DNA of 64,000 nt. Source: Aureispira sp. CCB-E (lineage in GTDB: Bacteria > Bacteroidota > Bacteroidia > Chitinophagales > Saprospiraceae). The notes beneath the pieces are model-generated. The model saw nothing but the letters and a program-made list of their open reading frames with translations, was not told where the DNA came from and ran no database searches. Where the stretch lies: contig NZ_CP133671.1 in assembly GCF_031326345.1 (NCBI RefSeq), forward strand, positions 4,774,001 through 4,838,000, read 5' to 3'. Position numbers and translations under genes: made by a program. Shown in pieces: positions 1-64,000 of this stretch (its first letter is position 1; the number at the start of each line of letters is the position of its first letter).

Positions 1-92
1 TAAAATTAAGATTGACTCTAAATTGTGAAGTGGCAATTATATTGTATCTTCGCAAGAGAATTGATCTCATAATGCCAAAACTATATATCCCA

Positions 93-440
93 ATGAAAGC
101 TACTATTTATCACAACCCTCGCTGTTCTAAAAGTAGAGATAGTTTAAATTTGCTAAAAGAAAAGAGTCTTGATTTTGAAATTGTTGAATACCTAAAAACA
201 CCGCTAAATGCTGCTGAGATACAAACTTTATTAACCCAATTAGGTATCAAAGCTGAACAATTGATTCGAAAAAGTGAAGCCATCTATAAGGAGCATTACA
301 AAGGAAAAGAACTGAACGAAAACGAATGGATAGAAGCTATGGTAAAACACCCAAAGCTAATTGAACGCCCTATTGTGGTGTACAAAAATAAAGCTGTGAT
401 TGGTCGTCCACTAGAAAAAGTAGAAGAATTACTCGCATAA
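93..440 (+). CDS. arsC: ArsC family arsenate reductase (glutaredoxin type)
   Basis: This is a small cytosolic thioredoxin-fold oxidoreductase of 115 residues, the usual size for glutaredoxin-coupled ArsC, which reduces arsenate to arsenite. The N-terminal strand is followed by HNPRCSKSR, with the catalytic cysteine at residue 11. The C-terminal half carries KLIERPIVV and GRPLEKV, holding the arginines that line the oxyanion pocket in the family. I chose the ATG at 93 because family members start at the first strand; the upstream in-frame ATG at 12 would add 27 unrelated residues. No arsenic operon genes are adjacent, and the family also includes Spx/YffB-like members, so the substrate is an inference. 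Confidence 0.88.
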   Translation: MKATIYHNPRCSKSRDSLNLLKEKSLDFEIVEYLKTPLNAAEIQTLLTQLGIKAEQLIRKSEAIYKEHYKGKELNENEWIEAMVKHPKLIERPIVVYKNKAVIGRPLEKVEELLA

Positions 441-460
441 AAGTGTAAAAAGTGATGCTT

Positions 461-518
461 CAATAGTTAGCTGCGAAGCTAATCACCGACCACGAAGTAG
501 CAGCGTAGCTAACTACGA
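461..518. mobile_element. MITE-like inverted-repeat element, copy a
   Basis: A 58 bp palindromic element begins 20 bases after the arsC stop. Its arms are TAGTTAGCT (464-472) and AGCTAACTA (507-515), and it contains the family core in reverse orientation (CCACGAAGTAGCAGCG, 490-505). The 6 bp direct repeat ATGCTT lies immediately on both sides (455-460 and 519-524), as expected of a target-site duplication. Its position just after a stop codon also lets the hairpin act as a terminator for arsC. Confidence 0.8.
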
Positions 519-654
519 ATGCTTGTAACCTTCAAATATGTTGTAGATTCCCAATATTAACATTGACCTCCCCACATTTGCATATCTCTTGTTTTAAAAC
601 AAACAATAAATGTGCATCTAACCTTTATTTATTGACTAAAGTCGTGCTCCATCA

Positions 655-1791
655 ATGCAACACCACAACCATACCAAGCCTAAAATATATGGCGATCACC
701 AAGTTCGAGAAGCCATTCAAGAATTATTTAGTTATGAGGATTTTCTGGCAGGAATGAAAGCGTTTGTACCTCCTCAACTAAACAAATTAATATTAGACGA
801 AAAAGATACTGTTCAAAGTGCTGATGATTTTCAAAAAAAGGTGATTCGCCCTTTTTTAAAAACGGTTGCACAGAGCAGCATTAGCAATTTTACGTTTAGT
901 GGTACAGAACATTTATCCCCATCCAAAAGCTATTTGTTTGTTTCCAATCATCGAGATATTGTCTTAGATTCTGCTTATTTAAATATGGTTCTACTAGAAC
1001 AAGGTATGCGGACAAGTCAAATTGCCATTGGAGATAATTTAGTTGCCAACCGTTTGACAGAATTGCTATTCAAAATAAATAAAAGCTTTGTTGTTAAACG
1101 TTCTGGTAATCCTAGAGAAATTTACAACCATGCCGTGATTCTTTCTCAATATATCAAAGAAACACTTACAAAGGAAAAAGACTCTGTTTGGATTGCACAA
1201 CGGGAAGGGCGCGCCAAAGATGGCAATGACAAGACTCAAATTTCTTTGCTAAAAATGTTGAGTCTTTCTAGCAAAGACAACCTCGTAGAACATTTTAAAT
1301 CACTCAACATCACTCCTGTCTCAATTTCTTATGAATACGACCCTTGTGGCTATCTAAAAACGAAGGAGTATTTAAAGAAAAAGAAAGATCCTAATTACAA
1401 AAAAGTGTTTCATGATGATGCGCAACATTTGTTGTTGGGTATAAAGGGACATAAAGGTCATGTTCATTTTCATTTTGAAAAGCCACTCCACAAACGTCTT
1501 GATGCTCTGTATGAAGCCCCCAACCAAAAAGGAATGTTACTTAATTTGGCTGGCATAATAGACAAAGCCATTCATCTCAACTACCAATTGCACCCCATCA
1601 ACTACTACGCCTACGATCAACTTTTGAACTCGACTAATTACTCCTCAAAATATGCTCCTACCCAAGCTTCTTTAAAAGAGTTTTTTGATATGCTTATTGA
1701 AATGCTTCCTCTTGAAGAACAAACAGAAGGTCGGGAATTTATGCTTAAAATATATGCCAATCCTCTAAGCAATAAATTGAGTTATGGTTAA
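655..1791 (+). CDS. PlsC-like glycerophosphate acyltransferase family protein
   Basis: This 378-residue protein resembles membrane-associated 1-acylglycerol-3-phosphate acyltransferases, which move an acyl chain onto a glycerol phosphate backbone. The catalytic block is FVSNHRDIVLDSAYL near residue 100, and a second conserved block is WIAQREGRAKDGND, matching the EGxRS-type motif. The catalytic pair is unusual: the histidine is followed by aspartates at +2 and +6, not by the standard HX4D. There is no signal peptide or clear transmembrane helix. The gene stands alone, with no lipid genes beside it. The family is fairly sure, the acyl donor and acceptor are not. Confidence 0.75.
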   Translation: MQHHNHTKPKIYGDHQVREAIQELFSYEDFLAGMKAFVPPQLNKLILDEKDTVQSADDFQKKVIRPFLKTVAQSSISNFTFSGTEHLSPSKSYLFVSNHRDIVLDSAYLNMVLLEQGMRTSQIAIGDNLVANRLTELLFKINKSFVVKRSGNPREIYNHAVILSQYIKETLTKEKDSVWIAQREGRAKDGNDKTQISLLKMLSLSSKDNLVEHFKSLNITPVSISYEYDPCGYLKTKEYLKKKKDPNYKKVFHDDAQHLLLGIKGHKGHVHFHFEKPLHKRLDALYEAPNQKGMLLNLAGIIDKAIHLNYQLHPINYYAYDQLLNSTNYSSKYAPTQASLKEFFDMLIEMLPLEEQTEGREFMLKIYANPLSNKLSYG

Positions 1792-2093
1792 TCAATAGTA
1801 TCAACAGGTTATTACTTCTAGAACAATTACTTTTGTTACTAGCCACGAGTTGTGTTGTGACTACATCGTACTTATTATTTGCGGCTTGCTTGTTTATAAG
1901 TCTACAAAATGGCTTAAAAAACGTCTAAGAGGCAATTAATTTTTTGTTTAAAAAAATCGTTTATTATTCTTATCTTACACGTCCCATTTACGAAAACATC
2001 GATAAAAAACTGAAAATCAATTGGATATCTTATTTTTTTTTCGTTTTATTGTAACACCCTAATTATTTCAAAACTCTATCTTTTTTATTACCT
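1792..2093. other. Intergenic stretch without a supported gene
   Basis: About 300 bases lie between the acyltransferase and the small Cys-rich gene. One forward frame (about 1797-1935) reads as a leucine-rich hydrophobic peptide but has no ATG, GTG or good TTG start, so I do not call it. The part before 2094 is very T-rich and probably holds the promoter of the next gene. Confidence 0.5.
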
Positions 2094-2279
2094 ATGAAAG
2101 TATTGCTATTTGTCGCTATTGTTGGTGCAATTATTTTTATCATTATTAACAACTCTCAATCCAATCAATATATCTGCGAAAGGTGTGAAGGAAAAGGTTT
2201 TTGGAGAGGATTGCGAGGTGAACGGAACAATTGTAAGGCTTGCGATGGAACAGGCTATATAGAGCACAAAAAGAGTTAG
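2094..2279 (+). CDS. Small membrane-anchored DnaJ-type zinc-motif protein
   Basis: This 61-residue protein starts with a hydrophobic helix (residues 2-19) and then has two CxxCxGxG motifs, CERCEGKG and CKACDGTG, about 16 residues apart. Such pairs form one zinc site in the cysteine-rich domain of DnaJ and in small chaperone-like proteins. The helix should anchor it in the inner membrane, but which side carries the zinc site cannot be told. No J-domain is present, so it is not DnaJ itself. It stands alone between non-coding stretches. The coding call is supported by the intact motif; the function is unknown. Confidence 0.65.
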   Translation: MKVLLFVAIVGAIIFIIINNSQSNQYICERCEGKGFWRGLRGERNNCKACDGTGYIEHKKS

Positions 2280-2483
2280 TTAAGAACTAATTTGGCAGAA
2301 TCAAGCGATACATATGGCTAAAAACAAACCTATATTGGCTAAAATAGGTCTATTCTTGGCAAGAATAAACTACTTGTTTTTTTTATTATTATATAATTTC
2401 GCTTTACTGTTTTTGTATTACGCGGTAATAAGTAATACAAATTAACTTTTAATTGATTTATTAACTTTTAATTTTCATTAATC

Positions 2484-2933
2484 ATGAAATCTTTAATGTC
2501 CCTCGCATTACTTGTTCTCTCACTTAACGTGTTTGCAATTGATGCTCCCCTTCAAGAAGAAAAAATGGTTGCGATTATTCTAATGATGGATAATGGCGAT
2601 GAACAAGAAATCATTAGCACAATCTATACTTCACTAATGGCTGCTGAAAAAGTTGCTAAGGTATTGGATATAGAATTGATCGCTGAGGATGAAGTAAACG
2701 ATGATGTTTTTGTTTTCTCTCTAAAATCACAAGAACAAAAAGAAATCGCTATTAAATTACTTGATGAAGAAGGCTATCGCGTAGCAGCTAACCGTGTCAT
2801 CAAAGTAGATAATGGCAACAACTACAATGCGCTCAATGTAAAAACATTGGAAGATGGTACTTACAAATTCTTAATTACAGACGAAAGTGGTGCTGAAAAA
2901 ACAACTACTTTGACCATCAATCGCAATAAATAA
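2484..2933 (+). CDS. Exported acidic protein of unknown function
   Basis: This protein has 149 residues with a clear signal peptide (about residues 1-18, ending NVFA). The mature part is acidic and appears to be a small alpha/beta fold: a strand VAIILMMDN, a helix SLMAAEKVAKVL, a strand DDVFVFSL and a helix EIAIKLLDEEGY, followed by a beta-rich tail. I do not recognise a named family. The alternating helix and strand order recalls small ferredoxin-like or SPOR-like domains, but no motif confirms this. It is single, with a terminator-like hairpin directly after it. Confidence 0.65.
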   Translation: MKSLMSLALLVLSLNVFAIDAPLQEEKMVAIILMMDNGDEQEIISTIYTSLMAAEKVAKVLDIELIAEDEVNDDVFVFSLKSQEQKEIAIKLLDEEGYRVAANRVIKVDNGNNYNALNVKTLEDGTYKFLITDESGAEKTTTLTINRNK

Positions 2934-2947
2934 TATATACATAAGTT

Positions 2948-2983
2948 AAGTAGTGTTTCTTAAATAAGAGGCACTACTTTTCA
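2948..2983 (+). terminator. Rho-independent terminator after 2484-2933
   Basis: The arms AAGTAGTG (2948-2955) and CACTACTT (2972-2979) pair, with a further TCTT/AAGA pairing inside, and TTTTC follows. It lies 14 bases after the stop codon. Confidence 0.6.
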
Positions 2984-3446
2984 GACTACAAGTATCCGAA
3001 AATAGTCTTTGACAAAACACTCTAGCACAACAAAAAGGCATAACTCCCCTCTTTATTTCATGCTAAGTAGGTAGTCAAAAATGACTTTACATGATTCATA
3101 AATTTTCTTCATTCTTATTACAAATCTCTACTTAAGACAAAAAGAAACCATTTTGTCTTGTACTAATATTTATTAATATCATAATAAGGATTAAGTTTTG
3201 AAAGTAGCCTACACTTCATTACTTGAATCTAAGCATTGCTATTGCATTGGTCTAACAGTATATTCAACTAACTGATGTTATTTGACTCCAATACTGTAGT
3301 AGGGAACTAATGTCAAAAAGTGAGAAAGGATTGAAAATCTAACCTGAATCTATCAAAAATTGGTTGCAAAGTGTATTTATTCTTAATCTAAGCTTCCACA
3401 TCAAAGCCCTATTTTTTGACAAACAATACAACAAACAGATAACCTT
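2984..3446. other. Gene-free stretch
   Basis: About 460 bases hold no open frame longer than a few codons on the forward strand, and the reverse frame at 3401-3592 is a shadow of the next gene. The stretch is AT-rich and shows no repeat that I could match elsewhere in the window. It probably contains the promoter of 3447-4019. Confidence 0.4.
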
Positions 3447-4019
3447 ATGAAAAATTTACCGATCCTAATTCTTCTTATATTTCTTTTGAATACATCCTTT
3501 TTACAAGGGCAAAACTTGATTAAAAACAGCAAATTTAATTCGGGTGTTGAACACTGGGAAGTTTTGCTAGCGGATAAAGGGATTCCTATCAAAGCACAAG
3601 TAATTGAACACAGTCAATTTCCAGATTTATATGGGTTGGCGGATAATTATATCAATACAAACTTTGTAGAGTTGGATGCTACTTCTGCTATTCAACAGAA
3701 AATAAATACTGATAAATCAGATAACTATACCTTAATCTTTGCCTACGCATTACGTCCTGATGCCGGTGACAAGCAGTTAGTTATTACAGCTAATGGAACT
3801 GTAATTCATACAGAAACCATGAAAAATAGTTCCTCGGTTGGCACATTCAAATACCACAATATCTATTTTAATGCTCCAGATCATATTACAAAGCTTAGCT
3901 TTTATGCTGTTTCTTTGAGTGGTCCTGATGATCAAGGCATTTTATTAACAGATATTACTTGTGAAAAAACGGCAGAGATTAACATTAACTACCCTAAAAA
4001 CGGAAGCAAAACGCACTAG
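3447..4019 (+). CDS. Exported protein with a carbohydrate-binding-like beta-sandwich
   Basis: This 190-residue protein starts with a signal peptide (about residues 1-21, ending FLQGQ). The mature part opens with NLIKNSKFNSGVEHWEV, a start typical of beta-sandwich modules of the DUF642/CBM type found on secreted bacterial proteins. The middle has alternating strands (NYTLIFAYALRPD, KQLVITANGTVIHTE), and LSFYAVSLSGPDDQGILLTDI is like the last strands of such a sandwich. There is no catalytic motif and no type IX tail. It may bind sugars or cell-surface material, but this rests on fold resemblance only. A strong hairpin follows. Confidence 0.65.
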   Translation: MKNLPILILLIFLLNTSFLQGQNLIKNSKFNSGVEHWEVLLADKGIPIKAQVIEHSQFPDLYGLADNYINTNFVELDATSAIQQKINTDKSDNYTLIFAYALRPDAGDKQLVITANGTVIHTETMKNSSSVGTFKYHNIYFNAPDHITKLSFYAVSLSGPDDQGILLTDITCEKTAEININYPKNGSKTH

Positions 4020-4045
4020 TCTACAAGTCCTTACATTAACATTAT

Positions 4046-4084
4046 CAAACAATAGTTTTACCTCCAATCCCCAACTATTGTTTG
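4046..4084 (+). terminator. Hairpin terminator after 3447-4019
   Basis: There is a perfect 12 bp stem, CAAACAATAGTT (4046-4057) with AACTATTGTTTG (4073-4084), around a 15-base loop. It is followed by a T-rich stretch and starts 26 bases after the stop codon. Confidence 0.7.
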
Positions 4085-4183
4085 ATTTGTTAAACTTAAA
4101 TATTCCTTGTTATTGATTCATTCAATAACTCATTTCTTTCATATTCAAAATATTATTTTATCATCCTTTATCCCCCGACTATT

Positions 4184-5293
4184 ATGAAAAATTACATTGC
4201 GATACTTACGATTTCCTTGGGCATTCTATTAAGTCTCTCTGCCTGCCAAAAAGTAGAAGATCAGACTTATACAATTCCAACAACATATAATTTTGAAAAT
4301 GTTGATTACAGTGGTCAAACGACTCGAATTAAGATGCTAGAAGCGTTATCTATTTATGCTAAATCAGCCAATACACTAGGTTCTAACCAACTGAGTTCTA
4401 CAGCGATGATTAATATGTACAACAATGCCAATACTGTATTTTCTGATCCCGCTTTAAATAATTCTAGCAAACAATTAAAAAACAAAGTTCATTTATCCAT
4501 TCAAAACAAGTTTGAAAACTACATGGTTGCTCAAGCTAATGCTAGCCTAAGTACCAATCAAACAGCTGCTGCAAATCAAGCGGGAATTGCTACTAGCAAT
4601 GATGGCACGCAAAGCTTTTTGCTTAATAACAATGGCGTCGAATTGGCACAAATAATCGAAAAAGGGCTTGCTACTGCTTGTTTCTATTACCAGTCTACTG
4701 CGGTTTATTTGGGGGAAACTAAAATGAGTGTAGACAATAAAGCGGTTACAGATGGAAAAGGTACTAATATGGAACATCACTGGGATGAAGCATTTGGTTA
4801 CTTCGGAGCACCGATTGACTTTCCTAGTAACACCTCTAATGTAGAACTTTGGGCAAAATACTCCAACAAAGTAAATTCTATCTTAGGATGCAATTCAAAA
4901 ATCATGAATGCGTTCTTAAAAGGTCGTGCTGCTATCTCGGCAGAAGACTATAATGCAAGGGACGAGGCTCGCACTACTATTAAACAAGAATGGGAAGTTA
5001 TCTTGGCTGCTGTGGCTATTTCTTATTTAAATGATGCTAAAAAGAATGCTACCGATTTTGCCCTTTATGCTCATTACCTAACAGAAGCATACGCTTTTAT
5101 TGCTGGGCTAAAATACGGTGCTTCTAAAACCATTCCTGATGCAGATGTTGATAACATCTTATCCAACTTAGCAGGAAGTTCAGATCCTCTACAAGCTAAT
5201 ATTTATGCTACTTCACTGCAAGATATCGACAATACAATCAATGCTCTCGCTAACTCATTTACTAGTTTAGAAACCGTAAAAGCAAGCCTTTAA
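4184..5293 (+). CDS. DUF4856 (imelysin-like) lipoprotein
   Basis: This 369-residue lipoprotein has a lipobox LSAC with the lipidated cysteine at residue 21. It then reads TYNFENVDYSGQTTRIKMLEAL, the opening of the Bacteroidota DUF4856 family, and a conserved block MEHHWDEAFGYFGAP in the middle. The rest is mostly helical. The family is related to imelysin-like periplasmic or surface proteins that are linked to iron uptake. The TonB-dependent receptor directly downstream supports a surface partner role in metal uptake. No Fur box was identified by eye. Family membership is fairly firm; the metal is an inference. Confidence 0.82.
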   Translation: MKNYIAILTISLGILLSLSACQKVEDQTYTIPTTYNFENVDYSGQTTRIKMLEALSIYAKSANTLGSNQLSSTAMINMYNNANTVFSDPALNNSSKQLKNKVHLSIQNKFENYMVAQANASLSTNQTAAANQAGIATSNDGTQSFLLNNNGVELAQIIEKGLATACFYYQSTAVYLGETKMSVDNKAVTDGKGTNMEHHWDEAFGYFGAPIDFPSNTSNVELWAKYSNKVNSILGCNSKIMNAFLKGRAAISAEDYNARDEARTTIKQEWEVILAAVAISYLNDAKKNATDFALYAHYLTEAYAFIAGLKYGASKTIPDADVDNILSNLAGSSDPLQANIYATSLQDIDNTINALANSFTSLETVKASL

Positions 5294-5320
5294 GTTTGCT
5301 AAATGTGTTGACAACTAGAT

Positions 5321-5366
5321 AGAAGGACAAAACAAGTGATTTTTTTATGACTGCTTTTGTTCTTCT
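5321..5366 (+). terminator. Hairpin between DUF4856 gene and TonB receptor
   Basis: AGAAGGACAAAA (5321-5332) pairs with TTTTGTTCTTCT (5355-5366) with a single G-U pair, and the loop contains a run of seven T. It may end or attenuate transcription between the two genes, which would let the lipoprotein be made in excess over the receptor. Confidence 0.45.
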
Positions 5367-5467
5367 ACTTGTAAGTGAAGAAACTCTACTTTTATAAACG
5401 TTGGTTTTCTATTGCACAATCCTCCAATAATTCCAATAGAACTAACAACATTAGTCTCATTTTAACA

Positions 5468-8059
5468 ATGAAATATTTTTATATTGTAATTATACTTTTA
5501 TTTTCTCAATTTTCTTTTGCATGGACAGAACTAGGTGGAAATATCCGTGGTTTGGTCTCCAACTCCGAATCTGGGCAAATCATACGTGGTGCTACGATTC
5601 AACTCGTTTCTTTCAAAGGTAAAAAAACGCCTGTCAAGGCATTTTCTAAAGATGCAGGAGAATTTATTTTTGCAAATGTTGCTCCAGGCTTGTACAACCT
5701 AGAATGCTCTGCTTTTGGATTTAAGACAACTCGTATTGTAGGGATTCAAGTAAGAGAAGATCAGACAAAATTGGCTTATTTTAAATTAGTTAGAGGTCCG
5801 GCAGCTGAAATTAACGAAATATATACCTATGCAGCATTAGAAGCCAAACAGAAAGCTACAACAGAAACAGGTTCAACCTCTAACGAATCTATTGAAAATA
5901 CTCCTGCTACGATTTATGTGGTAACCTCTGAAGATATTGAATATGCTGGTTATATGGGTTTAAATGAGTTACTCTTGGATATTCCAGAAATCGAAATTCA
6001 AAATCGCTTCACGTCTGAAGATTACAATACAATCTCGTCTAGAGGAATTCAAGGAAATGAAAAATTACTACTTTTAGTAGATGGAGTACGTTATAATAGT
6101 ATGACTAGTACCAAAATGGCCATTCTTGAAAATTTTAACATCCGACATGTTGATCGAGTAGAGGTTATTTTAGGGCCTGCTTCGGCTCTATATGGTGCCG
6201 ATGCTTATATGGGGGTTGTCAATATCATTACCAAAAGAGGAAGGAATGCCAAAGGGTTTAATTTAACTGGAAGTTATGGCTTGTACAATACAACCTCCAA
6301 TGCGTTTCAATTTGGACTGGGCAACGATAAGATGTCTTTCTCGATGTCTGGAGGAATGTATTATTCGGAAGGTGTCAATCTCAACGAACAATACCCAGAT
6401 GAATTTAGATGGTATAACAACAATTATATGAATAACGGAACAGTACTCCGCAGTCCTTTTGACCCAACAGGAAATACACAACAACTTCCCATCAAAAGCT
6501 TCGATTTGAGTCGTTTCAGTTACTTCTTTGATGCTAAATTTAGATACAAAAAGTTGACCATTGGTTTCTTTCATAATCAAGAACAACATAGTAGTTCGAT
6601 AGGCACTAAAGGTCAATATTCTCCTTATTGGAAAGAATCTAGATATGGTAGTTCTCTTTCTGGAATAAATATCAATCAGCTATACCAACCTAAACGATCC
6701 AATAAGTGGTCGTTAAATACGTTGCTCAATGCCACATTCATGTTTATTCCTTTGAATAGTAAATTTGTTAATACATTTTCTGGTTATGCCAATGCCTACA
6801 AGACTGGAACGGATATGGGAGCAAGACTAACCGAGACCTTTAACTATACCTTCAACAAAACCCATAAACTTGCTGTAGGTATTACGCTCCAACACTCAAT
6901 GACCTTGCCCAAAACTAGTGATATTCCCCAACAACCTACTCAACTTTTCTTACCCGTTCGCCCTGTTAATACTGTACATGATAACATTTATTATTTAGGG
7001 ACAAATCATACCGATGCAGATGGAAATAGCTTAAAAATTTATCAAGACCTATATTATTTACGACGTGTTATAGCTGCTGCTTTTGCAGAATACCGTGTTA
7101 ATATAAAAGATAAACTATTAATTACTTTAGGTGCTCGATTTGATCAAATTTTTGATATTAGCGAATATTCTCCTGCCAAAACACTACGGACTTATAATAG
7201 TATCAGTCCAAGGCTTGGGCTTATTTATAAACCACTAAGTACCCTTAATTTTAAACTTCTAATAGGTCGAGGTTACTTACAACCACTCCCCCAGCGCAAG
7301 TACGATCATTTTGGCATTTTTTATCCTGTTGCCAATGCAAGTGGAGAATACACACATATTGAGGGCGGTTTTTGGCGTCTTCCTAATGAAAATTTGCGCC
7401 CTGAAACACTCAATACCATTGAGCTTTCTACCAAGTATGTCAAAGGTGATTTGTCGATTGGTGTCAATGGCTATCTTAATGTAATTGGTAATGCTGTCAA
7501 GTTCAAAACAGAGTTTGACAATCAAACTTTTAAAGGGATTCCAATTACAGCAGCCGAAAGAGCCATTAATCGAGAAGAACTTATATATACCTACGGAGGA
7601 ACTTTGCGGGCTGACTATCGAGTTGTTTTAGGTTCTAAAGAACAAATAAAATTAAAAATGCACGCCAGTTATACATTTGCAGATGGTCAAATCGAAAACT
7701 TACAATACCTTCCTTTCTCAGCTAGGCACACCTTAAAAGCGGGGGTATTATTCCGCTTATATAATTTCAGTTTGAACAATAGTCTTATCTATCGTTCAGA
7801 AAGTTATAACAATGGTTTTATTGATAATGATGGTAATTTCTTTCAAACGGGAAGCCCTTCTTTTGTTGTGTGGAATCTATTTGCTAAATACAAAATCATT
7901 ACGACTAAAAAAGTAAATTTGGATGTATTCGTAAAAATTAATAATGTCCTAAATAGTAAATACTATCATGCAACAGACAACTCAGCAATTGGCTTGGGAG
8001 CTTCACCACAAGACCCTATCCGATTTGTTAGTGGTTTAACAGTTGGTTTTGGTGGCTAA
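5468..8059 (+). CDS. TonB-dependent receptor with CarboxypepD_reg-like domain
   Basis: This is an outer-membrane active-transport receptor of 863 residues. From the ATG at 5468 it has a signal peptide (MKYFYIVIILLFSQFSFA), then a carboxypeptidase-regulatory-like domain (GGNIRGLVSNSESGQIIRGA onward). The plug domain follows (YVVTSEDIEYAGYMGLNELL; SSRGIQGNEKLLLLVDGVR; VEVILGPASALYGADAYMGV), and then the long beta-barrel ending in NNVLNSKYY and a last strand near GLTVGFGG. The upstream in-frame start at 5375 would hide the signal peptide behind 31 residues. Its partner is the DUF4856 lipoprotein upstream. The substrate is probably a metal chelate, by inference. Confidence 0.9.
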   Translation: MKYFYIVIILLFSQFSFAWTELGGNIRGLVSNSESGQIIRGATIQLVSFKGKKTPVKAFSKDAGEFIFANVAPGLYNLECSAFGFKTTRIVGIQVREDQTKLAYFKLVRGPAAEINEIYTYAALEAKQKATTETGSTSNESIENTPATIYVVTSEDIEYAGYMGLNELLLDIPEIEIQNRFTSEDYNTISSRGIQGNEKLLLLVDGVRYNSMTSTKMAILENFNIRHVDRVEVILGPASALYGADAYMGVVNIITKRGRNAKGFNLTGSYGLYNTTSNAFQFGLGNDKMSFSMSGGMYYSEGVNLNEQYPDEFRWYNNNYMNNGTVLRSPFDPTGNTQQLPIKSFDLSRFSYFFDAKFRYKKLTIGFFHNQEQHSSSIGTKGQYSPYWKESRYGSSLSGININQLYQPKRSNKWSLNTLLNATFMFIPLNSKFVNTFSGYANAYKTGTDMGARLTETFNYTFNKTHKLAVGITLQHSMTLPKTSDIPQQPTQLFLPVRPVNTVHDNIYYLGTNHTDADGNSLKIYQDLYYLRRVIAAAFAEYRVNIKDKLLITLGARFDQIFDISEYSPAKTLRTYNSISPRLGLIYKPLSTLNFKLLIGRGYLQPLPQRKYDHFGIFYPVANASGEYTHIEGGFWRLPNENLRPETLNTIELSTKYVKGDLSIGVNGYLNVIGNAVKFKTEFDNQTFKGIPITAAERAINREELIYTYGGTLRADYRVVLGSKEQIKLKMHASYTFADGQIENLQYLPFSARHTLKAGVLFRLYNFSLNNSLIYRSESYNNGFIDNDGNFFQTGSPSFVVWNLFAKYKIITTKKVNLDVFVKINNVLNSKYYHATDNSAIGLGASPQDPIRFVSGLTVGFGG

Positions 8060-8080
8060 AGTTGTATCGTTTTAATATTA

Positions 8081-8118
8081 GTTGAAGTTTTGAATGCACG
8101 AGTATTCAAAACTTCAAC
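8081..8118. terminator. Bidirectional terminator between convergent genes
   Basis: There is a perfect 15 bp stem, GTTGAAGTTTTGAAT (8081-8095) with ATTCAAAACTTCAAC (8104-8118), with T-rich sequence on the right. It lies between the TonB receptor stop (8059) and the stop of the leftward FKBP gene (8122) and can serve both. Confidence 0.8.
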
Positions 8119-8121
8119 ATT

Positions 8122-9024
8122 TTATTGTCCAACTTTAATCAGTTCAATTTCAAAAATTAAAATGGAATTTGGAGGAATATTTCCTGTTTTCTTATTGCCA
8201 TATCCCAAATAAGGTGGAATATATGCTCTAATCTTTTCCCCTTCTTCCATCAAAGGAATTACTTCTTGCCACCCTTTGATTACGCCTGTTAATTTGAACG
8301 TAATTGGCTTGCCTTTTTGTACAGAACTATCAAAGACTTTTCCATTGATCAATGTACCATGGTAATGCACTGTAATCAGTTCTTTTGAGTTATTACTAAC
8401 CTGCTTACCACTTCCTTCCTTTAAGATTTCATATTGAATTCCACTCTCTAGTGCAATAACACCTGGTTTGGTTTTATTTTTTTTCAGAAACTGTTTATTA
8501 ATGTGCTGTTGATCTTGAGCCTCCATTTCTTTAATAGCCTTAAATTTAAGACTCACTTCTTTTTGTGCTTCTTCTACACTAAACAATGCCGTGTTAGAAA
8601 ATACTGCCAAGATACCTTGCTTAAAATCTTCTTGACCTACTGAACTAAAATCAATCTTAAAGGTTTTCCAATTGGCACCAATTACAATTCCATAATTGTA
8701 ATAAAAATCACTTAAGGAAGCTTTTGTCAATTGAGACAAATCTCCTGTATTTTGCAGTTCAATCGTTTTGGCTTTGGTCATTTTTTGAGCAGCCACCTCT
8801 GTTATCTTTGATTGACCAGTCATAAAAGCTTCTATCCCACTCCAGAGTTTGTCTACAATTATCAAGTCTTTTGACAAACCAATATCTTGGAAATTGGTTC
8901 CTGCTAATACGCCACAACTATACGCAAAACGATCTGTAATAATCTCCTTGGAGTTTTGCCCATTGCTTGTTTGACAAAAGCCAAGCAAGAAGAATATTCC
9001 TAGCAAAAAATTAAATCTTTTCAT
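8122..9024 (-). CDS. Exported FKBP-type peptidyl-prolyl isomerase (Mip/FkpA-like)
   Basis: This 300-residue protein catalyses cis-trans isomerisation of prolyl bonds in exported proteins. It has a signal peptide (to about residue 23, TSNGQ), an FKBP_N-type helical dimerisation region (about 30-180, containing FAYSCGVLAGTNF and DFYYNYGIVIGANW) and a C-terminal FKBP domain (about 195-300). The FKBP domain shows VHYHGTLINGKVFDSS, GVIKGWQEVIPLM, YGNKKTGNIPPNSILIFEIEL, the usual pocket residues. It should be periplasmic. The next FKBP gene upstream has the same domain without the export region, so the two are paralogues. A shared terminator follows. Confidence 0.9.
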   Translation of the reverse strand: MKRFNFLLGIFFLLGFCQTSNGQNSKEIITDRFAYSCGVLAGTNFQDIGLSKDLIIVDKLWSGIEAFMTGQSKITEVAAQKMTKAKTIELQNTGDLSQLTKASLSDFYYNYGIVIGANWKTFKIDFSSVGQEDFKQGILAVFSNTALFSVEEAQKEVSLKFKAIKEMEAQDQQHINKQFLKKNKTKPGVIALESGIQYEILKEGSGKQVSNNSKELITVHYHGTLINGKVFDSSVQKGKPITFKLTGVIKGWQEVIPLMEEGEKIRAYIPPYLGYGNKKTGNIPPNSILIFEIELIKVGQ

Positions 9025-9085
9025 AAATATTTGTTTTATACTTCACGTCCTGACCATTGCCTATTTTAGACTGAGTATTATTATT

Positions 9086-9212
9086 TAGTAGTTCGTTGAT
9101 TACTTCGTGAGCGCTACGCTTTTAGTTAGCTTCGCTGCTACTGCGTGGTATTTTATGAGATCGCTTCGCTTAGTTACCTGCGCTGCTACTTCGTGGTTTC
9201 AACGAACTATTG
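9086..9212. mobile_element. MITE-like inverted-repeat element, copy b
   Basis: This 127 bp element has arms TAGTTCGTTGA (9089-9099) and TCAACGAACTA (9199-9209), a perfect 11 bp inverted pair, and two forward copies of the family core, near 9132 and 9182. The direct repeat ATTATT abuts both ends (9080-9085 and 9213-9218). The right repeat includes the TAA stop of the leftward FKBP gene. The inner part from about 9130 to 9195 is nearly identical to the reverse strand of copy d. Confidence 0.85.
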
Positions 9213-9213
9213 A

Positions 9214-9645
9214 TTATTTTCCTATTGCAATTAATTCTAATTCGAATATCAAAATAGAGTTGCTAGGAATTTTACCTTCTTGACGATCCCCGTACCCCAT
9301 ACTTGGAGGCACAACAAGACGCCACTTATCACCAGCAACCATTAACGGGACAACTTCTTGCCAAGCTTGAATCAAATTATTTAATTTAAACGTAGCTGTT
9401 TTTTTCCTATCTACAGAACTATCAAAAACCTTTCCATCAATGAGCGCACCATGATAATGCACAGTTACCCAATCTTTTACACTAGGACTTACTTTACCAA
9501 ATCCTTCCTCCAAAACTTCGTATTGAATTCCGTTATCCAATACTGTTACCGTTTCTTTTTGTGCATTTTCTGCTAAAAAAGCTTCGTTTTGAGCTTTTCT
9601 TTTTGCTGCTAATTTGCGTTTAAACGCTTCCATTTTTTCACTCAT
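9214..9645 (-). CDS. Cytosolic FKBP-type peptidyl-prolyl isomerase
   Basis: This 143-residue protein is read from the ATG at 9645 (MSEKMEAFKRKLAAKRK). It has a charged N-terminal helix of about 25 residues and one FKBP domain with VHYHGALIDGKVFDSS, LIQAWQEVVPLM, MGYGDRQEGKIPSNSILIF. No signal peptide is present from this start, so it should act in the cytosol as a folding helper. An upstream ATG at 9708 would add a hydrophobic stretch (MIEFLLSAFFNSIDIII), but that segment has no positive charge and no export cleavage site, so I prefer 9645. It is close in sequence to the exported FKBP at 8122-9024. Repeat copy b ends at its stop codon. Confidence 0.85.
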   Translation of the reverse strand: MSEKMEAFKRKLAAKRKAQNEAFLAENAQKETVTVLDNGIQYEVLEEGFGKVSPSVKDWVTVHYHGALIDGKVFDSSVDRKKTATFKLNNLIQAWQEVVPLMVAGDKWRLVVPPSMGYGDRQEGKIPSNSILIFELELIAIGK

Positions 9646-9752
9646 ACTGCTACTACTAATAATAATGTCAATAGAATTAAAAAAAGCGCTTAACAGAAAT
9701 TCTATCAAGCACTTTTTAATTTATAGTATTCAATACATAAGATCTGCTTTAG

Positions 9753-11390
9753 CTATGAAGCATAAACAGTACCTTTGTACAATTCTTCTCTTTGATTTTT
9801 AACCTTCTCATCTTGTAAATACTCATCGTAAGTCATCAACTTATCCAGCATACCATTAGGTCCAATTTCAATAATTCGGTTGGCTACTGTTTGTGTAAAC
9901 TCGTGGTCATGAGAAGTAAAGATCACGATTCCAGGATAATCAATTAACGCTTCGTTCAATTTCGTAATGGATTCCAAATCTAAGTGAGAAGTAGGCTCAT
10001 CTAAGATAAGTACATTTCCTTCTTCTAACATAATTTTAGACATCAAGCAACGTACTTTCTCTCCTCCAGAAAGAACATTACAACTTTTTTGTGTTTCTTC
10101 TCCAGAGAACAACATACGACCTAAAAATCCACGAATAAAAGTCTCATCTTTTTCTTCCGAATATTGGCGCAACCAATCGACCAAATCCAAGTCAGAATTA
10201 AAGTATTTAGCATTCTCATTAGGAAGGTAAGATTTTGTTACCGTTACTCCCCATTCAAAATCTCCAGAATCTTGTGTTTCTCCCTCTTCGCCTGCCAAAA
10301 CTTGGAACAATTTTGTTACGGCCAAAGAGTTTTTAGAACGAACAGCAATTTTGTCTCCTTTCTCAACAGTAAAATTCAGATTATCAAATAAAACAGTATC
10401 TCCCAGTACCTTTTTTAAAGAATTAACTGTTAATACTTGGTTGCCTATTTCTCTGTTTTGCTTAAAAATAATACCTGGATAACGACGAGAAGAAACAGAA
10501 ATTTCGTTCAAATCCAATTTTTCTAAGGCCTTTTTACGGCTAGTTGCTTGTTTGGCTTTTGATGCATTGGCAGAGAACCGTTGGATAAAATCCATTAATT
10601 CCTTACGCTTTTGCTCATTTTTCTTGTTTTTATCTGCCATCTGACGACTCAACAACTGGCTAGTTTGATACCAGAAGGTATAGTTACCTGTAGACAACTT
10701 AATTTTCTTGTGATCTACATCCACGATATGCGTACAAACTGCATCCAAAAAGTGACGATCATGCGATACTACAATTACGGTATTTTTAAAATCTGCCAAG
10801 AAATCTTCTAACCACATAATTGTCTCTGCATCCAAATCGTTCGTAGGCTCATCCAAGATCAAAATATCAGGATTACCATATAGTACTTGAGCCAACAACA
10901 CGCGAACCTTTTGATTCGTATTCAGCTCTTCCATTTTTTTAAAATGATCTGCCTCTACTACTCCTAGGTTACTCAACAACATAGCGGCATCGCTTTCAGC
11001 ATTCCATCCTCCCATCTCCTCAAACAACTCATTCAACTCTCCCGCTCTAACACCGTCTGCATCACTAAAATCTTCTTTCAAATAAATATTATCCAGTTCA
11101 ACTTTTGTGTTGTATAGTTTTTCATGCCCCATCATTACAGTATCCAATACTGTATATTCGTCATAAGCAAAATGATCCTGTTTCAATACAGTCATACGAG
11201 CATCTGGTTCTTTGGCAACATGTCCTAGAGTTGACTCAATTTCTCCTGATAAGATTTTAAGAAAAGTTGATTTTCCAGCACCATTGGCACCAATTACACC
11301 ATAACAATTGCCCCGTGTAAATTTGATGTTTACTTCATCAAAAAGCACTCGTTTCCCAAATTGTAATGAAAGGTTACTAACTGTTAACAT
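9753..11390 (-). CDS. ABC-F family ATPase (YbiT-like) with one degenerate ATP site
   Basis: This is a soluble ribosome-associated type ATPase with two nucleotide-binding domains and no membrane part (545 residues). NBD1 has an intact Walker A (GANGAGKST, residues 34-42) and Walker B (ILILDEPTNDLD), but its signature reads LNTNQ (156-160). NBD2 has a good signature LSGGE (440-444) and Walker B (LILDEPTSHLD), but the Walker A region reads RSKNSLAVTK (351-360), without the glycine-lysine loop. The linker between them (about 250-300) is rich in lysine, as in ABC-F proteins. In this family the role is relief of stalled or inactive ribosomes. A TACTTTTG box lies 79 bases upstream. Confidence 0.88.
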   Translation of the reverse strand: MLTVSNLSLQFGKRVLFDEVNIKFTRGNCYGVIGANGAGKSTFLKILSGEIESTLGHVAKEPDARMTVLKQDHFAYDEYTVLDTVMMGHEKLYNTKVELDNIYLKEDFSDADGVRAGELNELFEEMGGWNAESDAAMLLSNLGVVEADHFKKMEELNTNQKVRVLLAQVLYGNPDILILDEPTNDLDAETIMWLEDFLADFKNTVIVVSHDRHFLDAVCTHIVDVDHKKIKLSTGNYTFWYQTSQLLSRQMADKNKKNEQKRKELMDFIQRFSANASKAKQATSRKKALEKLDLNEISVSSRRYPGIIFKQNREIGNQVLTVNSLKKVLGDTVLFDNLNFTVEKGDKIAVRSKNSLAVTKLFQVLAGEEGETQDSGDFEWGVTVTKSYLPNENAKYFNSDLDLVDWLRQYSEEKDETFIRGFLGRMLFSGEETQKSCNVLSGGEKVRCLMSKIMLEEGNVLILDEPTSHLDLESITKLNEALIDYPGIVIFTSHDHEFTQTVANRIIEIGPNGMLDKLMTYDEYLQDEKVKNQREELYKGTVYAS

Positions 11391-11468
11391 AAGATTTGTT
11401 ATAGATATAGAATAGAAATATTAGGAGGTTTTATCTCCAATACTTCTCTGTTGTTAAGAAATTTGATG

Positions 11469-11476
11469 CAAAAGTA
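11469..11476 (-). promoter_or_regulatory. Bacteroidota -7 box for the ABC-F gene
   Basis: On the reverse strand this reads TACTTTTG, matching TAnnTTTG, 79 bases before the ABC-F start. It is divergent from the box for the gene at 11608. Confidence 0.5.
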
Positions 11477-11562
11477 GTGATTTTTAATGAATTTTTTCAA
11501 ATAATAATACTTCCATTTTGAGCTTTTTCTAACAAAACCCCAAATTAGCAAACAATATCCAT

Positions 11563-11570
11563 TATCTTTG
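11563..11570 (+). promoter_or_regulatory. Bacteroidota -7 box for 11608-12222
   Basis: TATCTTTG, followed by CG, matches the TAnnTTTG consensus well and lies 37 bases before the ATG at 11608. Confidence 0.6.
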
Positions 11571-11607
11571 CGCTCCGAATACAATTGACAATACAAAACA
11601 ATAAATA

Positions 11608-12222
11608 ATGAGTTACGTACCTGCTGTTATTCTTCTCATGATCGTTTATATGGCTTCACTAGTTGGCTTTACTACCCCACATCAACAAGCTTGGTATTTG
11701 TATTACACCCCTTATTTTATTCTACTCAATGCACTTTTGCTCTTTCTTTATCAAAAAGAATGGAATAAATCGGTGTTTTTTTTCATAGCAAGCACTTTTA
11801 TTTTAAGTCTTGGTATAGAAACACTTATGACACAAATAATACCTTATTCTTTTGGAAAAACACTTGGATTTAGTCTATTAGGAATACCTCTAGTAATGCC
11901 TATTTATTGGTTGGTCAATGCCTTTAGTACCGCTTGTATCATCCATAAATCACCGCTAAAAAACCAATGGTTACAGATTATCTCTGGGGCATTACTCATG
12001 ACAGGATTAACGGGACTCATTCATCAAGTAGCTCCTAAACTTGATTTTTGGACAATTGCCTCGACCAATGGGAATAGTCTATTTTTCGCCGTTGTTTTTT
12101 TATGGAGTCTTGTCTGTCAATATTTATTTGCTCGATTACAGGTTAGCTCCAAAAATTCAATGGCTATTTATATTTATGGTGGTCTATTAATATTTTTTAT
12201 TGGTGTATTTAGTTTTTTATAA
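11608..12222 (+). CDS. CruF-like carotenoid biosynthesis membrane protein (DUF422)
   Basis: This is a 204-residue integral membrane protein with about six to seven hydrophobic helices. The central part, LSLGIETLMTQIIPYSFGK followed by TLGFSLLGIPLVMPIYWLV, follows the pattern of carotenoid 1',2'-hydratases of the CruF/DUF422 family, which have a glutamate in one helix, then YG..., then GVPxxxPxxW. Such enzymes add water to the psi-end of acyclic or monocyclic carotenoids, which suits pigmented Saprospiria. No other carotenoid gene is adjacent, so the assignment depends on this motif alone. It has its own promoter and a strong terminator. Confidence 0.6.
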   Translation: MSYVPAVILLMIVYMASLVGFTTPHQQAWYLYYTPYFILLNALLLFLYQKEWNKSVFFFIASTFILSLGIETLMTQIIPYSFGKTLGFSLLGIPLVMPIYWLVNAFSTACIIHKSPLKNQWLQIISGALLMTGLTGLIHQVAPKLDFWTIASTNGNSLFFAVVFLWSLVCQYLFARLQVSSKNSMAIYIYGGLLIFFIGVFSFL

Positions 12223-12237
12223 CCCTTGATTAATGCA

Positions 12238-12279
12238 CTATTGCCATGAACTATTCAACAATGGCAATAGCTTTTTTTT
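12238..12279 (+). terminator. Rho-independent terminator after 11608-12222
   Basis: CTATTGCCAT (12238-12247) pairs with ATGGCAATAG (12261-12270), and C plus eight T follow. This is a textbook intrinsic terminator 16 bases after the stop. Confidence 0.85.
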
Positions 12280-12468
12280 AGAATATAAGCAGCGTATTTT
12301 AAATTTTAGTGGTTTTATAAAAGAACTGCCTTTGCAAGATACGACGTCCTATGTTTATCATTAAAAGATAAACCTAAATTTTATCTGGCAACTACCCCTT
12401 ACTTCATAAAATAAACCATCCATCTATGCCACAACTTTACACATTCTATTTATTATACAACAAAATCA

Positions 12469-13125
12469 ATGTTTGTGAAAAAATTGTTTGTGTCAAAGGC
12501 TTTACTCCTTTTCTTGGGATGGTGTTTTTCCCTTCCAAATCGGCTTCAAGCGCAGATTCATATAGGTCCTGAGGTAGGAACCGCTATATCTGCTATTGTC
12601 CCTTCTAACCAAACAATCCCCTACTATGCTCAACGAATTGGTGTACGTGGAGGAATGTTTGCAGAGGTAGAAATCAGTTCTTTATTTGCTATAAGAAGCG
12701 GTGTGTTTTATACGTTACGAGGCTTTCACTTTGGTAATGTTCCCAATCCTTATAATACCGATAAATATTGGGATATGCATAGCCTCAATATTCCAATGAT
12801 GGGTGTACTCAAACTCAATCAACAAGTACAAGTTGCCTTAGGTGTTGAGATGAATACTGTCTTGGGTAGTAATTTACCTCTTATTCGGATACCGAGTATA
12901 CAATTAGGTATGCGAGGGGAATGCGCTTTCCACATCACAGAACAGCTTCGTGTAGCAGCTTATTACATGCATGGTTTCAACAAATTATTAGAGATTCGCA
13001 CTAGACAATCTCGACAAAATGATTTTTACAATAATATTATTGCAGGAATTAGCCTATCGTATGTATTGATCAGCACCCCACAGTCTTCCTCTATTCCTGT
13101 TGACCTTTGCCCTCCTTTTCTATAA
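12469..13125 (+). CDS. Outer-membrane beta-barrel protein (PorT-like), paralogue 1
   Basis: This 218-residue protein has an N-terminal signal peptide (to about NRLQAQ). The rest is an alternating beta pattern of the small barrel type common in Bacteroidota: IHIGPEVGTAISAI, VRGGMFAEVEISSLFAIRSGVFYTLRG, LNIPMMGVLKLNQQVQVALGVEMN, ECAFHITEQLRVAAYYMHG. It is the first of three tandem genes with the same layout, about 50-60 bases apart, so likely an operon. It lacks the basic tail seen in the other two. The role is unknown; such barrels are often adhesion or envelope proteins of unknown binding partner. Confidence 0.75.
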   Translation: MFVKKLFVSKALLLFLGWCFSLPNRLQAQIHIGPEVGTAISAIVPSNQTIPYYAQRIGVRGGMFAEVEISSLFAIRSGVFYTLRGFHFGNVPNPYNTDKYWDMHSLNIPMMGVLKLNQQVQVALGVEMNTVLGSNLPLIRIPSIQLGMRGECAFHITEQLRVAAYYMHGFNKLLEIRTRQSRQNDFYNNIIAGISLSYVLISTPQSSSIPVDLCPPFL

Positions 13126-13177
13126 GCAATCTAACCAATCCTAGCATTCAGCAACACAAAAATAATCCATTGTTACT

Positions 13178-13765
13178 ATGAAAACCACTCTCCTCGCCTT
13201 TTGTATGTCCATCTTAGGCGTACTACACGCTAACGCACAAACAGAAATTGGCATAGAAATAGGGCAACACCTGTCCGACTACATTGGGCAACCTCAAGTC
13301 TCTAATATCTTTTCAGGAGCCTATACAACTCCAGGTCTAAAAGCTGGCTTTTTTTTAGAAAGAGAGGTATCTGCTCTTATCAATATTAGAACCAGTTTGT
13401 TTTATAATTTTAGGTATCTTAACTTCCCCACTAATGATTGGTACCCTTACCAAGGCAATCATTGCTTTAGTCTTCCGATTCAGACTATTTTTAAAGCAGG
13501 AAGAATCGTCCATTTTAGTTTAGGATTAGATCCAATGTTACTACTTTCTGAACAACTTCCTACTCCTCAGTTTCATCTTGGGGTTTGTGGTTCTATGGCA
13601 TTTAGAATAAGAAAAAAAATGCGTCTTAGCTTCTATCTAAATATAGATCTTATCCCCATCAAATTAATTTCAATCCCTAAATCTCATAGTCTTATAGCTG
13701 GCGTTTCTTTTGCCTTTGTATTTAAAAAAATGAAAAAACGGCGGGTCATTTATAGCCCAGGCTAA
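13178..13765 (+). CDS. Outer-membrane beta-barrel protein, paralogue 2
   Basis: This 195-residue barrel-type protein has a signal peptide (MKTTLLAFCMSILGVLHANAQ). It shares with its neighbours TEIGIEIGQHLSDY, GLKAGFFLEREVSALINIRTS, FSLPIQTIFKAGRIVHFSLGL and a last strand LIAGVSFAFVFKK. It ends with a strongly basic tail KKMKKRRVIYSPG. Standard outer-membrane barrels end in an aromatic residue at the last strand; here about 12 residues follow it. The tail is shared, almost codon for codon, with the next gene. It is a recent duplicate in a three-gene cluster. Confidence 0.72.
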   Translation: MKTTLLAFCMSILGVLHANAQTEIGIEIGQHLSDYIGQPQVSNIFSGAYTTPGLKAGFFLEREVSALINIRTSLFYNFRYLNFPTNDWYPYQGNHCFSLPIQTIFKAGRIVHFSLGLDPMLLLSEQLPTPQFHLGVCGSMAFRIRKKMRLSFYLNIDLIPIKLISIPKSHSLIAGVSFAFVFKKMKKRRVIYSPG

Positions 13766-13822
13766 TAAGCTTTATTTAGCACAAAAGTTTCTCATTACTA
13801 ACATGCATCACTTTAATTTATC

Positions 13823-14413
13823 ATGAAAATACTTTTTTTAATTAGTTTAGCATTAACGGTATGCCTATCCTCTATAAAGGGGCAACCTTCACATACTACT
13901 CTTGGTGTAGAAATAGGGCATCAGCACATTTTTTTATTATCTCAAGGTTACTCAAGTGTTCCTTATCATACTCGTGCGGGTGTAAAAGCTGGTTTCTTTT
14001 TAGAACAAGAAATAAAACCAAGCTTAGGGCTTCGTTTCAATCTATTTTACGATCTGAAATATTTCCAAATCATCCCATCAGATTTTCTCCCCTTTGCTTA
14101 TCATTCTATAGCCCTTCCCATCAAAGCTATTTTCAAAACAGGCAAAATATTCCGTTTTGGACTAGGCATCATCCCAAGAGTTCTAATGCCATTCAAATCT
14201 TCCAATACACAATGCTTATTTAATTTTGGTCCCAGTGTCGAAATCGCTCTAAAATTTAAAAAAATCATGCGATTTTCACTCTATTGCAATTATGATCTCC
14301 TAACCGTCCACTATAAGACGTATGGTGATTTTAATAATTTAGCTATCGGTCTCTCTTGTGCGGTTACTTTAAAAAAAATAAAAAAACGACGTGTCATCTA
14401 TAGCCCAGGATAG
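13823..14413 (+). CDS. Outer-membrane beta-barrel protein, paralogue 3
   Basis: This 196-residue protein has a signal peptide (to about SSIKGQ) and the same barrel plan as 13178-13765: TTLGVEIGHQHIFLL, GVKAGFFLEQEIKPSLGLRF, SIALPIKAIFKTGKIFRFGL, LAIGLSCAVTLKK. It ends in KKIKKRRVIYSPG, the last 10 residues identical to paralogue 2. It is the last of the three-gene tandem cluster. The next gene starts about 140 bases later and is of another type. Function is unknown. Confidence 0.72.
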   Translation: MKILFLISLALTVCLSSIKGQPSHTTLGVEIGHQHIFLLSQGYSSVPYHTRAGVKAGFFLEQEIKPSLGLRFNLFYDLKYFQIIPSDFLPFAYHSIALPIKAIFKTGKIFRFGLGIIPRVLMPFKSSNTQCLFNFGPSVEIALKFKKIMRFSLYCNYDLLTVHYKTYGDFNNLAIGLSCAVTLKKIKKRRVIYSPG

Positions 14414-14553
14414 GTTACTAAGTCATTCAATTTAAACGACCTATCTACCGCATCTAAAAACCTATATTTTTTATTTATTTACAGTTTCATATATAAATAA
14501 ATTTTCCTATATTGCTATTCGTATTCCCCAATCACACTTCAAAACTTAAAATT

Positions 14554-15603
14554 ATGGGAAAAGGTAGATCTTCAAAACAATCAGAAACCTCAACCACTAC
14601 TTCTGTTAACCATCTTTCACAGGAACAACAAGAAACAGGAAACTCTACCAGTAATTTTGTTGATAATAGTCCTGAAGCTATTGAAGCCCGTAGGCTACAA
14701 GAATTGGCCAACAATAGTGACGAGACCAATAATTTGACGCAACTACAAGAAAATGCATCAGAACATGATAATTCATCTGTAAGCCAATATCAAGATACTA
14801 GTTCAAGCCCTGAACTTGTTCCAAGTAGCTCTTTACGAGACTTTGTTAACGACAAACCAGAACACGATCCTGGACAAATTGCAGACGCTGCTATTAAAGC
14901 AACTAGCGAATACCATAAATGGGCTGCTGAGTTTGCCAACTATGTGTTACTCAATCGATACACAGAAGAAGAGGTCCTTTTAGCTTGCCGCTTGGCTATT
15001 CGAGAAATGCGAGAAGCACAAGTCTCTAAAGATGTCAGCAACGATGGTCAGACTTATGTTGACTTAGCTAGAAAACAGGGTTCTGTTGCCGATACGGCTA
15101 TGAACTTTGAAGGCGAACTTCAGTGGAGAGGACAAGGAGGCATTCTTAACCAAACCGATTTTGGAAAATGGATTCTTGAAGGAGGGGCAGAACCCGACAC
15201 TAGCACAAGCGTTCTAAATTGTTGGGAACTGGTTCTTTATAGTGCATACAAAGAAGGTATTCTTACGAAAGAAAGAATCACAACTCTATACAGAAACTTT
15301 GGCTCTGATTTGTCTACTAGCGTTCAAAAAGCGTTTAGTAATTTTGATGTTCTTAGAAAAGGCGAAGAATATACATACGACAAAGACGATCCAGATTCTC
15401 CTAAACCAATTAAAGGGGATATGGTTATTTTCAAAGATTTCATGAATCATGTTACAATAGCCACTGGAAATACTGTCGGTGGAAAAATTGAAATTATGAG
15501 CCTTTGGACACAAAACAATAAAAAAACCTACAAAACTACAATTGAAGATCTACTCGCAGGAGGCGCCGCTTCTCCCGTCAAATTCTTTACTCCAAATTGG
15601 TAA
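14554..15603 (+). CDS. Putative papain-like (NlpC/P60 or CHAP type) cysteine hydrolase
   Basis: This 349-residue protein, from the ATG at 14554, has no signal peptide. Residues 1-110 are rich in Ser, Thr, Gln and Asn and look disordered. The C-terminal half has NCWELVLYSAYKEG with Cys223 at the head of a helix, then KGDMVIF (288-293) and NHVTIATG with His299. This Cys, GD, His-strand order is that of papain-fold amidases and peptidases such as NlpC/P60 and CHAP enzymes. The lipoprotein gene starts 3 bases after its stop, so they are co-transcribed. A cytosolic or exported effector of the cell wall with a lipoprotein partner is one reading; the assignment is by eye only. Confidence 0.5.
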   Translation: MGKGRSSKQSETSTTTSVNHLSQEQQETGNSTSNFVDNSPEAIEARRLQELANNSDETNNLTQLQENASEHDNSSVSQYQDTSSSPELVPSSSLRDFVNDKPEHDPGQIADAAIKATSEYHKWAAEFANYVLLNRYTEEEVLLACRLAIREMREAQVSKDVSNDGQTYVDLARKQGSVADTAMNFEGELQWRGQGGILNQTDFGKWILEGGAEPDTSTSVLNCWELVLYSAYKEGILTKERITTLYRNFGSDLSTSVQKAFSNFDVLRKGEEYTYDKDDPDSPKPIKGDMVIFKDFMNHVTIATGNTVGGKIEIMSLWTQNNKKTYKTTIEDLLAGGAASPVKFFTPNW

Positions 15604-15606
15604 TAC

Positions 15607-16626
15607 ATGCATCAATATTGTCTTTTATTACTATGCTGTATGCTAGCAAGCTGTACAACTCAAAACTTTAATCGAACAAAACTTAACGATACGCATTTTA
15701 TGAAATCTATTTTGGTTGCTCCTTGGGGAGAAAAACAAGCTGAAATTATACCGACTCATATTTCTTCTGGTTTAGCATTTGAAGTTACTCCTACCACAAA
15801 ATTAGCACCTATTTTATTTGAATTGGGAGAAGATAACAAAACTTATGTTGTAGATGCATCCTTTAAGTATTTGACAGTTTTTGATCCTAATGGAGTATTT
15901 TTGGAACGAATAGAACTGCCTACTAGTATGTCTAGTAAAACGGTGAAAGATTTTAAAGTGCTCCATTCCAATACTTGTGTGTTCTTAACATCCGATGAGC
16001 AATCTAACTATCAACTTGCCTATTGGAATTTTCAAGAGCAAAAACAGAACAGCATTGCGTTGGGAACTTATCGAGATGTTCATATTCTTCCATCCTCTAA
16101 TTCTAAACATGTTTATTGTTGGACAGAAAAAGAGGACTACTCTGGCATCTTATGGCAATTTTCTAGTACCGATTGGCAAGCAACTCCGACCCAATTTGAT
16201 CATTTGCCTTTTGGTGCTTCTAGGCTTTTTGAAAAAGAAGATACTATCACAGGAATCAAATTTTTTGAAAAACACAACCTTAGAGGGCTGATTTCTGCAC
16301 ATTTAAAAACAAATGCTGTCCACGAAAAAGTTTGTGCCAAAGAACTATATGGTCCTTTGTTGTATCCGATAGGAATGGACAATAAACGTAACCTTTACAC
16401 CTATAGTTTACCCAAAGAAGACCATATCTATGGTTCTATCTACTGCATTAGCCCAGAAGGTGCTATTGTAAAGCAACAAACATTAGACAAGTTGACCGCT
16501 CAATTTCCAAAAGATTCCAATACCATTCTAACGCCTTACCAAAGTTGGAAAGTGTTAGATAATGGTACTGTTGCCTTGGCTGCGATGACACCACAAGAAC
16601 TGCATATTTTTACTTTAAATATTTAA
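15607..16626 (+). CDS. Lipoprotein with propeller-like repeats, partner of 14554-15603
   Basis: This is a 339-residue lipoprotein with the lipobox LASC (MHQYCLLLLCCMLASCTTQ). The mature protein is beta-rich, with blocks such as KTYVVDASFKYLTVFDPNG and KRNLYTYSLPKED that recall beta-propeller or 6-bladed sensor-like proteins. No enzymatic motif is seen. It follows the cysteine hydrolase gene by 3 bases, and its stop codon overlaps that of the convergent hydroxylase gene in the sequence TTAA at 16623-16626. It could protect against, or help present, the hydrolase, but this is an inference from position. Confidence 0.6.
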   Translation: MHQYCLLLLCCMLASCTTQNFNRTKLNDTHFMKSILVAPWGEKQAEIIPTHISSGLAFEVTPTTKLAPILFELGEDNKTYVVDASFKYLTVFDPNGVFLERIELPTSMSSKTVKDFKVLHSNTCVFLTSDEQSNYQLAYWNFQEQKQNSIALGTYRDVHILPSSNSKHVYCWTEKEDYSGILWQFSSTDWQATPTQFDHLPFGASRLFEKEDTITGIKFFEKHNLRGLISAHLKTNAVHEKVCAKELYGPLLYPIGMDNKRNLYTYSLPKEDHIYGSIYCISPEGAIVKQQTLDKLTAQFPKDSNTILTPYQSWKVLDNGTVALAAMTPQELHIFTLNI

Positions 16627-17165
16627 ACCAAACAGTAGCTATCCGAAAATTCTGGGAGTACTTCTCCTTTCTCATTGGTTAACCATTTTAGTTGGGAACG
16701 TCTGGGAACTGGAATAATACCTTGTGGCTTTACATAGGTACCAAATATCTTGTCCCAAAACGGTGTCGTTACACCATGGTTTTTATCTGGATTATTAAAA
16801 TGATGGTAAAAATGGTGCTTTCGCAACATAACCCCATAGGCATTTCTAGGAGCGTGGGTATGTAAATAACTATGTATGTATTCATACACCAAATACATAC
16901 TCACTAAACCTGCCGAAAAAGCAAAACTATTTCCCCAACTCATCAGACAGCCCAAGATCAATGTCAATCCCCCAACAACAGCGATGGCTCCTATTGCCTT
17001 TTTATAAGCTGCTGCAAAATAATTGACTTCTTTATGATGTAACAAATGTTCTACTGTGAAGATGTTTTTTAATTTTGGATTGTGTCCCAAGCCTCGATGC
17101 AAGGTATATTCTAAGAACGTCCAGAAGATTGCACCACCCAAAAATAAACTTAACTTAAGCAACAT
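16623..17165 (-). CDS. Fatty acid hydroxylase / sterol desaturase family protein
   Basis: This is a 180-residue membrane di-iron enzyme candidate. It has four hydrophobic segments and the histidine clusters of the family: HRGLGHN near residue 24, HLLHH at about 41-45, and HHFYHHFNNPDKNHG near 117-131. These bind two iron atoms and hydroxylate lipid chains or carotenoid rings. The size fits short bacterial members that hydroxylate fatty acyl chains or beta-rings. It converges with the lipoprotein gene and shares four bases with it. The substrate cannot be told from sequence. Confidence 0.82.
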   Translation of the reverse strand: MLLKLSLFLGGAIFWTFLEYTLHRGLGHNPKLKNIFTVEHLLHHKEVNYFAAAYKKAIGAIAVVGGLTLILGCLMSWGNSFAFSAGLVSMYLVYEYIHSYLHTHAPRNAYGVMLRKHHFYHHFNNPDKNHGVTTPFWDKIFGTYVKPQGIIPVPRRSQLKWLTNEKGEVLPEFSDSYCLV

Positions 17166-17256
17166 AACTACTTGTTTTTAAAGTTAGTAAATAAACAATT
17201 ATATACTTTTAAAAATAAGCTATATTCCTCAAACTTCTTTTAACAATTGGTAAAAA

Positions 17257-17817
17257 CTACCGTTGTGCTCGTATTCTACTCAAAGATTGCTGGGTCATTC
17301 CAAGATAAGAGGCTACTTTGCTCAAAGGTGCTCGTTGTATGATACTGGGGTGTTTTTTGAGTAGTGTATGATAACGCTCTACTCCAGTTCTAAATTGAAG
17401 GTCTTTCACTTTATCCGATACCTGAATAACCATTTCAGTGATAAATATGCGGGCAAAACGCTCAATTTCGTGGTGGGCATCTAAAAGTGCATTCAACCGT
17501 TCCAATGTAATGGTATAAACAACAGAATCTTCCAATGTATCAATACTATAATCGCAGGGACGTTGCTTAAAAAAAGAATCTAAAGCGCTTAAAGGTTCCA
17601 TTTCGGCTGCAAACCAATGCGTCACATCTTTTCCATCTTTATAATAAAAACTACGCAAAAGTCCCTTTTTAACGAGGTACACTTTTTGGCAAATTTTTCC
17701 TACTTCTAACAACAACGTACCCTTTTTGTAGTACTCCTCTTCAAAAGCATTGTTAAAAATCATACTCATCTTAGGAGAGAGTATATTGGTGGGATCCATG
17801 ATATCACTAACACGCAT
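17257..17817 (-). CDS. Crp/Fnr family transcription regulator
   Basis: This 186-residue protein has an N-terminal cyclic-nucleotide-binding-like domain (YYKKGTLLLEVGKICQKVYLVKKGLLRSFYY) and a short C-terminal helix-turn-helix (LSKVASYLGMTQQSLSRIR). This layout is common in Bacteroidota single-copy Crp-like regulators. No Fe-S cysteine set is present, so it is not Fnr proper, and the effector is unknown. Element copy c lies only 24 bases before its start. Without that element its ATG would sit 3 bases after the stop of the lipoprotein gene at 18130-18675, so it probably was the last gene of that operon. Confidence 0.85.
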   Translation of the reverse strand: MRVSDIMDPTNILSPKMSMIFNNAFEEEYYKKGTLLLEVGKICQKVYLVKKGLLRSFYYKDGKDVTHWFAAEMEPLSALDSFFKQRPCDYSIDTLEDSVVYTITLERLNALLDAHHEIERFARIFITEMVIQVSDKVKDLQFRTGVERYHTLLKKHPSIIQRAPLSKVASYLGMTQQSLSRIRAQR

Positions 17818-17841
17818 TTTTTAATTGAAACTTTGAATTAA

Positions 17842-18156
17842 TAATACTCCGTTGATTGCCTGCGGTGCTACTTCGTGGTAGCTCCCTGTGGTCGTGAGGG
17901 CACAAGCTTAGTTTTTTAGTTTTCAAGAAACCCGTAGGCTCACGAAGTAAAAACATAAAAAATTACCTTGCATTAAATTGATTATCAAACCTTTAGCACA
18001 AAGAGCAAGAAAGAGATATATCTTATTAATAATCAACTGCGAAGCACTCATGCAATACCACGTAGTAGCAGCGTAGCTAAACTAATACGATTTACTGCGT
18101 GAGCGCTTTGCTTTTAGTTAGCTGCGCTGCTACTGCTTGGTTTCAACGGAGTAATG
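17842..18156. mobile_element. MITE-like inverted-repeat element, copy c (inside a gene end)
   Basis: This 315 bp element has arms TACTCCGTTGA (17845-17855) and TCAACGGAGTA (18143-18153). It contains CCTGCGGTGC to GCTCCCTG (17859-17888), 30 bases identical to the reverse strand of copy d (20554-20583), and an inner TTGATTATCAA. The direct repeat AATTAA abuts both ends (17836-17841 and 18157-18162). Its right end encodes the last eight residues and the stop of the lipoprotein gene 18130-18675. Removing it with one repeat copy restores codons for Leu-Ile-Gln-Ser-Phe-Asn-stop. Confidence 0.88.
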
Positions 18157-18675
18157 AATTAACTTTTCTTTATTTAATTTATACAATGCAATAGAACGAC
18201 GTTCTTGAAAAGAAGGATCGAACAGCTTTCTAGCTTCTTCCATTTTCTCAAAGATATCTTGCTCGTAAATATCTACAATACCTTTATCTAAAGTCAATTT
18301 AAAAACTCTGTAACGGTACTTAGAAAGAGAATTCGAAGCTGCCTCTGGATAAGAGATTCGTTGTAGTACAGAAGGGGTTATCCCTAAAATTTGAAAAGTA
18401 TTGGGATCAATATACTTAATGGGCGACTGCTCAATAATTGTTCCTTCATTTCCATAAATGTAAAATGTATCCTTCTCTATTTTATAAGGATAAGCATAGC
18501 TATTGAGTTGGTTGTGATGATATGGGTAGACCTTTCCTCCTTCAATTAATAGTTCGCAATAAGCAGTATCTCCAACGATGTAGCTCCATTCTCCTCTACA
18601 AACTTCTTTTAAATCTACTTTGGTGCAAGACACCCACAAGGTAGAACACAATATTGCTATTACAAGACGTAACAT
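18130..18675 (-). CDS. Lipoprotein of unknown function with element-derived C-terminus
   Basis: This is a 181-residue lipoprotein, from the ATG at 18675, with lipobox WVSC (MLRLVIAILCSTLWVSC). The body is mixed beta (GEWSYIVGDTAYCELLIEGG, YAYPYKIEKDTFYIYGNEG), possibly a lipocalin-like or small barrel fold. The upstream ATG at 18714 would add 13 residues before the signal and is less likely. The end HYSVETKQ is encoded by repeat element c; the restored older end would be IQSFN with its stop at 17821-17823. It is the third gene of a leftward group behind the DWDNW-repeat gene. I do not recognise the family. Confidence 0.65.
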   Translation of the reverse strand: MLRLVIAILCSTLWVSCTKVDLKEVCRGEWSYIVGDTAYCELLIEGGKVYPYHHNQLNSYAYPYKIEKDTFYIYGNEGTIIEQSPIKYIDPNTFQILGITPSVLQRISYPEAASNSLSKYRYRVFKLTLDKGIVDIYEQDIFEKMEEARKLFDPSFQERRSIALYKLNKEKLIHYSVETKQ

Positions 18676-18720
18676 AATATAATTTTTAAGTGGGGTAATT
18701 TTTAATAAGCACAAACGAAG

Positions 18721-19272
18721 TTACAAGTGAACTTCCTGTTGATAAATACTGCTGGTAAAAATAGGAATAAATAAAATAGCAGCCTTGGTAGAAGCATCTA
18801 AGTTAGTCCAATCACCTTCCAGTTCCCATCGATCCCAATCTTCTGAACTAGAGGTTCTAAATGTTGCTTCAAAATCACCTGAAACTTGCCAATGATCCCA
18901 GTTATTAGAAGAATAGGTTCGAACTCGAAAAGTTTGACTATTTCCCCTAATCTCCCAATTATCCCAATCGTTAGAAGAATACGTTCGTATCGTAAAAAGA
19001 CCATTATCCAACCGCCAATTGTCCCAGTCTTCTGTGCTTGCCGTTTTAATACTCCCCGATTGTCCTTCCAAGTCATACCGCCAATTGTCCCAATCTTCTG
19101 AACTATTGGTTCGAAAACGTCCTGTTGTCCCTTCCAAAAAAAGCTGCCAATTATCCCAGTCTTCTGGACTATTCGTTTGAAGCCGATCCGACGGTTCTAT
19201 GAAGTTACTTGCATTGGGTTGGCAACTAAACAACAAACTCGTTGCTAAAATAATAGTTAAAAGTGATTTCAT
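18721..19272 (-). CDS. Lipoprotein with six tandem DWDNW repeats
   Basis: This is a 183-residue lipoprotein with lipobox LFSC (Cys17). Residues 31-155 are six tandem repeats of 20-22 residues of the pattern FRTxSSEDWDNWxLxG; the first Trp of each falls at 39, 61, 83, 103, 125 and 146. Each unit should give two short strands joined by an acidic-aromatic turn, so a small solenoid or propeller-like surface is likely. The C-terminal 28 residues include a hydrophobic stretch AAILFIPIFTSSIY. No named family is known to me. It begins 3 bases after the 19276-20148 gene and precedes another lipoprotein gene, so they form an operon. Confidence 0.75.
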   Translation of the reverse strand: MKSLLTIILATSLLFSCQPNASNFIEPSDRLQTNSPEDWDNWQLFLEGTTGRFRTNSSEDWDNWRYDLEGQSGSIKTASTEDWDNWRLDNGLFTIRTYSSNDWDNWEIRGNSQTFRVRTYSSNNWDHWQVSGDFEATFRTSSSEDWDRWELEGDWTNLDASTKAAILFIPIFTSSIYQQEVHL

Positions 19273-19275
19273 CTG

Positions 19276-20148
19276 TTATCCTCCCAAAAAATTAGTTTCT
19301 ATATATTTCATCATGAACAAGATAGCAACAAATATAATAGCAATTAAAATAAAACTAGGAAATTTAGATTTCATACTAAATCGCCCCAACATAGATTCCA
19401 AATTTTTGCGAACCGTAGTATCTAATTTTAATTTTAATCCTTGACGAAGCATCAAAGAAGCACCATCGCTCCTACCAAAATTTTGAATCAAGACAATAGA
19501 CAGTTGGTATACCTCATTTCCAATTAAATTTCGAGCAGCATAAAAGTAATCCGGCAACATATTATACAGTTCAATGGTCCTATTAGGCAAATAAGATAGT
19601 AACTCTCGTTCGGACATATGATTGAGCTCTTGTTTTCCTTGTAAATTTTTCAGCTCCTTGATTGTACTCTCTACGTAATAATTAGCATGTTTGTAACATT
19701 GTTCTTCAAAATCACCAACCATAGGCAAACTTGTTGCGGCCAACAACGACAATGTTTCTTTATCCTGTGTTTTGATTGCCTGAAGTAGTGTTTCTCCGTA
19801 TTGATAGCCAAAGTAAGGTCCTATAAATTTAAAAAAGTCAGCATCCTGAGTTGCCGTTAATGCTTGACCATTTCTAAAATAATTCAAGTGTCCATACTCT
19901 AAGAAATTTAAAAGCTTCTTGTGTTCGTAAATTGCAAGGTGGTATTGACGTGTTTGATAGTTCTCTAATTCCTTTAACAACTTTAAGACCGTCTGTTTAG
20001 GCACTTTACTATTACCTATATAAACCAAGTCTGTTTCCTTGCTGTGCTGCATTCTTTCTTGAATGCGTAATTTGTGCGCTTTTAAAGTAGTGGCGTCTAC
20101 CTCTAAAGGCAAATCAAATAATTTGAAAGGATTGATATATATAGGCAT
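19276..20148 (-). CDS. Tail-anchored helical protein of unknown function
   Basis: This 290-residue protein is mostly helical and charged. Its start (INPFKLFDLPLEVDATTLKA) resembles the first helix of J-domain-like proteins but lacks the HPD motif, so it is not a working DnaJ partner. The C-terminus has one hydrophobic helix (FPSFILIAIIFVAILFMMKY), which suggests a tail anchor in the inner membrane with the body in the cytosol. It leads the operon with the DWDNW-repeat lipoprotein. The upstream region carries element d, including a TATCTTTG box facing this gene. Confidence 0.65.
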   Translation of the reverse strand: MPIYINPFKLFDLPLEVDATTLKAHKLRIQERMQHSKETDLVYIGNSKVPKQTVLKLLKELENYQTRQYHLAIYEHKKLLNFLEYGHLNYFRNGQALTATQDADFFKFIGPYFGYQYGETLLQAIKTQDKETLSLLAATSLPMVGDFEEQCYKHANYYVESTIKELKNLQGKQELNHMSERELLSYLPNRTIELYNMLPDYFYAARNLIGNEVYQLSIVLIQNFGRSDGASLMLRQGLKLKLDTTVRKNLESMLGRFSMKSKFPSFILIAIIFVAILFMMKYIETNFLGG

Positions 20149-20341
20149 TTTTGTCTAGAGTTTTGGTTGAAGTAATTGTTGTTATATCCCCAGTATTGCA
20201 ATTACTATTACCCATTCGTTAATCATTAATCCCCAAAAAACTGCAAAGCAAATGCACTGTTTATTCAATGCACTATTCTTAAGAACAACAGGAAATAAAA
20301 GATCAGGCAAATCAATTATTTTTTTAGATTTACTATTAAAT

Positions 20342-20650
20342 TAGTAGTTAGCTACGCTGCTACTTCGTGGTCGTTGATTAAAACGACCTTGGATTTAACA
20401 TTACTTCGTAAAAAAATCACATCAATTTGATTATCAATAGAATACACTTTTATTACTTGATTTATTAAAGAATTGATAATCAAACTGATGCAAAGATACT
20501 TTTTTAGTTTTTCACAAAAAAGCTAAAAAACTAAGCTTGCGCTCTCACGACCGCAGGGAGCTACCACGAAGTAGCACCGCAGGTAACTAAGCGAAGCGAT
20601 CTCATAAAATACCACGCAGTAGCAGCGAAGCTAATCCACGAAGTACTAAT
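20342..20650. mobile_element. MITE-like inverted-repeat element, copy d
   Basis: This 309 bp element starts TAGTAGTTAGCT, like copies f and h, and carries three core units (near 20356 forward; 20562 and 20611 reverse). Its centre has two inverted TTGATTATCAA/TTGATAATCAA stretches. The direct repeat TTAAAT abuts both ends (20336-20341 and 20651-20656). It lies between the divergent tail-anchored gene and the ECF sigma gene, so it occupies their shared promoter region. Confidence 0.82.
20491..20498 (-). promoter_or_regulatory. -7-like box inside element d
   Basis: The reverse strand reads TATCTTTG, followed by CATC, matching TAnnTTTG. It points toward the 19276-20148 gene, with about 340 bases between them. 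A TTTG lies upstream on that strand, but the spacing is shorter than usual, so this is only a candidate. Confidence 0.3.
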
Positions 20651-20816
20651 TTAAATATCCATCAAGTTTAATTAAAATTAAAAAATTGACAAAGCACTCT
20701 CTCTCAAATTAAAAAACTGTTGTGCAGAATATTAGCGGACTATTGCGTTAATACAATTAACTAAAATACGATAATTCGTAGAAAAAATCCACCTTTCTAC
20801 CTATATTTTGTCCATT

Positions 20817-21677
20817 ATGATTAAAATAGACGAACAAATCCAACAGTTGCTTTTTGCTACAGCCTATAAAATGACTGGCGAAATTGCCACCAGCAAAGAT
20901 ATTAGCCAAGAGGCTATTGCTAAATACATACAAGCTAACAATAAGCAGGTTATCCACATCAAAAATCATCGTTCTTACCTTATTAGAACAACCATTAACA
21001 CTGCGATTGATTATCTAAATCAATCTAAAAAAGAACGAGGTGCTTACTGGGGAACTTGGTTGCCAGAACCCATTATAAACTCCGAATATAGCATAGATTA
21101 TCAATTAGATTTAAGCTATGGTATCACCGTTTTACTCTCTCAACTTAGCCCCAAAGAACGGGCTGTTTTTATCCTCAAAGAAAGCTTTGATTATACCTAT
21201 GAAGAACTAGCTCAAGTGCTAAATCTAACCAATGCTAATTGCAGGAAAATATATCAACGACTGAAAGCAAAAATCAAGCCTTCTAATCGTACTATTTTGG
21301 CAGAAAACAAAACAAAAGAGCGTATTATTCATGCCTTTATTAAAGCTTCTAATACAGGGCAATTAGACACTTTATTAAGTATTTTAAAGGAAGACATTGC
21401 TCTTTATTCGGATGGCGGTGGAAAAGTTAGTGCTGCCAAAAATATACTTTATGGTATCGAAAGTTGTCGTAAGTTTTTGTGGGGACTCTATGCCAAATTT
21501 GAACAAACGCCACGTTTTGTTATCCAAGAAATCAATCAAGAAATCGGCTTTCTTACCTATGTAGGCGAAGAATTAATTTCTATTGGTTTGTTAGAAGTTG
21601 AAGGAGAGCAAGTCAGTCGCATTTATTTTATTCGCAATCCTGATAAAATACATCTAGGTTCGATTAAGGATGCTTAG
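20817..21677 (+). CDS. ECF41-type RNA polymerase sigma factor (SigJ-like)
   Basis: This 286-residue sigma factor has regions 2 and 4 (about 1-155) and a C-terminal SnoaL-like domain. Region 2 shows ATAYKMTGEIATSKDISQEA and region 4 shows LSPKERAVFILKESFDYTYEELAQVL. The tail has DGGGKVSAAKN and ends with FIRNPDKIHLG; DGGGK and NPDK are the two conserved motifs of group ECF41, where this tail replaces an anti-sigma factor. I use the ATG at 20817; an in-frame TTG lies 9 bases upstream. ECF41 genes usually sit beside carboxymuconolactone decarboxylase or oxidoreductase genes; here the neighbour is a membrane protein. Confidence 0.88.
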   Translation: MIKIDEQIQQLLFATAYKMTGEIATSKDISQEAIAKYIQANNKQVIHIKNHRSYLIRTTINTAIDYLNQSKKERGAYWGTWLPEPIINSEYSIDYQLDLSYGITVLLSQLSPKERAVFILKESFDYTYEELAQVLNLTNANCRKIYQRLKAKIKPSNRTILAENKTKERIIHAFIKASNTGQLDTLLSILKEDIALYSDGGGKVSAAKNILYGIESCRKFLWGLYAKFEQTPRFVIQEINQEIGFLTYVGEELISIGLLEVEGEQVSRIYFIRNPDKIHLGSIKDA

Positions 21678-21707
21678 CAGCTTTTTTATTTAGAATTACA
21701 ATATCTT

Positions 21708-21875
21708 TAGTAGTTCGTTGATTTTTTACTTTTTCACCAAAAAGATAAAAAAGCACATTTATATTAGCTTGATAATCAAAATTTTAAAATAAAATGCAGC
21801 AAATTTGTAACTTTTTGATTATCAAACTAATAAAGTTTAGCTTCGCTGCTACTGCGTGGTTTCAACGAACTATTG
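21708..21875. mobile_element. MITE-like inverted-repeat element, copy e
   Basis: This 168 bp element has arms TAGTTCGTTGA (21711-21721) and TCAACGAACTA (21862-21872), identical to those of copy b. The inside holds TTGATAATCAA and TTGATTATCAA, and one core unit near 21844. The direct repeat ATATCTT (7 bp) abuts both ends (21701-21707 and 21876-21882). It lies 30 bases after the ECF41 gene stop and separates it from the membrane gene at 21987. Confidence 0.87.
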
Positions 21876-21986
21876 ATATCTTTTTATCCTTGTAAAAAAA
21901 GTAGGCATTCTTTGTCACAAAAAAACACAGGTTTCAGTCTTCTAAGAAAGTATGTTTTTAAACAACTAAAATTAGAGAATTGAACT

Positions 21987-22589
21987 ATGAAAAAAGTACA
22001 TTTTTTATCTGGTATTATTTTAAGCATTTTTGTCACCTTTCACTTGCTTAATCACCTAACAGCCCTGCAAAGCATTCACACCCATATAGCCGTGATGAAT
22101 GCACTACGACAAGTATACCAACACCCATTGATAGAGCCTCTTCTACTCTTATCTGTTTTGGTGCAAATTATTTCGGGGGTTCAATTGGTTAGGCAAAGAG
22201 GATGGAAGCAGACCTTATACTACAACAAACTTCATGTTTATTCAGGAATTTATTTGGCATTCTTCCTCTTTGTCCATACTTCAGCAACACTTGCAGGACG
22301 CTTTATGTTACAAGTAGACACCAACTTTTATTATGGAGCTATGGTTGTTAATTTAAAACCCTATTTGTTTTTTTACATTCCTTACTATTTCTTAGGTGCT
22401 TTTTCCTTTTTTGTCCACGTTGCCTGTATTTTGAGAATTAAAATGATTCGAAATGTTGGACTTGATAAAGCCAATCGTCGTGCCAGTTGGGTGCTATTTT
22501 TAGGGGCACTTATTGGATTATCCATTCTTTGGGCATTTACTTACAAGGTAGAGTTGCCACCACTTTACCAAAAACTCATGCCCTACTAA
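21987..22589 (+). CDS. Membrane protein with cytochrome b-like histidines
   Basis: This is a 200-residue protein with five hydrophobic helices. Histidines sit within helices at FHLLNH, FVHTSATL and FFVHVACILRI, an arrangement like the heme b ligands of succinate dehydrogenase-type cytochrome b subunits. It has no flavoprotein or iron-sulfur partner next to it, so it is not a standard SdhC. It follows the ECF41 sigma gene but with element e between them, and could be a target or partner of that sigma factor. The heme suggestion is by pattern only. Confidence 0.6.
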   Translation: MKKVHFLSGIILSIFVTFHLLNHLTALQSIHTHIAVMNALRQVYQHPLIEPLLLLSVLVQIISGVQLVRQRGWKQTLYYNKLHVYSGIYLAFFLFVHTSATLAGRFMLQVDTNFYYGAMVVNLKPYLFFYIPYYFLGAFSFFVHVACILRIKMIRNVGLDKANRRASWVLFLGALIGLSILWAFTYKVELPPLYQKLMPY

Positions 22590-22601
22590 GAATCAATCTG
22601 C

Positions 22602-22636
22602 GTTGCTTCTGGGTTTTGTTAAAACCTAGAAGCAAC
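22602..22636. terminator. Bidirectional terminator
   Basis: GTTGCTTCTGGGTTTT (22602-22617) pairs with AAAACCTAGAAGCAAC (22621-22636), with one G-U or mismatch position. It lies between the stops of the convergent genes at 22589 and 22642. Confidence 0.75.
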
Positions 22637-22641
22637 ATTAT

Positions 22642-23508
22642 CTATACCAACAGCAATAAAAACAAACCCAATAACATATACACTTTTAACCAACGACTCA
22701 TTGACGTAAAATTACTAATCTTGTTGGCTTGTTGTAGTTGTCTCGCAAAGAATGCAAGTAGTAACATTAACACCAATAATAGGTACCCCAATGCTATATA
22801 AGCACGATAGCTGTATAAAAATAACGCTTCAGCATTTAATAATAAAAATAAAATACTTAACAATACCCACAATACTTTTTTCACAAAAGCAATGCCTTTT
22901 TGAACGGCTAGCGTTTGGCAACCTTGATGCCGATCTCCTTCTAAATCTTCTACGTCCTTTACTAGTTCTCGCATTAGAGTAGATAAAAAAGCAAATAAGG
23001 TATAGGCAGCTAAAATTCCATGCCAGTAGGGCGTTAGTCCTGCATAAGATAAGTACCAAAACTCCACAACAACCCAAGCACACAACAATGCTACGACCAA
23101 ATTACCAATCCATGCCTTTCGTTTCCATACAGTAGAATAAAAATACAGTAATCCAATTGCTCCTAAAAAAAACAGCAACAAACTCAAAGATTGTCCATAA
23201 ATTGCTAGCCCAATTGCTATTATATTACTCCCCCAGTACATTGTTCGGGCAAATTTAAACGAAAGCAACCGCCCAACAACGACTCGATTTTTTTTATTAA
23301 TTTGGTCAATTTCTACATCAACTATATCGTTAATAATATTGCCCCCTCCCGCAATGCAAACAGTTCCTACAACCAATAGAATAAGGTGGAGAATACTCAA
23401 CGTTTGCACTTCGGCATTTCCATACAACAGACAAAGCGTTAATCCAATTATTATTAGATTAGGAATTCTTAATAGTGTTAGAACCGCTTTTATTTTTCTA
23501 AAGTCCAT
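22642..23508 (-). CDS. UbiA-family prenyltransferase (geranylgeranylglyceryl-phosphate type)
   Basis: This is a 288-residue membrane prenyltransferase. The first aspartate motif is NDIVDVEID (residues 60-68) and the second is KDVEDLEGD (184-192), both binding Mg and the prenyl diphosphate. About eight helices are present. Among UbiA types, the sequence GGGNIINDIVDVEIDQINKK is closest to digeranylgeranylglyceryl-phosphate synthase homologues that are common in Bacteroidota, whose bacterial product is not settled. Its ATG lies inside the end of the frameshifted DUF3137 gene (overlap 23498-23508), which points to translational coupling. Confidence 0.8.
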   Translation of the reverse strand: MDFRKIKAVLTLLRIPNLIIIGLTLCLLYGNAEVQTLSILHLILLVVGTVCIAGGGNIINDIVDVEIDQINKKNRVVVGRLLSFKFARTMYWGSNIIAIGLAIYGQSLSLLLFFLGAIGLLYFYSTVWKRKAWIGNLVVALLCAWVVVEFWYLSYAGLTPYWHGILAAYTLFAFLSTLMRELVKDVEDLEGDRHQGCQTLAVQKGIAFVKKVLWVLLSILFLLLNAEALFLYSYRAYIALGYLLLVLMLLLAFFARQLQQANKISNFTSMSRWLKVYMLLGLFLLLLV

Positions 23509-24489
23509 TTTCTATAAAATCATCGTAGCCAGAATTGTTAGAGGTACCTCTACCCTTTTGTGTCTCATTTTTAGTTGAATCTATGGATGATACAGTTGCC
23601 ATCAAACATGTAGACAATTTATCCAAACAACTAAAATTCCATTCAAGCTCTGAAAATAGTCCTTCTATAAATTCGTTTTCTACTACTGATAAATGGATGT
23701 TTCCTATAAAAAATCCATGTCCACATTCAATTCCAAATAGATTTTTTTATTCTCAAAAGTAACCTCTTCCAGATCGTCCCATTCTCTAAAAATTGAATCT
23801 AAACAATGTAACAATTTAGGCTTAATCAATCGTTGGGTTGCTTGCCTTTCTTCAGCATACACGGTATACTTTTTGTTAAAAACAGCATCTTGATGGTGTA
23901 CAGAATACAAGTGTATGTAAAACTTTTTCCTGCTTTTAGTCTCTATTTCTATTGAGCTATCTACCCACTCTGTTCTGCGAAAAATAGTTGTTCGCTTGCC
24001 TAAATCCTCCTCAAAATCTAATACAAAATAAGCCTTGCAAGTCACTCCGTCAGGAGCTAATTCTCCTATCAAATACTCAAAAGGTATTTGGTTTGTAGTT
24101 TGCCCTTGAATAACTGTTTTCTCCCAATCCTTTATTGGTCCGACTTTTTGAAACTCTAATAAGGAAGTTGGCGAACAAGGCATGGTGCTTCCATTAATGG
24201 TTGGTATAAGCTCTACTAAAAAATCACCATAGGCGATTTCGTAAGTTTTCTCTGGATTACCAATATCAGTACTTTTTCCAATTACGATTCCTAAAAATCC
24301 CCCCAAACACAACCAGACGCACCACCAAGGCAAATCAGATAAAAGAATCAAAATAGTTACCAATAAGACCAACAAGCCAACAGCATAATAGAGATAATCC
24401 ATATAATACAAGATACGCTGCTTTTTTCTTATTTTTTCTAAACGCACCAAGCTGGGGTAAAAGGTCTCTTTAATGTCTTCTATTTTCAT
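23498..24489 (-). CDS. DUF3137 paralogue 4, reading frame interrupted at a U-run
   Basis: The zero frame from 24489 gives 261 residues and stops with TAG at 23704-23706. Its three paralogues are about 330-350 residues long. In the -1 frame after 23707 the sequence goes on as IGNIHLSVVENEFIEGLF to SGYDDFIENGL and stops at 23498-23500, which matches the paralogue ending YDHFIDQGLL. The full product would be 330 residues. The switch falls at TTTTTTA (23707-23713, reverse strand) in phase T TTT TTA, a classic -1 slippery heptamer. It has two N-terminal helices and a DUF3137 body. It may be a frameshifted gene, programmed frameshifting or a homopolymer error. Confidence 0.75.
23707..23713 (-). other. 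UUUUUUA heptamer at the DUF3137 frame switch
   Basis: On the reverse strand the zero frame reads GAT TTT TTA TAG, so the heptamer has the X XXY YYZ phase needed for simultaneous -1 slippage, with the stop directly after it. Only a weak hairpin (GGA/TCC) follows, and I see no strong upstream Shine-Dalgarno-like stimulator. Confidence 0.5.
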
Positions 24490-24501
24490 ATATTCGTATA
24501 T

Positions 24502-25542
24502 CTATAACAACCCCTGATCTATAAAATGATCGTAAGCTGAATTATCCCAATTTTCGGTAGAAGCTGTAGAATCTTTTAATGGCAAACGTCGTTCTTGTGA
24601 GGGCAATTTAATTCGATTCATTCCAGCACTCAATTCCTCTACAATAGACAAACAAGTCGTTAACTCCTTAAAAAGCTTTTGCCCCAAATTAGCTTCAGAT
24701 ACGAATTCTGTCAAATCTGTTTCAAAATAATTGTGTTGAGAGGGCAAGGCAATATGAAAAACATCCTCCACAAAGGAGAACCTCAACGCTCCAGACCATT
24801 GTTCTACTAACCCCCAAAGAAGTCCAGTAAATTCAGGCGTTAAAAATGCCTTCACATCTTCTTCCTCTTGACTATATATCGTATACCCTTCTGCAAATTG
24901 TGTGCTTATTTGTTGCTGTGCAACAATGGGATCTTGTTCAATGTGTTTCTTATTGTATGCGTCCAAGGTGTGCGCCATCATCGCATTTTTAGCGGCAAAA
25001 ATAGATCGATATCCTTTGTTAGGAGATGCTATAGAAATAAAAATCTCCCGTTGGTGTTCCATTTTACCATGAACATCAATCCCATAAGCTACTTCCATCA
25101 TTGTAAATTCATGCCCTTGTTTTGTCGTTCCTCTAAATCCATCTTCGCAAACCAAATTTCCATTTGCATCCAATAGATTGTATAATAAACTGGCTTGAAT
25201 ATGGTTGCTAGTAGAAAATTGTCCAGGCAAATAGTGTACATTAGGGTAAAGTAATTGGACAAAAGGCTGTACAAAATCATTTTTGTAGACCTCACGGTAT
25301 GCCCTCTCTGATGGAGCAATTTTTTTGTATTCTATCAATATTCCTAAACCGATACATCCTCCAAAACACAATAATAGAGGAATAGAAAAAAACAAGGTTG
25401 CCAATGAAAAAACTATAAATAGACCAATCGGTATCCAACGTAATCTCTTCCCTTTTTCGTAGGCTTTTAAATAATTTTGTCGTTTGCTTTCTAAGTTTTG
25501 AAGCAAAGGCTGCAATGCTTCTTGGTTGGATGGGTATGGCAT
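24502..25542 (-). CDS. DUF3137 family membrane protein, paralogue 3
   Basis: This 346-residue protein has a short N-terminal cytosolic helix, two adjoining transmembrane helices (IPIGLFIVFSLATLFF and LLLCFGGCIGLGILIEY) and a long DUF3137 domain. The domain includes DGFRGTTKQGHEFTMMEVAYG and YTIYSQEEEDVKAFLTPEF, repeated in its neighbours. It ends YDHFIDQGLL, the motif that exposes the lost tail of paralogue 4. The next gene starts 12 bases further, so the set is one operon. DUF3137 proteins have no established function. Confidence 0.78.
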   Translation of the reverse strand: MPYPSNQEALQPLLQNLESKRQNYLKAYEKGKRLRWIPIGLFIVFSLATLFFSIPLLLCFGGCIGLGILIEYKKIAPSERAYREVYKNDFVQPFVQLLYPNVHYLPGQFSTSNHIQASLLYNLLDANGNLVCEDGFRGTTKQGHEFTMMEVAYGIDVHGKMEHQREIFISIASPNKGYRSIFAAKNAMMAHTLDAYNKKHIEQDPIVAQQQISTQFAEGYTIYSQEEEDVKAFLTPEFTGLLWGLVEQWSGALRFSFVEDVFHIALPSQHNYFETDLTEFVSEANLGQKLFKELTTCLSIVEELSAGMNRIKLPSQERRLPLKDSTASTENWDNSAYDHFIDQGLL

Positions 25543-25552
25543 GGAAAGGATT

Positions 25553-26551
25553 TTAATCTAGTTCTGGAAAGTCGTCGTTTTCTATCCGTTCTTCTATCTC
25601 CTCTTTGGGTTGTTTTTTCTCTTTGGTAGACAATTTTTTAATAACATCAAAATACTTATTCAGTTCCTCTATTACCAATACAAAATTAGGATTGTCTATT
25701 AAAGATTCATGAATATTTGGTGTAAATACAGCTTGCTTAGCAGGTATTGCAACATAAATTTTGTTGTTAATAAAACTAAGCTTTGGTTTTACTTTCCAAG
25801 TTTTATAAATCGCATGAATTCCTTCTACTATCGAAGGTACTAAGATATGATAAGCCATTTCTTTACTATGACTATAGACTGTAAAATCCTTCTCGAACTT
25901 AGGATACACATTGGCAACAGCAACCAAATCTCCATCCGCAGTCAAGCCTTTCAAGCTCAACTGATTCAAGTCGGCAATACTCTTAGGGCTTCGTTTGCCC
26001 TTGCTAGGCAATACCATTACTTTAGATTGAAAATTGATGGGCATTTCTATCTCGTAAAAAAAACCTTCAAATATCGTTTTTCCTTCTTTGTAAGCCCTTA
26101 TTTCTGAAAATTGAAATTTCTGTCCTGTCTCTGAAAAGCCTTTAAAATAATCACTGCCTTCCATTTCTAAAGGTTGCTCCTTAAATAAATCAGAATACAA
26201 AATCAACTTGGGTGCAACAAACTGCTCTACGGAATAAGTGACCTTGGAAAACGCCGATTTGGCAATAATCGTAAAGAATTGCTTTTTAAAATCAAGAACA
26301 TAGTTTTGGCTGGGTTTGCTTACCGCTGTCGTGGCAATTTGTACGCCAATGGCTACTGCTATGCCCAACACGACAAAAGACATGATTGGGTTAATTTTCC
26401 AGTAAATGGGTATTGCAAGTATGGTCAGAATTGCGGGGACAAAATAATAAAGATGTATTTCTTTTGTCTTACCTAATTGTTTCAATCGAAAGGCTTCCAA
26501 TTTTTCAATTGTTGGAGCCAACTCCTCTTTGTATCCTTCTATTGGGTTCAT
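25553..26551 (-). CDS. DUF3137 family membrane protein, paralogue 2
   Basis: This is a 332-residue protein from the ATG at 26551 (MNPIEGYKEELAPTIEKLEAF). The upstream ATG at 26641 adds 30 hydrophobic residues not found in the paralogues and is unlikely. It has two helices (HLYYFVPAILTILAIPIYW; IMSFVVLGIAVAIGVQI), then the DUF3137 domain (GFSETGQKFQFSEIRAYKEG; FTVYSHSKEMAYHILVPSI; NKIYVAIPAKQAVFTP), and an acidic tail. It stands 10 bases before paralogue 3. The role is unknown. Confidence 0.78.
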   Translation of the reverse strand: MNPIEGYKEELAPTIEKLEAFRLKQLGKTKEIHLYYFVPAILTILAIPIYWKINPIMSFVVLGIAVAIGVQIATTAVSKPSQNYVLDFKKQFFTIIAKSAFSKVTYSVEQFVAPKLILYSDLFKEQPLEMEGSDYFKGFSETGQKFQFSEIRAYKEGKTIFEGFFYEIEMPINFQSKVMVLPSKGKRSPKSIADLNQLSLKGLTADGDLVAVANVYPKFEKDFTVYSHSKEMAYHILVPSIVEGIHAIYKTWKVKPKLSFINNKIYVAIPAKQAVFTPNIHESLIDNPNFVLVIEELNKYFDVIKKLSTKEKKQPKEEIEERIENDDFPELD

Positions 26552-26684
26552 CAATTCTTCAACTATAATGTAATAATATTCGTATACAAAACTACTGAAG
26601 TAATTTGGGTTCACCAATAAAATAGGCAAACTATTAAGCATTATTACGCATCATTTTGTATGATAAAATAACACTTCCAAATTA

Positions 26685-27740
26685 CTATAACAAAAATGGA
26701 TTATCCTTTGACTTCGTACGATTAAAGTTCACGCTTTGCCCAGAGTTTAACAAGCTCCGACTCTCTTCTGGTTGGTGCTCCATGCTTAGATCTTCAACAA
26801 CAGCAAAGCACAACGCCAGTTCATCGTACAACTCCTTTAATAAGGTATCATCTGTTACTGAGTATTTGATATTAGGTCTAAAAAAATCTTTGCTTGTTGG
26901 CATGGCAACATACACTTGATGTTCTATAAAACTAATACTCAATCGAGTATTCCACTTATAGCGCAAATCATAGATTGCTTGCAATAAATTAGGGGTTAAA
27001 ATCCGATAAACCTCTTCTTCATCCTTGCTGTATACAACGAACTCTTTCTCAAATTCGGGATGATCTTCTAAATATACCACCGAAGAACGTTGAAAAAAAG
27101 CTCCAATCTTTTTTTGAAAAATTTTGCCCATCTTGCCAAAAACATTTTCGACACTATCAGGTAATACTTGAATTTGTCCACTGACACGATCAGGTACATT
27201 CAATACAAAAAACAAGCCGTCAAATATTGTTCTAGCACTTGTTTCTACCCCACCGTCGCCATTGCTAGTCACCTCTGTTTTAGTAACATGCAGTTCCGAA
27301 AATTTAAAAGAGCAGCCCCCCTCTGTTTTTCCTTCAAAGTAATCTTCTCCACTATAAGAGTCATAACTTCCAAACAACTTCGATTTATCAAACAAACTAC
27401 TTGGTAAATAATTATCAGGTGCATAATAAACTTGAGGGTACGATGCTTCTACAAAAGTAGAGAAAGCTCCTTTCTTAAAATTCGAAATATAATTCGTTTG
27501 ATAAGGACTTACTTTAAATACAGCGACGACAATAAGTCCTACAATAGAAACAAAAAGCAATCCTATACCTAGTGGTATTTTATTGGCTGCAAAACTTACT
27601 ATAGCTAGCAACAATAACAAGATGGGGAGCAGATACCATTTTTTTGCCTTTTTGATATTGGCTAATGTATCTTGTCGTTCTTGCTCGATTTTTCGCAAAC
27701 AGGGGTTGATTTGCCGACGAATATCGCTCAATTTTTTCAT
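26685..27740 (-). CDS. DUF3137 family membrane protein, paralogue 1
   Basis: This 351-residue protein leads the four-gene cluster. It has an N-terminal helix, two membrane helices (WYLLPILLLLLAIVSFAA; LGIGLLFVSIVGLIVVAVF) and a DUF3137 domain with GKTEGGCSFKFSELHVTKTE, FDGLFFVLNVPD, FVVYSKDEEEVYRILTPNL and HQVYVAMPTSKDFF. The family is widespread and usually single-copy; four copies in a row with divergent tails suggest a hetero-oligomeric membrane assembly or copy-specific roles. About 130 bases separate it from paralogue 2. Confidence 0.78.
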   Translation of the reverse strand: MKKLSDIRRQINPCLRKIEQERQDTLANIKKAKKWYLLPILLLLLAIVSFAANKIPLGIGLLFVSIVGLIVVAVFKVSPYQTNYISNFKKGAFSTFVEASYPQVYYAPDNYLPSSLFDKSKLFGSYDSYSGEDYFEGKTEGGCSFKFSELHVTKTEVTSNGDGGVETSARTIFDGLFFVLNVPDRVSGQIQVLPDSVENVFGKMGKIFQKKIGAFFQRSSVVYLEDHPEFEKEFVVYSKDEEEVYRILTPNLLQAIYDLRYKWNTRLSISFIEHQVYVAMPTSKDFFRPNIKYSVTDDTLLKELYDELALCFAVVEDLSMEHQPEESRSLLNSGQSVNFNRTKSKDNPFLL

Positions 27741-28194
27741 TTGGGAATATAAGTTAGATTCTTGATACCAAGGTTAATGGCAACAGAATTTGTATTAAAT
27801 GATACTCTATTTATTGGGAAAGATGTACACAACGTATACAAAATATAGAATATCAAAAATTATTTGAGTTTTCCCTAATATACAAAAAAGACAATAAATG
27901 AAAGAAAAAATGTTCTTAGAAATATCTTTTTTTAACCAAAAAGTTTAATCAAATTGCTAATTCTAATATTCTTCCTTACTTTCTATAATTCCTTGCTCTA
28001 TTATTACTTAGAGCATGTTCAAAGTTTCTGTTCTTTCAATGCGGCGTTTTTCACAAAAATGATTTGATTTTAGTGTCTAGCAAAGTTCTTTTTTAAGCTA
28101 ATAGCAATACTTACTACCAACGCTCAAAAAAGAGCTATTAGCTTAGCGAGAATCAATCATCTCTAAATTGAAGATAGAATAAAAACAGACTCTT
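27741..28194. other. Gene-free stretch with an inverted repeat
   Basis: Between the DUF3137 cluster and repeat copy f no open frame is supported. An 11 bp inverted repeat, AAGCTAATAGC (28095-28105) with GCTATTAGCTT (28134-28144), encloses a 28-base loop. The stretch from about 28013 (GAGCATGTTCAAAGTTT) has a base use unlike the surroundings and might be an old mobile-element fragment, but no matching end was found. Confidence 0.35.
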
Positions 28195-28201
28195 ACTGAA
28201 G

Positions 28202-28268
28202 TAGTAGTTAGCTACACTGCTACTTCGTAGTCGTTGAAACCACGTAGTAACAGCAAAGCTAACTATTG
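28202..28268. mobile_element. MITE-like inverted-repeat element, copy f
   Basis: This 67 bp element has arms TAGTTAGCT (28205-28213) and AGCTAACTA (28257-28265), and a diverged core in each orientation (CACTGCTACTTCGTAG; CCACGTAGTAACAGC). The 7 bp direct repeat ACTGAAG abuts both ends (28195-28201 and 28269-28275). It lies 46 bases past the stop of the leftward cytochrome c gene. Confidence 0.85.
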
Positions 28269-28314
28269 ACTGAAGCATACACTTTTGTTATCTGATCCCC
28301 TATTTTTAAAGTAC

Positions 28315-28725
28315 TTATTGGCAAGATTCTAAAACAGCTTCCACCTCATTGAGTTGTATAAATTCTCGTTTATTTCCCCAAGCATTATGGATGTAGTTAA
28401 GAATATTGGTAATCTCTACATTAGACAAGCCTTCAATGGGAGCCATCCCTGTTTCAAACTCTACCCCATTCACGATAATCTTGCCTTGCAAACCATTCTT
28501 AATAATACACGCCGCTCCTACTCCGACGCTTTGCAACATATCGGCTCCAGCAAGAGGCGGATACAATGCTTCCAAACCTGTTCCATCTGACATATGGCAA
28601 TTTTCGCAATGTTTTTTATACAAGACAGCTCCTTCATTGTAGGTTTTTTCTCTAGGGTTGCCACAAGAAAACAAGAACAGAAGACCTAGCATTACTACCA
28701 AACTATATCTAATTATTTTTTGCAT
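28315..28725 (-). CDS. Cytochrome c lipoprotein
   Basis: This 136-residue lipoprotein carries one c-type heme. The lipobox is LFSC (Cys21). The heme motif is CENCH (Cys40, Cys43, His44), followed by GTGLEALYPPLAGAD and a likely axial Met in ETGMAPIEGLS. It should face the periplasm on a membrane anchor. It follows a SCO1 gene by about 80 bases on the same strand. This pairing is seen near cytochrome oxidase or nitrous-oxide reductase biogenesis genes, but neither enzyme is in the window. Confidence 0.88.
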   Translation of the reverse strand: MQKIIRYSLVVMLGLLFLFSCGNPREKTYNEGAVLYKKHCENCHMSDGTGLEALYPPLAGADMLQSVGVGAACIIKNGLQGKIIVNGVEFETGMAPIEGLSNVEITNILNYIHNAWGNKREFIQLNEVEAVLESCQ

Positions 28726-28805
28726 ATTTATATTTTCTACTCACCATAGCATTTCGTTCAAAAATCTTCCATCACAGCACCAACACCAAATCGTTAAATT
28801 ACGAC

Positions 28806-29444
28806 TTACTCTTTATCCAATAATAATTGAGTATCCTTAATCAGCTGTTCCATACGTTCTGGATCAGTTCCATCATACATACCACGAATTCGGCGCTTTC
28901 TATCCAATAACACAACTGCTCCACTATGATCAAAACCTCCAGGTGCGTCATCTGATTCCAATGCCGTAATATAATAATCATAAGCAATCTTATAAATTGC
29001 CTCTTTTTCTCCTGTCAAGAGATGCCAAGTGTCCGAATTAATATCAAATTTATTGGCATACCAAGCCAATCGCCCTACCGTATCGTGTCGAGTATCAATA
29101 GAATGAGATAAGATGACAAAATCAGGTCGATCCTTGAACACCTCATATACTTTCTTCATATTCTTCTTTACTTTAGGACAAATTGTAAAACAAGACGTAA
29201 AGAAAAAATCGGCTAAATAGATCTTTCCTTCGACTGTTTTTTCGGTTACAGTACTGCTATCTTGATTCACAAATGTAAAAGGTGGTATAATATGATCCAA
29301 TGAATCAATTACGGTCTTTCCATTTACCTCTTTTTCGATAGGCAATTTTACACCATAAACAGGTAATCCAGAAGGGTTGTCATTCTTGGAAGCACAACAG
29401 ATACACAAAAGCGCTACCATCCATATAAAAAAAACAGGTTTCAT
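28806..29444 (-). CDS. SCO1/SenC family copper chaperone lipoprotein
   Basis: This is a 212-residue thioredoxin-fold protein that helps build the copper A site of cytochrome oxidase. It has an export signal with a cysteine-rich lipobox (LLCICC). The copper-binding motif is FFTSCFTICP (Cys85, Cys89) and the third ligand His173 sits in FDHSGAVVLLD. It is likely lipid-anchored on the periplasmic side of the inner membrane. It precedes the cytochrome c lipoprotein gene on the same strand. A TATCTTTG box lies about 107 bases before its start. Confidence 0.9.
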   Translation of the reverse strand: MKPVFFIWMVALLCICCASKNDNPSGLPVYGVKLPIEKEVNGKTVIDSLDHIIPPFTFVNQDSSTVTEKTVEGKIYLADFFFTSCFTICPKVKKNMKKVYEVFKDRPDFVILSHSIDTRHDTVGRLAWYANKFDINSDTWHLLTGEKEAIYKIAYDYYITALESDDAPGGFDHSGAVVLLDRKRRIRGMYDGTDPERMEQLIKDTQLLLDKE

Positions 29445-29550
29445 ATTTTTATAATATTAATTATTGTAATAAAATCTAGGTTCTGTATGCCTGATTAACA
29501 TCAACAGCCAGCTGCTACAACGAGTTATTCTGGCACTTTCTTTGGAAACG

Positions 29551-29558
29551 CAAAGATA
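29551..29558 (-). promoter_or_regulatory. -7 box for the SCO1-cytochrome c pair
   Basis: The reverse strand reads TATCTTTG, followed by CG. This is a strong match to TAnnTTTG and lies 107 bases before the SCO1 start. Confidence 0.55.
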
Positions 29559-29688
29559 AGGAATTAAAGAAAAAATAAATTATAGAAATTCGTTTTGATC
29601 TCAAGAAATCTTATTCAGAATAATTTCAAATTACAGCACAATTCAACAGTCACTATCATTTACTCTTAATGAGTGTTTTAACTTAGTT

Positions 29689-30759
29689 TTAGTTAATTTT
29701 AAAGGCAGCCGTTCGAACTCTTTGTGTCAACAAACCATCCACCTCTTCTTCTAAAATCATTTTCTGAGCAGTTGGCTGTTCAAAAACTTCCTGCATATTG
29801 CGCACCTGACCAATAGGCACAAATTTCTGGTGGCAACGCTCCAAAATATCCTCTGCTATCAACCCTTTGAAGGTTTGACTTAATTCTTTTGCCAAAACAA
29901 CCCGATGCTTGACTCTTGCTATATTGGTTTGATAGTTTTCGTTTTCCAATAAATCAGGACGATTGATGCAAGTACAGAGATTCACAAATTGACGATCAGA
30001 ACCAATAGATAAAATTAAGCGTTTGGCATCTTTGGTTTCAAATAATTCACCATAAGGAGCAATATTTGGATGTAGAGATCCCATCCGTTGAGGGATATGT
30101 TTTCCCATCAGCCAATTGGTGGCTTGATTAGCCAAAGAGGCCACTGCGGCTTCCAACAAAGAGACACTAACATAAGCCCCTTGCCCTGTTTTGTAACGTT
30201 GTAACAACGCTACTAAAATGCCTTCTTTTAACTGGTGTGCCGCCAAAACATCAATTAACGCAACGGGCATTTTGGTTGGAGGTCCATCTGCTTGTCCATT
30301 CATATACATAAAGCCTGATTCCGCTTGCAGCACTACATCAAATGCCACTCGTTCGCTCTCCTCTCCAAAACCTGAGATATTGGCATAGATCAATTCTGGT
30401 CGGATTGCTTTTAAATGTTCGTAGTCCATCCCTAATTTCTGCGCCGATTGCTTCTTATAATTCGCAACAACAACATCGGCTGTTTTGACCAATTCGTACA
30501 CTGCATTTTTTCCTTCTTCTGTCGACAAGTCCAAAAACTGCACTTCTTTTTTCCAATTAATAGCACAGTAATAGGCAGAAACTGACGCTGTTTTATCTTC
30601 TGATGGTAGGCGCCAAGTTCTGGTAACGTCTCCGCCTGTTTTTTTATTTTCAATTTTAATTACATCTGCCCCTAACTCTGCAAAAAAAAGTCCCACGGCT
30701 GGTCCTGCTAACACCGACGCCAATTCTATTACTTTCAAATCTTTAAAAATGCTCTCCAT
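29689..30759 (-). CDS. CaiB/BaiF family class III CoA transferase
   Basis: This 356-residue protein should move CoA between carboxylic acids. The start is diagnostic of the family: KVIELASVLAGPAVGLFFAELGADVIKIENK. The middle shows YANISGFG and MPVALIDVLAAHQLKEGI, where the aspartate of the IDVLAAH stretch corresponds to the catalytic acid. It is a little shorter than the usual 380-430 residues. There are no fatty acid or carnitine genes next to it, so the substrate is unknown. A good -7 box lies 35 bases upstream. Confidence 0.88.
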   Translation of the reverse strand: MESIFKDLKVIELASVLAGPAVGLFFAELGADVIKIENKKTGGDVTRTWRLPSEDKTASVSAYYCAINWKKEVQFLDLSTEEGKNAVYELVKTADVVVANYKKQSAQKLGMDYEHLKAIRPELIYANISGFGEESERVAFDVVLQAESGFMYMNGQADGPPTKMPVALIDVLAAHQLKEGILVALLQRYKTGQGAYVSVSLLEAAVASLANQATNWLMGKHIPQRMGSLHPNIAPYGELFETKDAKRLILSIGSDRQFVNLCTCINRPDLLENENYQTNIARVKHRVVLAKELSQTFKGLIAEDILERCHQKFVPIGQVRNMQEVFEQPTAQKMILEEEVDGLLTQRVRTAAFKIN

Positions 30760-30793
30760 TTTGTAAATTTATGTTTGTGATACAAATCCGCAG

Positions 30794-30801
30794 CAAAACT
30801 A
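30794..30801 (-). promoter_or_regulatory. -7 box for the CoA transferase gene
   Basis: The reverse strand reads TAGTTTTG, followed by CTGC, a match to TAnnTTTG 35 bases before the start at 30759. Confidence 0.5.
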
Positions 30802-30829
30802 TGGAAAAATATACAATTCTTTATATTAG

Positions 30830-30852
30830 GAGTACTTAGCTGCGCTGCTACC
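30830..30852. repeat. Fragment of the inverted-repeat family
   Basis: AGTACTTAGCTGCGCTGCTACC matches the end and half core of the family and then diverges. No opposing arm or direct repeats are seen, so it looks like a decayed or partial copy. Confidence 0.45.
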
Positions 30853-30914
30853 TTATTTTTAAGGGATAAGTCTCTAAAATTTCATAAATTTGAAAAACAC
30901 AAGCTTAGTATGTT

Positions 30915-31364
30915 ATGAATATGAAAAACCACTATAAAGAAAAATTTTGGGACTATGATAATGATCAACTTAAAGATATTATCGCAGGACGTTTTAGAGA
31001 AGCCTCTGACGACGAAGTAGCTGCTGCAATAGAACTACTCCAAGAACGTCAACATCAATACAACCAATCCAATCTATCTCTGGCAGAAATTCCAAATGCT
31101 TCTATGCCTGCTCTATTGGAAATTGTTAAAAATCCGAACATTTGGGGAAGTGCTGCTGTTGAAATTGCAGAAGCTGAAATTTTGCGCCGAGAACATCAGC
31201 CCTTGGAGGAAAAAACACCTGACAATGGAAAAAAAACAATTCTACAAATCGTTTTAATGGTACTAGGTGTTATTGTTTCAGTACTTTTACTAAAATTGAT
31301 TGCTGGGATTGTATTAATTTGCTTTTTCTTCTATTGTGTCATTTCTTGCTTAAATGGCTTGTAA
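30915..31364 (+). CDS. Small membrane protein of unknown function
   Basis: This 149-residue protein has a charged helical N-terminus (KEKFWDYDNDQLKDIIAG, EASDDEVAAAIELLQERQ) and another helix pair around residues 50-85. Two closely spaced hydrophobic segments at the end (about 112-145) make a hairpin or single anchor. Either of two ATG codons (30915 or 30921) could start it. The first region resembles short adaptor-like helical repeats but no family is recognised. The next gene on the strand, a LolD-type ATPase, starts 109 bases later. Confidence 0.6.
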   Translation: MNMKNHYKEKFWDYDNDQLKDIIAGRFREASDDEVAAAIELLQERQHQYNQSNLSLAEIPNASMPALLEIVKNPNIWGSAAVEIAEAEILRREHQPLEEKTPDNGKKTILQIVLMVLGVIVSVLLLKLIAGIVLICFFFYCVISCLNGL

Positions 31365-31473
31365 GAACAATAAAAAAACAAATGCTTAAAACAAGTTTTG
31401 TAGTACATAAAAAATAACCTACTTTTAAGGTTTACACTGTCTACACACTATTGCTATTGACGAAAATAATTAA

Positions 31474-32142
31474 ATGATACACGCAAAAGACATAAAAAAA
31501 ACTTACGACAACCTTACCGTTCTCAAAGGGGTGGATCTTGAAATTAAAAAGGGAGAAATTGTTTCTATAGTTGGGAAATCTGGTGCTGGGAAAAGTACTT
31601 TGTTGCACATCTTGGGTACGCTTGATAGACAAGACTCTGGCGTTTTGACTATCAATGGCAAGGACATTAGCCAACTACCTGAAAAAGAACTCTCTGCATT
31701 TCGAAATCAACACATTGGCTTTGTCTTTCAATTTCATCATTTATTACCAGAATTCAATGCCTTAGAAAATGTCTGTATCCCTGCTTATATTCAGAAAAAA
31801 TCTGAAAAGGAAGCAGTGGCACGTGCCACACAATTATTGTCTGACTTAGGTCTCAAGGATCGATTGCACCACAAGCCATCCCAACTTTCTGGAGGAGAAC
31901 AACAGCGAGTTGCTGTCGCTCGTGCTATGATGAACAACCCTGCTGTTATTTTGGCGGATGAACCTTCAGGGAATTTGGACACTGAGACCTCTCAACAATT
32001 ACACGAACTTTTTTTTGATTTGCGAGATAAGCATCAACAAACATTTATTATTGTCACACACAATACTGAATTGGCAAAAATGAGTGATCGTACCTTGGTT
32101 ATGAAAGATGGGGTGATTATTGACGACCAAATTAACAGCTAA
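31474..32142 (+). CDS. lolD: LolD-like lipoprotein-release or MacB-type ABC ATPase
   Basis: This is a 222-residue ATPase subunit with Walker A (GKSGAGKST), the family-typical [15 protein letters not shown], signature [15 protein letters not shown] and Walker [13 protein letters not shown]. This set belongs to the LolD/MacB/FtsE branch, and the name LolD fits best by length and the Q-loop sequence. It works with a permease (LolC/E-type) that is not adjacent here, as is common in Bacteroidota. It precedes the endonuclease V gene by 8 bases, so the two are probably co-transcribed without a shared role. Confidence 0.85.
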
Positions 32143-32150
32143 ATTAATTT

Positions 32151-32831
32151 ATGGATTTAGACTTCTTACGAGATGAACAAGAATGGTTAGCCAAACAAGT
32201 CGTAATTTCAACCAATGATCGAATGTTTGACGCCTCGGATGTCTTATTTGGTGTAGATATTCAATATGTAAAAGAAGAAGCTTTTTGTGCTATTGCAGCC
32301 TATCAATTTAATGGCACTCATTTAGATACCTTTATTTTTAAAACACAAACAGGCATGGAGTATGTTTCTGGCTTTTTCTGTTTTAGAGAAGGACCTCCTG
32401 TTCTTAGAACCATCCGAAAAATCTTAGCAACTAAAAATTTAATTCCTCAACTAATCATTATTGATGGGCATGGAATTGCGCACCCTAGAAAGTTAGGTAT
32501 TGCCAGCTGGATTGGAGTTAAAACCAATATACCTAGTATAGGTGTTGCTAAAAGACCGCTTCTAAAATACGATGGAGAACTGGGACTAGAACGCGGATCA
32601 ACACTTCCCATCTTCCGAAAAGGGCAAGAAGTTGGCAGCGTTTTGAGAACTCAAACTGATATTAAACCTGTTTATGTTAGTCCTGGTTATAAAATGTCTT
32701 TAACACAGTCCAATCAAATTATTTTAGATTGTTCGCCTACTTATCGTATTTCAGAGCCCATACGACTTGCAGATCAGGTGGCAAGAGTATTTGCCAAAGG
32801 CAAAAAGATGCCAAATGTAACGATTCTATAA
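32151..32831 (+). CDS. nfi: Endonuclease V (deoxyinosine repair)
   Basis: This 226-residue enzyme cuts DNA one base past deoxyinosine. The metal site is complete: Asp36 in FGVDIQYV, Glu80 in CFREGPPVL, Asp105 in IIDGHGIAHPRKLGIASW. SIGVAKRPLLK gives the conserved lysine in the next strand. The length and order are standard. It has no signal peptide and acts in the cytosol. It lies 8 bases after the LolD-like gene, a tight operon. Confidence 0.92.
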   Translation: MDLDFLRDEQEWLAKQVVISTNDRMFDASDVLFGVDIQYVKEEAFCAIAAYQFNGTHLDTFIFKTQTGMEYVSGFFCFREGPPVLRTIRKILATKNLIPQLIIIDGHGIAHPRKLGIASWIGVKTNIPSIGVAKRPLLKYDGELGLERGSTLPIFRKGQEVGSVLRTQTDIKPVYVSPGYKMSLTQSNQIILDCSPTYRISEPIRLADQVARVFAKGKKMPNVTIL

Positions 32832-32865
32832 CTTAAAGCTGTATAAAGTTTTTTGCTATAAAATA

Positions 32866-33414
32866 TCAACTAGAACTGTTTTGTTTGTAAGCTTCTTTCC
32901 TTATTTTATACCAATTATAAGCTCCGCCATCCCCCTCATAATCATCTACCTTATAAAAGGTTAAGCCCAATTTTAACAAGACTTTATTAGAAGCTATGTT
33001 TTCAGGCATAGCAATACCGATGATTTGCGGAAGCTCCAAAACATCAAAGCCATAGTTGATAATCTTTTGAGAAGCTTCTGTAGCAATCCCCTTGCCCCAA
33101 TATTCGGGTAAAAAACGAAACCCAATATCTGTCTCGTTCATGCTCTTTAGATATTTGAGACCGGCAAAACCAATTAGTTTATTATCTGGCTTGTAAACAA
33201 CTGCCCATCTGCCATAACCATAAGTTTGATAATCGGTAAGCCAAACGTTTTGAATCAGCGCTTTTGCTGCTTCTAACGAAGCAATTAAGCCATCTCCTGT
33301 ATACTTTTGTACCTCCGCATTCGAACCAAATTCGTAAACGGCTGCATCATCTTCGACTCGAAATGGTCTGATAATAAGACGACTAGTTTCTATCCCTGTA
33401 AATGCTTCTTTCAT
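32866..33414 (-). CDS. GNAT family N-acetyltransferase (RimJ/RimL-like)
   Basis: This 182-residue acetyltransferase has ETSRLIIRPFRVEDDAAVYEF at the start, the usual opening of the RimJ/RimL group. GFRFLPEYWGKGIATEASQKII holds the acetyl-CoA pyrophosphate loop, and MPENIASNKVLLKLGLTF is the last conserved block. Members acetylate protein N-termini or small molecules, and the substrate cannot be predicted. It is single, divided from the next leftward gene by a strong hairpin. Confidence 0.85.
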   Translation of the reverse strand: MKEAFTGIETSRLIIRPFRVEDDAAVYEFGSNAEVQKYTGDGLIASLEAAKALIQNVWLTDYQTYGYGRWAVVYKPDNKLIGFAGLKYLKSMNETDIGFRFLPEYWGKGIATEASQKIINYGFDVLELPQIIGIAMPENIASNKVLLKLGLTFYKVDDYEGDGGAYNWYKIRKEAYKQNSSS

Positions 33415-33450
33415 GCTTTATGTTTTGGAATGTTTTATCAGCAATTGATT

Positions 33451-33483
33451 GTTTTGGGGGAACTGTTCTTATTCCCCCAAAAC
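33451..33483 (-). terminator. Terminator after the esterase gene
   Basis: GTTTTGGGGGAA (33451-33462) and TTCCCCCAAAAC (33472-33483) form a 12 bp GC-rich stem around a 9-base loop. It starts 1 base after the esterase stop on the reverse strand. Confidence 0.8.
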
Positions 33484-33484
33484 A

Positions 33485-34327
33485 TTACTCTTTTTCCTTT
33501 ACTTTTTCAAATATACTTTCAAATGCCTTATAAACAGCTAAATGCAGTGCATCTCCATGATCCTGTGCTTCTAAAAATTCAAAAAATGTTTTTGTATTTT
33601 TTTTGTCTAAGACACTCACTTTTTTGTACAATTCCTTAGCAGTTCCTTCCATTACTTTTCCTTCTTTTCCCACGGCTATGTAAATCGACTTTGAAGTCGT
33701 ATAGGTTGGTAAATTCCAAGATAGTAAAGATTGGTCATCCCACCACAAACTAGGACTAACAATAATATAATTGTCAAATAAGTTAGGTTGCTTAAATAAT
33801 ATTTCTGTTGCCAAAAGCCCTCCTAATGATTGCCCTATCAAAGTTTTGGTATCATTAATAGCATATTCTTTTGCAATGAATGGCTGCAACTCTTTTGCTA
33901 TAAAACGAATAAATTTCTCTGATCCACCCGTTGTTGGAAAATCTTTCTTGTCTTTTTCATTATTAGTAGGATAAGTAAAATCTCGTTTTCGGTCTACATT
34001 CCCAATACCAACAACTATCGTTTCAGGTAGTAAGTTAATCCACGAGAAGGAGCCAAATTGTACCAAACCTGCAATATGAATAAAATCTTCGTCAATGGAA
34101 CCATCTAATAGGTAAATGACAGGATACGTTTTAGAAGATTCTTTAGAATAGCCATTGGGAAGATAGATGTTTAGCACTCGATTTTCGCCCAAGATAGCAG
34201 ACTCTACTTCAAGCGTCTCTCCTATCGTAAATGCTGTTTTGCTTTTGATGTTTAATGTCTTTTGTGCAGCTAAAAAAGAGCTGCTTAGCAACAAAAGCAT
34301 CCATAAGGTTAACTGGTGTAATTGCAT
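33485..34327 (-). CDS. Exported alpha/beta hydrolase of the esterase D / IroE type
   Basis: This is a 280-residue secreted hydrolase. It has a signal peptide (to about FLAAQ) and the opening of the family ENRVLNIYLPNGYSKES, then KTYPVIYLLDG, the nucleophile elbow LIGQSLGGLLA with Ser167, and the likely catalytic His257 in EAQDHGDALHLAV. Members cleave siderophore esters, S-formylglutathione or acyl esters; the signal peptide favours periplasmic or outer-membrane action. It has its own terminator and ends close to the GNAT gene. Confidence 0.85.
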   Translation of the reverse strand: MQLHQLTLWMLLLLSSSFLAAQKTLNIKSKTAFTIGETLEVESAILGENRVLNIYLPNGYSKESSKTYPVIYLLDGSIDEDFIHIAGLVQFGSFSWINLLPETIVVGIGNVDRKRDFTYPTNNEKDKKDFPTTGGSEKFIRFIAKELQPFIAKEYAINDTKTLIGQSLGGLLATEILFKQPNLFDNYIIVSPSLWWDDQSLLSWNLPTYTTSKSIYIAVGKEGKVMEGTAKELYKKVSVLDKKNTKTFFEFLEAQDHGDALHLAVYKAFESIFEKVKEKE

Positions 34328-34422
34328 TGTATTTTAATTTTAAATATTAAAAAATCAACAACAATATAAAACATCTTACTCTATCTCAATAATGATTATT
34401 ACAACATTTTTGAATACAATAA

Positions 34423-36633
34423 CTATTCTTTTTCAATCAACTCAATTGCCTTTTCCAACAATTCATCCTTGCCATTTCTAATTCCCTTTATGGTCGGCAG
34501 TACTTCTACATCAGGTACAATACCAATACGCTGTGTTTCTGCTCCATTGGGATAATAAACCCCTATGCCCGAAATCATTGTACTTAGCCCACCAGGTAAA
34601 AGAATTTTAGAAACATTTCCATCGGCTCCCGCTGTTGTACTCCCAACAATTGTTGTATTGTGTCCTGCTCTAAATGCCATTGCCGTGTACTCTGCCTGAC
34701 TTTGAGACAACTCATTGACTAAGACGACTACTTTTCCTCCATAGAGGTCTCCAGAAGCAGGAATACTCAACGGACTAGTGTATGTAAATTCACCAGGATT
34801 ATTGACATTCCCTTTTGTAAATTTCACAAAAGGGGTTGGGCTTGATACCAAATAAGACCCTAGCAAAAAAGGAACAAATGTAGATGGATAATTTCTAATA
34901 TCAATAACCACCCCTTTGGTGTGTGCAAACAAATTTTTGATCGCCTCTATATCTTCAGATTGAATGGTTGCCAACGTAATATAACCAATCTCATCGCTCA
35001 GCAACTTGTAACACTTGCCTTCCTTTTTTCGATACCAAGCATAATAATTCAATGACTTAGGGTCATATAAAGTCAACATCTTGGTACTTACTTTTCCATC
35101 TTGTTCGTATTCTATTTTCACCTTTTGGTCATTAGAACGTAAAATATCTCTTGAAATATCTCTCAAACGAGTAGGTTGATTAGACGCAGGATAATAAGGT
35201 GCCTTTTCTTTAACAAGAGCTTCAACGGGTGTTCCATTTATTTTAGTAATAACGGCTCCTATATTCAGTCCTACGGATGCTTTGTGTTCTAAATTATAAT
35301 AATCTACGACGACTAATTGATTCTCAATAAATCGAGTATGAATAGGAGGGTAATACTTTCCCTTCCATTCCATAATTTTATTATTGCCTCCCCAAAGATT
35401 GGCATGTGTGTCTTGAATATCGCCAATCATTTGCACAGCTGCCAACTCATATTCCAATTCATCTTGTGCCTCAATAAATTTAGGAATGTATGTTTTCAAA
35501 GCTTCATTCCAGTCTTTATCCATTAAATGCTTGTAAGGGAAGTAGTAATGAATCATATTCCAATACTTAAAAGCGGCTAATAGCCGAAAGCCAGTATCGG
35601 GGTAAGGCATATTTTCATAAGCATTTTCGTGCAAAAATTTAGGATTGCCAACTCCTACTGCCATTTCCACATAATAATTTTCACCTTGGTGCCGATTCTT
35701 GTAAATCTCTTCTAATTTTTTTTGTAGTTTTTTGCCTATACTAGAGTCGTGCACCCAAGCCAAATCTGGTTTGAGCAAAGCATCCGTTTCTGTTGAAGCA
35801 CAATCGTTACAAGTTTTTAGACCACCATATTTTGATAGCCATTTGAGCAGGTAACGATCCCGCATTCTATCATCGGTTATGTTCAAGTACTGCGGCAACA
35901 TACGGAACAACTCAAAATCCCAATTATAATTTCCTTTGGCTACTTTAGGATGATGGTATTTCATTAACCCCCAAATACGCCCTAACAATTCTAAATTAGC
36001 AACATTTTGTTCGTTGATAACAATGGACGTTATTGCTGACCCTTTAATAAACTCTTTGTCTAAAGCAGCTGGTAAGCGTTTCCTTTTTACCTCTTTTAAT
36101 GTTTGCACATCCTCGCCATCAATTGTCAATACAAAATCATCAAACCAAGCTTCCCCTTGTCCAACAAGAATGCCTGCTACAAAAATCTGTTCTCCTTCTT
36201 CTGGATAAGGCAATTCGATACTATATTTTTTCCAATCCTTTGTCCCCTTAATTCCTTGGCTTTGCATATTATCAAAAGCCAAACTCGTTCCATTTCCGTC
36301 AATTCTCAACAGCAATCCCGCAAATCCATCGGCAACATTCTTTATTTTCATAAATCCTTCTAACTTAATCTTCTTCCCTTCGTATTTGGCTGGAATATGA
36401 TAAGCTATTGAACCAAAATTCAAATCGCTTTCTGTAGACACAATCTTTGCGGCATAATTACCTGAATATCCTTTTTCACTAACCCCCAACTGATAATCGC
36501 CCCATTGAAGCCATCCATCAGGCAATGGTTTATCTGTTGTTTTTTTCTCAAAATTCAAATTAAACTTAGCGCTATCTTGACCATACGCACTTAGGCAAAT
36601 CAAATGGAATAGTATCCAACAAAAATTTTTCAT
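34423..36633 (-). CDS. S41 family peptidase (C-terminal processing protease-like)
   Basis: This 736-residue exported protease is read from the ATG at 36633 (MKNFCWILFHLICLSAYGQ, a signal peptide); an upstream ATG at 36690 would hide it. Residues 25-190 form a beta-sandwich that may bind carbohydrate or protein (FNLNFEKKTTDKPLPDGWLQ). A helical region follows, then a PDZ-like part (GAVITKINGTPVEALVKEK). The S41 catalytic domain shows IGYITLATIQ, GVVIDIRNYP and the nucleophile serine in NELSQSQAEYTAMAFRAG. It is much longer than CtpA and resembles Bacteroidota S41 surface proteases with a tricorn-like layout. Confidence 0.85.
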   Translation of the reverse strand: MKNFCWILFHLICLSAYGQDSAKFNLNFEKKTTDKPLPDGWLQWGDYQLGVSEKGYSGNYAAKIVSTESDLNFGSIAYHIPAKYEGKKIKLEGFMKIKNVADGFAGLLLRIDGNGTSLAFDNMQSQGIKGTKDWKKYSIELPYPEEGEQIFVAGILVGQGEAWFDDFVLTIDGEDVQTLKEVKRKRLPAALDKEFIKGSAITSIVINEQNVANLELLGRIWGLMKYHHPKVAKGNYNWDFELFRMLPQYLNITDDRMRDRYLLKWLSKYGGLKTCNDCASTETDALLKPDLAWVHDSSIGKKLQKKLEEIYKNRHQGENYYVEMAVGVGNPKFLHENAYENMPYPDTGFRLLAAFKYWNMIHYYFPYKHLMDKDWNEALKTYIPKFIEAQDELEYELAAVQMIGDIQDTHANLWGGNNKIMEWKGKYYPPIHTRFIENQLVVVDYYNLEHKASVGLNIGAVITKINGTPVEALVKEKAPYYPASNQPTRLRDISRDILRSNDQKVKIEYEQDGKVSTKMLTLYDPKSLNYYAWYRKKEGKCYKLLSDEIGYITLATIQSEDIEAIKNLFAHTKGVVIDIRNYPSTFVPFLLGSYLVSSPTPFVKFTKGNVNNPGEFTYTSPLSIPASGDLYGGKVVVLVNELSQSQAEYTAMAFRAGHNTTIVGSTTAGADGNVSKILLPGGLSTMISGIGVYYPNGAETQRIGIVPDVEVLPTIKGIRNGKDELLEKAIELIEKE

Positions 36634-37010
36634 GCTTACTTTTTTTAGGTTATAACAATCCATCAACAACTTTTTCTCTGCAATAATCAACCAATTATAA
36701 GGCTAATGATTAGGCGTAAAGTGCCACCTTAATTTATAGATGATATAATTGATAGTAGTTAGCTACGCTGCTACTTCGTGGTCGTTGATTAGTATTGATT
36801 GAGGAATTGAATTATTATACATAGATAATTGAACAATTGGTTGCATCGTTGAGGGAGATGCTTGTTTTTGTAAAACAATATGGGGTCACATGATAGATAT
36901 ATTCCCCAAAAGCAAACAGGTTATCACTTTTTAAAAAAATTTCTTCTTTACCAATAGAATAGCTTTACACTAGAGAAATCTAAATCAATTATTTGTGCAA
37001 CTAAAAACAC
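36634..37010. other. Gene-free stretch with element copy h
   Basis: This 377-base region between the S41 start and the CorA stop contains repeat copy h (36753-36797) and otherwise no supported frame. It includes the expected leader of the S41 gene. Confidence 0.5.
36753..36797. mobile_element. MITE-like inverted-repeat element, copy h (short)
   Basis: This 45 bp form starts TAGTAGTTAGCTACG, has one core unit (GCTGCTACTTCGTGG) and ends with GTATTG. The opposing arm is missing. A 5 bp direct repeat ATTGA abuts both ends (36748-36752 and 36798-36802), weaker support than in the other copies. The start up to GTCGTTGATTA is identical to the beginning of copy d. Confidence 0.6.
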
Positions 37011-38078
37011 TTAAAACCATTTTTTTAATTTAAAGTAAATCAACATTCCTACGGCTACCACAATCATAACTACCCACATGATAAAGTAACTATATCGGTA
37101 TTTTAATTCAGGAATATAATCGAAGTTGGTTCCATAAATTCCTGCAATGAATGTCAGCGGAATGAAAATGACAGAAAACACCGTTAGGAATTTCATAATA
37201 TCGTTTAACTTACTACTGATCGTGGTATGGTATATATTCAATTGATCCGATAAAATTTCTCGGTAACTATCGGTTAACTCTGTCGCATGATTAATATTGT
37301 CCTCCAATTCTTTAAGATGAATAACAATATCCCCTTCTCCTATTAAATCAGAATCTAGCTTATTAAATGCCAGAATCATTTCTTTAGCAGGCTTGATGTT
37401 CTTTCTTAAAAAGTTAAGTTCACGCTTGTAAGCATTAATTTTTTCAACAACAGCTTGGCTTGGGTCATTCAACAAATACTCCTCTAAGGATTCAATTTTT
37501 TGTCCAAGTACTCCAATAATATAAATATAATTATCTATAACAATATCCAACAAAGCAAAAGCAAGATAGTCCGTCCCTCCATTTCTAATGCGTTTTTTTT
37601 GTTTCCTAATCCGATCACGCACGGGTTCAAAAACATCGCCATCCTTCTCTTGAAAAGAAATCAGCACACTAGGAGTTATAATCAAGCTCAAATTTTCAAC
37701 CGTAATCATATCGGAATCTGCATCATGTTGCAACATTTTGATAGATAAAAAAATACAATTATCATGCTCTTCTACTTTAGGTCTAGCTTGTGTGTTGAGT
37801 ACATCCGCCAAAATAAGGTGTTCCAAATGAAATCCAGCAGCCAATTCCTCCATAATAGATGTATTGTGCAAGCCATCTATGTTAAACCAAGTGACCGTAT
37901 CCTTCTCTTGAAAAGATAAAACATCTTTTACCTCATTCACAACATTTTCAATAAGATTAACAGCATCAAAGTCTATGACACGCAAACGAACTTCACTAAC
38001 TTTTGGCTTTCCTCGGAATAACAGATCGTCAGGAGCCAAGCCTATTTCTTCTTTCTTTTTTTTAATAAACCTTGCCAT
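37011..38078 (-). CDS. corA: CorA-like magnesium/cobalt transporter
   Basis: This is a 355-residue CorA family channel. The long N-terminal domain is cytosolic (TWFNIDGLHN, QARPKVEEHDNCIFLSIKML), followed by the long stalk helix and two C-terminal membrane helices. The selectivity loop reads YGTNF where the standard is YGMNF. The C-terminus ends in basic residues as usual. It should import Mg2+ or other divalent cations. It stands alone on the leftward strand. The T in place of M is also seen in the family's zinc-type relatives, so the ion is uncertain. Confidence 0.88.
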   Translation of the reverse strand: MARFIKKKKEEIGLAPDDLLFRGKPKVSEVRLRVIDFDAVNLIENVVNEVKDVLSFQEKDTVTWFNIDGLHNTSIMEELAAGFHLEHLILADVLNTQARPKVEEHDNCIFLSIKMLQHDADSDMITVENLSLIITPSVLISFQEKDGDVFEPVRDRIRKQKKRIRNGGTDYLAFALLDIVIDNYIYIIGVLGQKIESLEEYLLNDPSQAVVEKINAYKRELNFLRKNIKPAKEMILAFNKLDSDLIGEGDIVIHLKELEDNINHATELTDSYREILSDQLNIYHTTISSKLNDIMKFLTVFSVIFIPLTFIAGIYGTNFDYIPELKYRYSYFIMWVVMIVVAVGMLIYFKLKKWF

Positions 38079-38220
38079 CTTTTTTATTTAGTCGTTTGTT
38101 GATTTATTCAATGTTTTGTAAAAAACACTCAGAGCGGTACAGCTAACTAAGTAATCGTTCAAAAAGATAACAAGTCAAACAGCCTTCTTATTTTTTCTGA
38201 CCTCTTACTTAACGCACTAA

Positions 38221-38248
38221 AAAAGCCATCCTCAAAATCGAGATGGCT
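38221..38248 (-). terminator. Terminator after the coiled-coil gene
   Basis: On the reverse strand AGCCATC/GATGGCT (38224-38230 and 38242-38248) forms a stem with an extra CTC/GAG pair, followed by a T run. It lies about 60 bases after the stop at 38311. Confidence 0.7.
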
Positions 38249-38310
38249 ATTCATAATTTGCTAAAGCACGTAATTCTTAGCAAATTGTTCTACTATTTAC
38301 AAAATAGGCA

Positions 38311-40293
38311 CTATGCCTCTTTGGCAGCTAGTTCTTTAGCTTCTAAAACCCACTGATCAATACGGTCGGTAGAAGCCTCTACAACTTGATGCAGCAAAGC
38401 TCTATTTTCATCCGAAAGATTCGCTAATTCTGAATAAGTATAAATACCAAAATCGTTTAATATTTCTGCTGCTGTCATTGTCAACCCTTCGATAGCCTTT
38501 AGGTTATCTTTTTTCTGTTGATCCATCAACTGCTGTACTGTATTAGAATTACTGTGTTCTTGAAGTTGTTGTTCCAAGGTTTCTATTTTTTCTTGATAAG
38601 CCAACTTCTCTTGTTCAAATTGTTTTAGCTGCTCTTCTTGAGCTTGAGCGTTTTTCTTCAATCGATTAATTACCTTAATCAATTTAGCTTGATCAGGAGT
38701 AGCCCCTCCTCCCATCTCTTCTAAAGTTTGAATTCTAGCTAACAATTCATTTTTAGAAAACTCCAAAGAACGTTTTTCTGACTTTATCTCCAACAAAACT
38801 TTGTTTAGCTTCTTATTTTCTTTGCGCACCAGTTCCAATTCGCTCATGACTTGCTCCTGAAAATTTTCATGTTGGTAGTTGATTCGCTCTTTTTCTAGTC
38901 GAGTCGATGAAAGTTCTTTGTTTACTTGAAAATAACGCTCTTTTAAATTTTCAAACGCATCATTCAAAGCATCCATTTCACCACCAGACAAAGACAGTTC
39001 TTTTTCATAACGTTTTCGAGTCTTTTCCAGCTCCAACATCAGCTGTTTTTTATTTTCTTCTAGTTCAGCTGCTTTTTCTTTATGTTGAGACATTTCCGCC
39101 GTTGAAGCTTCTAAACGATCCACCCAAGTTTTAGCATCCTTCTCCAATTCAGAATATTTCTCAATAGTCGATTGTTTGTATTCTTTGTAGGCAACCTCTA
39201 AGTTTTGTTTTTCTTCTACCGTATTGTGATAAGCATCTTCTAAATCAGAATGTTTTTCTTGAAGAGAACTAAATCGTTCATCTAGTAATTGCTCTCTTTT
39301 TTGAATCGAACTATAATCATTTTCTAAATCTTTAAAATGCTCTTGAATCTGCGCCAACTCTTCTGCTGCTGCTTTTCGTTGCGCTTCCAGTTCAGCGGTC
39401 AATTGTTGGTGATTTGATTCTAGATTAGAATATGCCTCTGCATATTCGTTTGTATATTGTGTAGATTGTTCCAGTTGAGATTGGAGAGATTTGAGGTGAC
39501 CGCTCAGTTTCTCTATTTCAGAACCTGTACTAATTTGATAACTTTCATAAGCTTTTGCCAATTCCGTTTTTTCTTGTTCAGACTCCTCATAAGAGAGATT
39601 TAGATTTTGGTACTTCTCCTGCCATTCGGTCAAACGCTCGTTGTAAGTAGTTGCTTTATCTTTTAATTCTTTATAATCCGTTTTTAGTTCTGCCATGGAA
39701 GCATTAACCACTTCCATTTCCTCGTTTGCCTCTTCCAATTCTGTCGAGAGCTTAGCATTTTCTTCTTTTAATTGAGATAAGCTTTCCTGTAATTTTTCAT
39801 TGATACGATTCGACTTTGCCAATTGGAACTTCACCGTTTCATAACCATCATTTGCTTTTTTGGTTTTGATACGGAGTTCTTTGATTTCATTTTCTTTCTT
39901 GTCTTTATAATTGTCAAAATCCATCTGCAACTCCTTATGCCTGTTGTTATTTCCAGACATATCCCGTTCCAGACGTTCGTAATCCATTTTGAGACCATCT
40001 AGCGTACTTTCAGCAGCAACCAAAGCCGTATCGACATCCAGTTTACTATTATAAAGCTCATCGTATCGCTTTTTCATTTTTTCTAAATCTCGTTTTGCTT
40101 TTTCAGCAGCGGCAGCATTCTCAGCAGCATTTCCATCTCCACCAGGAGCTGAAACAGGCTTAGCAGAGGCATGATTGTTAACTGGTTGCAAGAACCACGC
40201 TAACATATATCCCATTACAGCTGCTCCAAGCATAAATCCCAAAACCATTATCCAACAAGACATATTACGTATACAATTAGTTTGGTCATTCAA
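38311..40293 (-). CDS. Membrane-anchored long coiled-coil protein with C-terminal helix-hairpin-helix domain
   Basis: This 660-residue protein has one transmembrane helix near the N-terminus (WIMVLGFMLGAAVMGYMLAWF), a Gly/Ala-rich linker and about 500 residues of continuous coiled coil rich in Glu, Lys, Leu. The last 60 residues (IEGLTMTAAEILNDFGIYTY onward) look like a helix-hairpin-helix pair of the DUF4332 type. This suggests a long rod from the inner membrane, pointing into the periplasm if the anchor is N-in. It is followed, 64 bases upstream on the same strand, by an OmpA-like gene, so the two may form an envelope-spanning complex. Confidence 0.72.
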   Translation of the reverse strand: MNDQTNCIRNMSCWIMVLGFMLGAAVMGYMLAWFLQPVNNHASAKPVSAPGGDGNAAENAAAAEKAKRDLEKMKKRYDELYNSKLDVDTALVAAESTLDGLKMDYERLERDMSGNNNRHKELQMDFDNYKDKKENEIKELRIKTKKANDGYETVKFQLAKSNRINEKLQESLSQLKEENAKLSTELEEANEEMEVVNASMAELKTDYKELKDKATTYNERLTEWQEKYQNLNLSYEESEQEKTELAKAYESYQISTGSEIEKLSGHLKSLQSQLEQSTQYTNEYAEAYSNLESNHQQLTAELEAQRKAAAEELAQIQEHFKDLENDYSSIQKREQLLDERFSSLQEKHSDLEDAYHNTVEEKQNLEVAYKEYKQSTIEKYSELEKDAKTWVDRLEASTAEMSQHKEKAAELEENKKQLMLELEKTRKRYEKELSLSGGEMDALNDAFENLKERYFQVNKELSSTRLEKERINYQHENFQEQVMSELELVRKENKKLNKVLLEIKSEKRSLEFSKNELLARIQTLEEMGGGATPDQAKLIKVINRLKKNAQAQEEQLKQFEQEKLAYQEKIETLEQQLQEHSNSNTVQQLMDQQKKDNLKAIEGLTMTAAEILNDFGIYTYSELANLSDENRALLHQVVEASTDRIDQWVLEAKELAAKEA

Positions 40294-40363
40294 TATTTCT
40301 TTTAGAAGAAACTTAAAATTTTAAGATTCCATAACTTACTCTTATGTGGTTCTAGTAAGTTAC

Positions 40364-41800
40364 TTACTTAAGCGAATCTATTTTTGGTGTATTTATCGTT
40401 CTTTTTGCGACCGAATCAACAGAGTTTTTTTTCTTTGTTTTTTTAACTAGATTCTTTTTTTTCTCTGTTTCCAAAGGTGGCAAAGCATATAGTTTAGGTT
40501 GACTTCCATCATAAGAAATAAACAAGTCTACCCTTCTATTAATTTGTTGGCCATATTTTGTATTCTCCTCTCCTAGAGGATGCGAATCCCCAGCAGTGGT
40601 TGTTTCTATACGATCTTCTAGTATACCATGCTTTTTCAAGAAGCCACGAACATACTCCGCTCTTTGGCTGCCATTAACAGCACTTTCCTCTTTTGTTTTA
40701 GATGGATTACTATGACCAACACAATAAATTTTGGCCTTTTTGTTCATACTAATATACAAAATTAAATCATTCATGTAAGCTTTTAGCTTATCATTCATGA
40801 TAATTTTGTTTGTTTTTTGACCAAAATCTTTGAAACGAAAAACCTGCATTTCCTTTAGTTCTTTTTCAATTTTGGCATATTTTCGGTCATATTGTTTCGC
40901 ACGTGTCGGTTGCAGCACGTCCAACTCAAATCCCATTGCATTGGGTAAAAACTTATTATAAAGTGCCGAATTAAACACCGCCAATCGTTCGTCTGCTACA
41001 CCTTTGATAGCAACTTGGCGAGCATCAGCCCCCAATTGCACCAATAAGCTTCGCATTTTGTTTGCTCTTGCCCATCCCAAATTTTCAAATACGGTACCAT
41101 TCCCTTCGTCCGGATGATTGTATCCTGTCAATATTAGTTGACGTTGAGGATTTTCTTTTAGGTAAGCAACTAGTTGCTTTAGCACATCCTCCATAGCAGG
41201 CGGTAGGCTTAGCAAAAAGTCAACACTAGCATAATTAAAAACAAAGTTATTATCTGCCTCTATTTTGAACTTTGTTGCTATATCCTCTACTTTAAAAGGA
41301 GCCATACAAGTAAAAAGAAATTCTATAGCTCCAAAAACCATTTTATTGTCAACATCTACCAATAAATTTTTTCGCAGCCCAGCTTCTACGGCAATTTGAT
41401 ATGCTGGCGTTTCGGAATTGACAAATAATTGTTGCCGAATTGCTTCTGCCCGTTCTCGCCCCAATTGGGCACCACCAGATTCATTCTCTGTAAAAAGACC
41501 TCTAATCGTCACCTTTTTGATAGGATTAGATTTGACGTAACGCACCACTTCCATCAACTGTTCGCTAACTTCTTGATAAAGGATTGGTTTCGCACTATTT
41601 TCAGGAAAAAGTATCGTTTTTTGAGTTTCGAGACGAAAAGCATTTCCATCTTCAATCAACATTGTGCCTCCAAGAGCGCCATTATAACTATCTACGCTTG
41701 TACCACAACAATTCTCAGAGAACAAATAGCTTCCTGCTGCTACCCAAGCCATCAGCCCTATAGCAGTTATCAAAGCGTATAAACTATTTCTTCTTTGCAT
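40364..41800 (-). CDS. Protein with three OmpA-like peptidoglycan-binding domains
   Basis: This 478-residue protein has an N-terminal membrane helix (ALITAIGLMAWVAAGSYLF) and three successive OmpA-like folds. Domain 1 (about 50-160) shows IRGLFTENE and LGRERAEAIRQQL. Domain 2 (about 180-290) shows LTGYNHPDEGNGTVFENLG and WARANKMRSLLVQLGAD. Domain 3 (about 330-440) shows VGHSNPSK, SQRAEYVRGFL and NRRVDLFISYD, the most standard. The lysine-rich C-terminus is probably disordered. It lacks a beta-barrel. Its gene precedes the coiled-coil gene. Confidence 0.75.
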   Translation of the reverse strand: MQRRNSLYALITAIGLMAWVAAGSYLFSENCCGTSVDSYNGALGGTMLIEDGNAFRLETQKTILFPENSAKPILYQEVSEQLMEVVRYVKSNPIKKVTIRGLFTENESGGAQLGRERAEAIRQQLFVNSETPAYQIAVEAGLRKNLLVDVDNKMVFGAIEFLFTCMAPFKVEDIATKFKIEADNNFVFNYASVDFLLSLPPAMEDVLKQLVAYLKENPQRQLILTGYNHPDEGNGTVFENLGWARANKMRSLLVQLGADARQVAIKGVADERLAVFNSALYNKFLPNAMGFELDVLQPTRAKQYDRKYAKIEKELKEMQVFRFKDFGQKTNKIIMNDKLKAYMNDLILYISMNKKAKIYCVGHSNPSKTKEESAVNGSQRAEYVRGFLKKHGILEDRIETTTAGDSHPLGEENTKYGQQINRRVDLFISYDGSQPKLYALPPLETEKKKNLVKKTKKKNSVDSVAKRTINTPKIDSLK

Positions 41801-41860
41801 TTAATTGTATATTTTTTGACAACTATTGGTTACAACCAAAATGATACAATAGACATTATT

Positions 41861-44365
41861 TTATTGAAATTCTTGTGCAAAAATAATGCGCTCAGGTGCA
41901 TCATCTGGTGTTTTCATAAAGAGCAATTTATAATGCTCTCCTTTAGACCATTTGTCTAACATATTTTTATAATAATAACTTCCAGGGTTTTCGGACTGTC
42001 CTCCAGGATAAATACCATATGCATTAATTTCATCTCCTAACTCCACCACCATTCTCCAAGAAGGTCCAGGGCGTTTATTCAAAGCATTTAATGTAGAACC
42101 ATGACCATCTGAAGGTATATCGTCAACACTAAACGCTTTTAACGTTGATAAATGCTGAACAATAGATCCTCTTTGCTCCTTCCATTTAAGAATTGCTCCA
42201 GTACTGCTATCTCTTGGAACAGCCTTACACATTTTTTGAAAAGCTAATGTGAAGACATCGGCTATATACTCTCGTTGGTCTGTTGCTACTATATCTATTA
42301 CGATATTTGCTGTATCTCGTTTCAACAAATGTAATAAATTATATTCCTCTGGCAATACAATCTCCTGCTTATCAGCCTTTTCCTTTTTCAACGCTATAAT
42401 TTCATCATACACCAGATACTCCAAAGTATCGAACCACATTTCAAAAATTGTAGGTTCTATTTGATCTTTGGTGTATTTATAATCCCAATCTTTTAGTTGG
42501 TGCCAAACCTCTAACTCGTCTTTATTTAACGCCCCTTTTTGAATATGCAACTTCAACAAGTCCATAAAATCTTCGGCTTTGACACTGTAAGCATCGTACT
42601 GCAAGGCCATCATATCTTCTACCGTAATGCTATCCATTTCCGCTAAACGCCGATTCAAATAGCGTCCTCGATACTCTTCAAAATAACCATAATAGTCATA
42701 AGGATATAACGCAGGATTGACAGAATGTTGATTCGCAGAAGCAACAAAATTCTTGGCAGGATTGTATTCGTGTGGAATATCTTTTTGAGGAATAAAACCA
42801 GGCCACAACTCCTTGGAGCTTGTTCCTTGTTGCACAAAACGTCCTTGCATTTCTTTGCGTAATGGCAATTTTCCTTGTGTCCAAAGTGCTATATCTCCAT
42901 TTTTAGCAGCAAACACAATATTTTGAGCAGGACAGGCAAAATGACGGATGGCATCTTTATAATCGTTGTAATTTTTACTCTTTACTAATTTCAAAAATGT
43001 AAGTGGCTCCGTAGAAGGATCGTGCAACGTCCATCTCAATACAAAATCTTGATTTCCGACACTATGCGCCACTGGACCAAAATGAGTCATATAGATGGTG
43101 TCAAAAACCGAAGGAGCATCTCGAACCTTTATTTCCTCAACAATAATACTAGATTTCTTATAAGTACTGTCAAACCAATATTCTGATTTGGTCTCGTCTT
43201 TCCATTGAATTGCATACCAATCTTTTACGTCATGGCTAACGTTGGTAACTCCCCAAGCAATATTTTCATTAAAGCCAGAGATTACTCCAGGAGCTCCAGG
43301 CAAAGAAGCCCCATAACTATTAAACTCTGGGGTACTTAATTGAATTTCAAACCAAATTGAAGGCAAGTTTAGTTTTAAATGAGGATCGTTGCAAAGGATA
43401 GGATTCCCCGAAACCGTTTTTGCACCAGATACAGCCCAGTTGTTACTTCCTATTCCTTTAGGTGAAAAAGCCCTTGTTAAGCTATCCATCCCCAATTCTC
43501 CCAAATACAAACTAATTGGATTTGTCTCATCTATTACAACAGGCTTCACATAATTCATAGAATCCAGAATAATAGGCGATTGCTCTTCAAAATACTCTGC
43601 ATATAAATTATTAAATTGCTCCAAGCCAATTTCTTTTAAGACATTGGTCAACTCAAAATCATGGTCTCGCTCTGTCAACATTCGCCCCATATTTTTTAAC
43701 AACAAGGCTGTTTTGAGAGGCGTCCAAGGCTCTGGCTTATAATTTTGCAGCTTATAAAACAAAGGCAAATCATCATAAGAAAGTGAGTTGATATAAGCAT
43801 TGACTCCATCTGAGTAACTATTTAAGGCCTTGTATTTTTCAGGTTCTTTAGACCAAAGCTCAACAGAACGTCGAGCACCTAATGGCAATCCCAAACGACG
43901 AGTTTCAATATCTTTTTTGATCAAAATTTTGCGGAAATGTTCGGTCGTTCCCAAAATTTCTGCCAACCGACCAGCTGCGGCATGTGTTTGTAATTCCATT
44001 TGCCACAATCGCAAAGAAGCGGTCACATAACCTTGCGCAAAAGTTGCATCCTCTATGTTCGCTGCAAATATATGCGGCACCATTCTATCATCGTACTTGA
44101 CCTGAACAGGCGCAGAAAGTGTTTCGTGATAAATTGTAGTTTTCAAAGCAGGTGTTTTTCCCTCTGCATTTTGCCAAAAACCATGAGAAGGACTCAATAA
44201 TTTGCCTATTGGCGGAATAAATTGCTCAGTGCTTGCTACAACCATAAGGTTGCCATCTTTATCTTTAGTGCTTTTTTCTGGCTCTCCTGTTTGACGAGCA
44301 GATCCCAATGCCCAAATAAATGCTATCGTGATTGTTAAAGAAAGGAATAACTTAAGAAAACTCAT
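41861..44365 (-). CDS. Penicillin acylase family (Ntn-hydrolase) amidase
   Basis: This 834-residue exported precursor should process itself into two chains. It has a signal peptide at the start (LKLFLSLTITIAFIWALGSA). The catalytic nucleophile is Ser307 in GIGSNNWAVSGAKTVSG, the beginning of the beta chain, followed by GNPILCNDPHLKLNLPSIW. The alpha chain lies before it. Family members cut acyl groups from beta-lactams, N-acyl-homoserine lactones or other acylamides; which one cannot be told. It is single; the nearest genes are the OmpA-like gene and the ABC1 kinase. Confidence 0.88.
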   Translation of the reverse strand: MSFLKLFLSLTITIAFIWALGSARQTGEPEKSTKDKDGNLMVVASTEQFIPPIGKLLSPSHGFWQNAEGKTPALKTTIYHETLSAPVQVKYDDRMVPHIFAANIEDATFAQGYVTASLRLWQMELQTHAAAGRLAEILGTTEHFRKILIKKDIETRRLGLPLGARRSVELWSKEPEKYKALNSYSDGVNAYINSLSYDDLPLFYKLQNYKPEPWTPLKTALLLKNMGRMLTERDHDFELTNVLKEIGLEQFNNLYAEYFEEQSPIILDSMNYVKPVVIDETNPISLYLGELGMDSLTRAFSPKGIGSNNWAVSGAKTVSGNPILCNDPHLKLNLPSIWFEIQLSTPEFNSYGASLPGAPGVISGFNENIAWGVTNVSHDVKDWYAIQWKDETKSEYWFDSTYKKSSIIVEEIKVRDAPSVFDTIYMTHFGPVAHSVGNQDFVLRWTLHDPSTEPLTFLKLVKSKNYNDYKDAIRHFACPAQNIVFAAKNGDIALWTQGKLPLRKEMQGRFVQQGTSSKELWPGFIPQKDIPHEYNPAKNFVASANQHSVNPALYPYDYYGYFEEYRGRYLNRRLAEMDSITVEDMMALQYDAYSVKAEDFMDLLKLHIQKGALNKDELEVWHQLKDWDYKYTKDQIEPTIFEMWFDTLEYLVYDEIIALKKEKADKQEIVLPEEYNLLHLLKRDTANIVIDIVATDQREYIADVFTLAFQKMCKAVPRDSSTGAILKWKEQRGSIVQHLSTLKAFSVDDIPSDGHGSTLNALNKRPGPSWRMVVELGDEINAYGIYPGGQSENPGSYYYKNMLDKWSKGEHYKLLFMKTPDDAPERIIFAQEFQ

Positions 44366-44599
44366 ATAGGTTGCTGAATTGTAGTAACAAGTAGATATCT
44401 ATGAAACAAGTGTATGATTGATGGAACAAATAGGATTGTATAAAATAGAATACCATGTAGTAGTAGTTCCCTACCCAATACGAAAGAAAATTGGTGTTGA
44501 TAAAAAGCTAAACAACACAAAATTCTACATCTATTTCTTTTTAAGTGTTTCTTGAATTTTATAAATCCTTAGTTCATGTCAAAATAGGTCACAAGATAA

Positions 44600-44646
44600 T
44601 AAAAAAAATGCATATTATACCCTCTCAATTTGGTATAATATGCATT
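44600..44646 (-). terminator. Strong hairpin terminator after the ABC1 kinase gene
   Basis: A perfect 15 bp palindrome, AATGCATATTATACC (44607-44621) with GGTATAATATGCATT (44632-44646), has a 10-base loop. On the reverse strand the hairpin is followed by eight T (A run at 44601-44608). It lies about 70 bases after the stop at 44717 and is AT-rich but long. Confidence 0.8.
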
Positions 44647-44716
44647 CTAAGATGTTAACTTATCAGCTATGGTTTGTAAATTATTTTTTATCTATTCATC
44701 CAACTCAAGTGTTTTA

Positions 44717-46348
44717 CTATTTCGGTGTTCTCAAAAGCGTTAGCCAAAAGCTAAAAAATGAGGCAAATCCAAAGACTTGGAAAAACATCGTTAAATAAGG
44801 ATAGGCATTGGTACTATCTAGTAATACGTAAAAATAAATAGCCGCTAAAAAAGCAATTAACCATACTATTTGTTGTCCTATCATTTGCATTCGGCTAAAA
44901 CCTTCTTTGATATTTCGAACATCAATGGTAATTTTTCCTTGATTGGCTTTCTTGATAATTTTTTGAACTTCAACGGGTAAAGTTGCTGCTGCCGTTACTT
45001 GCCGTTTTACAATATTCAAAGCCATTTTAGCCATACCACTTTTCCCACCAATCAACTCACGCTCAAGATAAGGTTTTAAGGTATGGACAGGATTCCAATC
45101 TGGATCTAACAAATAAACAACGCCTCCAACCAATACCACTGCACGATTCAACAAAACCCATTCCTTAGGAATTTGTACGATACGAGCCAACTCGCGAATA
45201 TTAACTAATTTGAGTGCTTGTCTTAATTGATCTTCCGAAATATCCTGAATATTCAAGCTTTCCATTTCCAGCTCATTCTCAATAAAATCTTGAATATCGT
45301 CAATCAATTTTCGAACGACTCTAGCTGTCGCTTCACCATTCGCAATAAAACCTAATTGACGCAAAGATTTAACCATTTCGCCTGCATCCTGTTGAATCAT
45401 ATTTTGTATTAAGATCGGAATGCCTCGTTTCATTTTAGGACTCAATCTAGATACTGCTCCAAAATCCAATAAAATAATTTGCCCTTCTTTATTCACTAGT
45501 AAATTTCCTGGATGTGCATCTGCATGATAAAATCCATCCACCAAAATCATATGACAAAAAACTCGCACCAAACATTCGGTTAATTGGTGCAAATCTAAAT
45601 TCCACGTCAACAACTGATCCACATCACTAATTTTAACCCCTTCACAGTATTCAATTGTCAAAATTTTCTTTGAACTATATTCGGTGTAGACCTCAGGAAC
45701 ATAAATACCTTTTTCGTGTTTTACATTCTCCTTAATAATTTGCATTGATTCCGCCTCCTTACAGTAATCAAGCTCATCCTCTACCATTTCCTCCACTTGC
45801 TCGTATAGATGCTTCATTCCCTTTATTTTCATAAATTTCGAGAACATCTTAACAATCCGTTTAATGATTGTCAAATCCATATGCGCTAACTCATCTACTT
45901 CAGGGTGTTGCACTTTTACAACTACTTCTTTATCCCCTAACATAGCTCGATGCGCCTGCCCAATAGAAGCTGCCGCTAAAGGGACTTCATCAAAACGAGT
46001 AAAGAGTTCATCAATAGGCTTCCCTAGTTCTTTCATAACCGCTCTATTGATCGTTTCAAAAGAATGAGGAGGAACATTATCTTGTAATTGCTCTAACGGT
46101 GCTCTAAACTCTTCTGGCAAAACATTGGACAAGGTGGAGATTAATTGACCAGCTTTGATGAATAAACCTTGAAGTTCCAACATCATATCTTTTATGCGTT
46201 CAGCATTCTTCCTGTTTTTTTCTCTAATACGAGAATACCAGTACTCCTTTCCTCTAATTTTGGATACTAAATAGAGCCAAAAGTAGCTAAAACCTACTTT
46301 AAATGCCATCCAGTATGCTTTTCTGCGCCTTGTACTTGCCTTATGCAT
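44717..46348 (-). CDS. ABC1/UbiB (AarF) atypical kinase
   Basis: This is a 543-residue member of the UbiB/ADCK family. It shows the family KxGQ motif (FIKAGQLIST, residues 64-72) and PEEFRAPLEQLQDNVPP next to it, then AAASIGQAHRA (the glycine-loop replacement by Ala-rich sequence), VVKVQHP, YHADAHPGNLLVNKEGQIILLDFG for the catalytic and metal loops, and two membrane helices at the end. It is thought to support ubiquinone or menaquinone biosynthesis by ATPase activity. There are no quinone genes beside it. Confidence 0.88.
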   Translation of the reverse strand: MHKASTRRRKAYWMAFKVGFSYFWLYLVSKIRGKEYWYSRIREKNRKNAERIKDMMLELQGLFIKAGQLISTLSNVLPEEFRAPLEQLQDNVPPHSFETINRAVMKELGKPIDELFTRFDEVPLAAASIGQAHRAMLGDKEVVVKVQHPEVDELAHMDLTIIKRIVKMFSKFMKIKGMKHLYEQVEEMVEDELDYCKEAESMQIIKENVKHEKGIYVPEVYTEYSSKKILTIEYCEGVKISDVDQLLTWNLDLHQLTECLVRVFCHMILVDGFYHADAHPGNLLVNKEGQIILLDFGAVSRLSPKMKRGIPILIQNMIQQDAGEMVKSLRQLGFIANGEATARVVRKLIDDIQDFIENELEMESLNIQDISEDQLRQALKLVNIRELARIVQIPKEWVLLNRAVVLVGGVVYLLDPDWNPVHTLKPYLERELIGGKSGMAKMALNIVKRQVTAAATLPVEVQKIIKKANQGKITIDVRNIKEGFSRMQMIGQQIVWLIAFLAAIYFYVLLDSTNAYPYLTMFFQVFGFASFFSFWLTLLRTPK

Positions 46349-46834
46349 ATATTTTGTTAGAATTGTTTTCTATTGGGTATAAGTAGTTGTTCTCTAATAA
46401 ATAAACATTGATTGAATTTAGCTTTATTGGGGCGTTTTCCCCTAAATGTGTTGCTATTTCAGCGTATTGTTATTTATTACGAGTAGTAACTTTTAAGTAG
46501 AACTATAAACTTGTAAATGTATTTGGAAATTGTTGTATTTAGACTAAAACAACAAAGCTTAGCCTATCACATGATTATAGAACAGCCAAAAACACATTTT
46601 GTTCAGCTAACCCAACTATTTTTCATAATTTGGCAACGTAATTCTTATGTAGTAGTAAAAAGTCTACTAATGGCTATACTTTTCTATATCTGATAAAATT
46701 GAATAGAGTTCTTCTTACTAGTCGTAAAAAAGATTAATACGATTTCCCAATGGAGTAATAATAGAGACAACACCTACCTTAATTCTAATATTTTCTAATT
46801 CGTCAAACAATGCCTTTTATTCAAAAAATAGCGT
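46349..46834. other. Gene-free stretch with one 58-codon frame
   Basis: About 490 bases lie between the kinase start and the serine hydrolase stop. A forward frame at 46517-46693 encodes 58 residues (MYLEIVVFRLKQQSLAYHMI and on), with no recognised motif and no promoter box; it could be real but I do not call it. A small GGGG/CCCC hairpin is at about 46429-46442. Confidence 0.4.
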
Positions 46835-48343
46835 TTACTTTACTTTTTTGAAGTACATTAAATTTACAGCTGGCCAAGAATTATAATAAAAACCTAATAC
46901 CTTTCCGTCTTTGACATCATAGTACATCCGAGTTTGTTTTCCTCCTTTTTTGTATCCCAAACTAATGCCGTCCAATTGCGTTAATTCTTTCCGTTTTTTT
47001 CCTTCCTTAAAAAGCTTTGTATCTCTTTTCCACAACCATTTTCGTCTCTTGTATTGGTCTAGAGTTGGCAACAAATCCAATGTCATTTCTGCTCCAGCTT
47101 CATTGACATAAGTTCCTGCAAACTGCTCTCCAAAATCTAAGGATGCGTCTGTTAAGTCTGTACGTCCATGCGCCAACAAAACAGACAACCTTCCCAATAA
47201 AAGAGACCAATGGTTCTTTTCTTCTGCTCCTGTTCGCACCATGATAATGTTATCTTTAGGAGCGACAAAAATATATTGACCATTGTACCCTGCTGCCCAG
47301 TATTGATCGTTGTTTTCAAATCCTAATTCCTCATATCCATTCCGCCAGTAGCAATTAGAGTATCCAAACCAACGATTCATATCTCGATGTTTTAATTCAT
47401 CTACAAACCACTTGGGTACAATCTGCTGCCCCTCCCAAACACCATCGTTTAACATCAATTTTCCAAAACGAGCCATATCAGGCGCCGCCAATGCCATTCC
47501 ACCAAATGTTCTTGGGTTTCGATGTTTTTTACTATCTAGCGTAACCATTGCATCGTACTGCATTCCCACGGGTCGCCATATTTTTGCTTCCAAATAGCTT
47601 GCTAAGCTTTGTCCGATTGCCTCTTCTAAACAAACACCCAAAATTTGAGTTGACAAAGACTTATACGCAAAACGAGTGTTCGGTTCATATTTTGCCTTGG
47701 CAGCCCGATTGATAAAACGCTTTTGGTTGCCAGTATAATACAATCCTCCCAAACGCAACACATTGTCAAAGTCATGCCAATTTAGTCCCGAAACCATTCC
47801 CATTAAATGACGTAGTGTTATGTTCTTTCGAGCATCGTCTCCAAATTCTGGAATAAAATCAGCAACTTTTTGATCCAAAGATAACAAGCCTTCTTCTGCT
47901 GCAATTGCTGCCAAGGTGGCTGTAATAGCTTTGGTAACAGAAAATACAACTTTGGGTTTGTTTTTGGCGCCACCATTCAGATATCGTTCATACAATACCG
48001 AATCATTTTTGATGATAATAAGCGCTGTGGTTTTTGACTTTTCTAAAAAAGCATCAAAATTATTCGTTTCTAGGTTTTCTTCCGTGGGTATCCACTGCTC
48101 CATTGGTGGGATGTTAGCGGGGGAATTGGCATTAATAAACAAAGGCTTCTTTGGCAGCATTGCTTCCATAGATGATGTCGCCCAATCGTTCATAGCCGAC
48201 CCTGATATGGTATCACAAGCAAATACTTTATGATGGTCTTCTATGCTAGGTTTAAAGAATACAACAATTTTGGTTAAAGTGCAACTGGATAAAGAGCAAA
48301 CCATTGATAAACAAACAATGATTTGTAGTAAAGATTTGATCAT
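46835..48343 (-). CDS. Class C beta-lactamase-related serine hydrolase lipoprotein
   Basis: This 502-residue lipoprotein has a lipobox LSSC (Cys21). The catalytic motif SVTK (Ser135, Lys138) appears in VVFSVTKAITATLAAIA, followed by LRHLMGMVSGL and RFAYKSLSTQILG, the Tyr of the YxN-type motif being Tyr in AYKS. The family includes beta-lactamases, D-aminopeptidases and esterases; the long C-terminal part (about 400-502) is a separate beta domain. It should be attached to the outer membrane. The substrate is unknown. Confidence 0.85.
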   Translation of the reverse strand: MIKSLLQIIVCLSMVCSLSSCTLTKIVVFFKPSIEDHHKVFACDTISGSAMNDWATSSMEAMLPKKPLFINANSPANIPPMEQWIPTEENLETNNFDAFLEKSKTTALIIIKNDSVLYERYLNGGAKNKPKVVFSVTKAITATLAAIAAEEGLLSLDQKVADFIPEFGDDARKNITLRHLMGMVSGLNWHDFDNVLRLGGLYYTGNQKRFINRAAKAKYEPNTRFAYKSLSTQILGVCLEEAIGQSLASYLEAKIWRPVGMQYDAMVTLDSKKHRNPRTFGGMALAAPDMARFGKLMLNDGVWEGQQIVPKWFVDELKHRDMNRWFGYSNCYWRNGYEELGFENNDQYWAAGYNGQYIFVAPKDNIIMVRTGAEEKNHWSLLLGRLSVLLAHGRTDLTDASLDFGEQFAGTYVNEAGAEMTLDLLPTLDQYKRRKWLWKRDTKLFKEGKKRKELTQLDGISLGYKKGGKQTRMYYDVKDGKVLGFYYNSWPAVNLMYFKKVK

Positions 48344-48543
48344 AATAAAATATGCGAGGGATTATTTTTTTAATGCTCTAAAAAGGAAGCTTTCTTTTGA
48401 GAGACTCGCAATATACAAAAAATCAAAGCGATATGCAATAGATATTTAAAAATTGCCATAGACTTTAACGCTATCCAACGGCAATAGATCCTCAAAACAT
48501 CTCGTAGTAACACAATGTGGGGAAAATCGTTTATAGAAGTATT

Positions 48544-50229
48544 TTAGTGCTCTGATACCCGTAATAAATTGGGATCTTTTAACTGGTACAAAGCTACCTC
48601 TGGGCTTTCATAGATTATTTCTATACTTGCTGGATGCTTTTTCTCGTAACAATCTTTGATACAACGAGGCAAATCATCGTAAGAAAAATTCGACATATAA
48701 CGAGTCGCACCATTCACCAATACATATACTGTTTTTTCGGGTGAAAATGTTAGCTCAGGTAAGTCTGAATAATCATAGAACTGAACAGGCCCCTCTTCGT
48801 TATATTCTAATAAATATTGCCCCATGTGTTTTTGTATAACATTCGTAAGAACAATTGTTGGTTCTTTCTTATCTTTTAAATACGCATAAATTACTGCTCG
48901 TTGTTCTACATAAGAATGTTTATTGGCTGTTTGCATAGAAGAAATAATAGGCATTAGCGCCACTGTTCCCATCCCTAGTAGAAAGCCACTTACAATAATC
49001 GTTCGATTGGGTAAGATAATACGCAAAAGCACCAGTACCATTATTCCTAAATAAGCCCATTCAAAGTTTCCAATTGCCTTGTATTTTGCTAATAAAAAAA
49101 CAAGTATGGAAACAATTAAAAATGCAAATTTTCTTTCTTTTTTTTGTGCAAAATGGTACAAGGCAGGTGCCGCGACAACTGCTGCAATTGGTACTAAAAA
49201 CAAAAAATGGCGGATATCAGGACAAATTGGCAAATACGCTTTGTAAGACGTTGTCATAAAATTAGATGACAGCAGCGACAGCACTAAAATCAAGGCCCAG
49301 TACGATTGTTCGTTTTTAAAGGTGATGAAGTCACGAAAACGATGGCTAAAAATGGCAGGCAACGCCAACATAAGACTAATCATCATTCCTGTTCTAAGAA
49401 ATTTCTCGATCATCTCATAACCAATTCGATGCAACAATACCCCCCAAGGTTGTATGGCATAATTGCAAAAAGCAAACGAACGCCCTTCTCCCAAATTATC
49501 ATCTAAACCTGCCTCAACAGCATGAAATCTTGCAAGCGGGTCTCCTGTCAACAAGTAGATAACGAATAAATATAAAATACCCATTGCCGTACAACAAAAA
49601 GCCGTATACAACCAAAACTTATAGTGCCGTTTTAGCACGACATCTATTAATAACAAAATAAAAAAGACAGGAAATAAAAGCAGAACGGACTGCTTGGTGA
49701 TGTATGCCCAAATTAACACCAAGGATAATATTAAGGCATGTTTAAATGGGGTGGTCTGTTGTTTAAAATGATGATGCCAAATTAAAGCAAATGCAGCAAA
49801 CGTGGCTAAGGCTACCGATGTATCGGGCATGATTTTATCGGAATAGTACATTGTCCAATTATCCAACACATAAATCAATGCTGCTATTACTCCTACCAGT
49901 CGTACTTCTTTTTGAAGTACCTTAAAAATTAGTAATACCGTTAATAATAACACCAAAGAAGCAGGGATAGCTGAAACCGTATCATTAACACCAAATAGAG
50001 CATAGAAAAAACCTGTCAAGCTAATAAATCCCCAACGATAAGAAAAAAAGTCTTCGTTTAAAAAAAACAATTGTCCATCTGCCCATTTCTTGCCATAATA
50101 ACCATAGCCCATAATGTCATCAAACCCATAATGACCAAAATATCCACCATAATGATGGACAAATAAAAAGGCTATAATACCTAAAAAAGTATATAGCCTA
50201 ATGTCTTTATATAAGTTTTTTTCCTTCAT
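48544..50229 (-). CDS. GT39-like glycosyltransferase (ArnT/PMT type membrane protein)
   Basis: This 561-residue protein has about ten transmembrane helices and a soluble C-terminal part. The first loop has the acidic block YGFDDIMGYGYYGKKWADGQ, typical for lipid-linked sugar transferases of the GT-C class (the Asp binds the polyprenyl phosphate), and NWTMYYSDKIMPD follows. It should add a sugar to protein or lipid in the periplasm. Its ATG is directly next to the dapA stop at 50230, so the three genes 51659, 51126 and 50229 form an operon. Confidence 0.7.
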   Translation of the reverse strand: MKEKNLYKDIRLYTFLGIIAFLFVHHYGGYFGHYGFDDIMGYGYYGKKWADGQLFFLNEDFFSYRWGFISLTGFFYALFGVNDTVSAIPASLVLLLTVLLIFKVLQKEVRLVGVIAALIYVLDNWTMYYSDKIMPDTSVALATFAAFALIWHHHFKQQTTPFKHALILSLVLIWAYITKQSVLLLFPVFFILLLIDVVLKRHYKFWLYTAFCCTAMGILYLFVIYLLTGDPLARFHAVEAGLDDNLGEGRSFAFCNYAIQPWGVLLHRIGYEMIEKFLRTGMMISLMLALPAIFSHRFRDFITFKNEQSYWALILVLSLLSSNFMTTSYKAYLPICPDIRHFLFLVPIAAVVAAPALYHFAQKKERKFAFLIVSILVFLLAKYKAIGNFEWAYLGIMVLVLLRIILPNRTIIVSGFLLGMGTVALMPIISSMQTANKHSYVEQRAVIYAYLKDKKEPTIVLTNVIQKHMGQYLLEYNEEGPVQFYDYSDLPELTFSPEKTVYVLVNGATRYMSNFSYDDLPRCIKDCYEKKHPASIEIIYESPEVALYQLKDPNLLRVSEH

Positions 50230-51126
50230 CTAAACCAAGACTAATTCCTTTAGTTTAGTTATGATAGAATCTATGGATTCCTTGGTTGTAGGAGTTGCTG
50301 GTACTAATGGCAATCGCAATTCTTCTTCACAAATACCCAATTGATGCAAGACATATTTTATTCCCGCTGGATTGCCATCCACAAACAACAAATCTACCAA
50401 TTGCATAAATGAATAATGCAAGTTTCTAGCCTTTAGAAAGTCTCCAGCCAAACCTGCTCTAACCATATCTGAATATCCTTGAGGATACGCATTTCCAATA
50501 ACGGAAATCAAGCCATCCATTCCACAAGCCAACATAGGTAATGTCAAGTTATCATCTCCTGACAAAACAGAGAAGTTCGCTGGTTTTGCACCATTGACAA
50601 TTTCCATGCACTGCGCTAAATTGCCTGAAGCTTCTTTGATTGCGACAAATTTATCGCTTGCATTTGCCAAGCGCAAGGTTGTGGCAGCTGTCATATTAGA
50701 AGCTGTACGACCTGGAACATTGTACAAAATAATTGGACAAGGAGCAACTGCTGCTATTGCCATAAAATGCTGATAAATTCCTTCTTGAGTAGGTTTATTA
50801 TAAGCAGGGCTAGCCGATAAAATCCCATCAATTCCTTTAAAATGGTAGTTTTGAATACTTTTAATAACTGCCGCCGTGTTATTTCCTCCGAAGCCTGCAA
50901 CAATCGCAACTCTACCAGCAGCAATTTTGACTGTAAAATCTAGTACAGCGTGCTTTTCCGTTTCGCTTAATGTCACCGACTCCCCTGTTGTTCCTAAGGA
51001 CACTAAGAACTCTACCCCACCATCTATATTATGATTAATCAATCGCTCCAAACCATCGTAATCTACGACTCCGTTTTTGAAGGGAGTGACCAAAGCTACT
51101 CCTGTACCTGTAAATATTTTGCTCAT
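50230..51126 (-). CDS. dapA: 4-hydroxy-tetrahydrodipicolinate synthase
   Basis: This 298-residue TIM-barrel enzyme condenses pyruvate with aspartate semialdehyde in lysine and diaminopimelate synthesis. The pyruvate Schiff-base lysine is Lys164 in FVAIKEASGN. Tyr135 in ILYNVPGR and the SLGTTGES block (about 43-50) complete the active site. It is single-copy sized and cytosolic. Its downstream neighbour starts at the base after its stop. The product feeds peptidoglycan synthesis. Confidence 0.95.
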   Translation of the reverse strand: MSKIFTGTGVALVTPFKNGVVDYDGLERLINHNIDGGVEFLVSLGTTGESVTLSETEKHAVLDFTVKIAAGRVAIVAGFGGNNTAAVIKSIQNYHFKGIDGILSASPAYNKPTQEGIYQHFMAIAAVAPCPIILYNVPGRTASNMTAATTLRLANASDKFVAIKEASGNLAQCMEIVNGAKPANFSVLSGDDNLTLPMLACGMDGLISVIGNAYPQGYSDMVRAGLAGDFLKARNLHYSFMQLVDLLFVDGNPAGIKYVLHQLGICEEELRLPLVPATPTTKESIDSIITKLKELVLV

Positions 51127-51134
51127 AATTTAAC

Positions 51135-51659
51135 TTAATGAATCTTTCTTAAATAAGTCTCCATCTGTTGAATGATGGCTCTTAAACTTTGACTTTTGCC
51201 ATACACCATAAAATCATAAAAATCGGTCTTCTCTTCTCTATAATGCCCAATTCTAAATTTAGCTGCTGAAGCAGCTGAGATGTACTCCAAAGGTTGGCAA
51301 TTGTTGATATGCAAAGCAATCAACAAATCAAATGGCTGTTGAATAAAATCTAGCACCTCTTGTTTTTTGGGCGTTTGACTCAAGCCCAAATCTTTGTTGC
51401 AAAAAACGGGAAATTTTTCGTCCTCACTAAGTTCCTTTACATCTTTGTATCCCATCACAGCTACCTGTTTTCGTTGTGTTTGCAACGCTCTTTTGAATGA
51501 TAAAACGGTCTGTGTATCGGTCTCACTGCTAGCATCAAAAAGAATTCCTATATTTTTTGCCGTATCAAGATTGCAAGACGATCTTTGTCTATTTTGTTTG
51601 GCGCATTGTTTCAACTTTCGTTGATACAAATTTTCTTTTATTCCAGTTAACAAGCTCAT
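51135..51659 (-). CDS. DUF6913-like conserved protein
   Basis: This 174-residue cytosolic protein has a basic helical start (MSLLTGIKENLYQRKLKQCA) and then an alternating strand and helix pattern: NIGILFDASSE, KQVAVMGYKDV, FPVFCNKDLG, FDLLIALHIN, RIGHYREEKTDFYDFMVYG. It resembles the DUF6913 family that is carried next to dapA in many Bacteroidota. Nothing shows a catalytic site. It is upstream of dapA by 8 bases, so it is co-transcribed, perhaps in envelope growth. Confidence 0.7.
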   Translation of the reverse strand: MSLLTGIKENLYQRKLKQCAKQNRQRSSCNLDTAKNIGILFDASSETDTQTVLSFKRALQTQRKQVAVMGYKDVKELSEDEKFPVFCNKDLGLSQTPKKQEVLDFIQQPFDLLIALHINNCQPLEYISAASAAKFRIGHYREEKTDFYDFMVYGKSQSLRAIIQQMETYLRKIH

Positions 51660-51764
51660 ATCGGGGGAATATTTAATGTAATTAATTGGTGTTGATCTTT
51701 TTATTATAGATTATCATCCATTAATAATTTAGTAATCTATCTACATTACTAAAACAAACAAAAG

Positions 51765-51811
51765 ACAAGCATTAATTTATCAAATTTAGGACAAAAAAAA
51801 TTAATGCTTGT
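51765..51811 (-). terminator. Terminator after accA
   Basis: ACAAGCATTAATTT (51765-51778) pairs with AAATTAATGCTTGT (51798-51811), a 14 bp perfect stem. T-rich sequence follows on the reverse strand. Confidence 0.7.
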
Positions 51812-51832
51812 TTAAAAATTTATTGTTAACAA

Positions 51833-52795
51833 CTACTTTTTGTAAGTAACACGTCCCATTTGGCTATACTTTTCGATACGAGACTGCACCAATTCATCTT
51901 TAGTTAACTCACTCAAAGCAGTCAATTCTTTTTTAAGGTGACGCTTCAATATTTTTGCGGCTTCTTCTGGTTGTAGATGTGCTCCTCCAACAGGTTCTTT
52001 AATTATTCCATCAATGATACCAAATTCTAACGCATCTGCTCCTGTCAATTTTAGAGCTTCAGCAGCTTCTTTCTTGTGCTCTACATTGCGCCAAAGAATC
52101 GTAGAACAAGACTCTGGAGAAATAACTGTATACCATGTATTTTCCATCATAAAAGTACGATTTCCAACACCAATTCCCAAAGCACCTCCAGAAGCACCTT
52201 CTCCAATTACAACGCAAATAATTGGCACACGAAGTTTTGCCATTTCAAACAAGTTGCGAGCAATCGCCTCTGCTTGACCACGTTCCTCTGCCTCGATTCC
52301 AGGAAATGCACCTGGCGTATCAATCAAACAAATAACAGGTAAATCCAAGCGCTCTGCTGTTTTCATCAAACGCAATGCCTTGCGATATCCTTCTGGGTTT
52401 GGCATACCAAAATTACGATATTGACGCATCTTGATATCTTCTCCCTTTTGTTGACCAATAATCATAACACTATGTTTATCAATCTTGCCAATTCCCCCAA
52501 CAATTGCTTTATCATCCTTGAAGCAACGATCTCCATGCATTTCTACAAAGCGAGAGCACATTTGTTCAATGTAAAATAAGGTATAAGGTCTTTTAGGATG
52601 TCTAGAAAGTTGTACTTTTTGCCACCCAGTTAAATTGTTGTATATGTTTTTTCGAGTGCTTACAATTTTCTTTTCTAATGCAGCAACAGCAGTATTTAAT
52701 GCATCCACATCATGGTTCAAATCTGCAGTTTTCTTTAGTTCTGCTAGTTGTTCGTATAGTTCCTCAATTGGCTTTTCAAAATCTAGAAATAACAT
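51833..52795 (-). CDS. accA: Acetyl-CoA carboxylase carboxyltransferase subunit alpha
   Basis: This 320-residue subunit, together with AccD, transfers CO2 from biotin to acetyl-CoA in the first step of fatty acid synthesis. It has the full family length and the blocks [76 protein letters not shown] and [19 protein letters not shown]. The gene is monocistronic with a terminator after it. It is cytosolic and should be essential. Confidence 0.96.
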
Positions 52796-53010
52796 AGTTT
52801 GAAAGTTTTTTATAAAAGGATTAGTAAGTTTTTATAGATAAATTGGGCATATATAGGTTATCAACAAAATATTTAGTTTTCTTTCAGATAAGAGGTCACA
52901 TCTATATCGACCAACCTCTAAATCAATGCGTCAGATCAATCTTTGTCCCAATAATTTTACCTCAAGGATTAAAATGATAAGACGTTTAAGACTCAAATCT
53001 ACTACTATTT

Positions 53011-53478
53011 TTACAAATCCCAAATATTAGAAGGAGCTAGAACCATTTTTTTGACTTTTACCTTTCCTTCTATCAGGACTTCTAAGCTTCCACTATTAGG
53101 ATGTTTTTTCCCTTGCCAATACTTGTGCGCACAGCTTGTAATTTTCTCATAACTCAATCCATCACAATGGAGCAAATCCATTTCAGCCAATAAAGGTACA
53201 CCTTCATCAATCTCTACTTCATAGACATAACTCTTGTAGGCATAAAATGTTCTAGCGATTGCCAAATCGGCAAATAAAAAAGTACAATTCAACCTAGATG
53301 GTAGGCTAGCATAATGATGTACGCGAATTGCTTCAAATATTTCTTCTTTAATATAAGTAGCGTATTCTTTTTCTATTGAATCATGTCTGCGAATTCGCTC
53401 TCCGTAAACACCTAAAGTAAGAATAGTTCCCTCTCTAAGTTTTCGATGAGATACGTGGTAATAATTCATATACGCCAA
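53011..53478 (-). CDS. DUF2441-like protein
   Basis: This 155-residue protein starts MNYYHVSHRKLREGTILTLG, then has CTFLFADLAIARTFYAYKSYVYEVEID. These match the scattered family DUF2441 of small cytosolic proteins, in which a YHxS/HR start and a later strand resemble ADP-ribosyltransferase folds. The second ATG, at codon 4, is an equally good start. There is no signal peptide or membrane part. It is single. The enzymatic hint is weak. Confidence 0.6.
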   Translation of the reverse strand: MAYMNYYHVSHRKLREGTILTLGVYGERIRRHDSIEKEYATYIKEEIFEAIRVHHYASLPSRLNCTFLFADLAIARTFYAYKSYVYEVEIDEGVPLLAEMDLLHCDGLSYEKITSCAHKYWQGKKHPNSGSLEVLIEGKVKVKKMVLAPSNIWDL

Positions 53479-53617
53479 TTTTATTTTTTAGCTTTTGTGC
53501 TTGTCATAATAATAGTCTACTAAAAAGTAAGCAGATTGATTGAATAAACAAGTTAGAGAAAATACTTTAAGTAGATAGCATTAACTTTCATAAAAATAAT
53601 CGTTTAGAATAAAAAGC

Positions 53618-53656
53618 AGAAAAGTTCCTTTTAGCCAATGCTAAAGAAACTTTTCT
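53618..53656 (-). terminator. Terminator after the beta-barrel gene
   Basis: AGAAAAGTT...TTTTAGC (53618-53635) pairs with GCTAAAGAAACTTTTCT (53640-53656), with a 4-base loop. On the reverse strand it is followed by GCTTTTTATT. It serves the gene that ends at 53691. Confidence 0.7.
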
Positions 53657-53690
53657 AGAATTTTATTTATCAAATTTACCAATAACCATT

Positions 53691-54344
53691 CTACTCCTTT
53701 TGTTTCTTCTTTTTAACCTTAGAAGAATCCCAAATCGTGTAGCCTAAGTATATCGTGCTACCTATGTGTTTGAAATAAATCGTTTCATTTTTACTTGAAA
53801 AGGTATGTTGCTCAAAATCATTCAAACCTAAGTGAAATCTAGCTCCTAAACTAAATCTTTTGTATTTTCCTTCAATGCCAAACAAAAGTCCTATATAGGG
53901 TCTTGTTTGTCCTTTTTTTGCAGCATTTATCACACTTCCTACATTTGCTAAACTTAGCCCAAATTCAGAACCGCCTTCTATGACTAAAGATATTTCTTTA
54001 GAAAAGTTTTTTTTGTAACCCAATAGAACAGGTATGGTTAAATACATAAAAACATTTTCAAAGCCTTTAAAAAAATAATCATTAGCCCCCAAAGAAAGTA
54101 AAGAAAAGCCTGTTGACAACCTAAATAAATTATAGGTATACTCATATTTTACATTTATATTGAGTGTATAAAATGGCGTAAATTCATACAAATCAGCGTA
54201 ATAAGAACTTGTATTTAATGCTGCTCTTGTCCCCACTTTATATAAAGTAGAAACTGTCCATCCAGCAGTAGCAGAAATATTATGTTGTGCTGAAATAAAA
54301 CTACTACTAAAAGTAAATAGTAATATTAAAATGATATTTTTCAT
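53691..54344 (-). CDS. Outer-membrane beta-barrel protein
   Basis: This 217-residue protein has a signal peptide (to about SSSFISAQ) and alternating strands of a small barrel: FYTLNINVKYEYTYNLFRLS, FMYLTIPVLLGYKKN, VIEGGSEFGLSLANVG, LLFGIEGKYKRFSLGARFH, STIYLGYTIWD. It ends in a lysine-rich tail VKKKKQKE after the last strand, as in the unrelated cluster at 13-14 kb. It starts 9 bases after the stop of the lipoprotein gene upstream (54354), so they are an operon. Confidence 0.72.
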   Translation of the reverse strand: MKNIILILLFTFSSSFISAQHNISATAGWTVSTLYKVGTRAALNTSSYYADLYEFTPFYTLNINVKYEYTYNLFRLSTGFSLLSLGANDYFFKGFENVFMYLTIPVLLGYKKNFSKEISLVIEGGSEFGLSLANVGSVINAAKKGQTRPYIGLLFGIEGKYKRFSLGARFHLGLNDFEQHTFSSKNETIYFKHIGSTIYLGYTIWDSSKVKKKKQKE

Positions 54345-54353
54345 TATTTTCTT

Positions 54354-55352
54354 TTATAAGTCATTAAAATCTACAGGACAACCGTCCCACACTATTTGCA
54401 TCCTTAAAGAAGATATATTATCATTTACAGTAGTACAAAATAAGCCTCCAAAATGATCCGCTGTTAAATCATTCCAACAACGAGCAACATAACCATTATT
54501 CCAATCACTTTCATTAATTGTAGTAACAAGTTTTTTACAATTTCCTTGTGTAAAGAAACCATCTTTATAAACAGCAAAAGCCATTGCATCAGCACCTGGT
54601 TGAAAATTAAAACAATAAGAAGAAATACAATCTTCCCAAGATTGATTACTTTGTCTGTAATTCCAGTCTAAGTTTGCAGCAGCATAAGTCCAGTTGCAAT
54701 CCCATTCCCCATGTATCCAAAACCAAACATTGGGTTCTGTTTCTAGATTAAACATTTCCCCATTTTGGATTGCGTCCTCCCATAGTCGCCAAGAGTTGTT
54801 GTTTCTACTTGCACTTCTACCTTCTCCCAATTTTCCCATAAAAGCTTCGACATCTCTAGGCGGTGTTCCTACAATTTTAAATTCGTTATAAATAGCATCT
54901 ATTGCTGCTTTCGTTTCTGCATAGATTTGAGGATCATTGTAATTTATATCTACCCCATACCGTGCAATTAGTTGGTCTCTTAATAAGTTGGTGGCGTGCC
55001 CAACTTGGAACTGTCGCCCTACTTTTTCATCTATATGTTCCTCATAATATTTATAACCTTCCATTTCGGAATTGAATAAATGTATCTTCTTCTCTCTACC
55101 TGAAAACGAAAAGGCAACAACATCTGATTGCTCTGCTACTAAACTTTCTAACAAGGCACTTTCTTCATTTGGTATAAAGTGCTCCTCTTTGCCGAACAAG
55201 ATTTTGTATTCTTTCTGGTTGTATACAAAAGTTCTTTCAATGGTGTTTTGGGAAATTTGATTTTGGGTTTCTTCTGCTTCTTTTTGTTTAGAGCAGGAAA
55301 TAACAAGGGAAAATAGTAACATCAAAGCTACCATTAGAATGGAGTGTTTCAT
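54354..55352 (-). CDS. Lipoprotein of unknown function
   Basis: This is a 332-residue lipoprotein with lipobox VISC (Cys20, LLFSLVISC). The first 150 residues are helical and acidic. The C-terminal part is rich in Trp and Cys (NVWFWIHGEWDCNWTY, WEDCISSYCFNFQ, ARCWNDLTADHFGG), with seven cysteines that may form disulfides on the surface. No family is recognised. It is followed closely by the beta-barrel gene, so they may work as a pair on the outer membrane. Confidence 0.65.
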   Translation of the reverse strand: MKHSILMVALMLLFSLVISCSKQKEAEETQNQISQNTIERTFVYNQKEYKILFGKEEHFIPNEESALLESLVAEQSDVVAFSFSGREKKIHLFNSEMEGYKYYEEHIDEKVGRQFQVGHATNLLRDQLIARYGVDINYNDPQIYAETKAAIDAIYNEFKIVGTPPRDVEAFMGKLGEGRSASRNNNSWRLWEDAIQNGEMFNLETEPNVWFWIHGEWDCNWTYAAANLDWNYRQSNQSWEDCISSYCFNFQPGADAMAFAVYKDGFFTQGNCKKLVTTINESDWNNGYVARCWNDLTADHFGGLFCTTVNDNISSLRMQIVWDGCPVDFNDL

Positions 55353-55823
55353 AATAATGTAGATTATTAATTTAAAACTTTTATTTCAACAAATATAAAT
55401 AAAGATTATAAAAAACTTCCTAAAAGACAAAAAAATAAACAAAACCCAATAAAAATGAAACAATTGATTAAAAAACAAAATCCATAATTCTCAATTATAA
55501 AAAAACAAAGGTTACCTTTTCATAAACAGATACATTAACAATAAAATAGATTTTAAAGAGGTAAGAATAAAAATATTTTTAACATTTCATTAACATTTTT
55601 CTTATTAACGAATCTTAACAATTCCACGTACTTAATAATATAACTATCTATCTATCACAAGTAATTCACTAGGGCTTCCTTGTTGTATCAATCATCACAC
55701 AAACTAATACACTCCTAGTTACCTACTTAAATGAATCACAGAAATTGTTTAAAAATAAACTCAATACACATTCCTAACTTGAGTTCTGCTTATTCTTAAA
55801 CAAGTTCACTAAAATCAATTGTT
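55353..55823. other. Gene-free, strongly AT-rich stretch
   Basis: About 470 bases lie between divergent genes. It is very AT-rich, without a supported frame, repeat match or strong -7 box that I can point to. It must hold the promoters for both 54354-55352 and 55824-57341. Confidence 0.5.
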
Positions 55824-57341
55824 ATGAGAATATTGAATACAATTGCTTTGTTTGTTTTTTTTACTACAATCAACCCAATTTATAGTCAAAACAAGCTAGA
55901 TAACGGCAAAAAAACAGGTTACTGGGAACTAAAAGATGCACAAGGACTCGTTTATGCAGAAGGCGAATACATCAATGATACCAGAAGCGGTCCTTGGAAA
56001 TTTTATGTATCCCAATATAGCCGTAAAAACCACCAACCTGATGTTCAGGGTAGCTACAATACAAATGGTATTAAACAAGGCGAATGGATTTATACTAACT
56101 TCCATACCGATATCAGTGTTCGTGCCAATTTTGTCAACGACCTAATGCAAGGAGAATGCCTCTACTATGATAAAAACAATAGTATTTTAGCCCGAGGTTT
56201 GATGGTGGATGGAATTCGTCATGGCAAATGGATTCTTTATGATGAAAATAATCCGACTGGTGCCTATCACGCAAATGGACTGAAACTAAACAAGGTTATG
56301 TCAGAAGGCTTTTATGAAAATGGCGTTCGAATTGGTACTTGGGCTTATGATTATTTCTTAGATGTTAATACTCATGTCAAAGGAAGTTTGAACTTTGAAA
56401 ACGGCACCAATTCTGGTCGTTTGGACTTTTATAAAATAGAGCAACATCCTACTTTTGGTGTTAGTGAAACGCTGGCAGGTAGTGGTGCTTACTCTAATGG
56501 CAAAAAGGTGGGTCGTTGGATAGAATTCAACTACGGTACTAAAGGTGATTTTATCGAAACAGGTAATTACAACGAACAAGGGCAACGTACTGGTCTTTGG
56601 AAAATTAGAATTGCCAACCAAACTTATTTAGCAGGTTCTTATAACAATGGCGTTCCACATGGTCGATTCAATCATTATTATGACAATGGTCAGCTTAAAT
56701 ATGCGTCTACTTATAACAATGGCTTGGAAGAAGGTGAATTTAAGCGTTATTACAAAAATGGACAATTGCAAGAACAAGGCACCCATGTTATCATTACTGA
56801 TGAAACCACTAGAGATACGACTTTCTTTAGCCTAAAACTTCCTTATGAACACCATTTCTTATTGGTGGAAGAAGACTTTGCCAGCATGCATTATGAATAT
56901 ATTACTTGGCTGAACGAACCTGGATATTCTATTGCTCCGAGCGAACTAAACCGACGTTTCAACTTGTATCGCACGTACGGATTGGAAGCACAACCAAGAA
57001 TTGCCAACATCACAGTCAAAGATAGGAAAACGGTTCGTGAAGGAGATTACTTAGCATTTTATGAAGATGGAGGGCTTAAACTAAAAGGCAGTCATAGCCC
57101 ACATACGGCTAGCCTTTTTGATCCGAATAAGCGTGTTGTTACCCAAACCTATGCTAGAACGGGTGAATGGAAAGAATACGGGAAAGACCAATTACTCAAA
57201 AACACCTACATTTATGAGGATGGAAAGTTAAAGAAGATGTTAGATCCGAATGGTTATATCGTGCATACTTTTAAGTACGAAGCTAATAGTGTTAATATGA
57301 TTGATAGCCAAGGGAATTCTATCAATATTGATTTGGAATAA
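55824..57341 (+). CDS. Exported MORN-like repeat protein (YwqK-type)
   Basis: This 505-residue protein has a signal peptide (to about NPIYSQ) and many repeats of the type YxNGxxxGxWxxY, e.g. GKKTGYWELKD, YINDTRSGPWKFYVSQ, GIKQGEWIYTNF, GIRHGKWILYD, NGKKVGRWIEF, GLEEGEFKRYYKNG. These belong to the MORN/YwqK family of beta-hairpin solenoids that bind lipids or proteins. There is no type IX tail, so the protein probably stays periplasmic. It has a bidirectional terminator after it. Confidence 0.82.
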   Translation: MRILNTIALFVFFTTINPIYSQNKLDNGKKTGYWELKDAQGLVYAEGEYINDTRSGPWKFYVSQYSRKNHQPDVQGSYNTNGIKQGEWIYTNFHTDISVRANFVNDLMQGECLYYDKNNSILARGLMVDGIRHGKWILYDENNPTGAYHANGLKLNKVMSEGFYENGVRIGTWAYDYFLDVNTHVKGSLNFENGTNSGRLDFYKIEQHPTFGVSETLAGSGAYSNGKKVGRWIEFNYGTKGDFIETGNYNEQGQRTGLWKIRIANQTYLAGSYNNGVPHGRFNHYYDNGQLKYASTYNNGLEEGEFKRYYKNGQLQEQGTHVIITDETTRDTTFFSLKLPYEHHFLLVEEDFASMHYEYITWLNEPGYSIAPSELNRRFNLYRTYGLEAQPRIANITVKDRKTVREGDYLAFYEDGGLKLKGSHSPHTASLFDPNKRVVTQTYARTGEWKEYGKDQLLKNTYIYEDGKLKKMLDPNGYIVHTFKYEANSVNMIDSQGNSINIDLE

Positions 57342-57351
57342 GACATTTATA

Positions 57352-57399
57352 TTTTAGGATTGAAAATGAGTTTTACTTACCTCATTTTCAATTCTAAAA
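57352..57399. terminator. Bidirectional terminator between convergent genes
   Basis: TTTTAGGATTGAAAATGAG (57352-57370) pairs with CTCATTTTCAATTCTAAAA (57381-57399), one mismatch in 19. It separates the MORN-like gene from the leftward choice-of-anchor gene. Confidence 0.8.
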
Positions 57400-57413
57400 T
57401 GTATTTATTCCTA

Positions 57414-59210
57414 TTAGTTTTTAACAACTTTTGTCGTCCATACGCTGGATGGGTTGGTCGCATCTTGTATTGTTAGATAATACATACCTGTTGACAAATT
57501 TCCTAAAGATAAGGTTGTTGTCCCCATAAAAACACCTTGCTCTATCTGTTGTCCTACGGTATTGGTTAGGTAGTATTGCACCTCTTTATTGTAAGAATCC
57601 ATTTCAATCGTCAATTCGTTTGATGTCGGATTAGGATAAACACTTCCCTTTGCATCTATCGCAGATACCATTACAGAAGATAACAAATCAACTATTTCAT
57701 AAATGGTTGTTGTTCCTGATACTTCATTGCTAACAATCAGCATATTTTTACCATTGTGACTTTCGGCTGCGGGAACAAACACCAAACCTTCTGGTGCGAT
57801 ATCCGTCATTGTTCCTGATGTTGCATCAAAATTATTAATAAAAGCCTCAAATATAGGGCTATTAGGGTTCGTTACATCATAAACCATAATCCCTCCTTGA
57901 CGTTCTAAGCCAATAAAAGCATAAAATCGATTTCCGATTTTACCAATCGCAACAGCTTCCGGTTCTGGTCCTTTATCATCTGAACGGTTATCCATTTTTG
58001 AAGCCAAACCATCGTTACAATTAAAGAAAGCAGGATGATTGGCAGCAATATATTGTTCAATTGCATCACCACTATCCCAAATCAAATTACCTGTTTCATC
58101 CCAAATTGAAAATGAACGCGCTCCATAGCTATACAATTCATCTACATCACCATCGCCATCTGTATCACCAATAACGTCTGCTGTAAATGTTTTTAAACGT
58201 CCTAAAAAATTATCACCTTGAAGTATATTCGCTGTTGGAAAAGCCATCGAATCCAATGTTAAATTTTTAATTCTTGTTTCTGAACTGTAGCCTCCATAAT
58301 CTCTTCCATCTCCTTCATTAGCAGAAACGAAATAAGTCATCCCACCTACAGAGTAAGCGGCAATAGCATCTGGTTGGTAAACGCCTTTTACATTTTGAGT
58401 TAAAATATTAATGATACCATCTGTATTGGTTGCATCAAAACCATTGCCGACTACACTATGATCTTTAAATCCAAGTCCTTTATATGTCAGTATGGTATCT
58501 GCTGTCAAATCTACTAATATCAACACGTTGTTTTCTTGACAGGCAACAGCTGCCAAGGTAGAAGTTTGGTTAACAGCAATATATTCTGGTTCTAAATCTT
58601 CTGCAAGCGTTGTTCCTGGTTTTTGAATACTTCCAGCAATAGTTGTTGGGGCATCTGTGAACGTTAAGAATTTCACATGGCTAGTATTCACAGCAGCAAC
58701 TCCCCCGCTAATATCTATGATAACAATAGAACCTTCAGGGTCGATTGTATAAGCATCGTTCGGTTCTCCTTCACAAGCTACCAATACTTTGTTTCCATCT
58801 TTAGTGACTGTCAACATATCTGGCAAGTGTCCAACAGTAACCTCATTTACATAAGCTCCTGTTTGATCAAAAAAGACTACTTTCCCAGAATCTTGTTTAA
58901 CAACAGCCTCAATTGCTGCTGCAAAATAGCCATTGTTTAGATTAACGACAGAATTCACACCGCCACCATACAAGGTTACATCAATCCCACCCATGTGCAT
59001 AGGCATACTTGGATTGCTTATATCAACCATATCAATAGAGTCCGAAGCGGCATTGGTAATAATCAATTGATTAGTAGTGGAGTCATAAGCTGAAATTTCA
59101 CAAGCACCATCTCGACCATCGGTATAACGCCCTAATTCCGTAACAGATATGTTTTGAGCATACGTAAACTGAGCTATCAATAAGCATAAAAGGGGTAAAA
59201 TAGATTTCAT
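57414..59210 (-). CDS. Choice-of-anchor I-type exported protein with type IX sorting tail
   Basis: This 598-residue secreted protein has a signal peptide (to about QFTYAQ). The body is a seven-bladed propeller-like unit of the choice-of-anchor I family, with AYDSTTNQLIITNAASDSID, ACEGEPNDAYTIDPEGSIVII and EPEAVAIGKIGNRFYAFIGL. The C-terminal 80 residues are a type IX secretion sorting domain (VYPNPTSNELTIEM, LSLGNLSTGMYYLTI, TTKVVKN). It should be moved across the outer membrane and anchored to the surface. The family is near phytase/phosphatase-type propellers, and its neighbour is a PhoX, so phosphate use is likely. Confidence 0.86.
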   Translation of the reverse strand: MKSILPLLCLLIAQFTYAQNISVTELGRYTDGRDGACEISAYDSTTNQLIITNAASDSIDMVDISNPSMPMHMGGIDVTLYGGGVNSVVNLNNGYFAAAIEAVVKQDSGKVVFFDQTGAYVNEVTVGHLPDMLTVTKDGNKVLVACEGEPNDAYTIDPEGSIVIIDISGGVAAVNTSHVKFLTFTDAPTTIAGSIQKPGTTLAEDLEPEYIAVNQTSTLAAVACQENNVLILVDLTADTILTYKGLGFKDHSVVGNGFDATNTDGIINILTQNVKGVYQPDAIAAYSVGGMTYFVSANEGDGRDYGGYSSETRIKNLTLDSMAFPTANILQGDNFLGRLKTFTADVIGDTDGDGDVDELYSYGARSFSIWDETGNLIWDSGDAIEQYIAANHPAFFNCNDGLASKMDNRSDDKGPEPEAVAIGKIGNRFYAFIGLERQGGIMVYDVTNPNSPIFEAFINNFDATSGTMTDIAPEGLVFVPAAESHNGKNMLIVSNEVSGTTTIYEIVDLLSSVMVSAIDAKGSVYPNPTSNELTIEMDSYNKEVQYYLTNTVGQQIEQGVFMGTTTLSLGNLSTGMYYLTIQDATNPSSVWTTKVVKN

Positions 59211-59665
59211 TCGTCTCTTATTTTAGTTTATAAAGATTTGCAAACAGTAACGTCTTACATTTAGAACTCTAGTGCTTGCTATTTTTAAGGGCAACACACT
59301 ATCCGTTAACTTATTTAAGACCTTGTTTTTCTGTTCATTTCGAGCACAAAAGTAATGTTCATAGATTGGCTTAAATTTAATTATAGGCTATCTTAATGTT
59401 AATTTCAAGCAACTCAATATTTACACAAACGAAAGATAAAAGCAAAATTCACACAAGACTCCAACTAGCACAACTAATAGTTTTTCAGACCGTTAAACAA
59501 TTCCCAAAACAAATATTGTTCAAATAAACTACTTAACACCAATTTCAATATTCTTTATCTCTTCCTTTAATTTAGGTTAACAAATAGGCGGTACTTTTGC
59601 AGCGGAAATAGACTTCCTGTGACTAGGAAAAAACATTCATTACAACACTTTATCAAACCTAAATT
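59211..59665. promoter_or_regulatory. Divergent promoter region with two -7 boxes
   Basis: This 455-base region separates two divergent type IX cargo genes. A reverse-strand TACTTTTG (59347-59354) lies 137 bases before 59210, and a forward TACTTTTG (59592-59599) lies 67 bases before 59666. Both match TAnnTTTG. No Pho-box-like repeat was seen by eye. Confidence 0.55.
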
Positions 59666-61495
59666 ATGAAAAAGCTAACACTACTACTTCTTTGTGTTTT
59701 CTTTAGTGCTACTGGATTTGCACAAATCCAATTTGACGCCACTATACAACCTGCTTTTGGAGCAGAAACGGTACTTATGCCACCTTCTCCATTAAAATCA
59801 CAAGTGATTTTTATCGGGGGGTATGACATGGTAGAGGCAACAGCAACTTATGGGCAGCCAGCTCAAACTGTCGTTTCTAAAGATTGGAATGACTTTATTG
59901 GATTTACACCTGATGCTTCAGGACAACACTTGGGATGGATTTCAATCAACCATGAAAAAGTTGTTTCTAATGACAACCTTGGAGATGGCGGAGGAATGAC
60001 AACCTTTTTAATTGATAGAGATTCCTTGACAGATTCTATCATTGTAGTCAATCAAACATTATTAGATGGACGTTCTGGAAAATTCTTTAATGTTGACTTT
60101 GTTAATCATACAGGTGAAACAGGAATGAATTGCGGTGGTATTACGTCTACAGTAGATGGAAGAATTTGGACAGCTGAAGAATGGTTCCGTGGAGACAACA
60201 CTGATATTGCAGATAGAGATACTTCTTTGTTTACGATCGGTACAGGTACTGCCAATGGACAAGCGGCTCCTGCTGGTTTTCCTGGTTGGAATGGTCAGAC
60301 CATTCAAAAATACCAAAACTACAACTACATGACTGAAATTGATCCTCGACAAGCTGTAGCAATTCGCAAGCAATACAACTGGGGAAGACAAGCCTTTGAA
60401 GGTGGTGTTGTTATGCCTGACAACCGCACAGTTTACCTAACTGTTGACGATACTCCTGCCTTTTTTACCAAATTTGTGGCAGATAACGCAGGCGATTTTA
60501 CCGTAGGCAAAACTTATGTATACAAACAAGATGCAACTGGTAGCAAATGGATTGAAATTGATAATACAGATCCTAATAAAATGCTTAACTTCAAAAATGA
60601 AGCCGTTGCAGTTGGAGCAACAATGTTCAATCGTTTGGAATGGATTGCCAAAGATCCAAATTCTAACAAAGTATATTTAACTGAAACAGGTCGTGACAAC
60701 CCTGCATCAAGATGGGCGGATGAGTCTGCTGCTGGTGCAACACACGCTACACATACGCTTAATAGAGCAGCTTTTGTACAAGGTACACATCCTGATTCTA
60801 GTGATTACTGGGACTACTATGGTCGTGTTTTGCAATTTGATCCTGCCACCGATGCCATGACATCGTTCTTAGAAGGAGGTCCTCATTATGCCAATTCACC
60901 AGATTCTACGCACTATCCTTACAACCACCTTTCTAATCCTGATGGTTTAAACTTTATCAATGTTAATGGTCAATCTTATATGATGATTTGTGAAGACTTA
61001 AATGGTACTTCTCATGGTAGAGTTCCTGCTGGCTTGTCGGATAGAACTTGTGAATTGTACTTGTTTGATATGTCTGATAACACGCCTACTGTAAGCGATT
61101 TGACACGTATTTCTGTAGCGGCTAAAGGAGCTGAAATCACAGGGGCAATTGCAAGTCCTGACGGAAAAACAATCTTTGTTAACTCTCAACACCCTAGCAG
61201 CAGCAACCCTTTCCCTTACAACCACTCTTTAACGTACGCCATCACAGGTTGGGATCAAAGCATTACTACGATCAAAAATATCCAACAAGAACAAGCGGAC
61301 TATGATTTTTATCCAAATCCTGTTTCTCGTACAGTTTATTTCAAAGAAGTAGGTGATTTTGCCATTTATGATTTGCATGGTAGAAGGTTAGAAGTCTATA
61401 GAAATGTTAACCAAATTGATGTTGCCCACTTGGCAGCAGGTACTTACTTCATACAAAATAAGGCAGGTATAACTAAAAAACTGATTGTTCAATAG
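59666..61495 (+). CDS. PhoX family alkaline phosphatase with type IX sorting tail
   Basis: This 609-residue secreted protein has a signal peptide (to about ATGFAQ) and the PhoX/DUF839 body: SKDWNDFIGFTPDASGQHLG, GGMTTFLIDRD, GETGMNCGGITS, WTAEEWFRG, QKYQNYNYMTEIDPRQAVA, FEGGVVMPDNRTVYLTVDD. PhoX uses calcium and iron and cleaves phosphate monoesters. The C-terminus is a type IX sorting domain (DFYPNPVSRTVYFKEVGDFA, LAAGTYFIQN). It should be on the cell surface. The neighbour on the other strand is another type IX cargo protein. Confidence 0.88.
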   Translation: MKKLTLLLLCVFFSATGFAQIQFDATIQPAFGAETVLMPPSPLKSQVIFIGGYDMVEATATYGQPAQTVVSKDWNDFIGFTPDASGQHLGWISINHEKVVSNDNLGDGGGMTTFLIDRDSLTDSIIVVNQTLLDGRSGKFFNVDFVNHTGETGMNCGGITSTVDGRIWTAEEWFRGDNTDIADRDTSLFTIGTGTANGQAAPAGFPGWNGQTIQKYQNYNYMTEIDPRQAVAIRKQYNWGRQAFEGGVVMPDNRTVYLTVDDTPAFFTKFVADNAGDFTVGKTYVYKQDATGSKWIEIDNTDPNKMLNFKNEAVAVGATMFNRLEWIAKDPNSNKVYLTETGRDNPASRWADESAAGATHATHTLNRAAFVQGTHPDSSDYWDYYGRVLQFDPATDAMTSFLEGGPHYANSPDSTHYPYNHLSNPDGLNFINVNGQSYMMICEDLNGTSHGRVPAGLSDRTCELYLFDMSDNTPTVSDLTRISVAAKGAEITGAIASPDGKTIFVNSQHPSSSNPFPYNHSLTYAITGWDQSITTIKNIQQEQADYDFYPNPVSRTVYFKEVGDFAIYDLHGRRLEVYRNVNQIDVAHLAAGTYFIQNKAGITKKLIVQ

Positions 61496-61526
61496 TTTGT
61501 CATACACATTATTAGTTTAAAGCAAG

Positions 61527-61556
61527 ATTCTGTAGGGATTTACTTCCTTACAGAAT
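61527..61556 (+). terminator. Hairpin after the PhoX gene
   Basis: ATTCTGTAGGGA (61527-61538) pairs with TCCTTACAGAAT (61545-61556), with one mismatch. Only a short T run follows, so it may be a weak terminator. Confidence 0.5.
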
Positions 61557-61613
61557 TTGCTATTCTACCCAACAAGCATATATCTCTACGCTGTTACTAA
61601 TTACACTATTCTT

Positions 61614-63446
61614 ATGAAATATTCTTTCCTAATTATTGCGCTGATTACCTTATTTGTAATGGTTTCAAGCACAACAGATACCGCCTCTCCCAAACCCGAA
61701 ACCTCTATTCCTACCCTTCAGATCAAGACCAATTTTTTGAGTCAATTGGATCAACTTCAAACACACTTGGAACAACTACTTTTAGATCTAAAAGATAAGA
61801 ACATCCAACAAGCTAGGGCGACTTATCTCAAAGCTCGAATACCTTTTAAGCAAGCAGAATTTTTGATCGCTTATCTAGATCCTCAATTGTATGAACGTAG
61901 CATCAATGAATCTCCTTTGCTAAAACCTACTCCAAAAGTTGCCAACAAGGAAACACATTATCCTGGCGGCTTTCAAGTTATTGATGAACAGCTTTTTGAA
62001 GAGCAAGTCACTGTAGAACCAATTCAAAAAACTGTTACATACTTAAAAACAGAAATTCAGCGTTTTAGAACCAGAGTAACCTCTATTCGTTTTTATGATG
62101 CCATGATTATTCATGCGATGAAAGAGGCTCTTATTCGTTCCTTTACTTTAGGAATTACAGGTTTTGATACACCTGCTTCTGATAATGCTATTGAGGATTT
62201 CAAACAAGTCAATCAAGGTATTTTGAACACCTTACTCTCTTATAAAGAACGTTTTTCTCCCCAATTAATTTCAACTATAGAACAACAGTTTAATGCGATT
62301 AATTATGATTCTTTTGATGATTTTGATCGTTATGCTTATTTGGTTGGGCAGCTTATTCCTATATTAGAAAATCTAGAGGCGATTAGGGTCAGTGCTAATT
62401 TAGAAACCAAAGAAGAGTTAAATCGTTATCAACTGCCTCTAAATAGCAGTTTTACCAATCCCTTTCAAGCTGACTTTTTAAATGCCTCTTATTATACGAA
62501 TATTCCTAATCAGCAAATACAATCGGCTCAAATTGAACTTGGCAAACAGCTTTTTAACGATCCTATTCTTTCAGACAACCTCAAAACATCTTGTGCCACT
62601 TGTCACAACGAAAAACTAGCCTTTACCGACCAATTAGAGCGCAGTATGAATGGAGATAAAACGCAGACAACTAGCCGCAATTCTCCTTCTCTAAATTACA
62701 GTATTTATGCCAGTGCTTATTTTTTTGATTTGCGAGCCCATGATTTGAAAAATCAATTTGATCATGTCATCCACAATGAAAAAGAATTTAACAGCGATTA
62801 TACATCTATTATTAAGAAATTGCATCAAAATAAAGATTATCAACAGAAATTTGCAACAAGCTATGCTCAACACCCCAACCCAATCAGCACAGCAAGCATC
62901 AATCATGCTCTCAAAAGTTATTTGATGAGTTTGCCTCGCTTTGATTCGCCTTTTGATCAATTGGTTCAAACCAAAACGGAAACAATACCAGAAGAATTGA
63001 GACAGGGTTTTAATTTATTTATGGGCAAAGCTCAATGCGCTACTTGTCATTTTCCACCTACTTTTAGTGGCTTAGTCCCTCCTAGATATGTTGATTCTGA
63101 ATCTGAAGTCTTGGGAGTCTTGGACGATGAGAATTTTGACCACCCCAAACTAGACAAAGACTTGGGACGAATCAACAACGGCATTACCAAAGATAACTAT
63201 GATTTTTTTGCCAATTCATTTAAAACCGTTAGCATTCGGAATGTAGCTTTAACAGCACCTTATATGCATAATGGCTCTATCAAAACATTAGAAAAGGTAA
63301 TTGAGTTTTATGACTTAGGTGGCGGTGTAGGAATGGGATTAGATTTACCACATCAAACTCTACCCGAAGATCAACTTAATCTAACCGATGCAGAAAAAGC
63401 TGCTTTGGTTGTTTTTTTAGAAAGTTTAACGGACTCAAACTATTAA
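61614..63446 (+). CDS. Di-heme cytochrome c peroxidase with N-terminal imelysin-like region
   Basis: This is a 610-residue exported protein from the ATG at 61614 (MKYSFLIIALITLFVMVSS). The first 260 residues form a helical region of the imelysin type, with LKARIPFKQAEFLIAYLDPQ. The C-terminal part is the di-heme peroxidase: CATCH at Cys327/Cys330/His331 and CATCH at Cys475/Cys478/His479, with the usual GKQLFNDPILS before heme 1 and KTVSIRNVALTAPYMHNGS near the end. It should reduce H2O2 in the periplasm. The fusion is common in Bacteroidota. It follows the PhoX gene by about 120 bases. Confidence 0.88.
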   Translation: MKYSFLIIALITLFVMVSSTTDTASPKPETSIPTLQIKTNFLSQLDQLQTHLEQLLLDLKDKNIQQARATYLKARIPFKQAEFLIAYLDPQLYERSINESPLLKPTPKVANKETHYPGGFQVIDEQLFEEQVTVEPIQKTVTYLKTEIQRFRTRVTSIRFYDAMIIHAMKEALIRSFTLGITGFDTPASDNAIEDFKQVNQGILNTLLSYKERFSPQLISTIEQQFNAINYDSFDDFDRYAYLVGQLIPILENLEAIRVSANLETKEELNRYQLPLNSSFTNPFQADFLNASYYTNIPNQQIQSAQIELGKQLFNDPILSDNLKTSCATCHNEKLAFTDQLERSMNGDKTQTTSRNSPSLNYSIYASAYFFDLRAHDLKNQFDHVIHNEKEFNSDYTSIIKKLHQNKDYQQKFATSYAQHPNPISTASINHALKSYLMSLPRFDSPFDQLVQTKTETIPEELRQGFNLFMGKAQCATCHFPPTFSGLVPPRYVDSESEVLGVLDDENFDHPKLDKDLGRINNGITKDNYDFFANSFKTVSIRNVALTAPYMHNGSIKTLEKVIEFYDLGGGVGMGLDLPHQTLPEDQLNLTDAEKAALVVFLESLTDSNY

Positions 63447-63693
63447 TGCCTTAGCCGAATAAGAAGCTACTGAATTTTGCACAACATTATCAGCACTTGT
63501 CGTCAATTTGGTCACCTTTTTACCATTTCTTGATAACAATCTATTGTCTTTTTTACATCTTTGTGCTCTAATAAGAATATTAATAATTAGTAATACTCTA
63601 TTGAAAAATCAACGGGGTAATGTGATTAGCACAAGAACGAAACTTAAATGGCTTGAAGTAATATTTTGTGCTTACTAAAAAATAAAGTTAAAA

Positions 63694-64000
63694 ATGCAAA
63701 GAAAGATTTCAGAAGAATTGTATGCAGAAGCAAAAAATTATTTTCCAGGAGGAGTGAGCTCTCCTGTACGTGCTTTTAAATCTGTAAAAGGGGCTCCTTT
63801 GTTTATCAAAAAAGGGAATGGCTCACAAATTTGGGATGAGGACGACAATCAGTTTACAGACTTTTGTTGTTCTTGGGGACCACTTATTTTAGGACACAAT
63901 AATGATGCTATCCGAGAGGTTATCGTTGCTACAGTAGCAAATGGGACATCTTTTGGCACTCCAACTCGTTGGGAAAACAAACTGGGAAAGTTGATTCTTA
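63694..64000 (+). CDS. hemL: Glutamate-1-semialdehyde 2,1-aminomutase (start only)
   Basis: The gene runs off the right edge of the window; the visible 102 codons carry its N-terminal end. The frame opens MQRKISEELYAEAKNYFPGG followed by VSSPVRAFKSV, then FIKKGNGSQIWDEDDNQF and CCSWGPLILGHN, all typical of HemL, a PLP enzyme that makes 5-aminolevulinate for heme. The start lies 247 bases after the peroxidase stop. Other class III aminotransferases are ruled out by the opening block. Confidence 0.9.
   Translation, partial: MQRKISEELYAEAKNYFPGGVSSPVRAFKSVKGAPLFIKKGNGSQIWDEDDNQFTDFCCSWGPLILGHNNDAIREVIVATVANGTSFGTPTRWENKLGKLIL

Follow-up and report, generated by a model that had tools for sequence, protein, structure and literature searches.

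Introduction

Bacterial MITEs and the BOX- and RUP-type mosaic repeats are short sequences with terminal inverted repeats, target duplications and a modular interior. The small dispersed repeats (SDRs) of cyanobacteria fall in a size range of about 20-27 nt and reportedly, in the work of Elhai et al. from 2008, nest in minitransposons and in each other. Passages of PMC2884548 describe SDRs as about 20 nt long, dispersed and possibly mobile, and a passage of PMC4390886 has SDR5 precisely inserted within HIP1. Within the Bacteroidota, passages of PMC4596501 describe BrickBuilt of Porphyromonas gingivalis as a MITE with internal repeated 23-nt sequences and with filled and empty sites between strains.

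Here, we analyse a window of 64,000 nt of Aureispira sp. CCB-E (NZ_CP133671.1, 4,774,001-4,838,000; its own genome, G000, is 99.93% complete), which holds copies of a MITE and of a 22-nt unit, M1, with several sister units. The nearest known systems are the cyanobacterial SDRs, which, as far as the passages cited go, M1 units resemble in being about 20 nt long, dispersed and precisely inserted within other repeats. M1 differs by description, not by sequence, in that it occurs in another phylum, has a T^T target and is found as one identical unit across many genera; moreover, clean presence and absence between strains is seen for M1 units. In the passages of PMC4596501 the 23-nt repeats of BrickBuilt are tandem, internal, of a consensus unrelated to M1 and not presented as a separate mobile unit, and BrickBuilt has a 4-nt target site duplication (TSD) and ends matching IS5-family elements, whereas the TSD of the Aureispira MITE is 5-7 bp. 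Compared with other MITEs and mosaic repeats, the modules in Aureispira are themselves mobile, also outside the MITE, the minimal copy is 32 bp, and an autonomous partner was not found in 1.386 Mb or among five DDE_Tnp_1 groups. REP and REPIN sequences with their RAYTs share with the units a short, intergenic, hairpin-like and high-copy character, but G000 and the related strain CCB-QB1 are without a Y1 transposase, the possible stems are very short, and the units enter other repeats precisely. Four core strings had no occurrence in the literature searched, and no description of such units in Bacteroidota appeared among the titles and abstract beginnings listed, passages of PMC4596501 being the nearest; most subscription papers lie outside both searches.

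Results

Repeats in the window and their target duplications

A sequence-only reading of the window had listed seven copies of an inverted-repeat element, each abutted by a direct repeat, and this observation is confirmed, all seven being found where they had been placed. The features are as follows.

461..518, minus strand: MITE copy 1, TSD ATGCTT; right end mutated (ACTACGA); identical sequence in CCB-QB1 (L139)
490..511, minus strand: M1, 22 nt, inside copy 1
9086..9212, plus strand: MITE copy 2, TSD ATTATT
9101..9126, plus strand: M2, 26 nt, in copy 2; length taken from paralogous insert lengths
9127..9148, plus strand: M1, 22 nt, in copy 2
9175..9196, plus strand: M1, 22 nt, in copy 2
17842..18156, plus strand: MITE copy 3, ACTCC-type ends, TSD AATTAA
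17857..17878, plus strand: M1'-type 22-nt unit in copy 3, one substitution
17930..17949, minus strand: 20-nt unit in copy 3, polymorphic at other sites
18036..18057, minus strand: M3, 22 nt, in copy 3
18058..18079, minus strand: M1, 22 nt, in copy 3
18093..18118, plus strand: M2, 26 nt, in copy 3
18119..18140, plus strand: M1, 22 nt, in copy 3, one substitution
20342..20398, plus strand: probable older or partial MITE remnant adjoining copy 4
20349..20370, plus strand: M1, 22 nt, in the remnant beside copy 4
20399..20648, no strand: MITE copy 4 proper, TSD ATTTAA (G000 4794399-4794648)
20564..20585, minus strand: M1', 22 nt, in copy 4
20612..20633, minus strand: M1, 22 nt, in copy 4
21708..21875, plus strand: MITE copy 5, TSD ATATCTT
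21838..21859, plus strand: M1, 22 nt, in copy 5
28202..28268, plus strand: MITE copy 6, TSD ACTGAAG; both arms with M1
28209..28230, plus strand: M1, 22 nt, in copy 6, two substitutions
28240..28261, minus strand: M1, 22 nt, in copy 6, two substitutions
36753..36797, plus strand: MITE copy 7, TSD ATTGA
36760..36781, plus strand: M1, 22 nt, in copy 7; its excision leaves TAGTAGTTCGTTGA, an unfilled MITE end
63591..63622, no strand: minimal 32-bp hairpin element, no units, no exact TSD

The copy that had been drawn at 20342-20650 does contain an element, yet it is composite, the complete element being copy 4 proper. The last line of the list shows that the final 27 kb of the window, where no copy had been seen, are not quite free of such elements. 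In CCB-QB1 (about 99.4% identity to G000; three chains spanning 908 kb, about 886 kb aligned), the ortholog of copy 5 carries two additional units, one of 36 nt at 21722 and one of 22 nt at 21824, and the site of copy 6 has a different, larger arrangement.

The flanking repeats were examined in an element survey of 1.386 Mb out of the 7.39 Mb of G000. Exact abutting TSDs were present in 57 of the 119 auto-paired elements (5 bp, n=10; 6 bp, n=35; 7 bp, n=12); 500 shuffles of the right flanks gave 1.28 on average and never more than 5, which bears out the earlier statement that the TSDs exceed chance. In the other 62 elements the exact test accepted no repeat, and mutated repeats or wrong pairing are possible for some of these. 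The MITE end sequences are TAATACTCCGTTGA and TAGTAGTTCGTTGA, and one TA and one CA end occur in all 57 TSD-bearing MITEs, elements having been found via these ends. Lengths run from 32 to 373 bp, which makes it likely that the MITE is without coding capacity. At G000 5007160 an insertion of 152 nt including the TSD TTATAAT is precisely absent from CCB-QB1, so that a relative does offer an empty site. The data support the repeats as genuine short MITE-like mobile elements with target duplications. The MITE interpretation of the sequence-only reading is itself partly supported: the TSD statistics and the exact empty site support a non-autonomous, transposed inverted-repeat element, but the transposase expected elsewhere in the genome was not found. 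The 1.386 of 7.39 Mb gave no autonomous element with matching ends, in that terminal inverted repeats spaced by 500-4000 bp never had an exact TSD of at least 5 bp, and the ends of the five groups of DDE_Tnp_1 elements that were read (29 of 42 matches) differ from those of the MITE.

A 22-nt unit inserted at T^T

The common core of the seven copies is not in doubt: a 15-nt core has 14 matches in the window at up to 3 mismatches, with 0.57 expected and none of 100 shuffles reaching 14, and the genome-wide search that had been suggested gave 224+226 matches to the 22-nt core pattern in G000 (up to 3 mismatches), with none for the reversed control. The core does not, however, define the MITE as had been supposed, because a TSD-bearing 32-bp copy exists without it (G000 1134233-1134264) and because it also sits in another repeat family. 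The sequence used to unite the seven copies is itself a mobile unit, smaller than the MITE and lodged both in the elements and in further repeats.

This unit, M1, is a discrete stretch of 22 nt, TAGCTDCGCTGCTACTNCGTGG, inserted at T^T with no measurable target duplication; its fixed ends and length are those of an SDR-type repeat (about 20-27 nt). When exactly 22 nt were excised from 101 cores, the 8+8-nt join was found elsewhere for 27, 32 and 18 of them at shifts of 0, +1 and +2, which are near-equivalent because of T runs, while excisions of the wrong size (20, 21, 23 or 24 nt, any shift) gave at most 6 of 101. Paralogous insert lengths peak at 22 nt (n=28, of which 26 are units), and none measures 13-18 nt. 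The strain comparison started from 587 indel entries between G000 and CCB-QB1, replaced segments included, and was filtered to 143 clean indels, i.e. anchor gaps that one indel explains with few mismatches. Among these, 15 measure 4-16 nt, none 17-19 nt, and two, one and six measure 20, 21 and 22 nt, respectively. All six of 22 nt are M1, M1' or M3; the sole 21-nt indel is no unit. One of these differences, a present or absent M1', lies within a second MITE-like family (C39 2680183), and a single clean difference between the strains consists of the 36-nt unit.

Possible structure of the unit

Each of the two hypervariable bases of M1 would be the middle base of a possible triloop of the form TNC (complement GNA). 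One stem pair of the unit, 4-10, is swapped from GC to CG; M1' denotes the type in which a G-C pair of hairpin 1 is swapped to C-G. For covariation, 46 of 74 distinct unit variants were used, truncated or doubtful variants having been removed by eye. None of 500 shuffles attained the observed paired cells, both-side cells and covariation score; for two of the five measures, 425 and 171 of the shuffles did so. A control with the partners slid by +3 still pairs in 94.3% of cells, both-side changes occur in 1 of 8 stem pairs only, and isolated units, with DNA or RNA parameters, fold no better than shuffles. The hairpin step of the mechanism proposed below is weak for these reasons, namely the lack of a folding excess, the single pair with both-side changes, and the scores of the shuffles and the slid control.

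Distribution across Bacteroidota

A scan of genome contigs with a pattern that demanded T flanks gave at least 120 carrier stretches, those listed presumably all from Bacteroidota. M1 is common to several orders of this phylum, with 1-41 copies in each of 17 non-Aureispira genomes selected for matching M1; G002, G004, G005 and G007 are close relatives that do not carry it. The unit was found inside other mobile repeats, both filled and empty: in the cross-genus alignment of host repeats (21 of 30 fetched loci included), seven of nine loci tested have empty copies that lack exactly the 22 nt and are contiguous across the insertion point, and for two only filled copies were seen. The empty copy of L132 is in another genome only, and those of L117 are diverged, with further gaps. 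The host repeats of the seven loci form about five groups, since L131 and L102 share inner sequence and the repeat copies of L104 match part of the L117 segment. Only M1 is known as widespread, because a pattern for M2 and M3 with an AGTT flank, present in G000 and CCB-QB1, is in none of the 17 genomes of other genera.

Several sources for M1 were considered and either rejected or given less weight. A conserved gene or RNA is not indicated, the core at up to 1 mismatch being in one of 395 genomes of the phylum, G000 itself; the window has no Rfam match above the gathering score; and viral contigs gave no core match, exact matches only being counted. Single matches were seen in G043 and G087.

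Discussion

The exact lengths of the units were observed directly, and so were sites with and without a unit, be it inside G000, in the comparison of the two strains or in further genera. We consider it likely that mobile DNA is nested here at two levels, a MITE and very small units that insert at T^T. The MITE of the first level would have two kinds of end, TAxTA and CAxTA, one of each per element, and a terminal stem of 14 bp; its TSD measures 5-7 bp, in most cases 6 bp. A transposase with a staggered cut most likely moves it, and its smallest TSD-bearing form is a bare 32-bp hairpin. The units of the second level, which measure 20, 22 or 26 nt and in one case 36 nt, would enter the MITE and other repeats at T^T. 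The strain differences of 20-22 nt would be insertions rather than losses, and the units may travel as short single-stranded hairpin-like copies, set at T^T by a nuclease or recombinase.

It could instead be imagined that there is a single MITE family, to which the core belongs and which varies through deletion, recombination and gene conversion among its copies. Since the flanks of 125 of the 127 M1 copies recur in similar form at other places, some copies may indeed have spread by gene conversion between repeats, and the large composite strain difference at window position 28071 fits as well; nevertheless, the TSD-bearing copy without M1, the M1' difference within the second MITE-like family, and the 22-nt filled and empty host-repeat copies of other genera make this explanation unlikely. 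If each 22-nt unit were the scar that a larger element left behind on excision, the constant length and T^T context would suit, yet all nine A/G/T combinations occur at the two variable bases, a diversity not predicted for scars from one element, and we regard this origin as very improbable.

The remaining explanations concern the mover. REP-like units could be moved, with hairpin recognition, a GTAG/GTGG tag and no target duplication, by a RAYT/IS200-type Y1 transposase, and a Y1_Tnp match is present in 14 of 18 M1-bearing genomes (the 17 non-Aureispira genomes and CCB-QB1; 13 above cut-off), while the reverse strand of M1 has GTAG beside a tiny possible hairpin. Against this, Y1_Tnp is absent from G000, from the same-species G510, from the carriers G001 and G003, and from CCB-QB1, G495, G501 and G502; the flanks fetched for 10 Y1 genes (10 of at least 29 matches) hold no M1; and the possible stems of M1 are 3-5 bp, compared with 7-20 nt for REPs in passages of PMC6006769. 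Such a mover seems improbable in general, and we discounted it for Aureispira because G000 and CCB-QB1 lack Y1_Tnp and M1 is not beside the 10 Y1 genes. That a reverse transcriptase copies the units by way of RNA is just as doubtful. RNA intermediates have been proposed for cyanobacterial SDRs, and RVT_1 proteins occur in G000 (one) and in the carrier G003 (two), but the draft assemblies of G510 and of the carriers G001 and G006 have no RVT_1 match, which led us to give less weight to reverse transcriptase as a factor common to carriers, and the non-carrier G002, also a draft, has one.

The nested arrangement of MITE and T^T-inserted units is the reading that we retain. Tentatively, and as a possibility that we lean somewhat against, M1, with 22 nt, identical copies in several orders of Bacteroidota and the capacity to enter unrelated repeat families, may be among the smallest known mobile DNA, and with its sisters of 20-36 nt may be moved by undescribed machinery, neither Y1 transposase nor reverse transcriptase, that inserts at T^T and turns bare 32-bp hairpins into complex MITEs. 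Ever since SDRs were described in cyanobacteria, it has been an open question how sequences of about 20 nt move. Two strains of about 99.4% identity differ by clean units of 20-22 nt, and gain or loss can therefore be studied directly; the presence of M1 in distant genera adds genomes that can be compared in the search for the enzyme. Finally, the stepwise nesting shows a route by which mosaic MITEs can grow.

The MITE level

All seven copies in the window that the sequence-only reading had described, together with their flanking direct repeats, were found as it gave them. With up to 3 mismatches allowed, their 15-nt core matches the window 14 times, where 0.57 matches would be expected; at the same tolerance a 22-nt core pattern matches the source genome (G000) 450 times and its reversed control not once. 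Within the genus, at up to 2 mismatches, the core occurs 190, 75 and 130 times in G001, G003 and G006 and is absent from G002, G004, G005 and G007. Copy 2 sits between two FKBP-type isomerase genes (window 8122-9708). Elsewhere in the window, direct repeats with 66-nt spacing (18833-19205) lie within a minus-strand ORF (18721-19272).

Fuzzy matching of the TIR, followed by automatic pairing of ends, yielded 119 elements in 1.386 Mb. Exact abutting repeats flank 57 of them (shuffled mean 1.28; maximum 5 in 500 shuffles), bearing out the proposed 5-7 bp target duplications: 5 bp in 10 elements, 6 bp in 35 and 7 bp in 12, with an AT content of 86% versus 64% for the sequence read. These 57 elements are 32-373 bp long, and every one pairs a TA end with a CA end, in a search that demanded T or C first at each end, not one of each. 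An empty site of the kind sought in relatives exists in the close strain Aureispira sp. CCB-QB1, whose contig 43 is collinear with the window and further out at ~99-99.6% identity: a 152-nt insertion at G000 5007160, including the duplication TTATAAT, is exactly missing there. Conversely, CCB-QB1 alone carries a 234-nt copy at 4916666, whose duplication is less clear; copy 5 has two extra units in that strain, and the arrangement at copy 6 differs. A 43-bp hairpin element (G000 917464-917506) shares the outermost ends of the MITE and is flanked by a 6-bp duplication; since its inner stem is different, recognition may need the outer bases only. An IS with ends matching the MITE arms was looked for among DDE_Tnp_1 elements; the five groups read, which take in 29 of 42 matches, have unrelated ends. 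The MITE level is ordinary in kind.

A 22-nt unit inserted between T residues

Within the MITEs and other repeats lie much smaller units. Of 101 cores carrying up to 4 substitutions, 97 have T as the base before them and 94 have T as the base after. When exactly 22 nt were excised, the resulting 8+8-nt join occurred at another place in the sampled genome for 27, 32, 18 and 1 of the 101 cores at shifts 0, +1, +2 and +3, and for no core at any other shift between -8 and +8; excisions of 20, 21, 23 and 24 nt reached at most 0, 2, 6 and 1. The excision frames are near-equal because of T runs at the boundary, and a single T may therefore be duplicated on insertion. A survey of paralogous inserts of 8-79 nt (12+12-nt joins) also peaks at 22 nt (28 inserts: 26 recognisable units and 2 others), followed by 48 (14), 68 (13), 26 (11), 46 (10) and 38 nt (9), with none of 13-18 nt; some of the higher values add up from smaller ones, for example 22+26.

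The two strains differ by such units directly. Of 143 clean single indels kept from chains that stretch over 908 kb of the two genomes (G000 and CCB-QB1), 75 are 1 nt long, 15 fall at 4-16 nt and none at 17-19 nt; two measure 20 nt, one 21 nt and six 22 nt. All six 22-nt indels (4795824, 4971640, 5018858, 5027965, 1035925 and 2680183) are units: M1, M1' (M1 with one G-C pair of the possible hairpin swapped to C-G) or M3, another 22-nt unit. Both 20-nt indels represent one further unit; the 21-nt indel corresponds to no unit. M1' is also contained in a 26-nt difference at 4909893, where the host sequence has changed too. The indel at 2680183 and a 182-nt insertion at 4925473 lie in a second family of MITE-like elements. 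Its unfilled form, 160 bp long, also varies between the strains and may have a TA target duplication:

G000 5043296, 1102411 and 4925473: second MITE-like family, 160 bp, host of M1'; ends TAAGTAATCG / CCACTTACTTA

Only 4 of 96 M1 copies lie inside ORFs of at least 150 aa, which make up 80% of the sequence, so M1 avoids genes. Site-spanning paralogous sequence was found for 97 of 127 copies and a one-sided similar flank for 28 (neither for 2); repeats are thus where the units reside, whether by preference or because they are tolerated there, and gene conversion may contribute to spreading them.

A possible hairpin

M1 is nearly fixed except at positions 6 (G, T, A) and 17 (T, G, A), which vary freely and lie at the centre of two possible triloops, AGC[TDC]GCT and GCTAC[TNC]GTGGT. 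On the opposite strand both read as GNA loops, a loop type familiar from DNA mini-hairpins of very high stability. Pair 4-10 is swapped from G-C to C-G (M1') in 14 of 146 copies. In the 46 variants used, out of 74, pairing holds in 96.7% of cells; this number of paired cells, the number of both-side cells and the covariation score each exceed all 500 shuffles, with relatedness uncontrolled. Both-side changes occur in one pair (a count reached by 425 of 500 shuffles), the number of further pair types was reached by 171 of 500, 94.3% of cells still pair when partners are slid by +3, and energy models gave no folding excess for the units. The hairpin model is best taken as a lead.

Search for a mover

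No Y1_Tnp was found in G000, in the same-species assembly G510 or in two carriers, G001 and G003; carrier G006 and non-carrier G004 each have it. In a second set of 17 non-Aureispira genomes plus CCB-QB1 it was present in 14 of 18 (13 over the cut-off) and absent from CCB-QB1, G495, G501 and G502. Reverse transcriptase matches numbered one in G000, two in G003 and one in the non-carrier G002, with none in the draft assemblies G510, G001 and G006.

L273:1003-2772 (G000 ~2.39 Mb): sole RVT_1 protein of G000, 589 aa

Carriers in other genera

A scan of named genomes found the core in at least 120 stretches; the matches listed are mostly Aureispira records and, by the names in record titles, presumably all Bacteroidota. 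Seventeen non-Aureispira genomes carry 1-41 copies (up to 2 mismatches), at least one each following from their choice among scan matches. At up to 1 mismatch, the core was found in 1 of 395 sampled phylum genomes, the source genome itself, and is therefore rare and patchy. Several MAGs with the label Flavobacteriales, Chitinophaga or Lishizhenia have M1 in longer contexts that resemble one another (loci L074, L097, L115, L130 and L133).

Nine loci were stripped of their 22 nt and the joined flanks compared with nine genomes; of the 30 loci this brought up, 21 were put into alignments. Empty host-repeat copies, unbroken at the insertion point, were found in Dive96 (G498), Neolewinella antarctica (G500), Lewinella ANT-68 (G490), GEM2.Bin22 (G505) and CSSed10_172R1 (G497). 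Those of Faecalibacter rhinopitheci (G502) are likewise unbroken there but diverged, with other gaps, and the C10_concoct repeat is filled in its own genome (G506) and empty in G492. For L238 (G492) and L209 (G494) this search returned filled copies only. In every filled copy aligned, the difference from the join is 22 nt exactly and sits at T^T. Some of the seven host repeats are related: those of L131 and L102 have inner sequence in common, and copies of the L104 repeat match part of the L117 segment, so that by eye they form about five groups.

The 22-nt unit is a further form of the very small mobile repeats described in cyanobacteria, one that differs directly between strains and has carriers in several orders.
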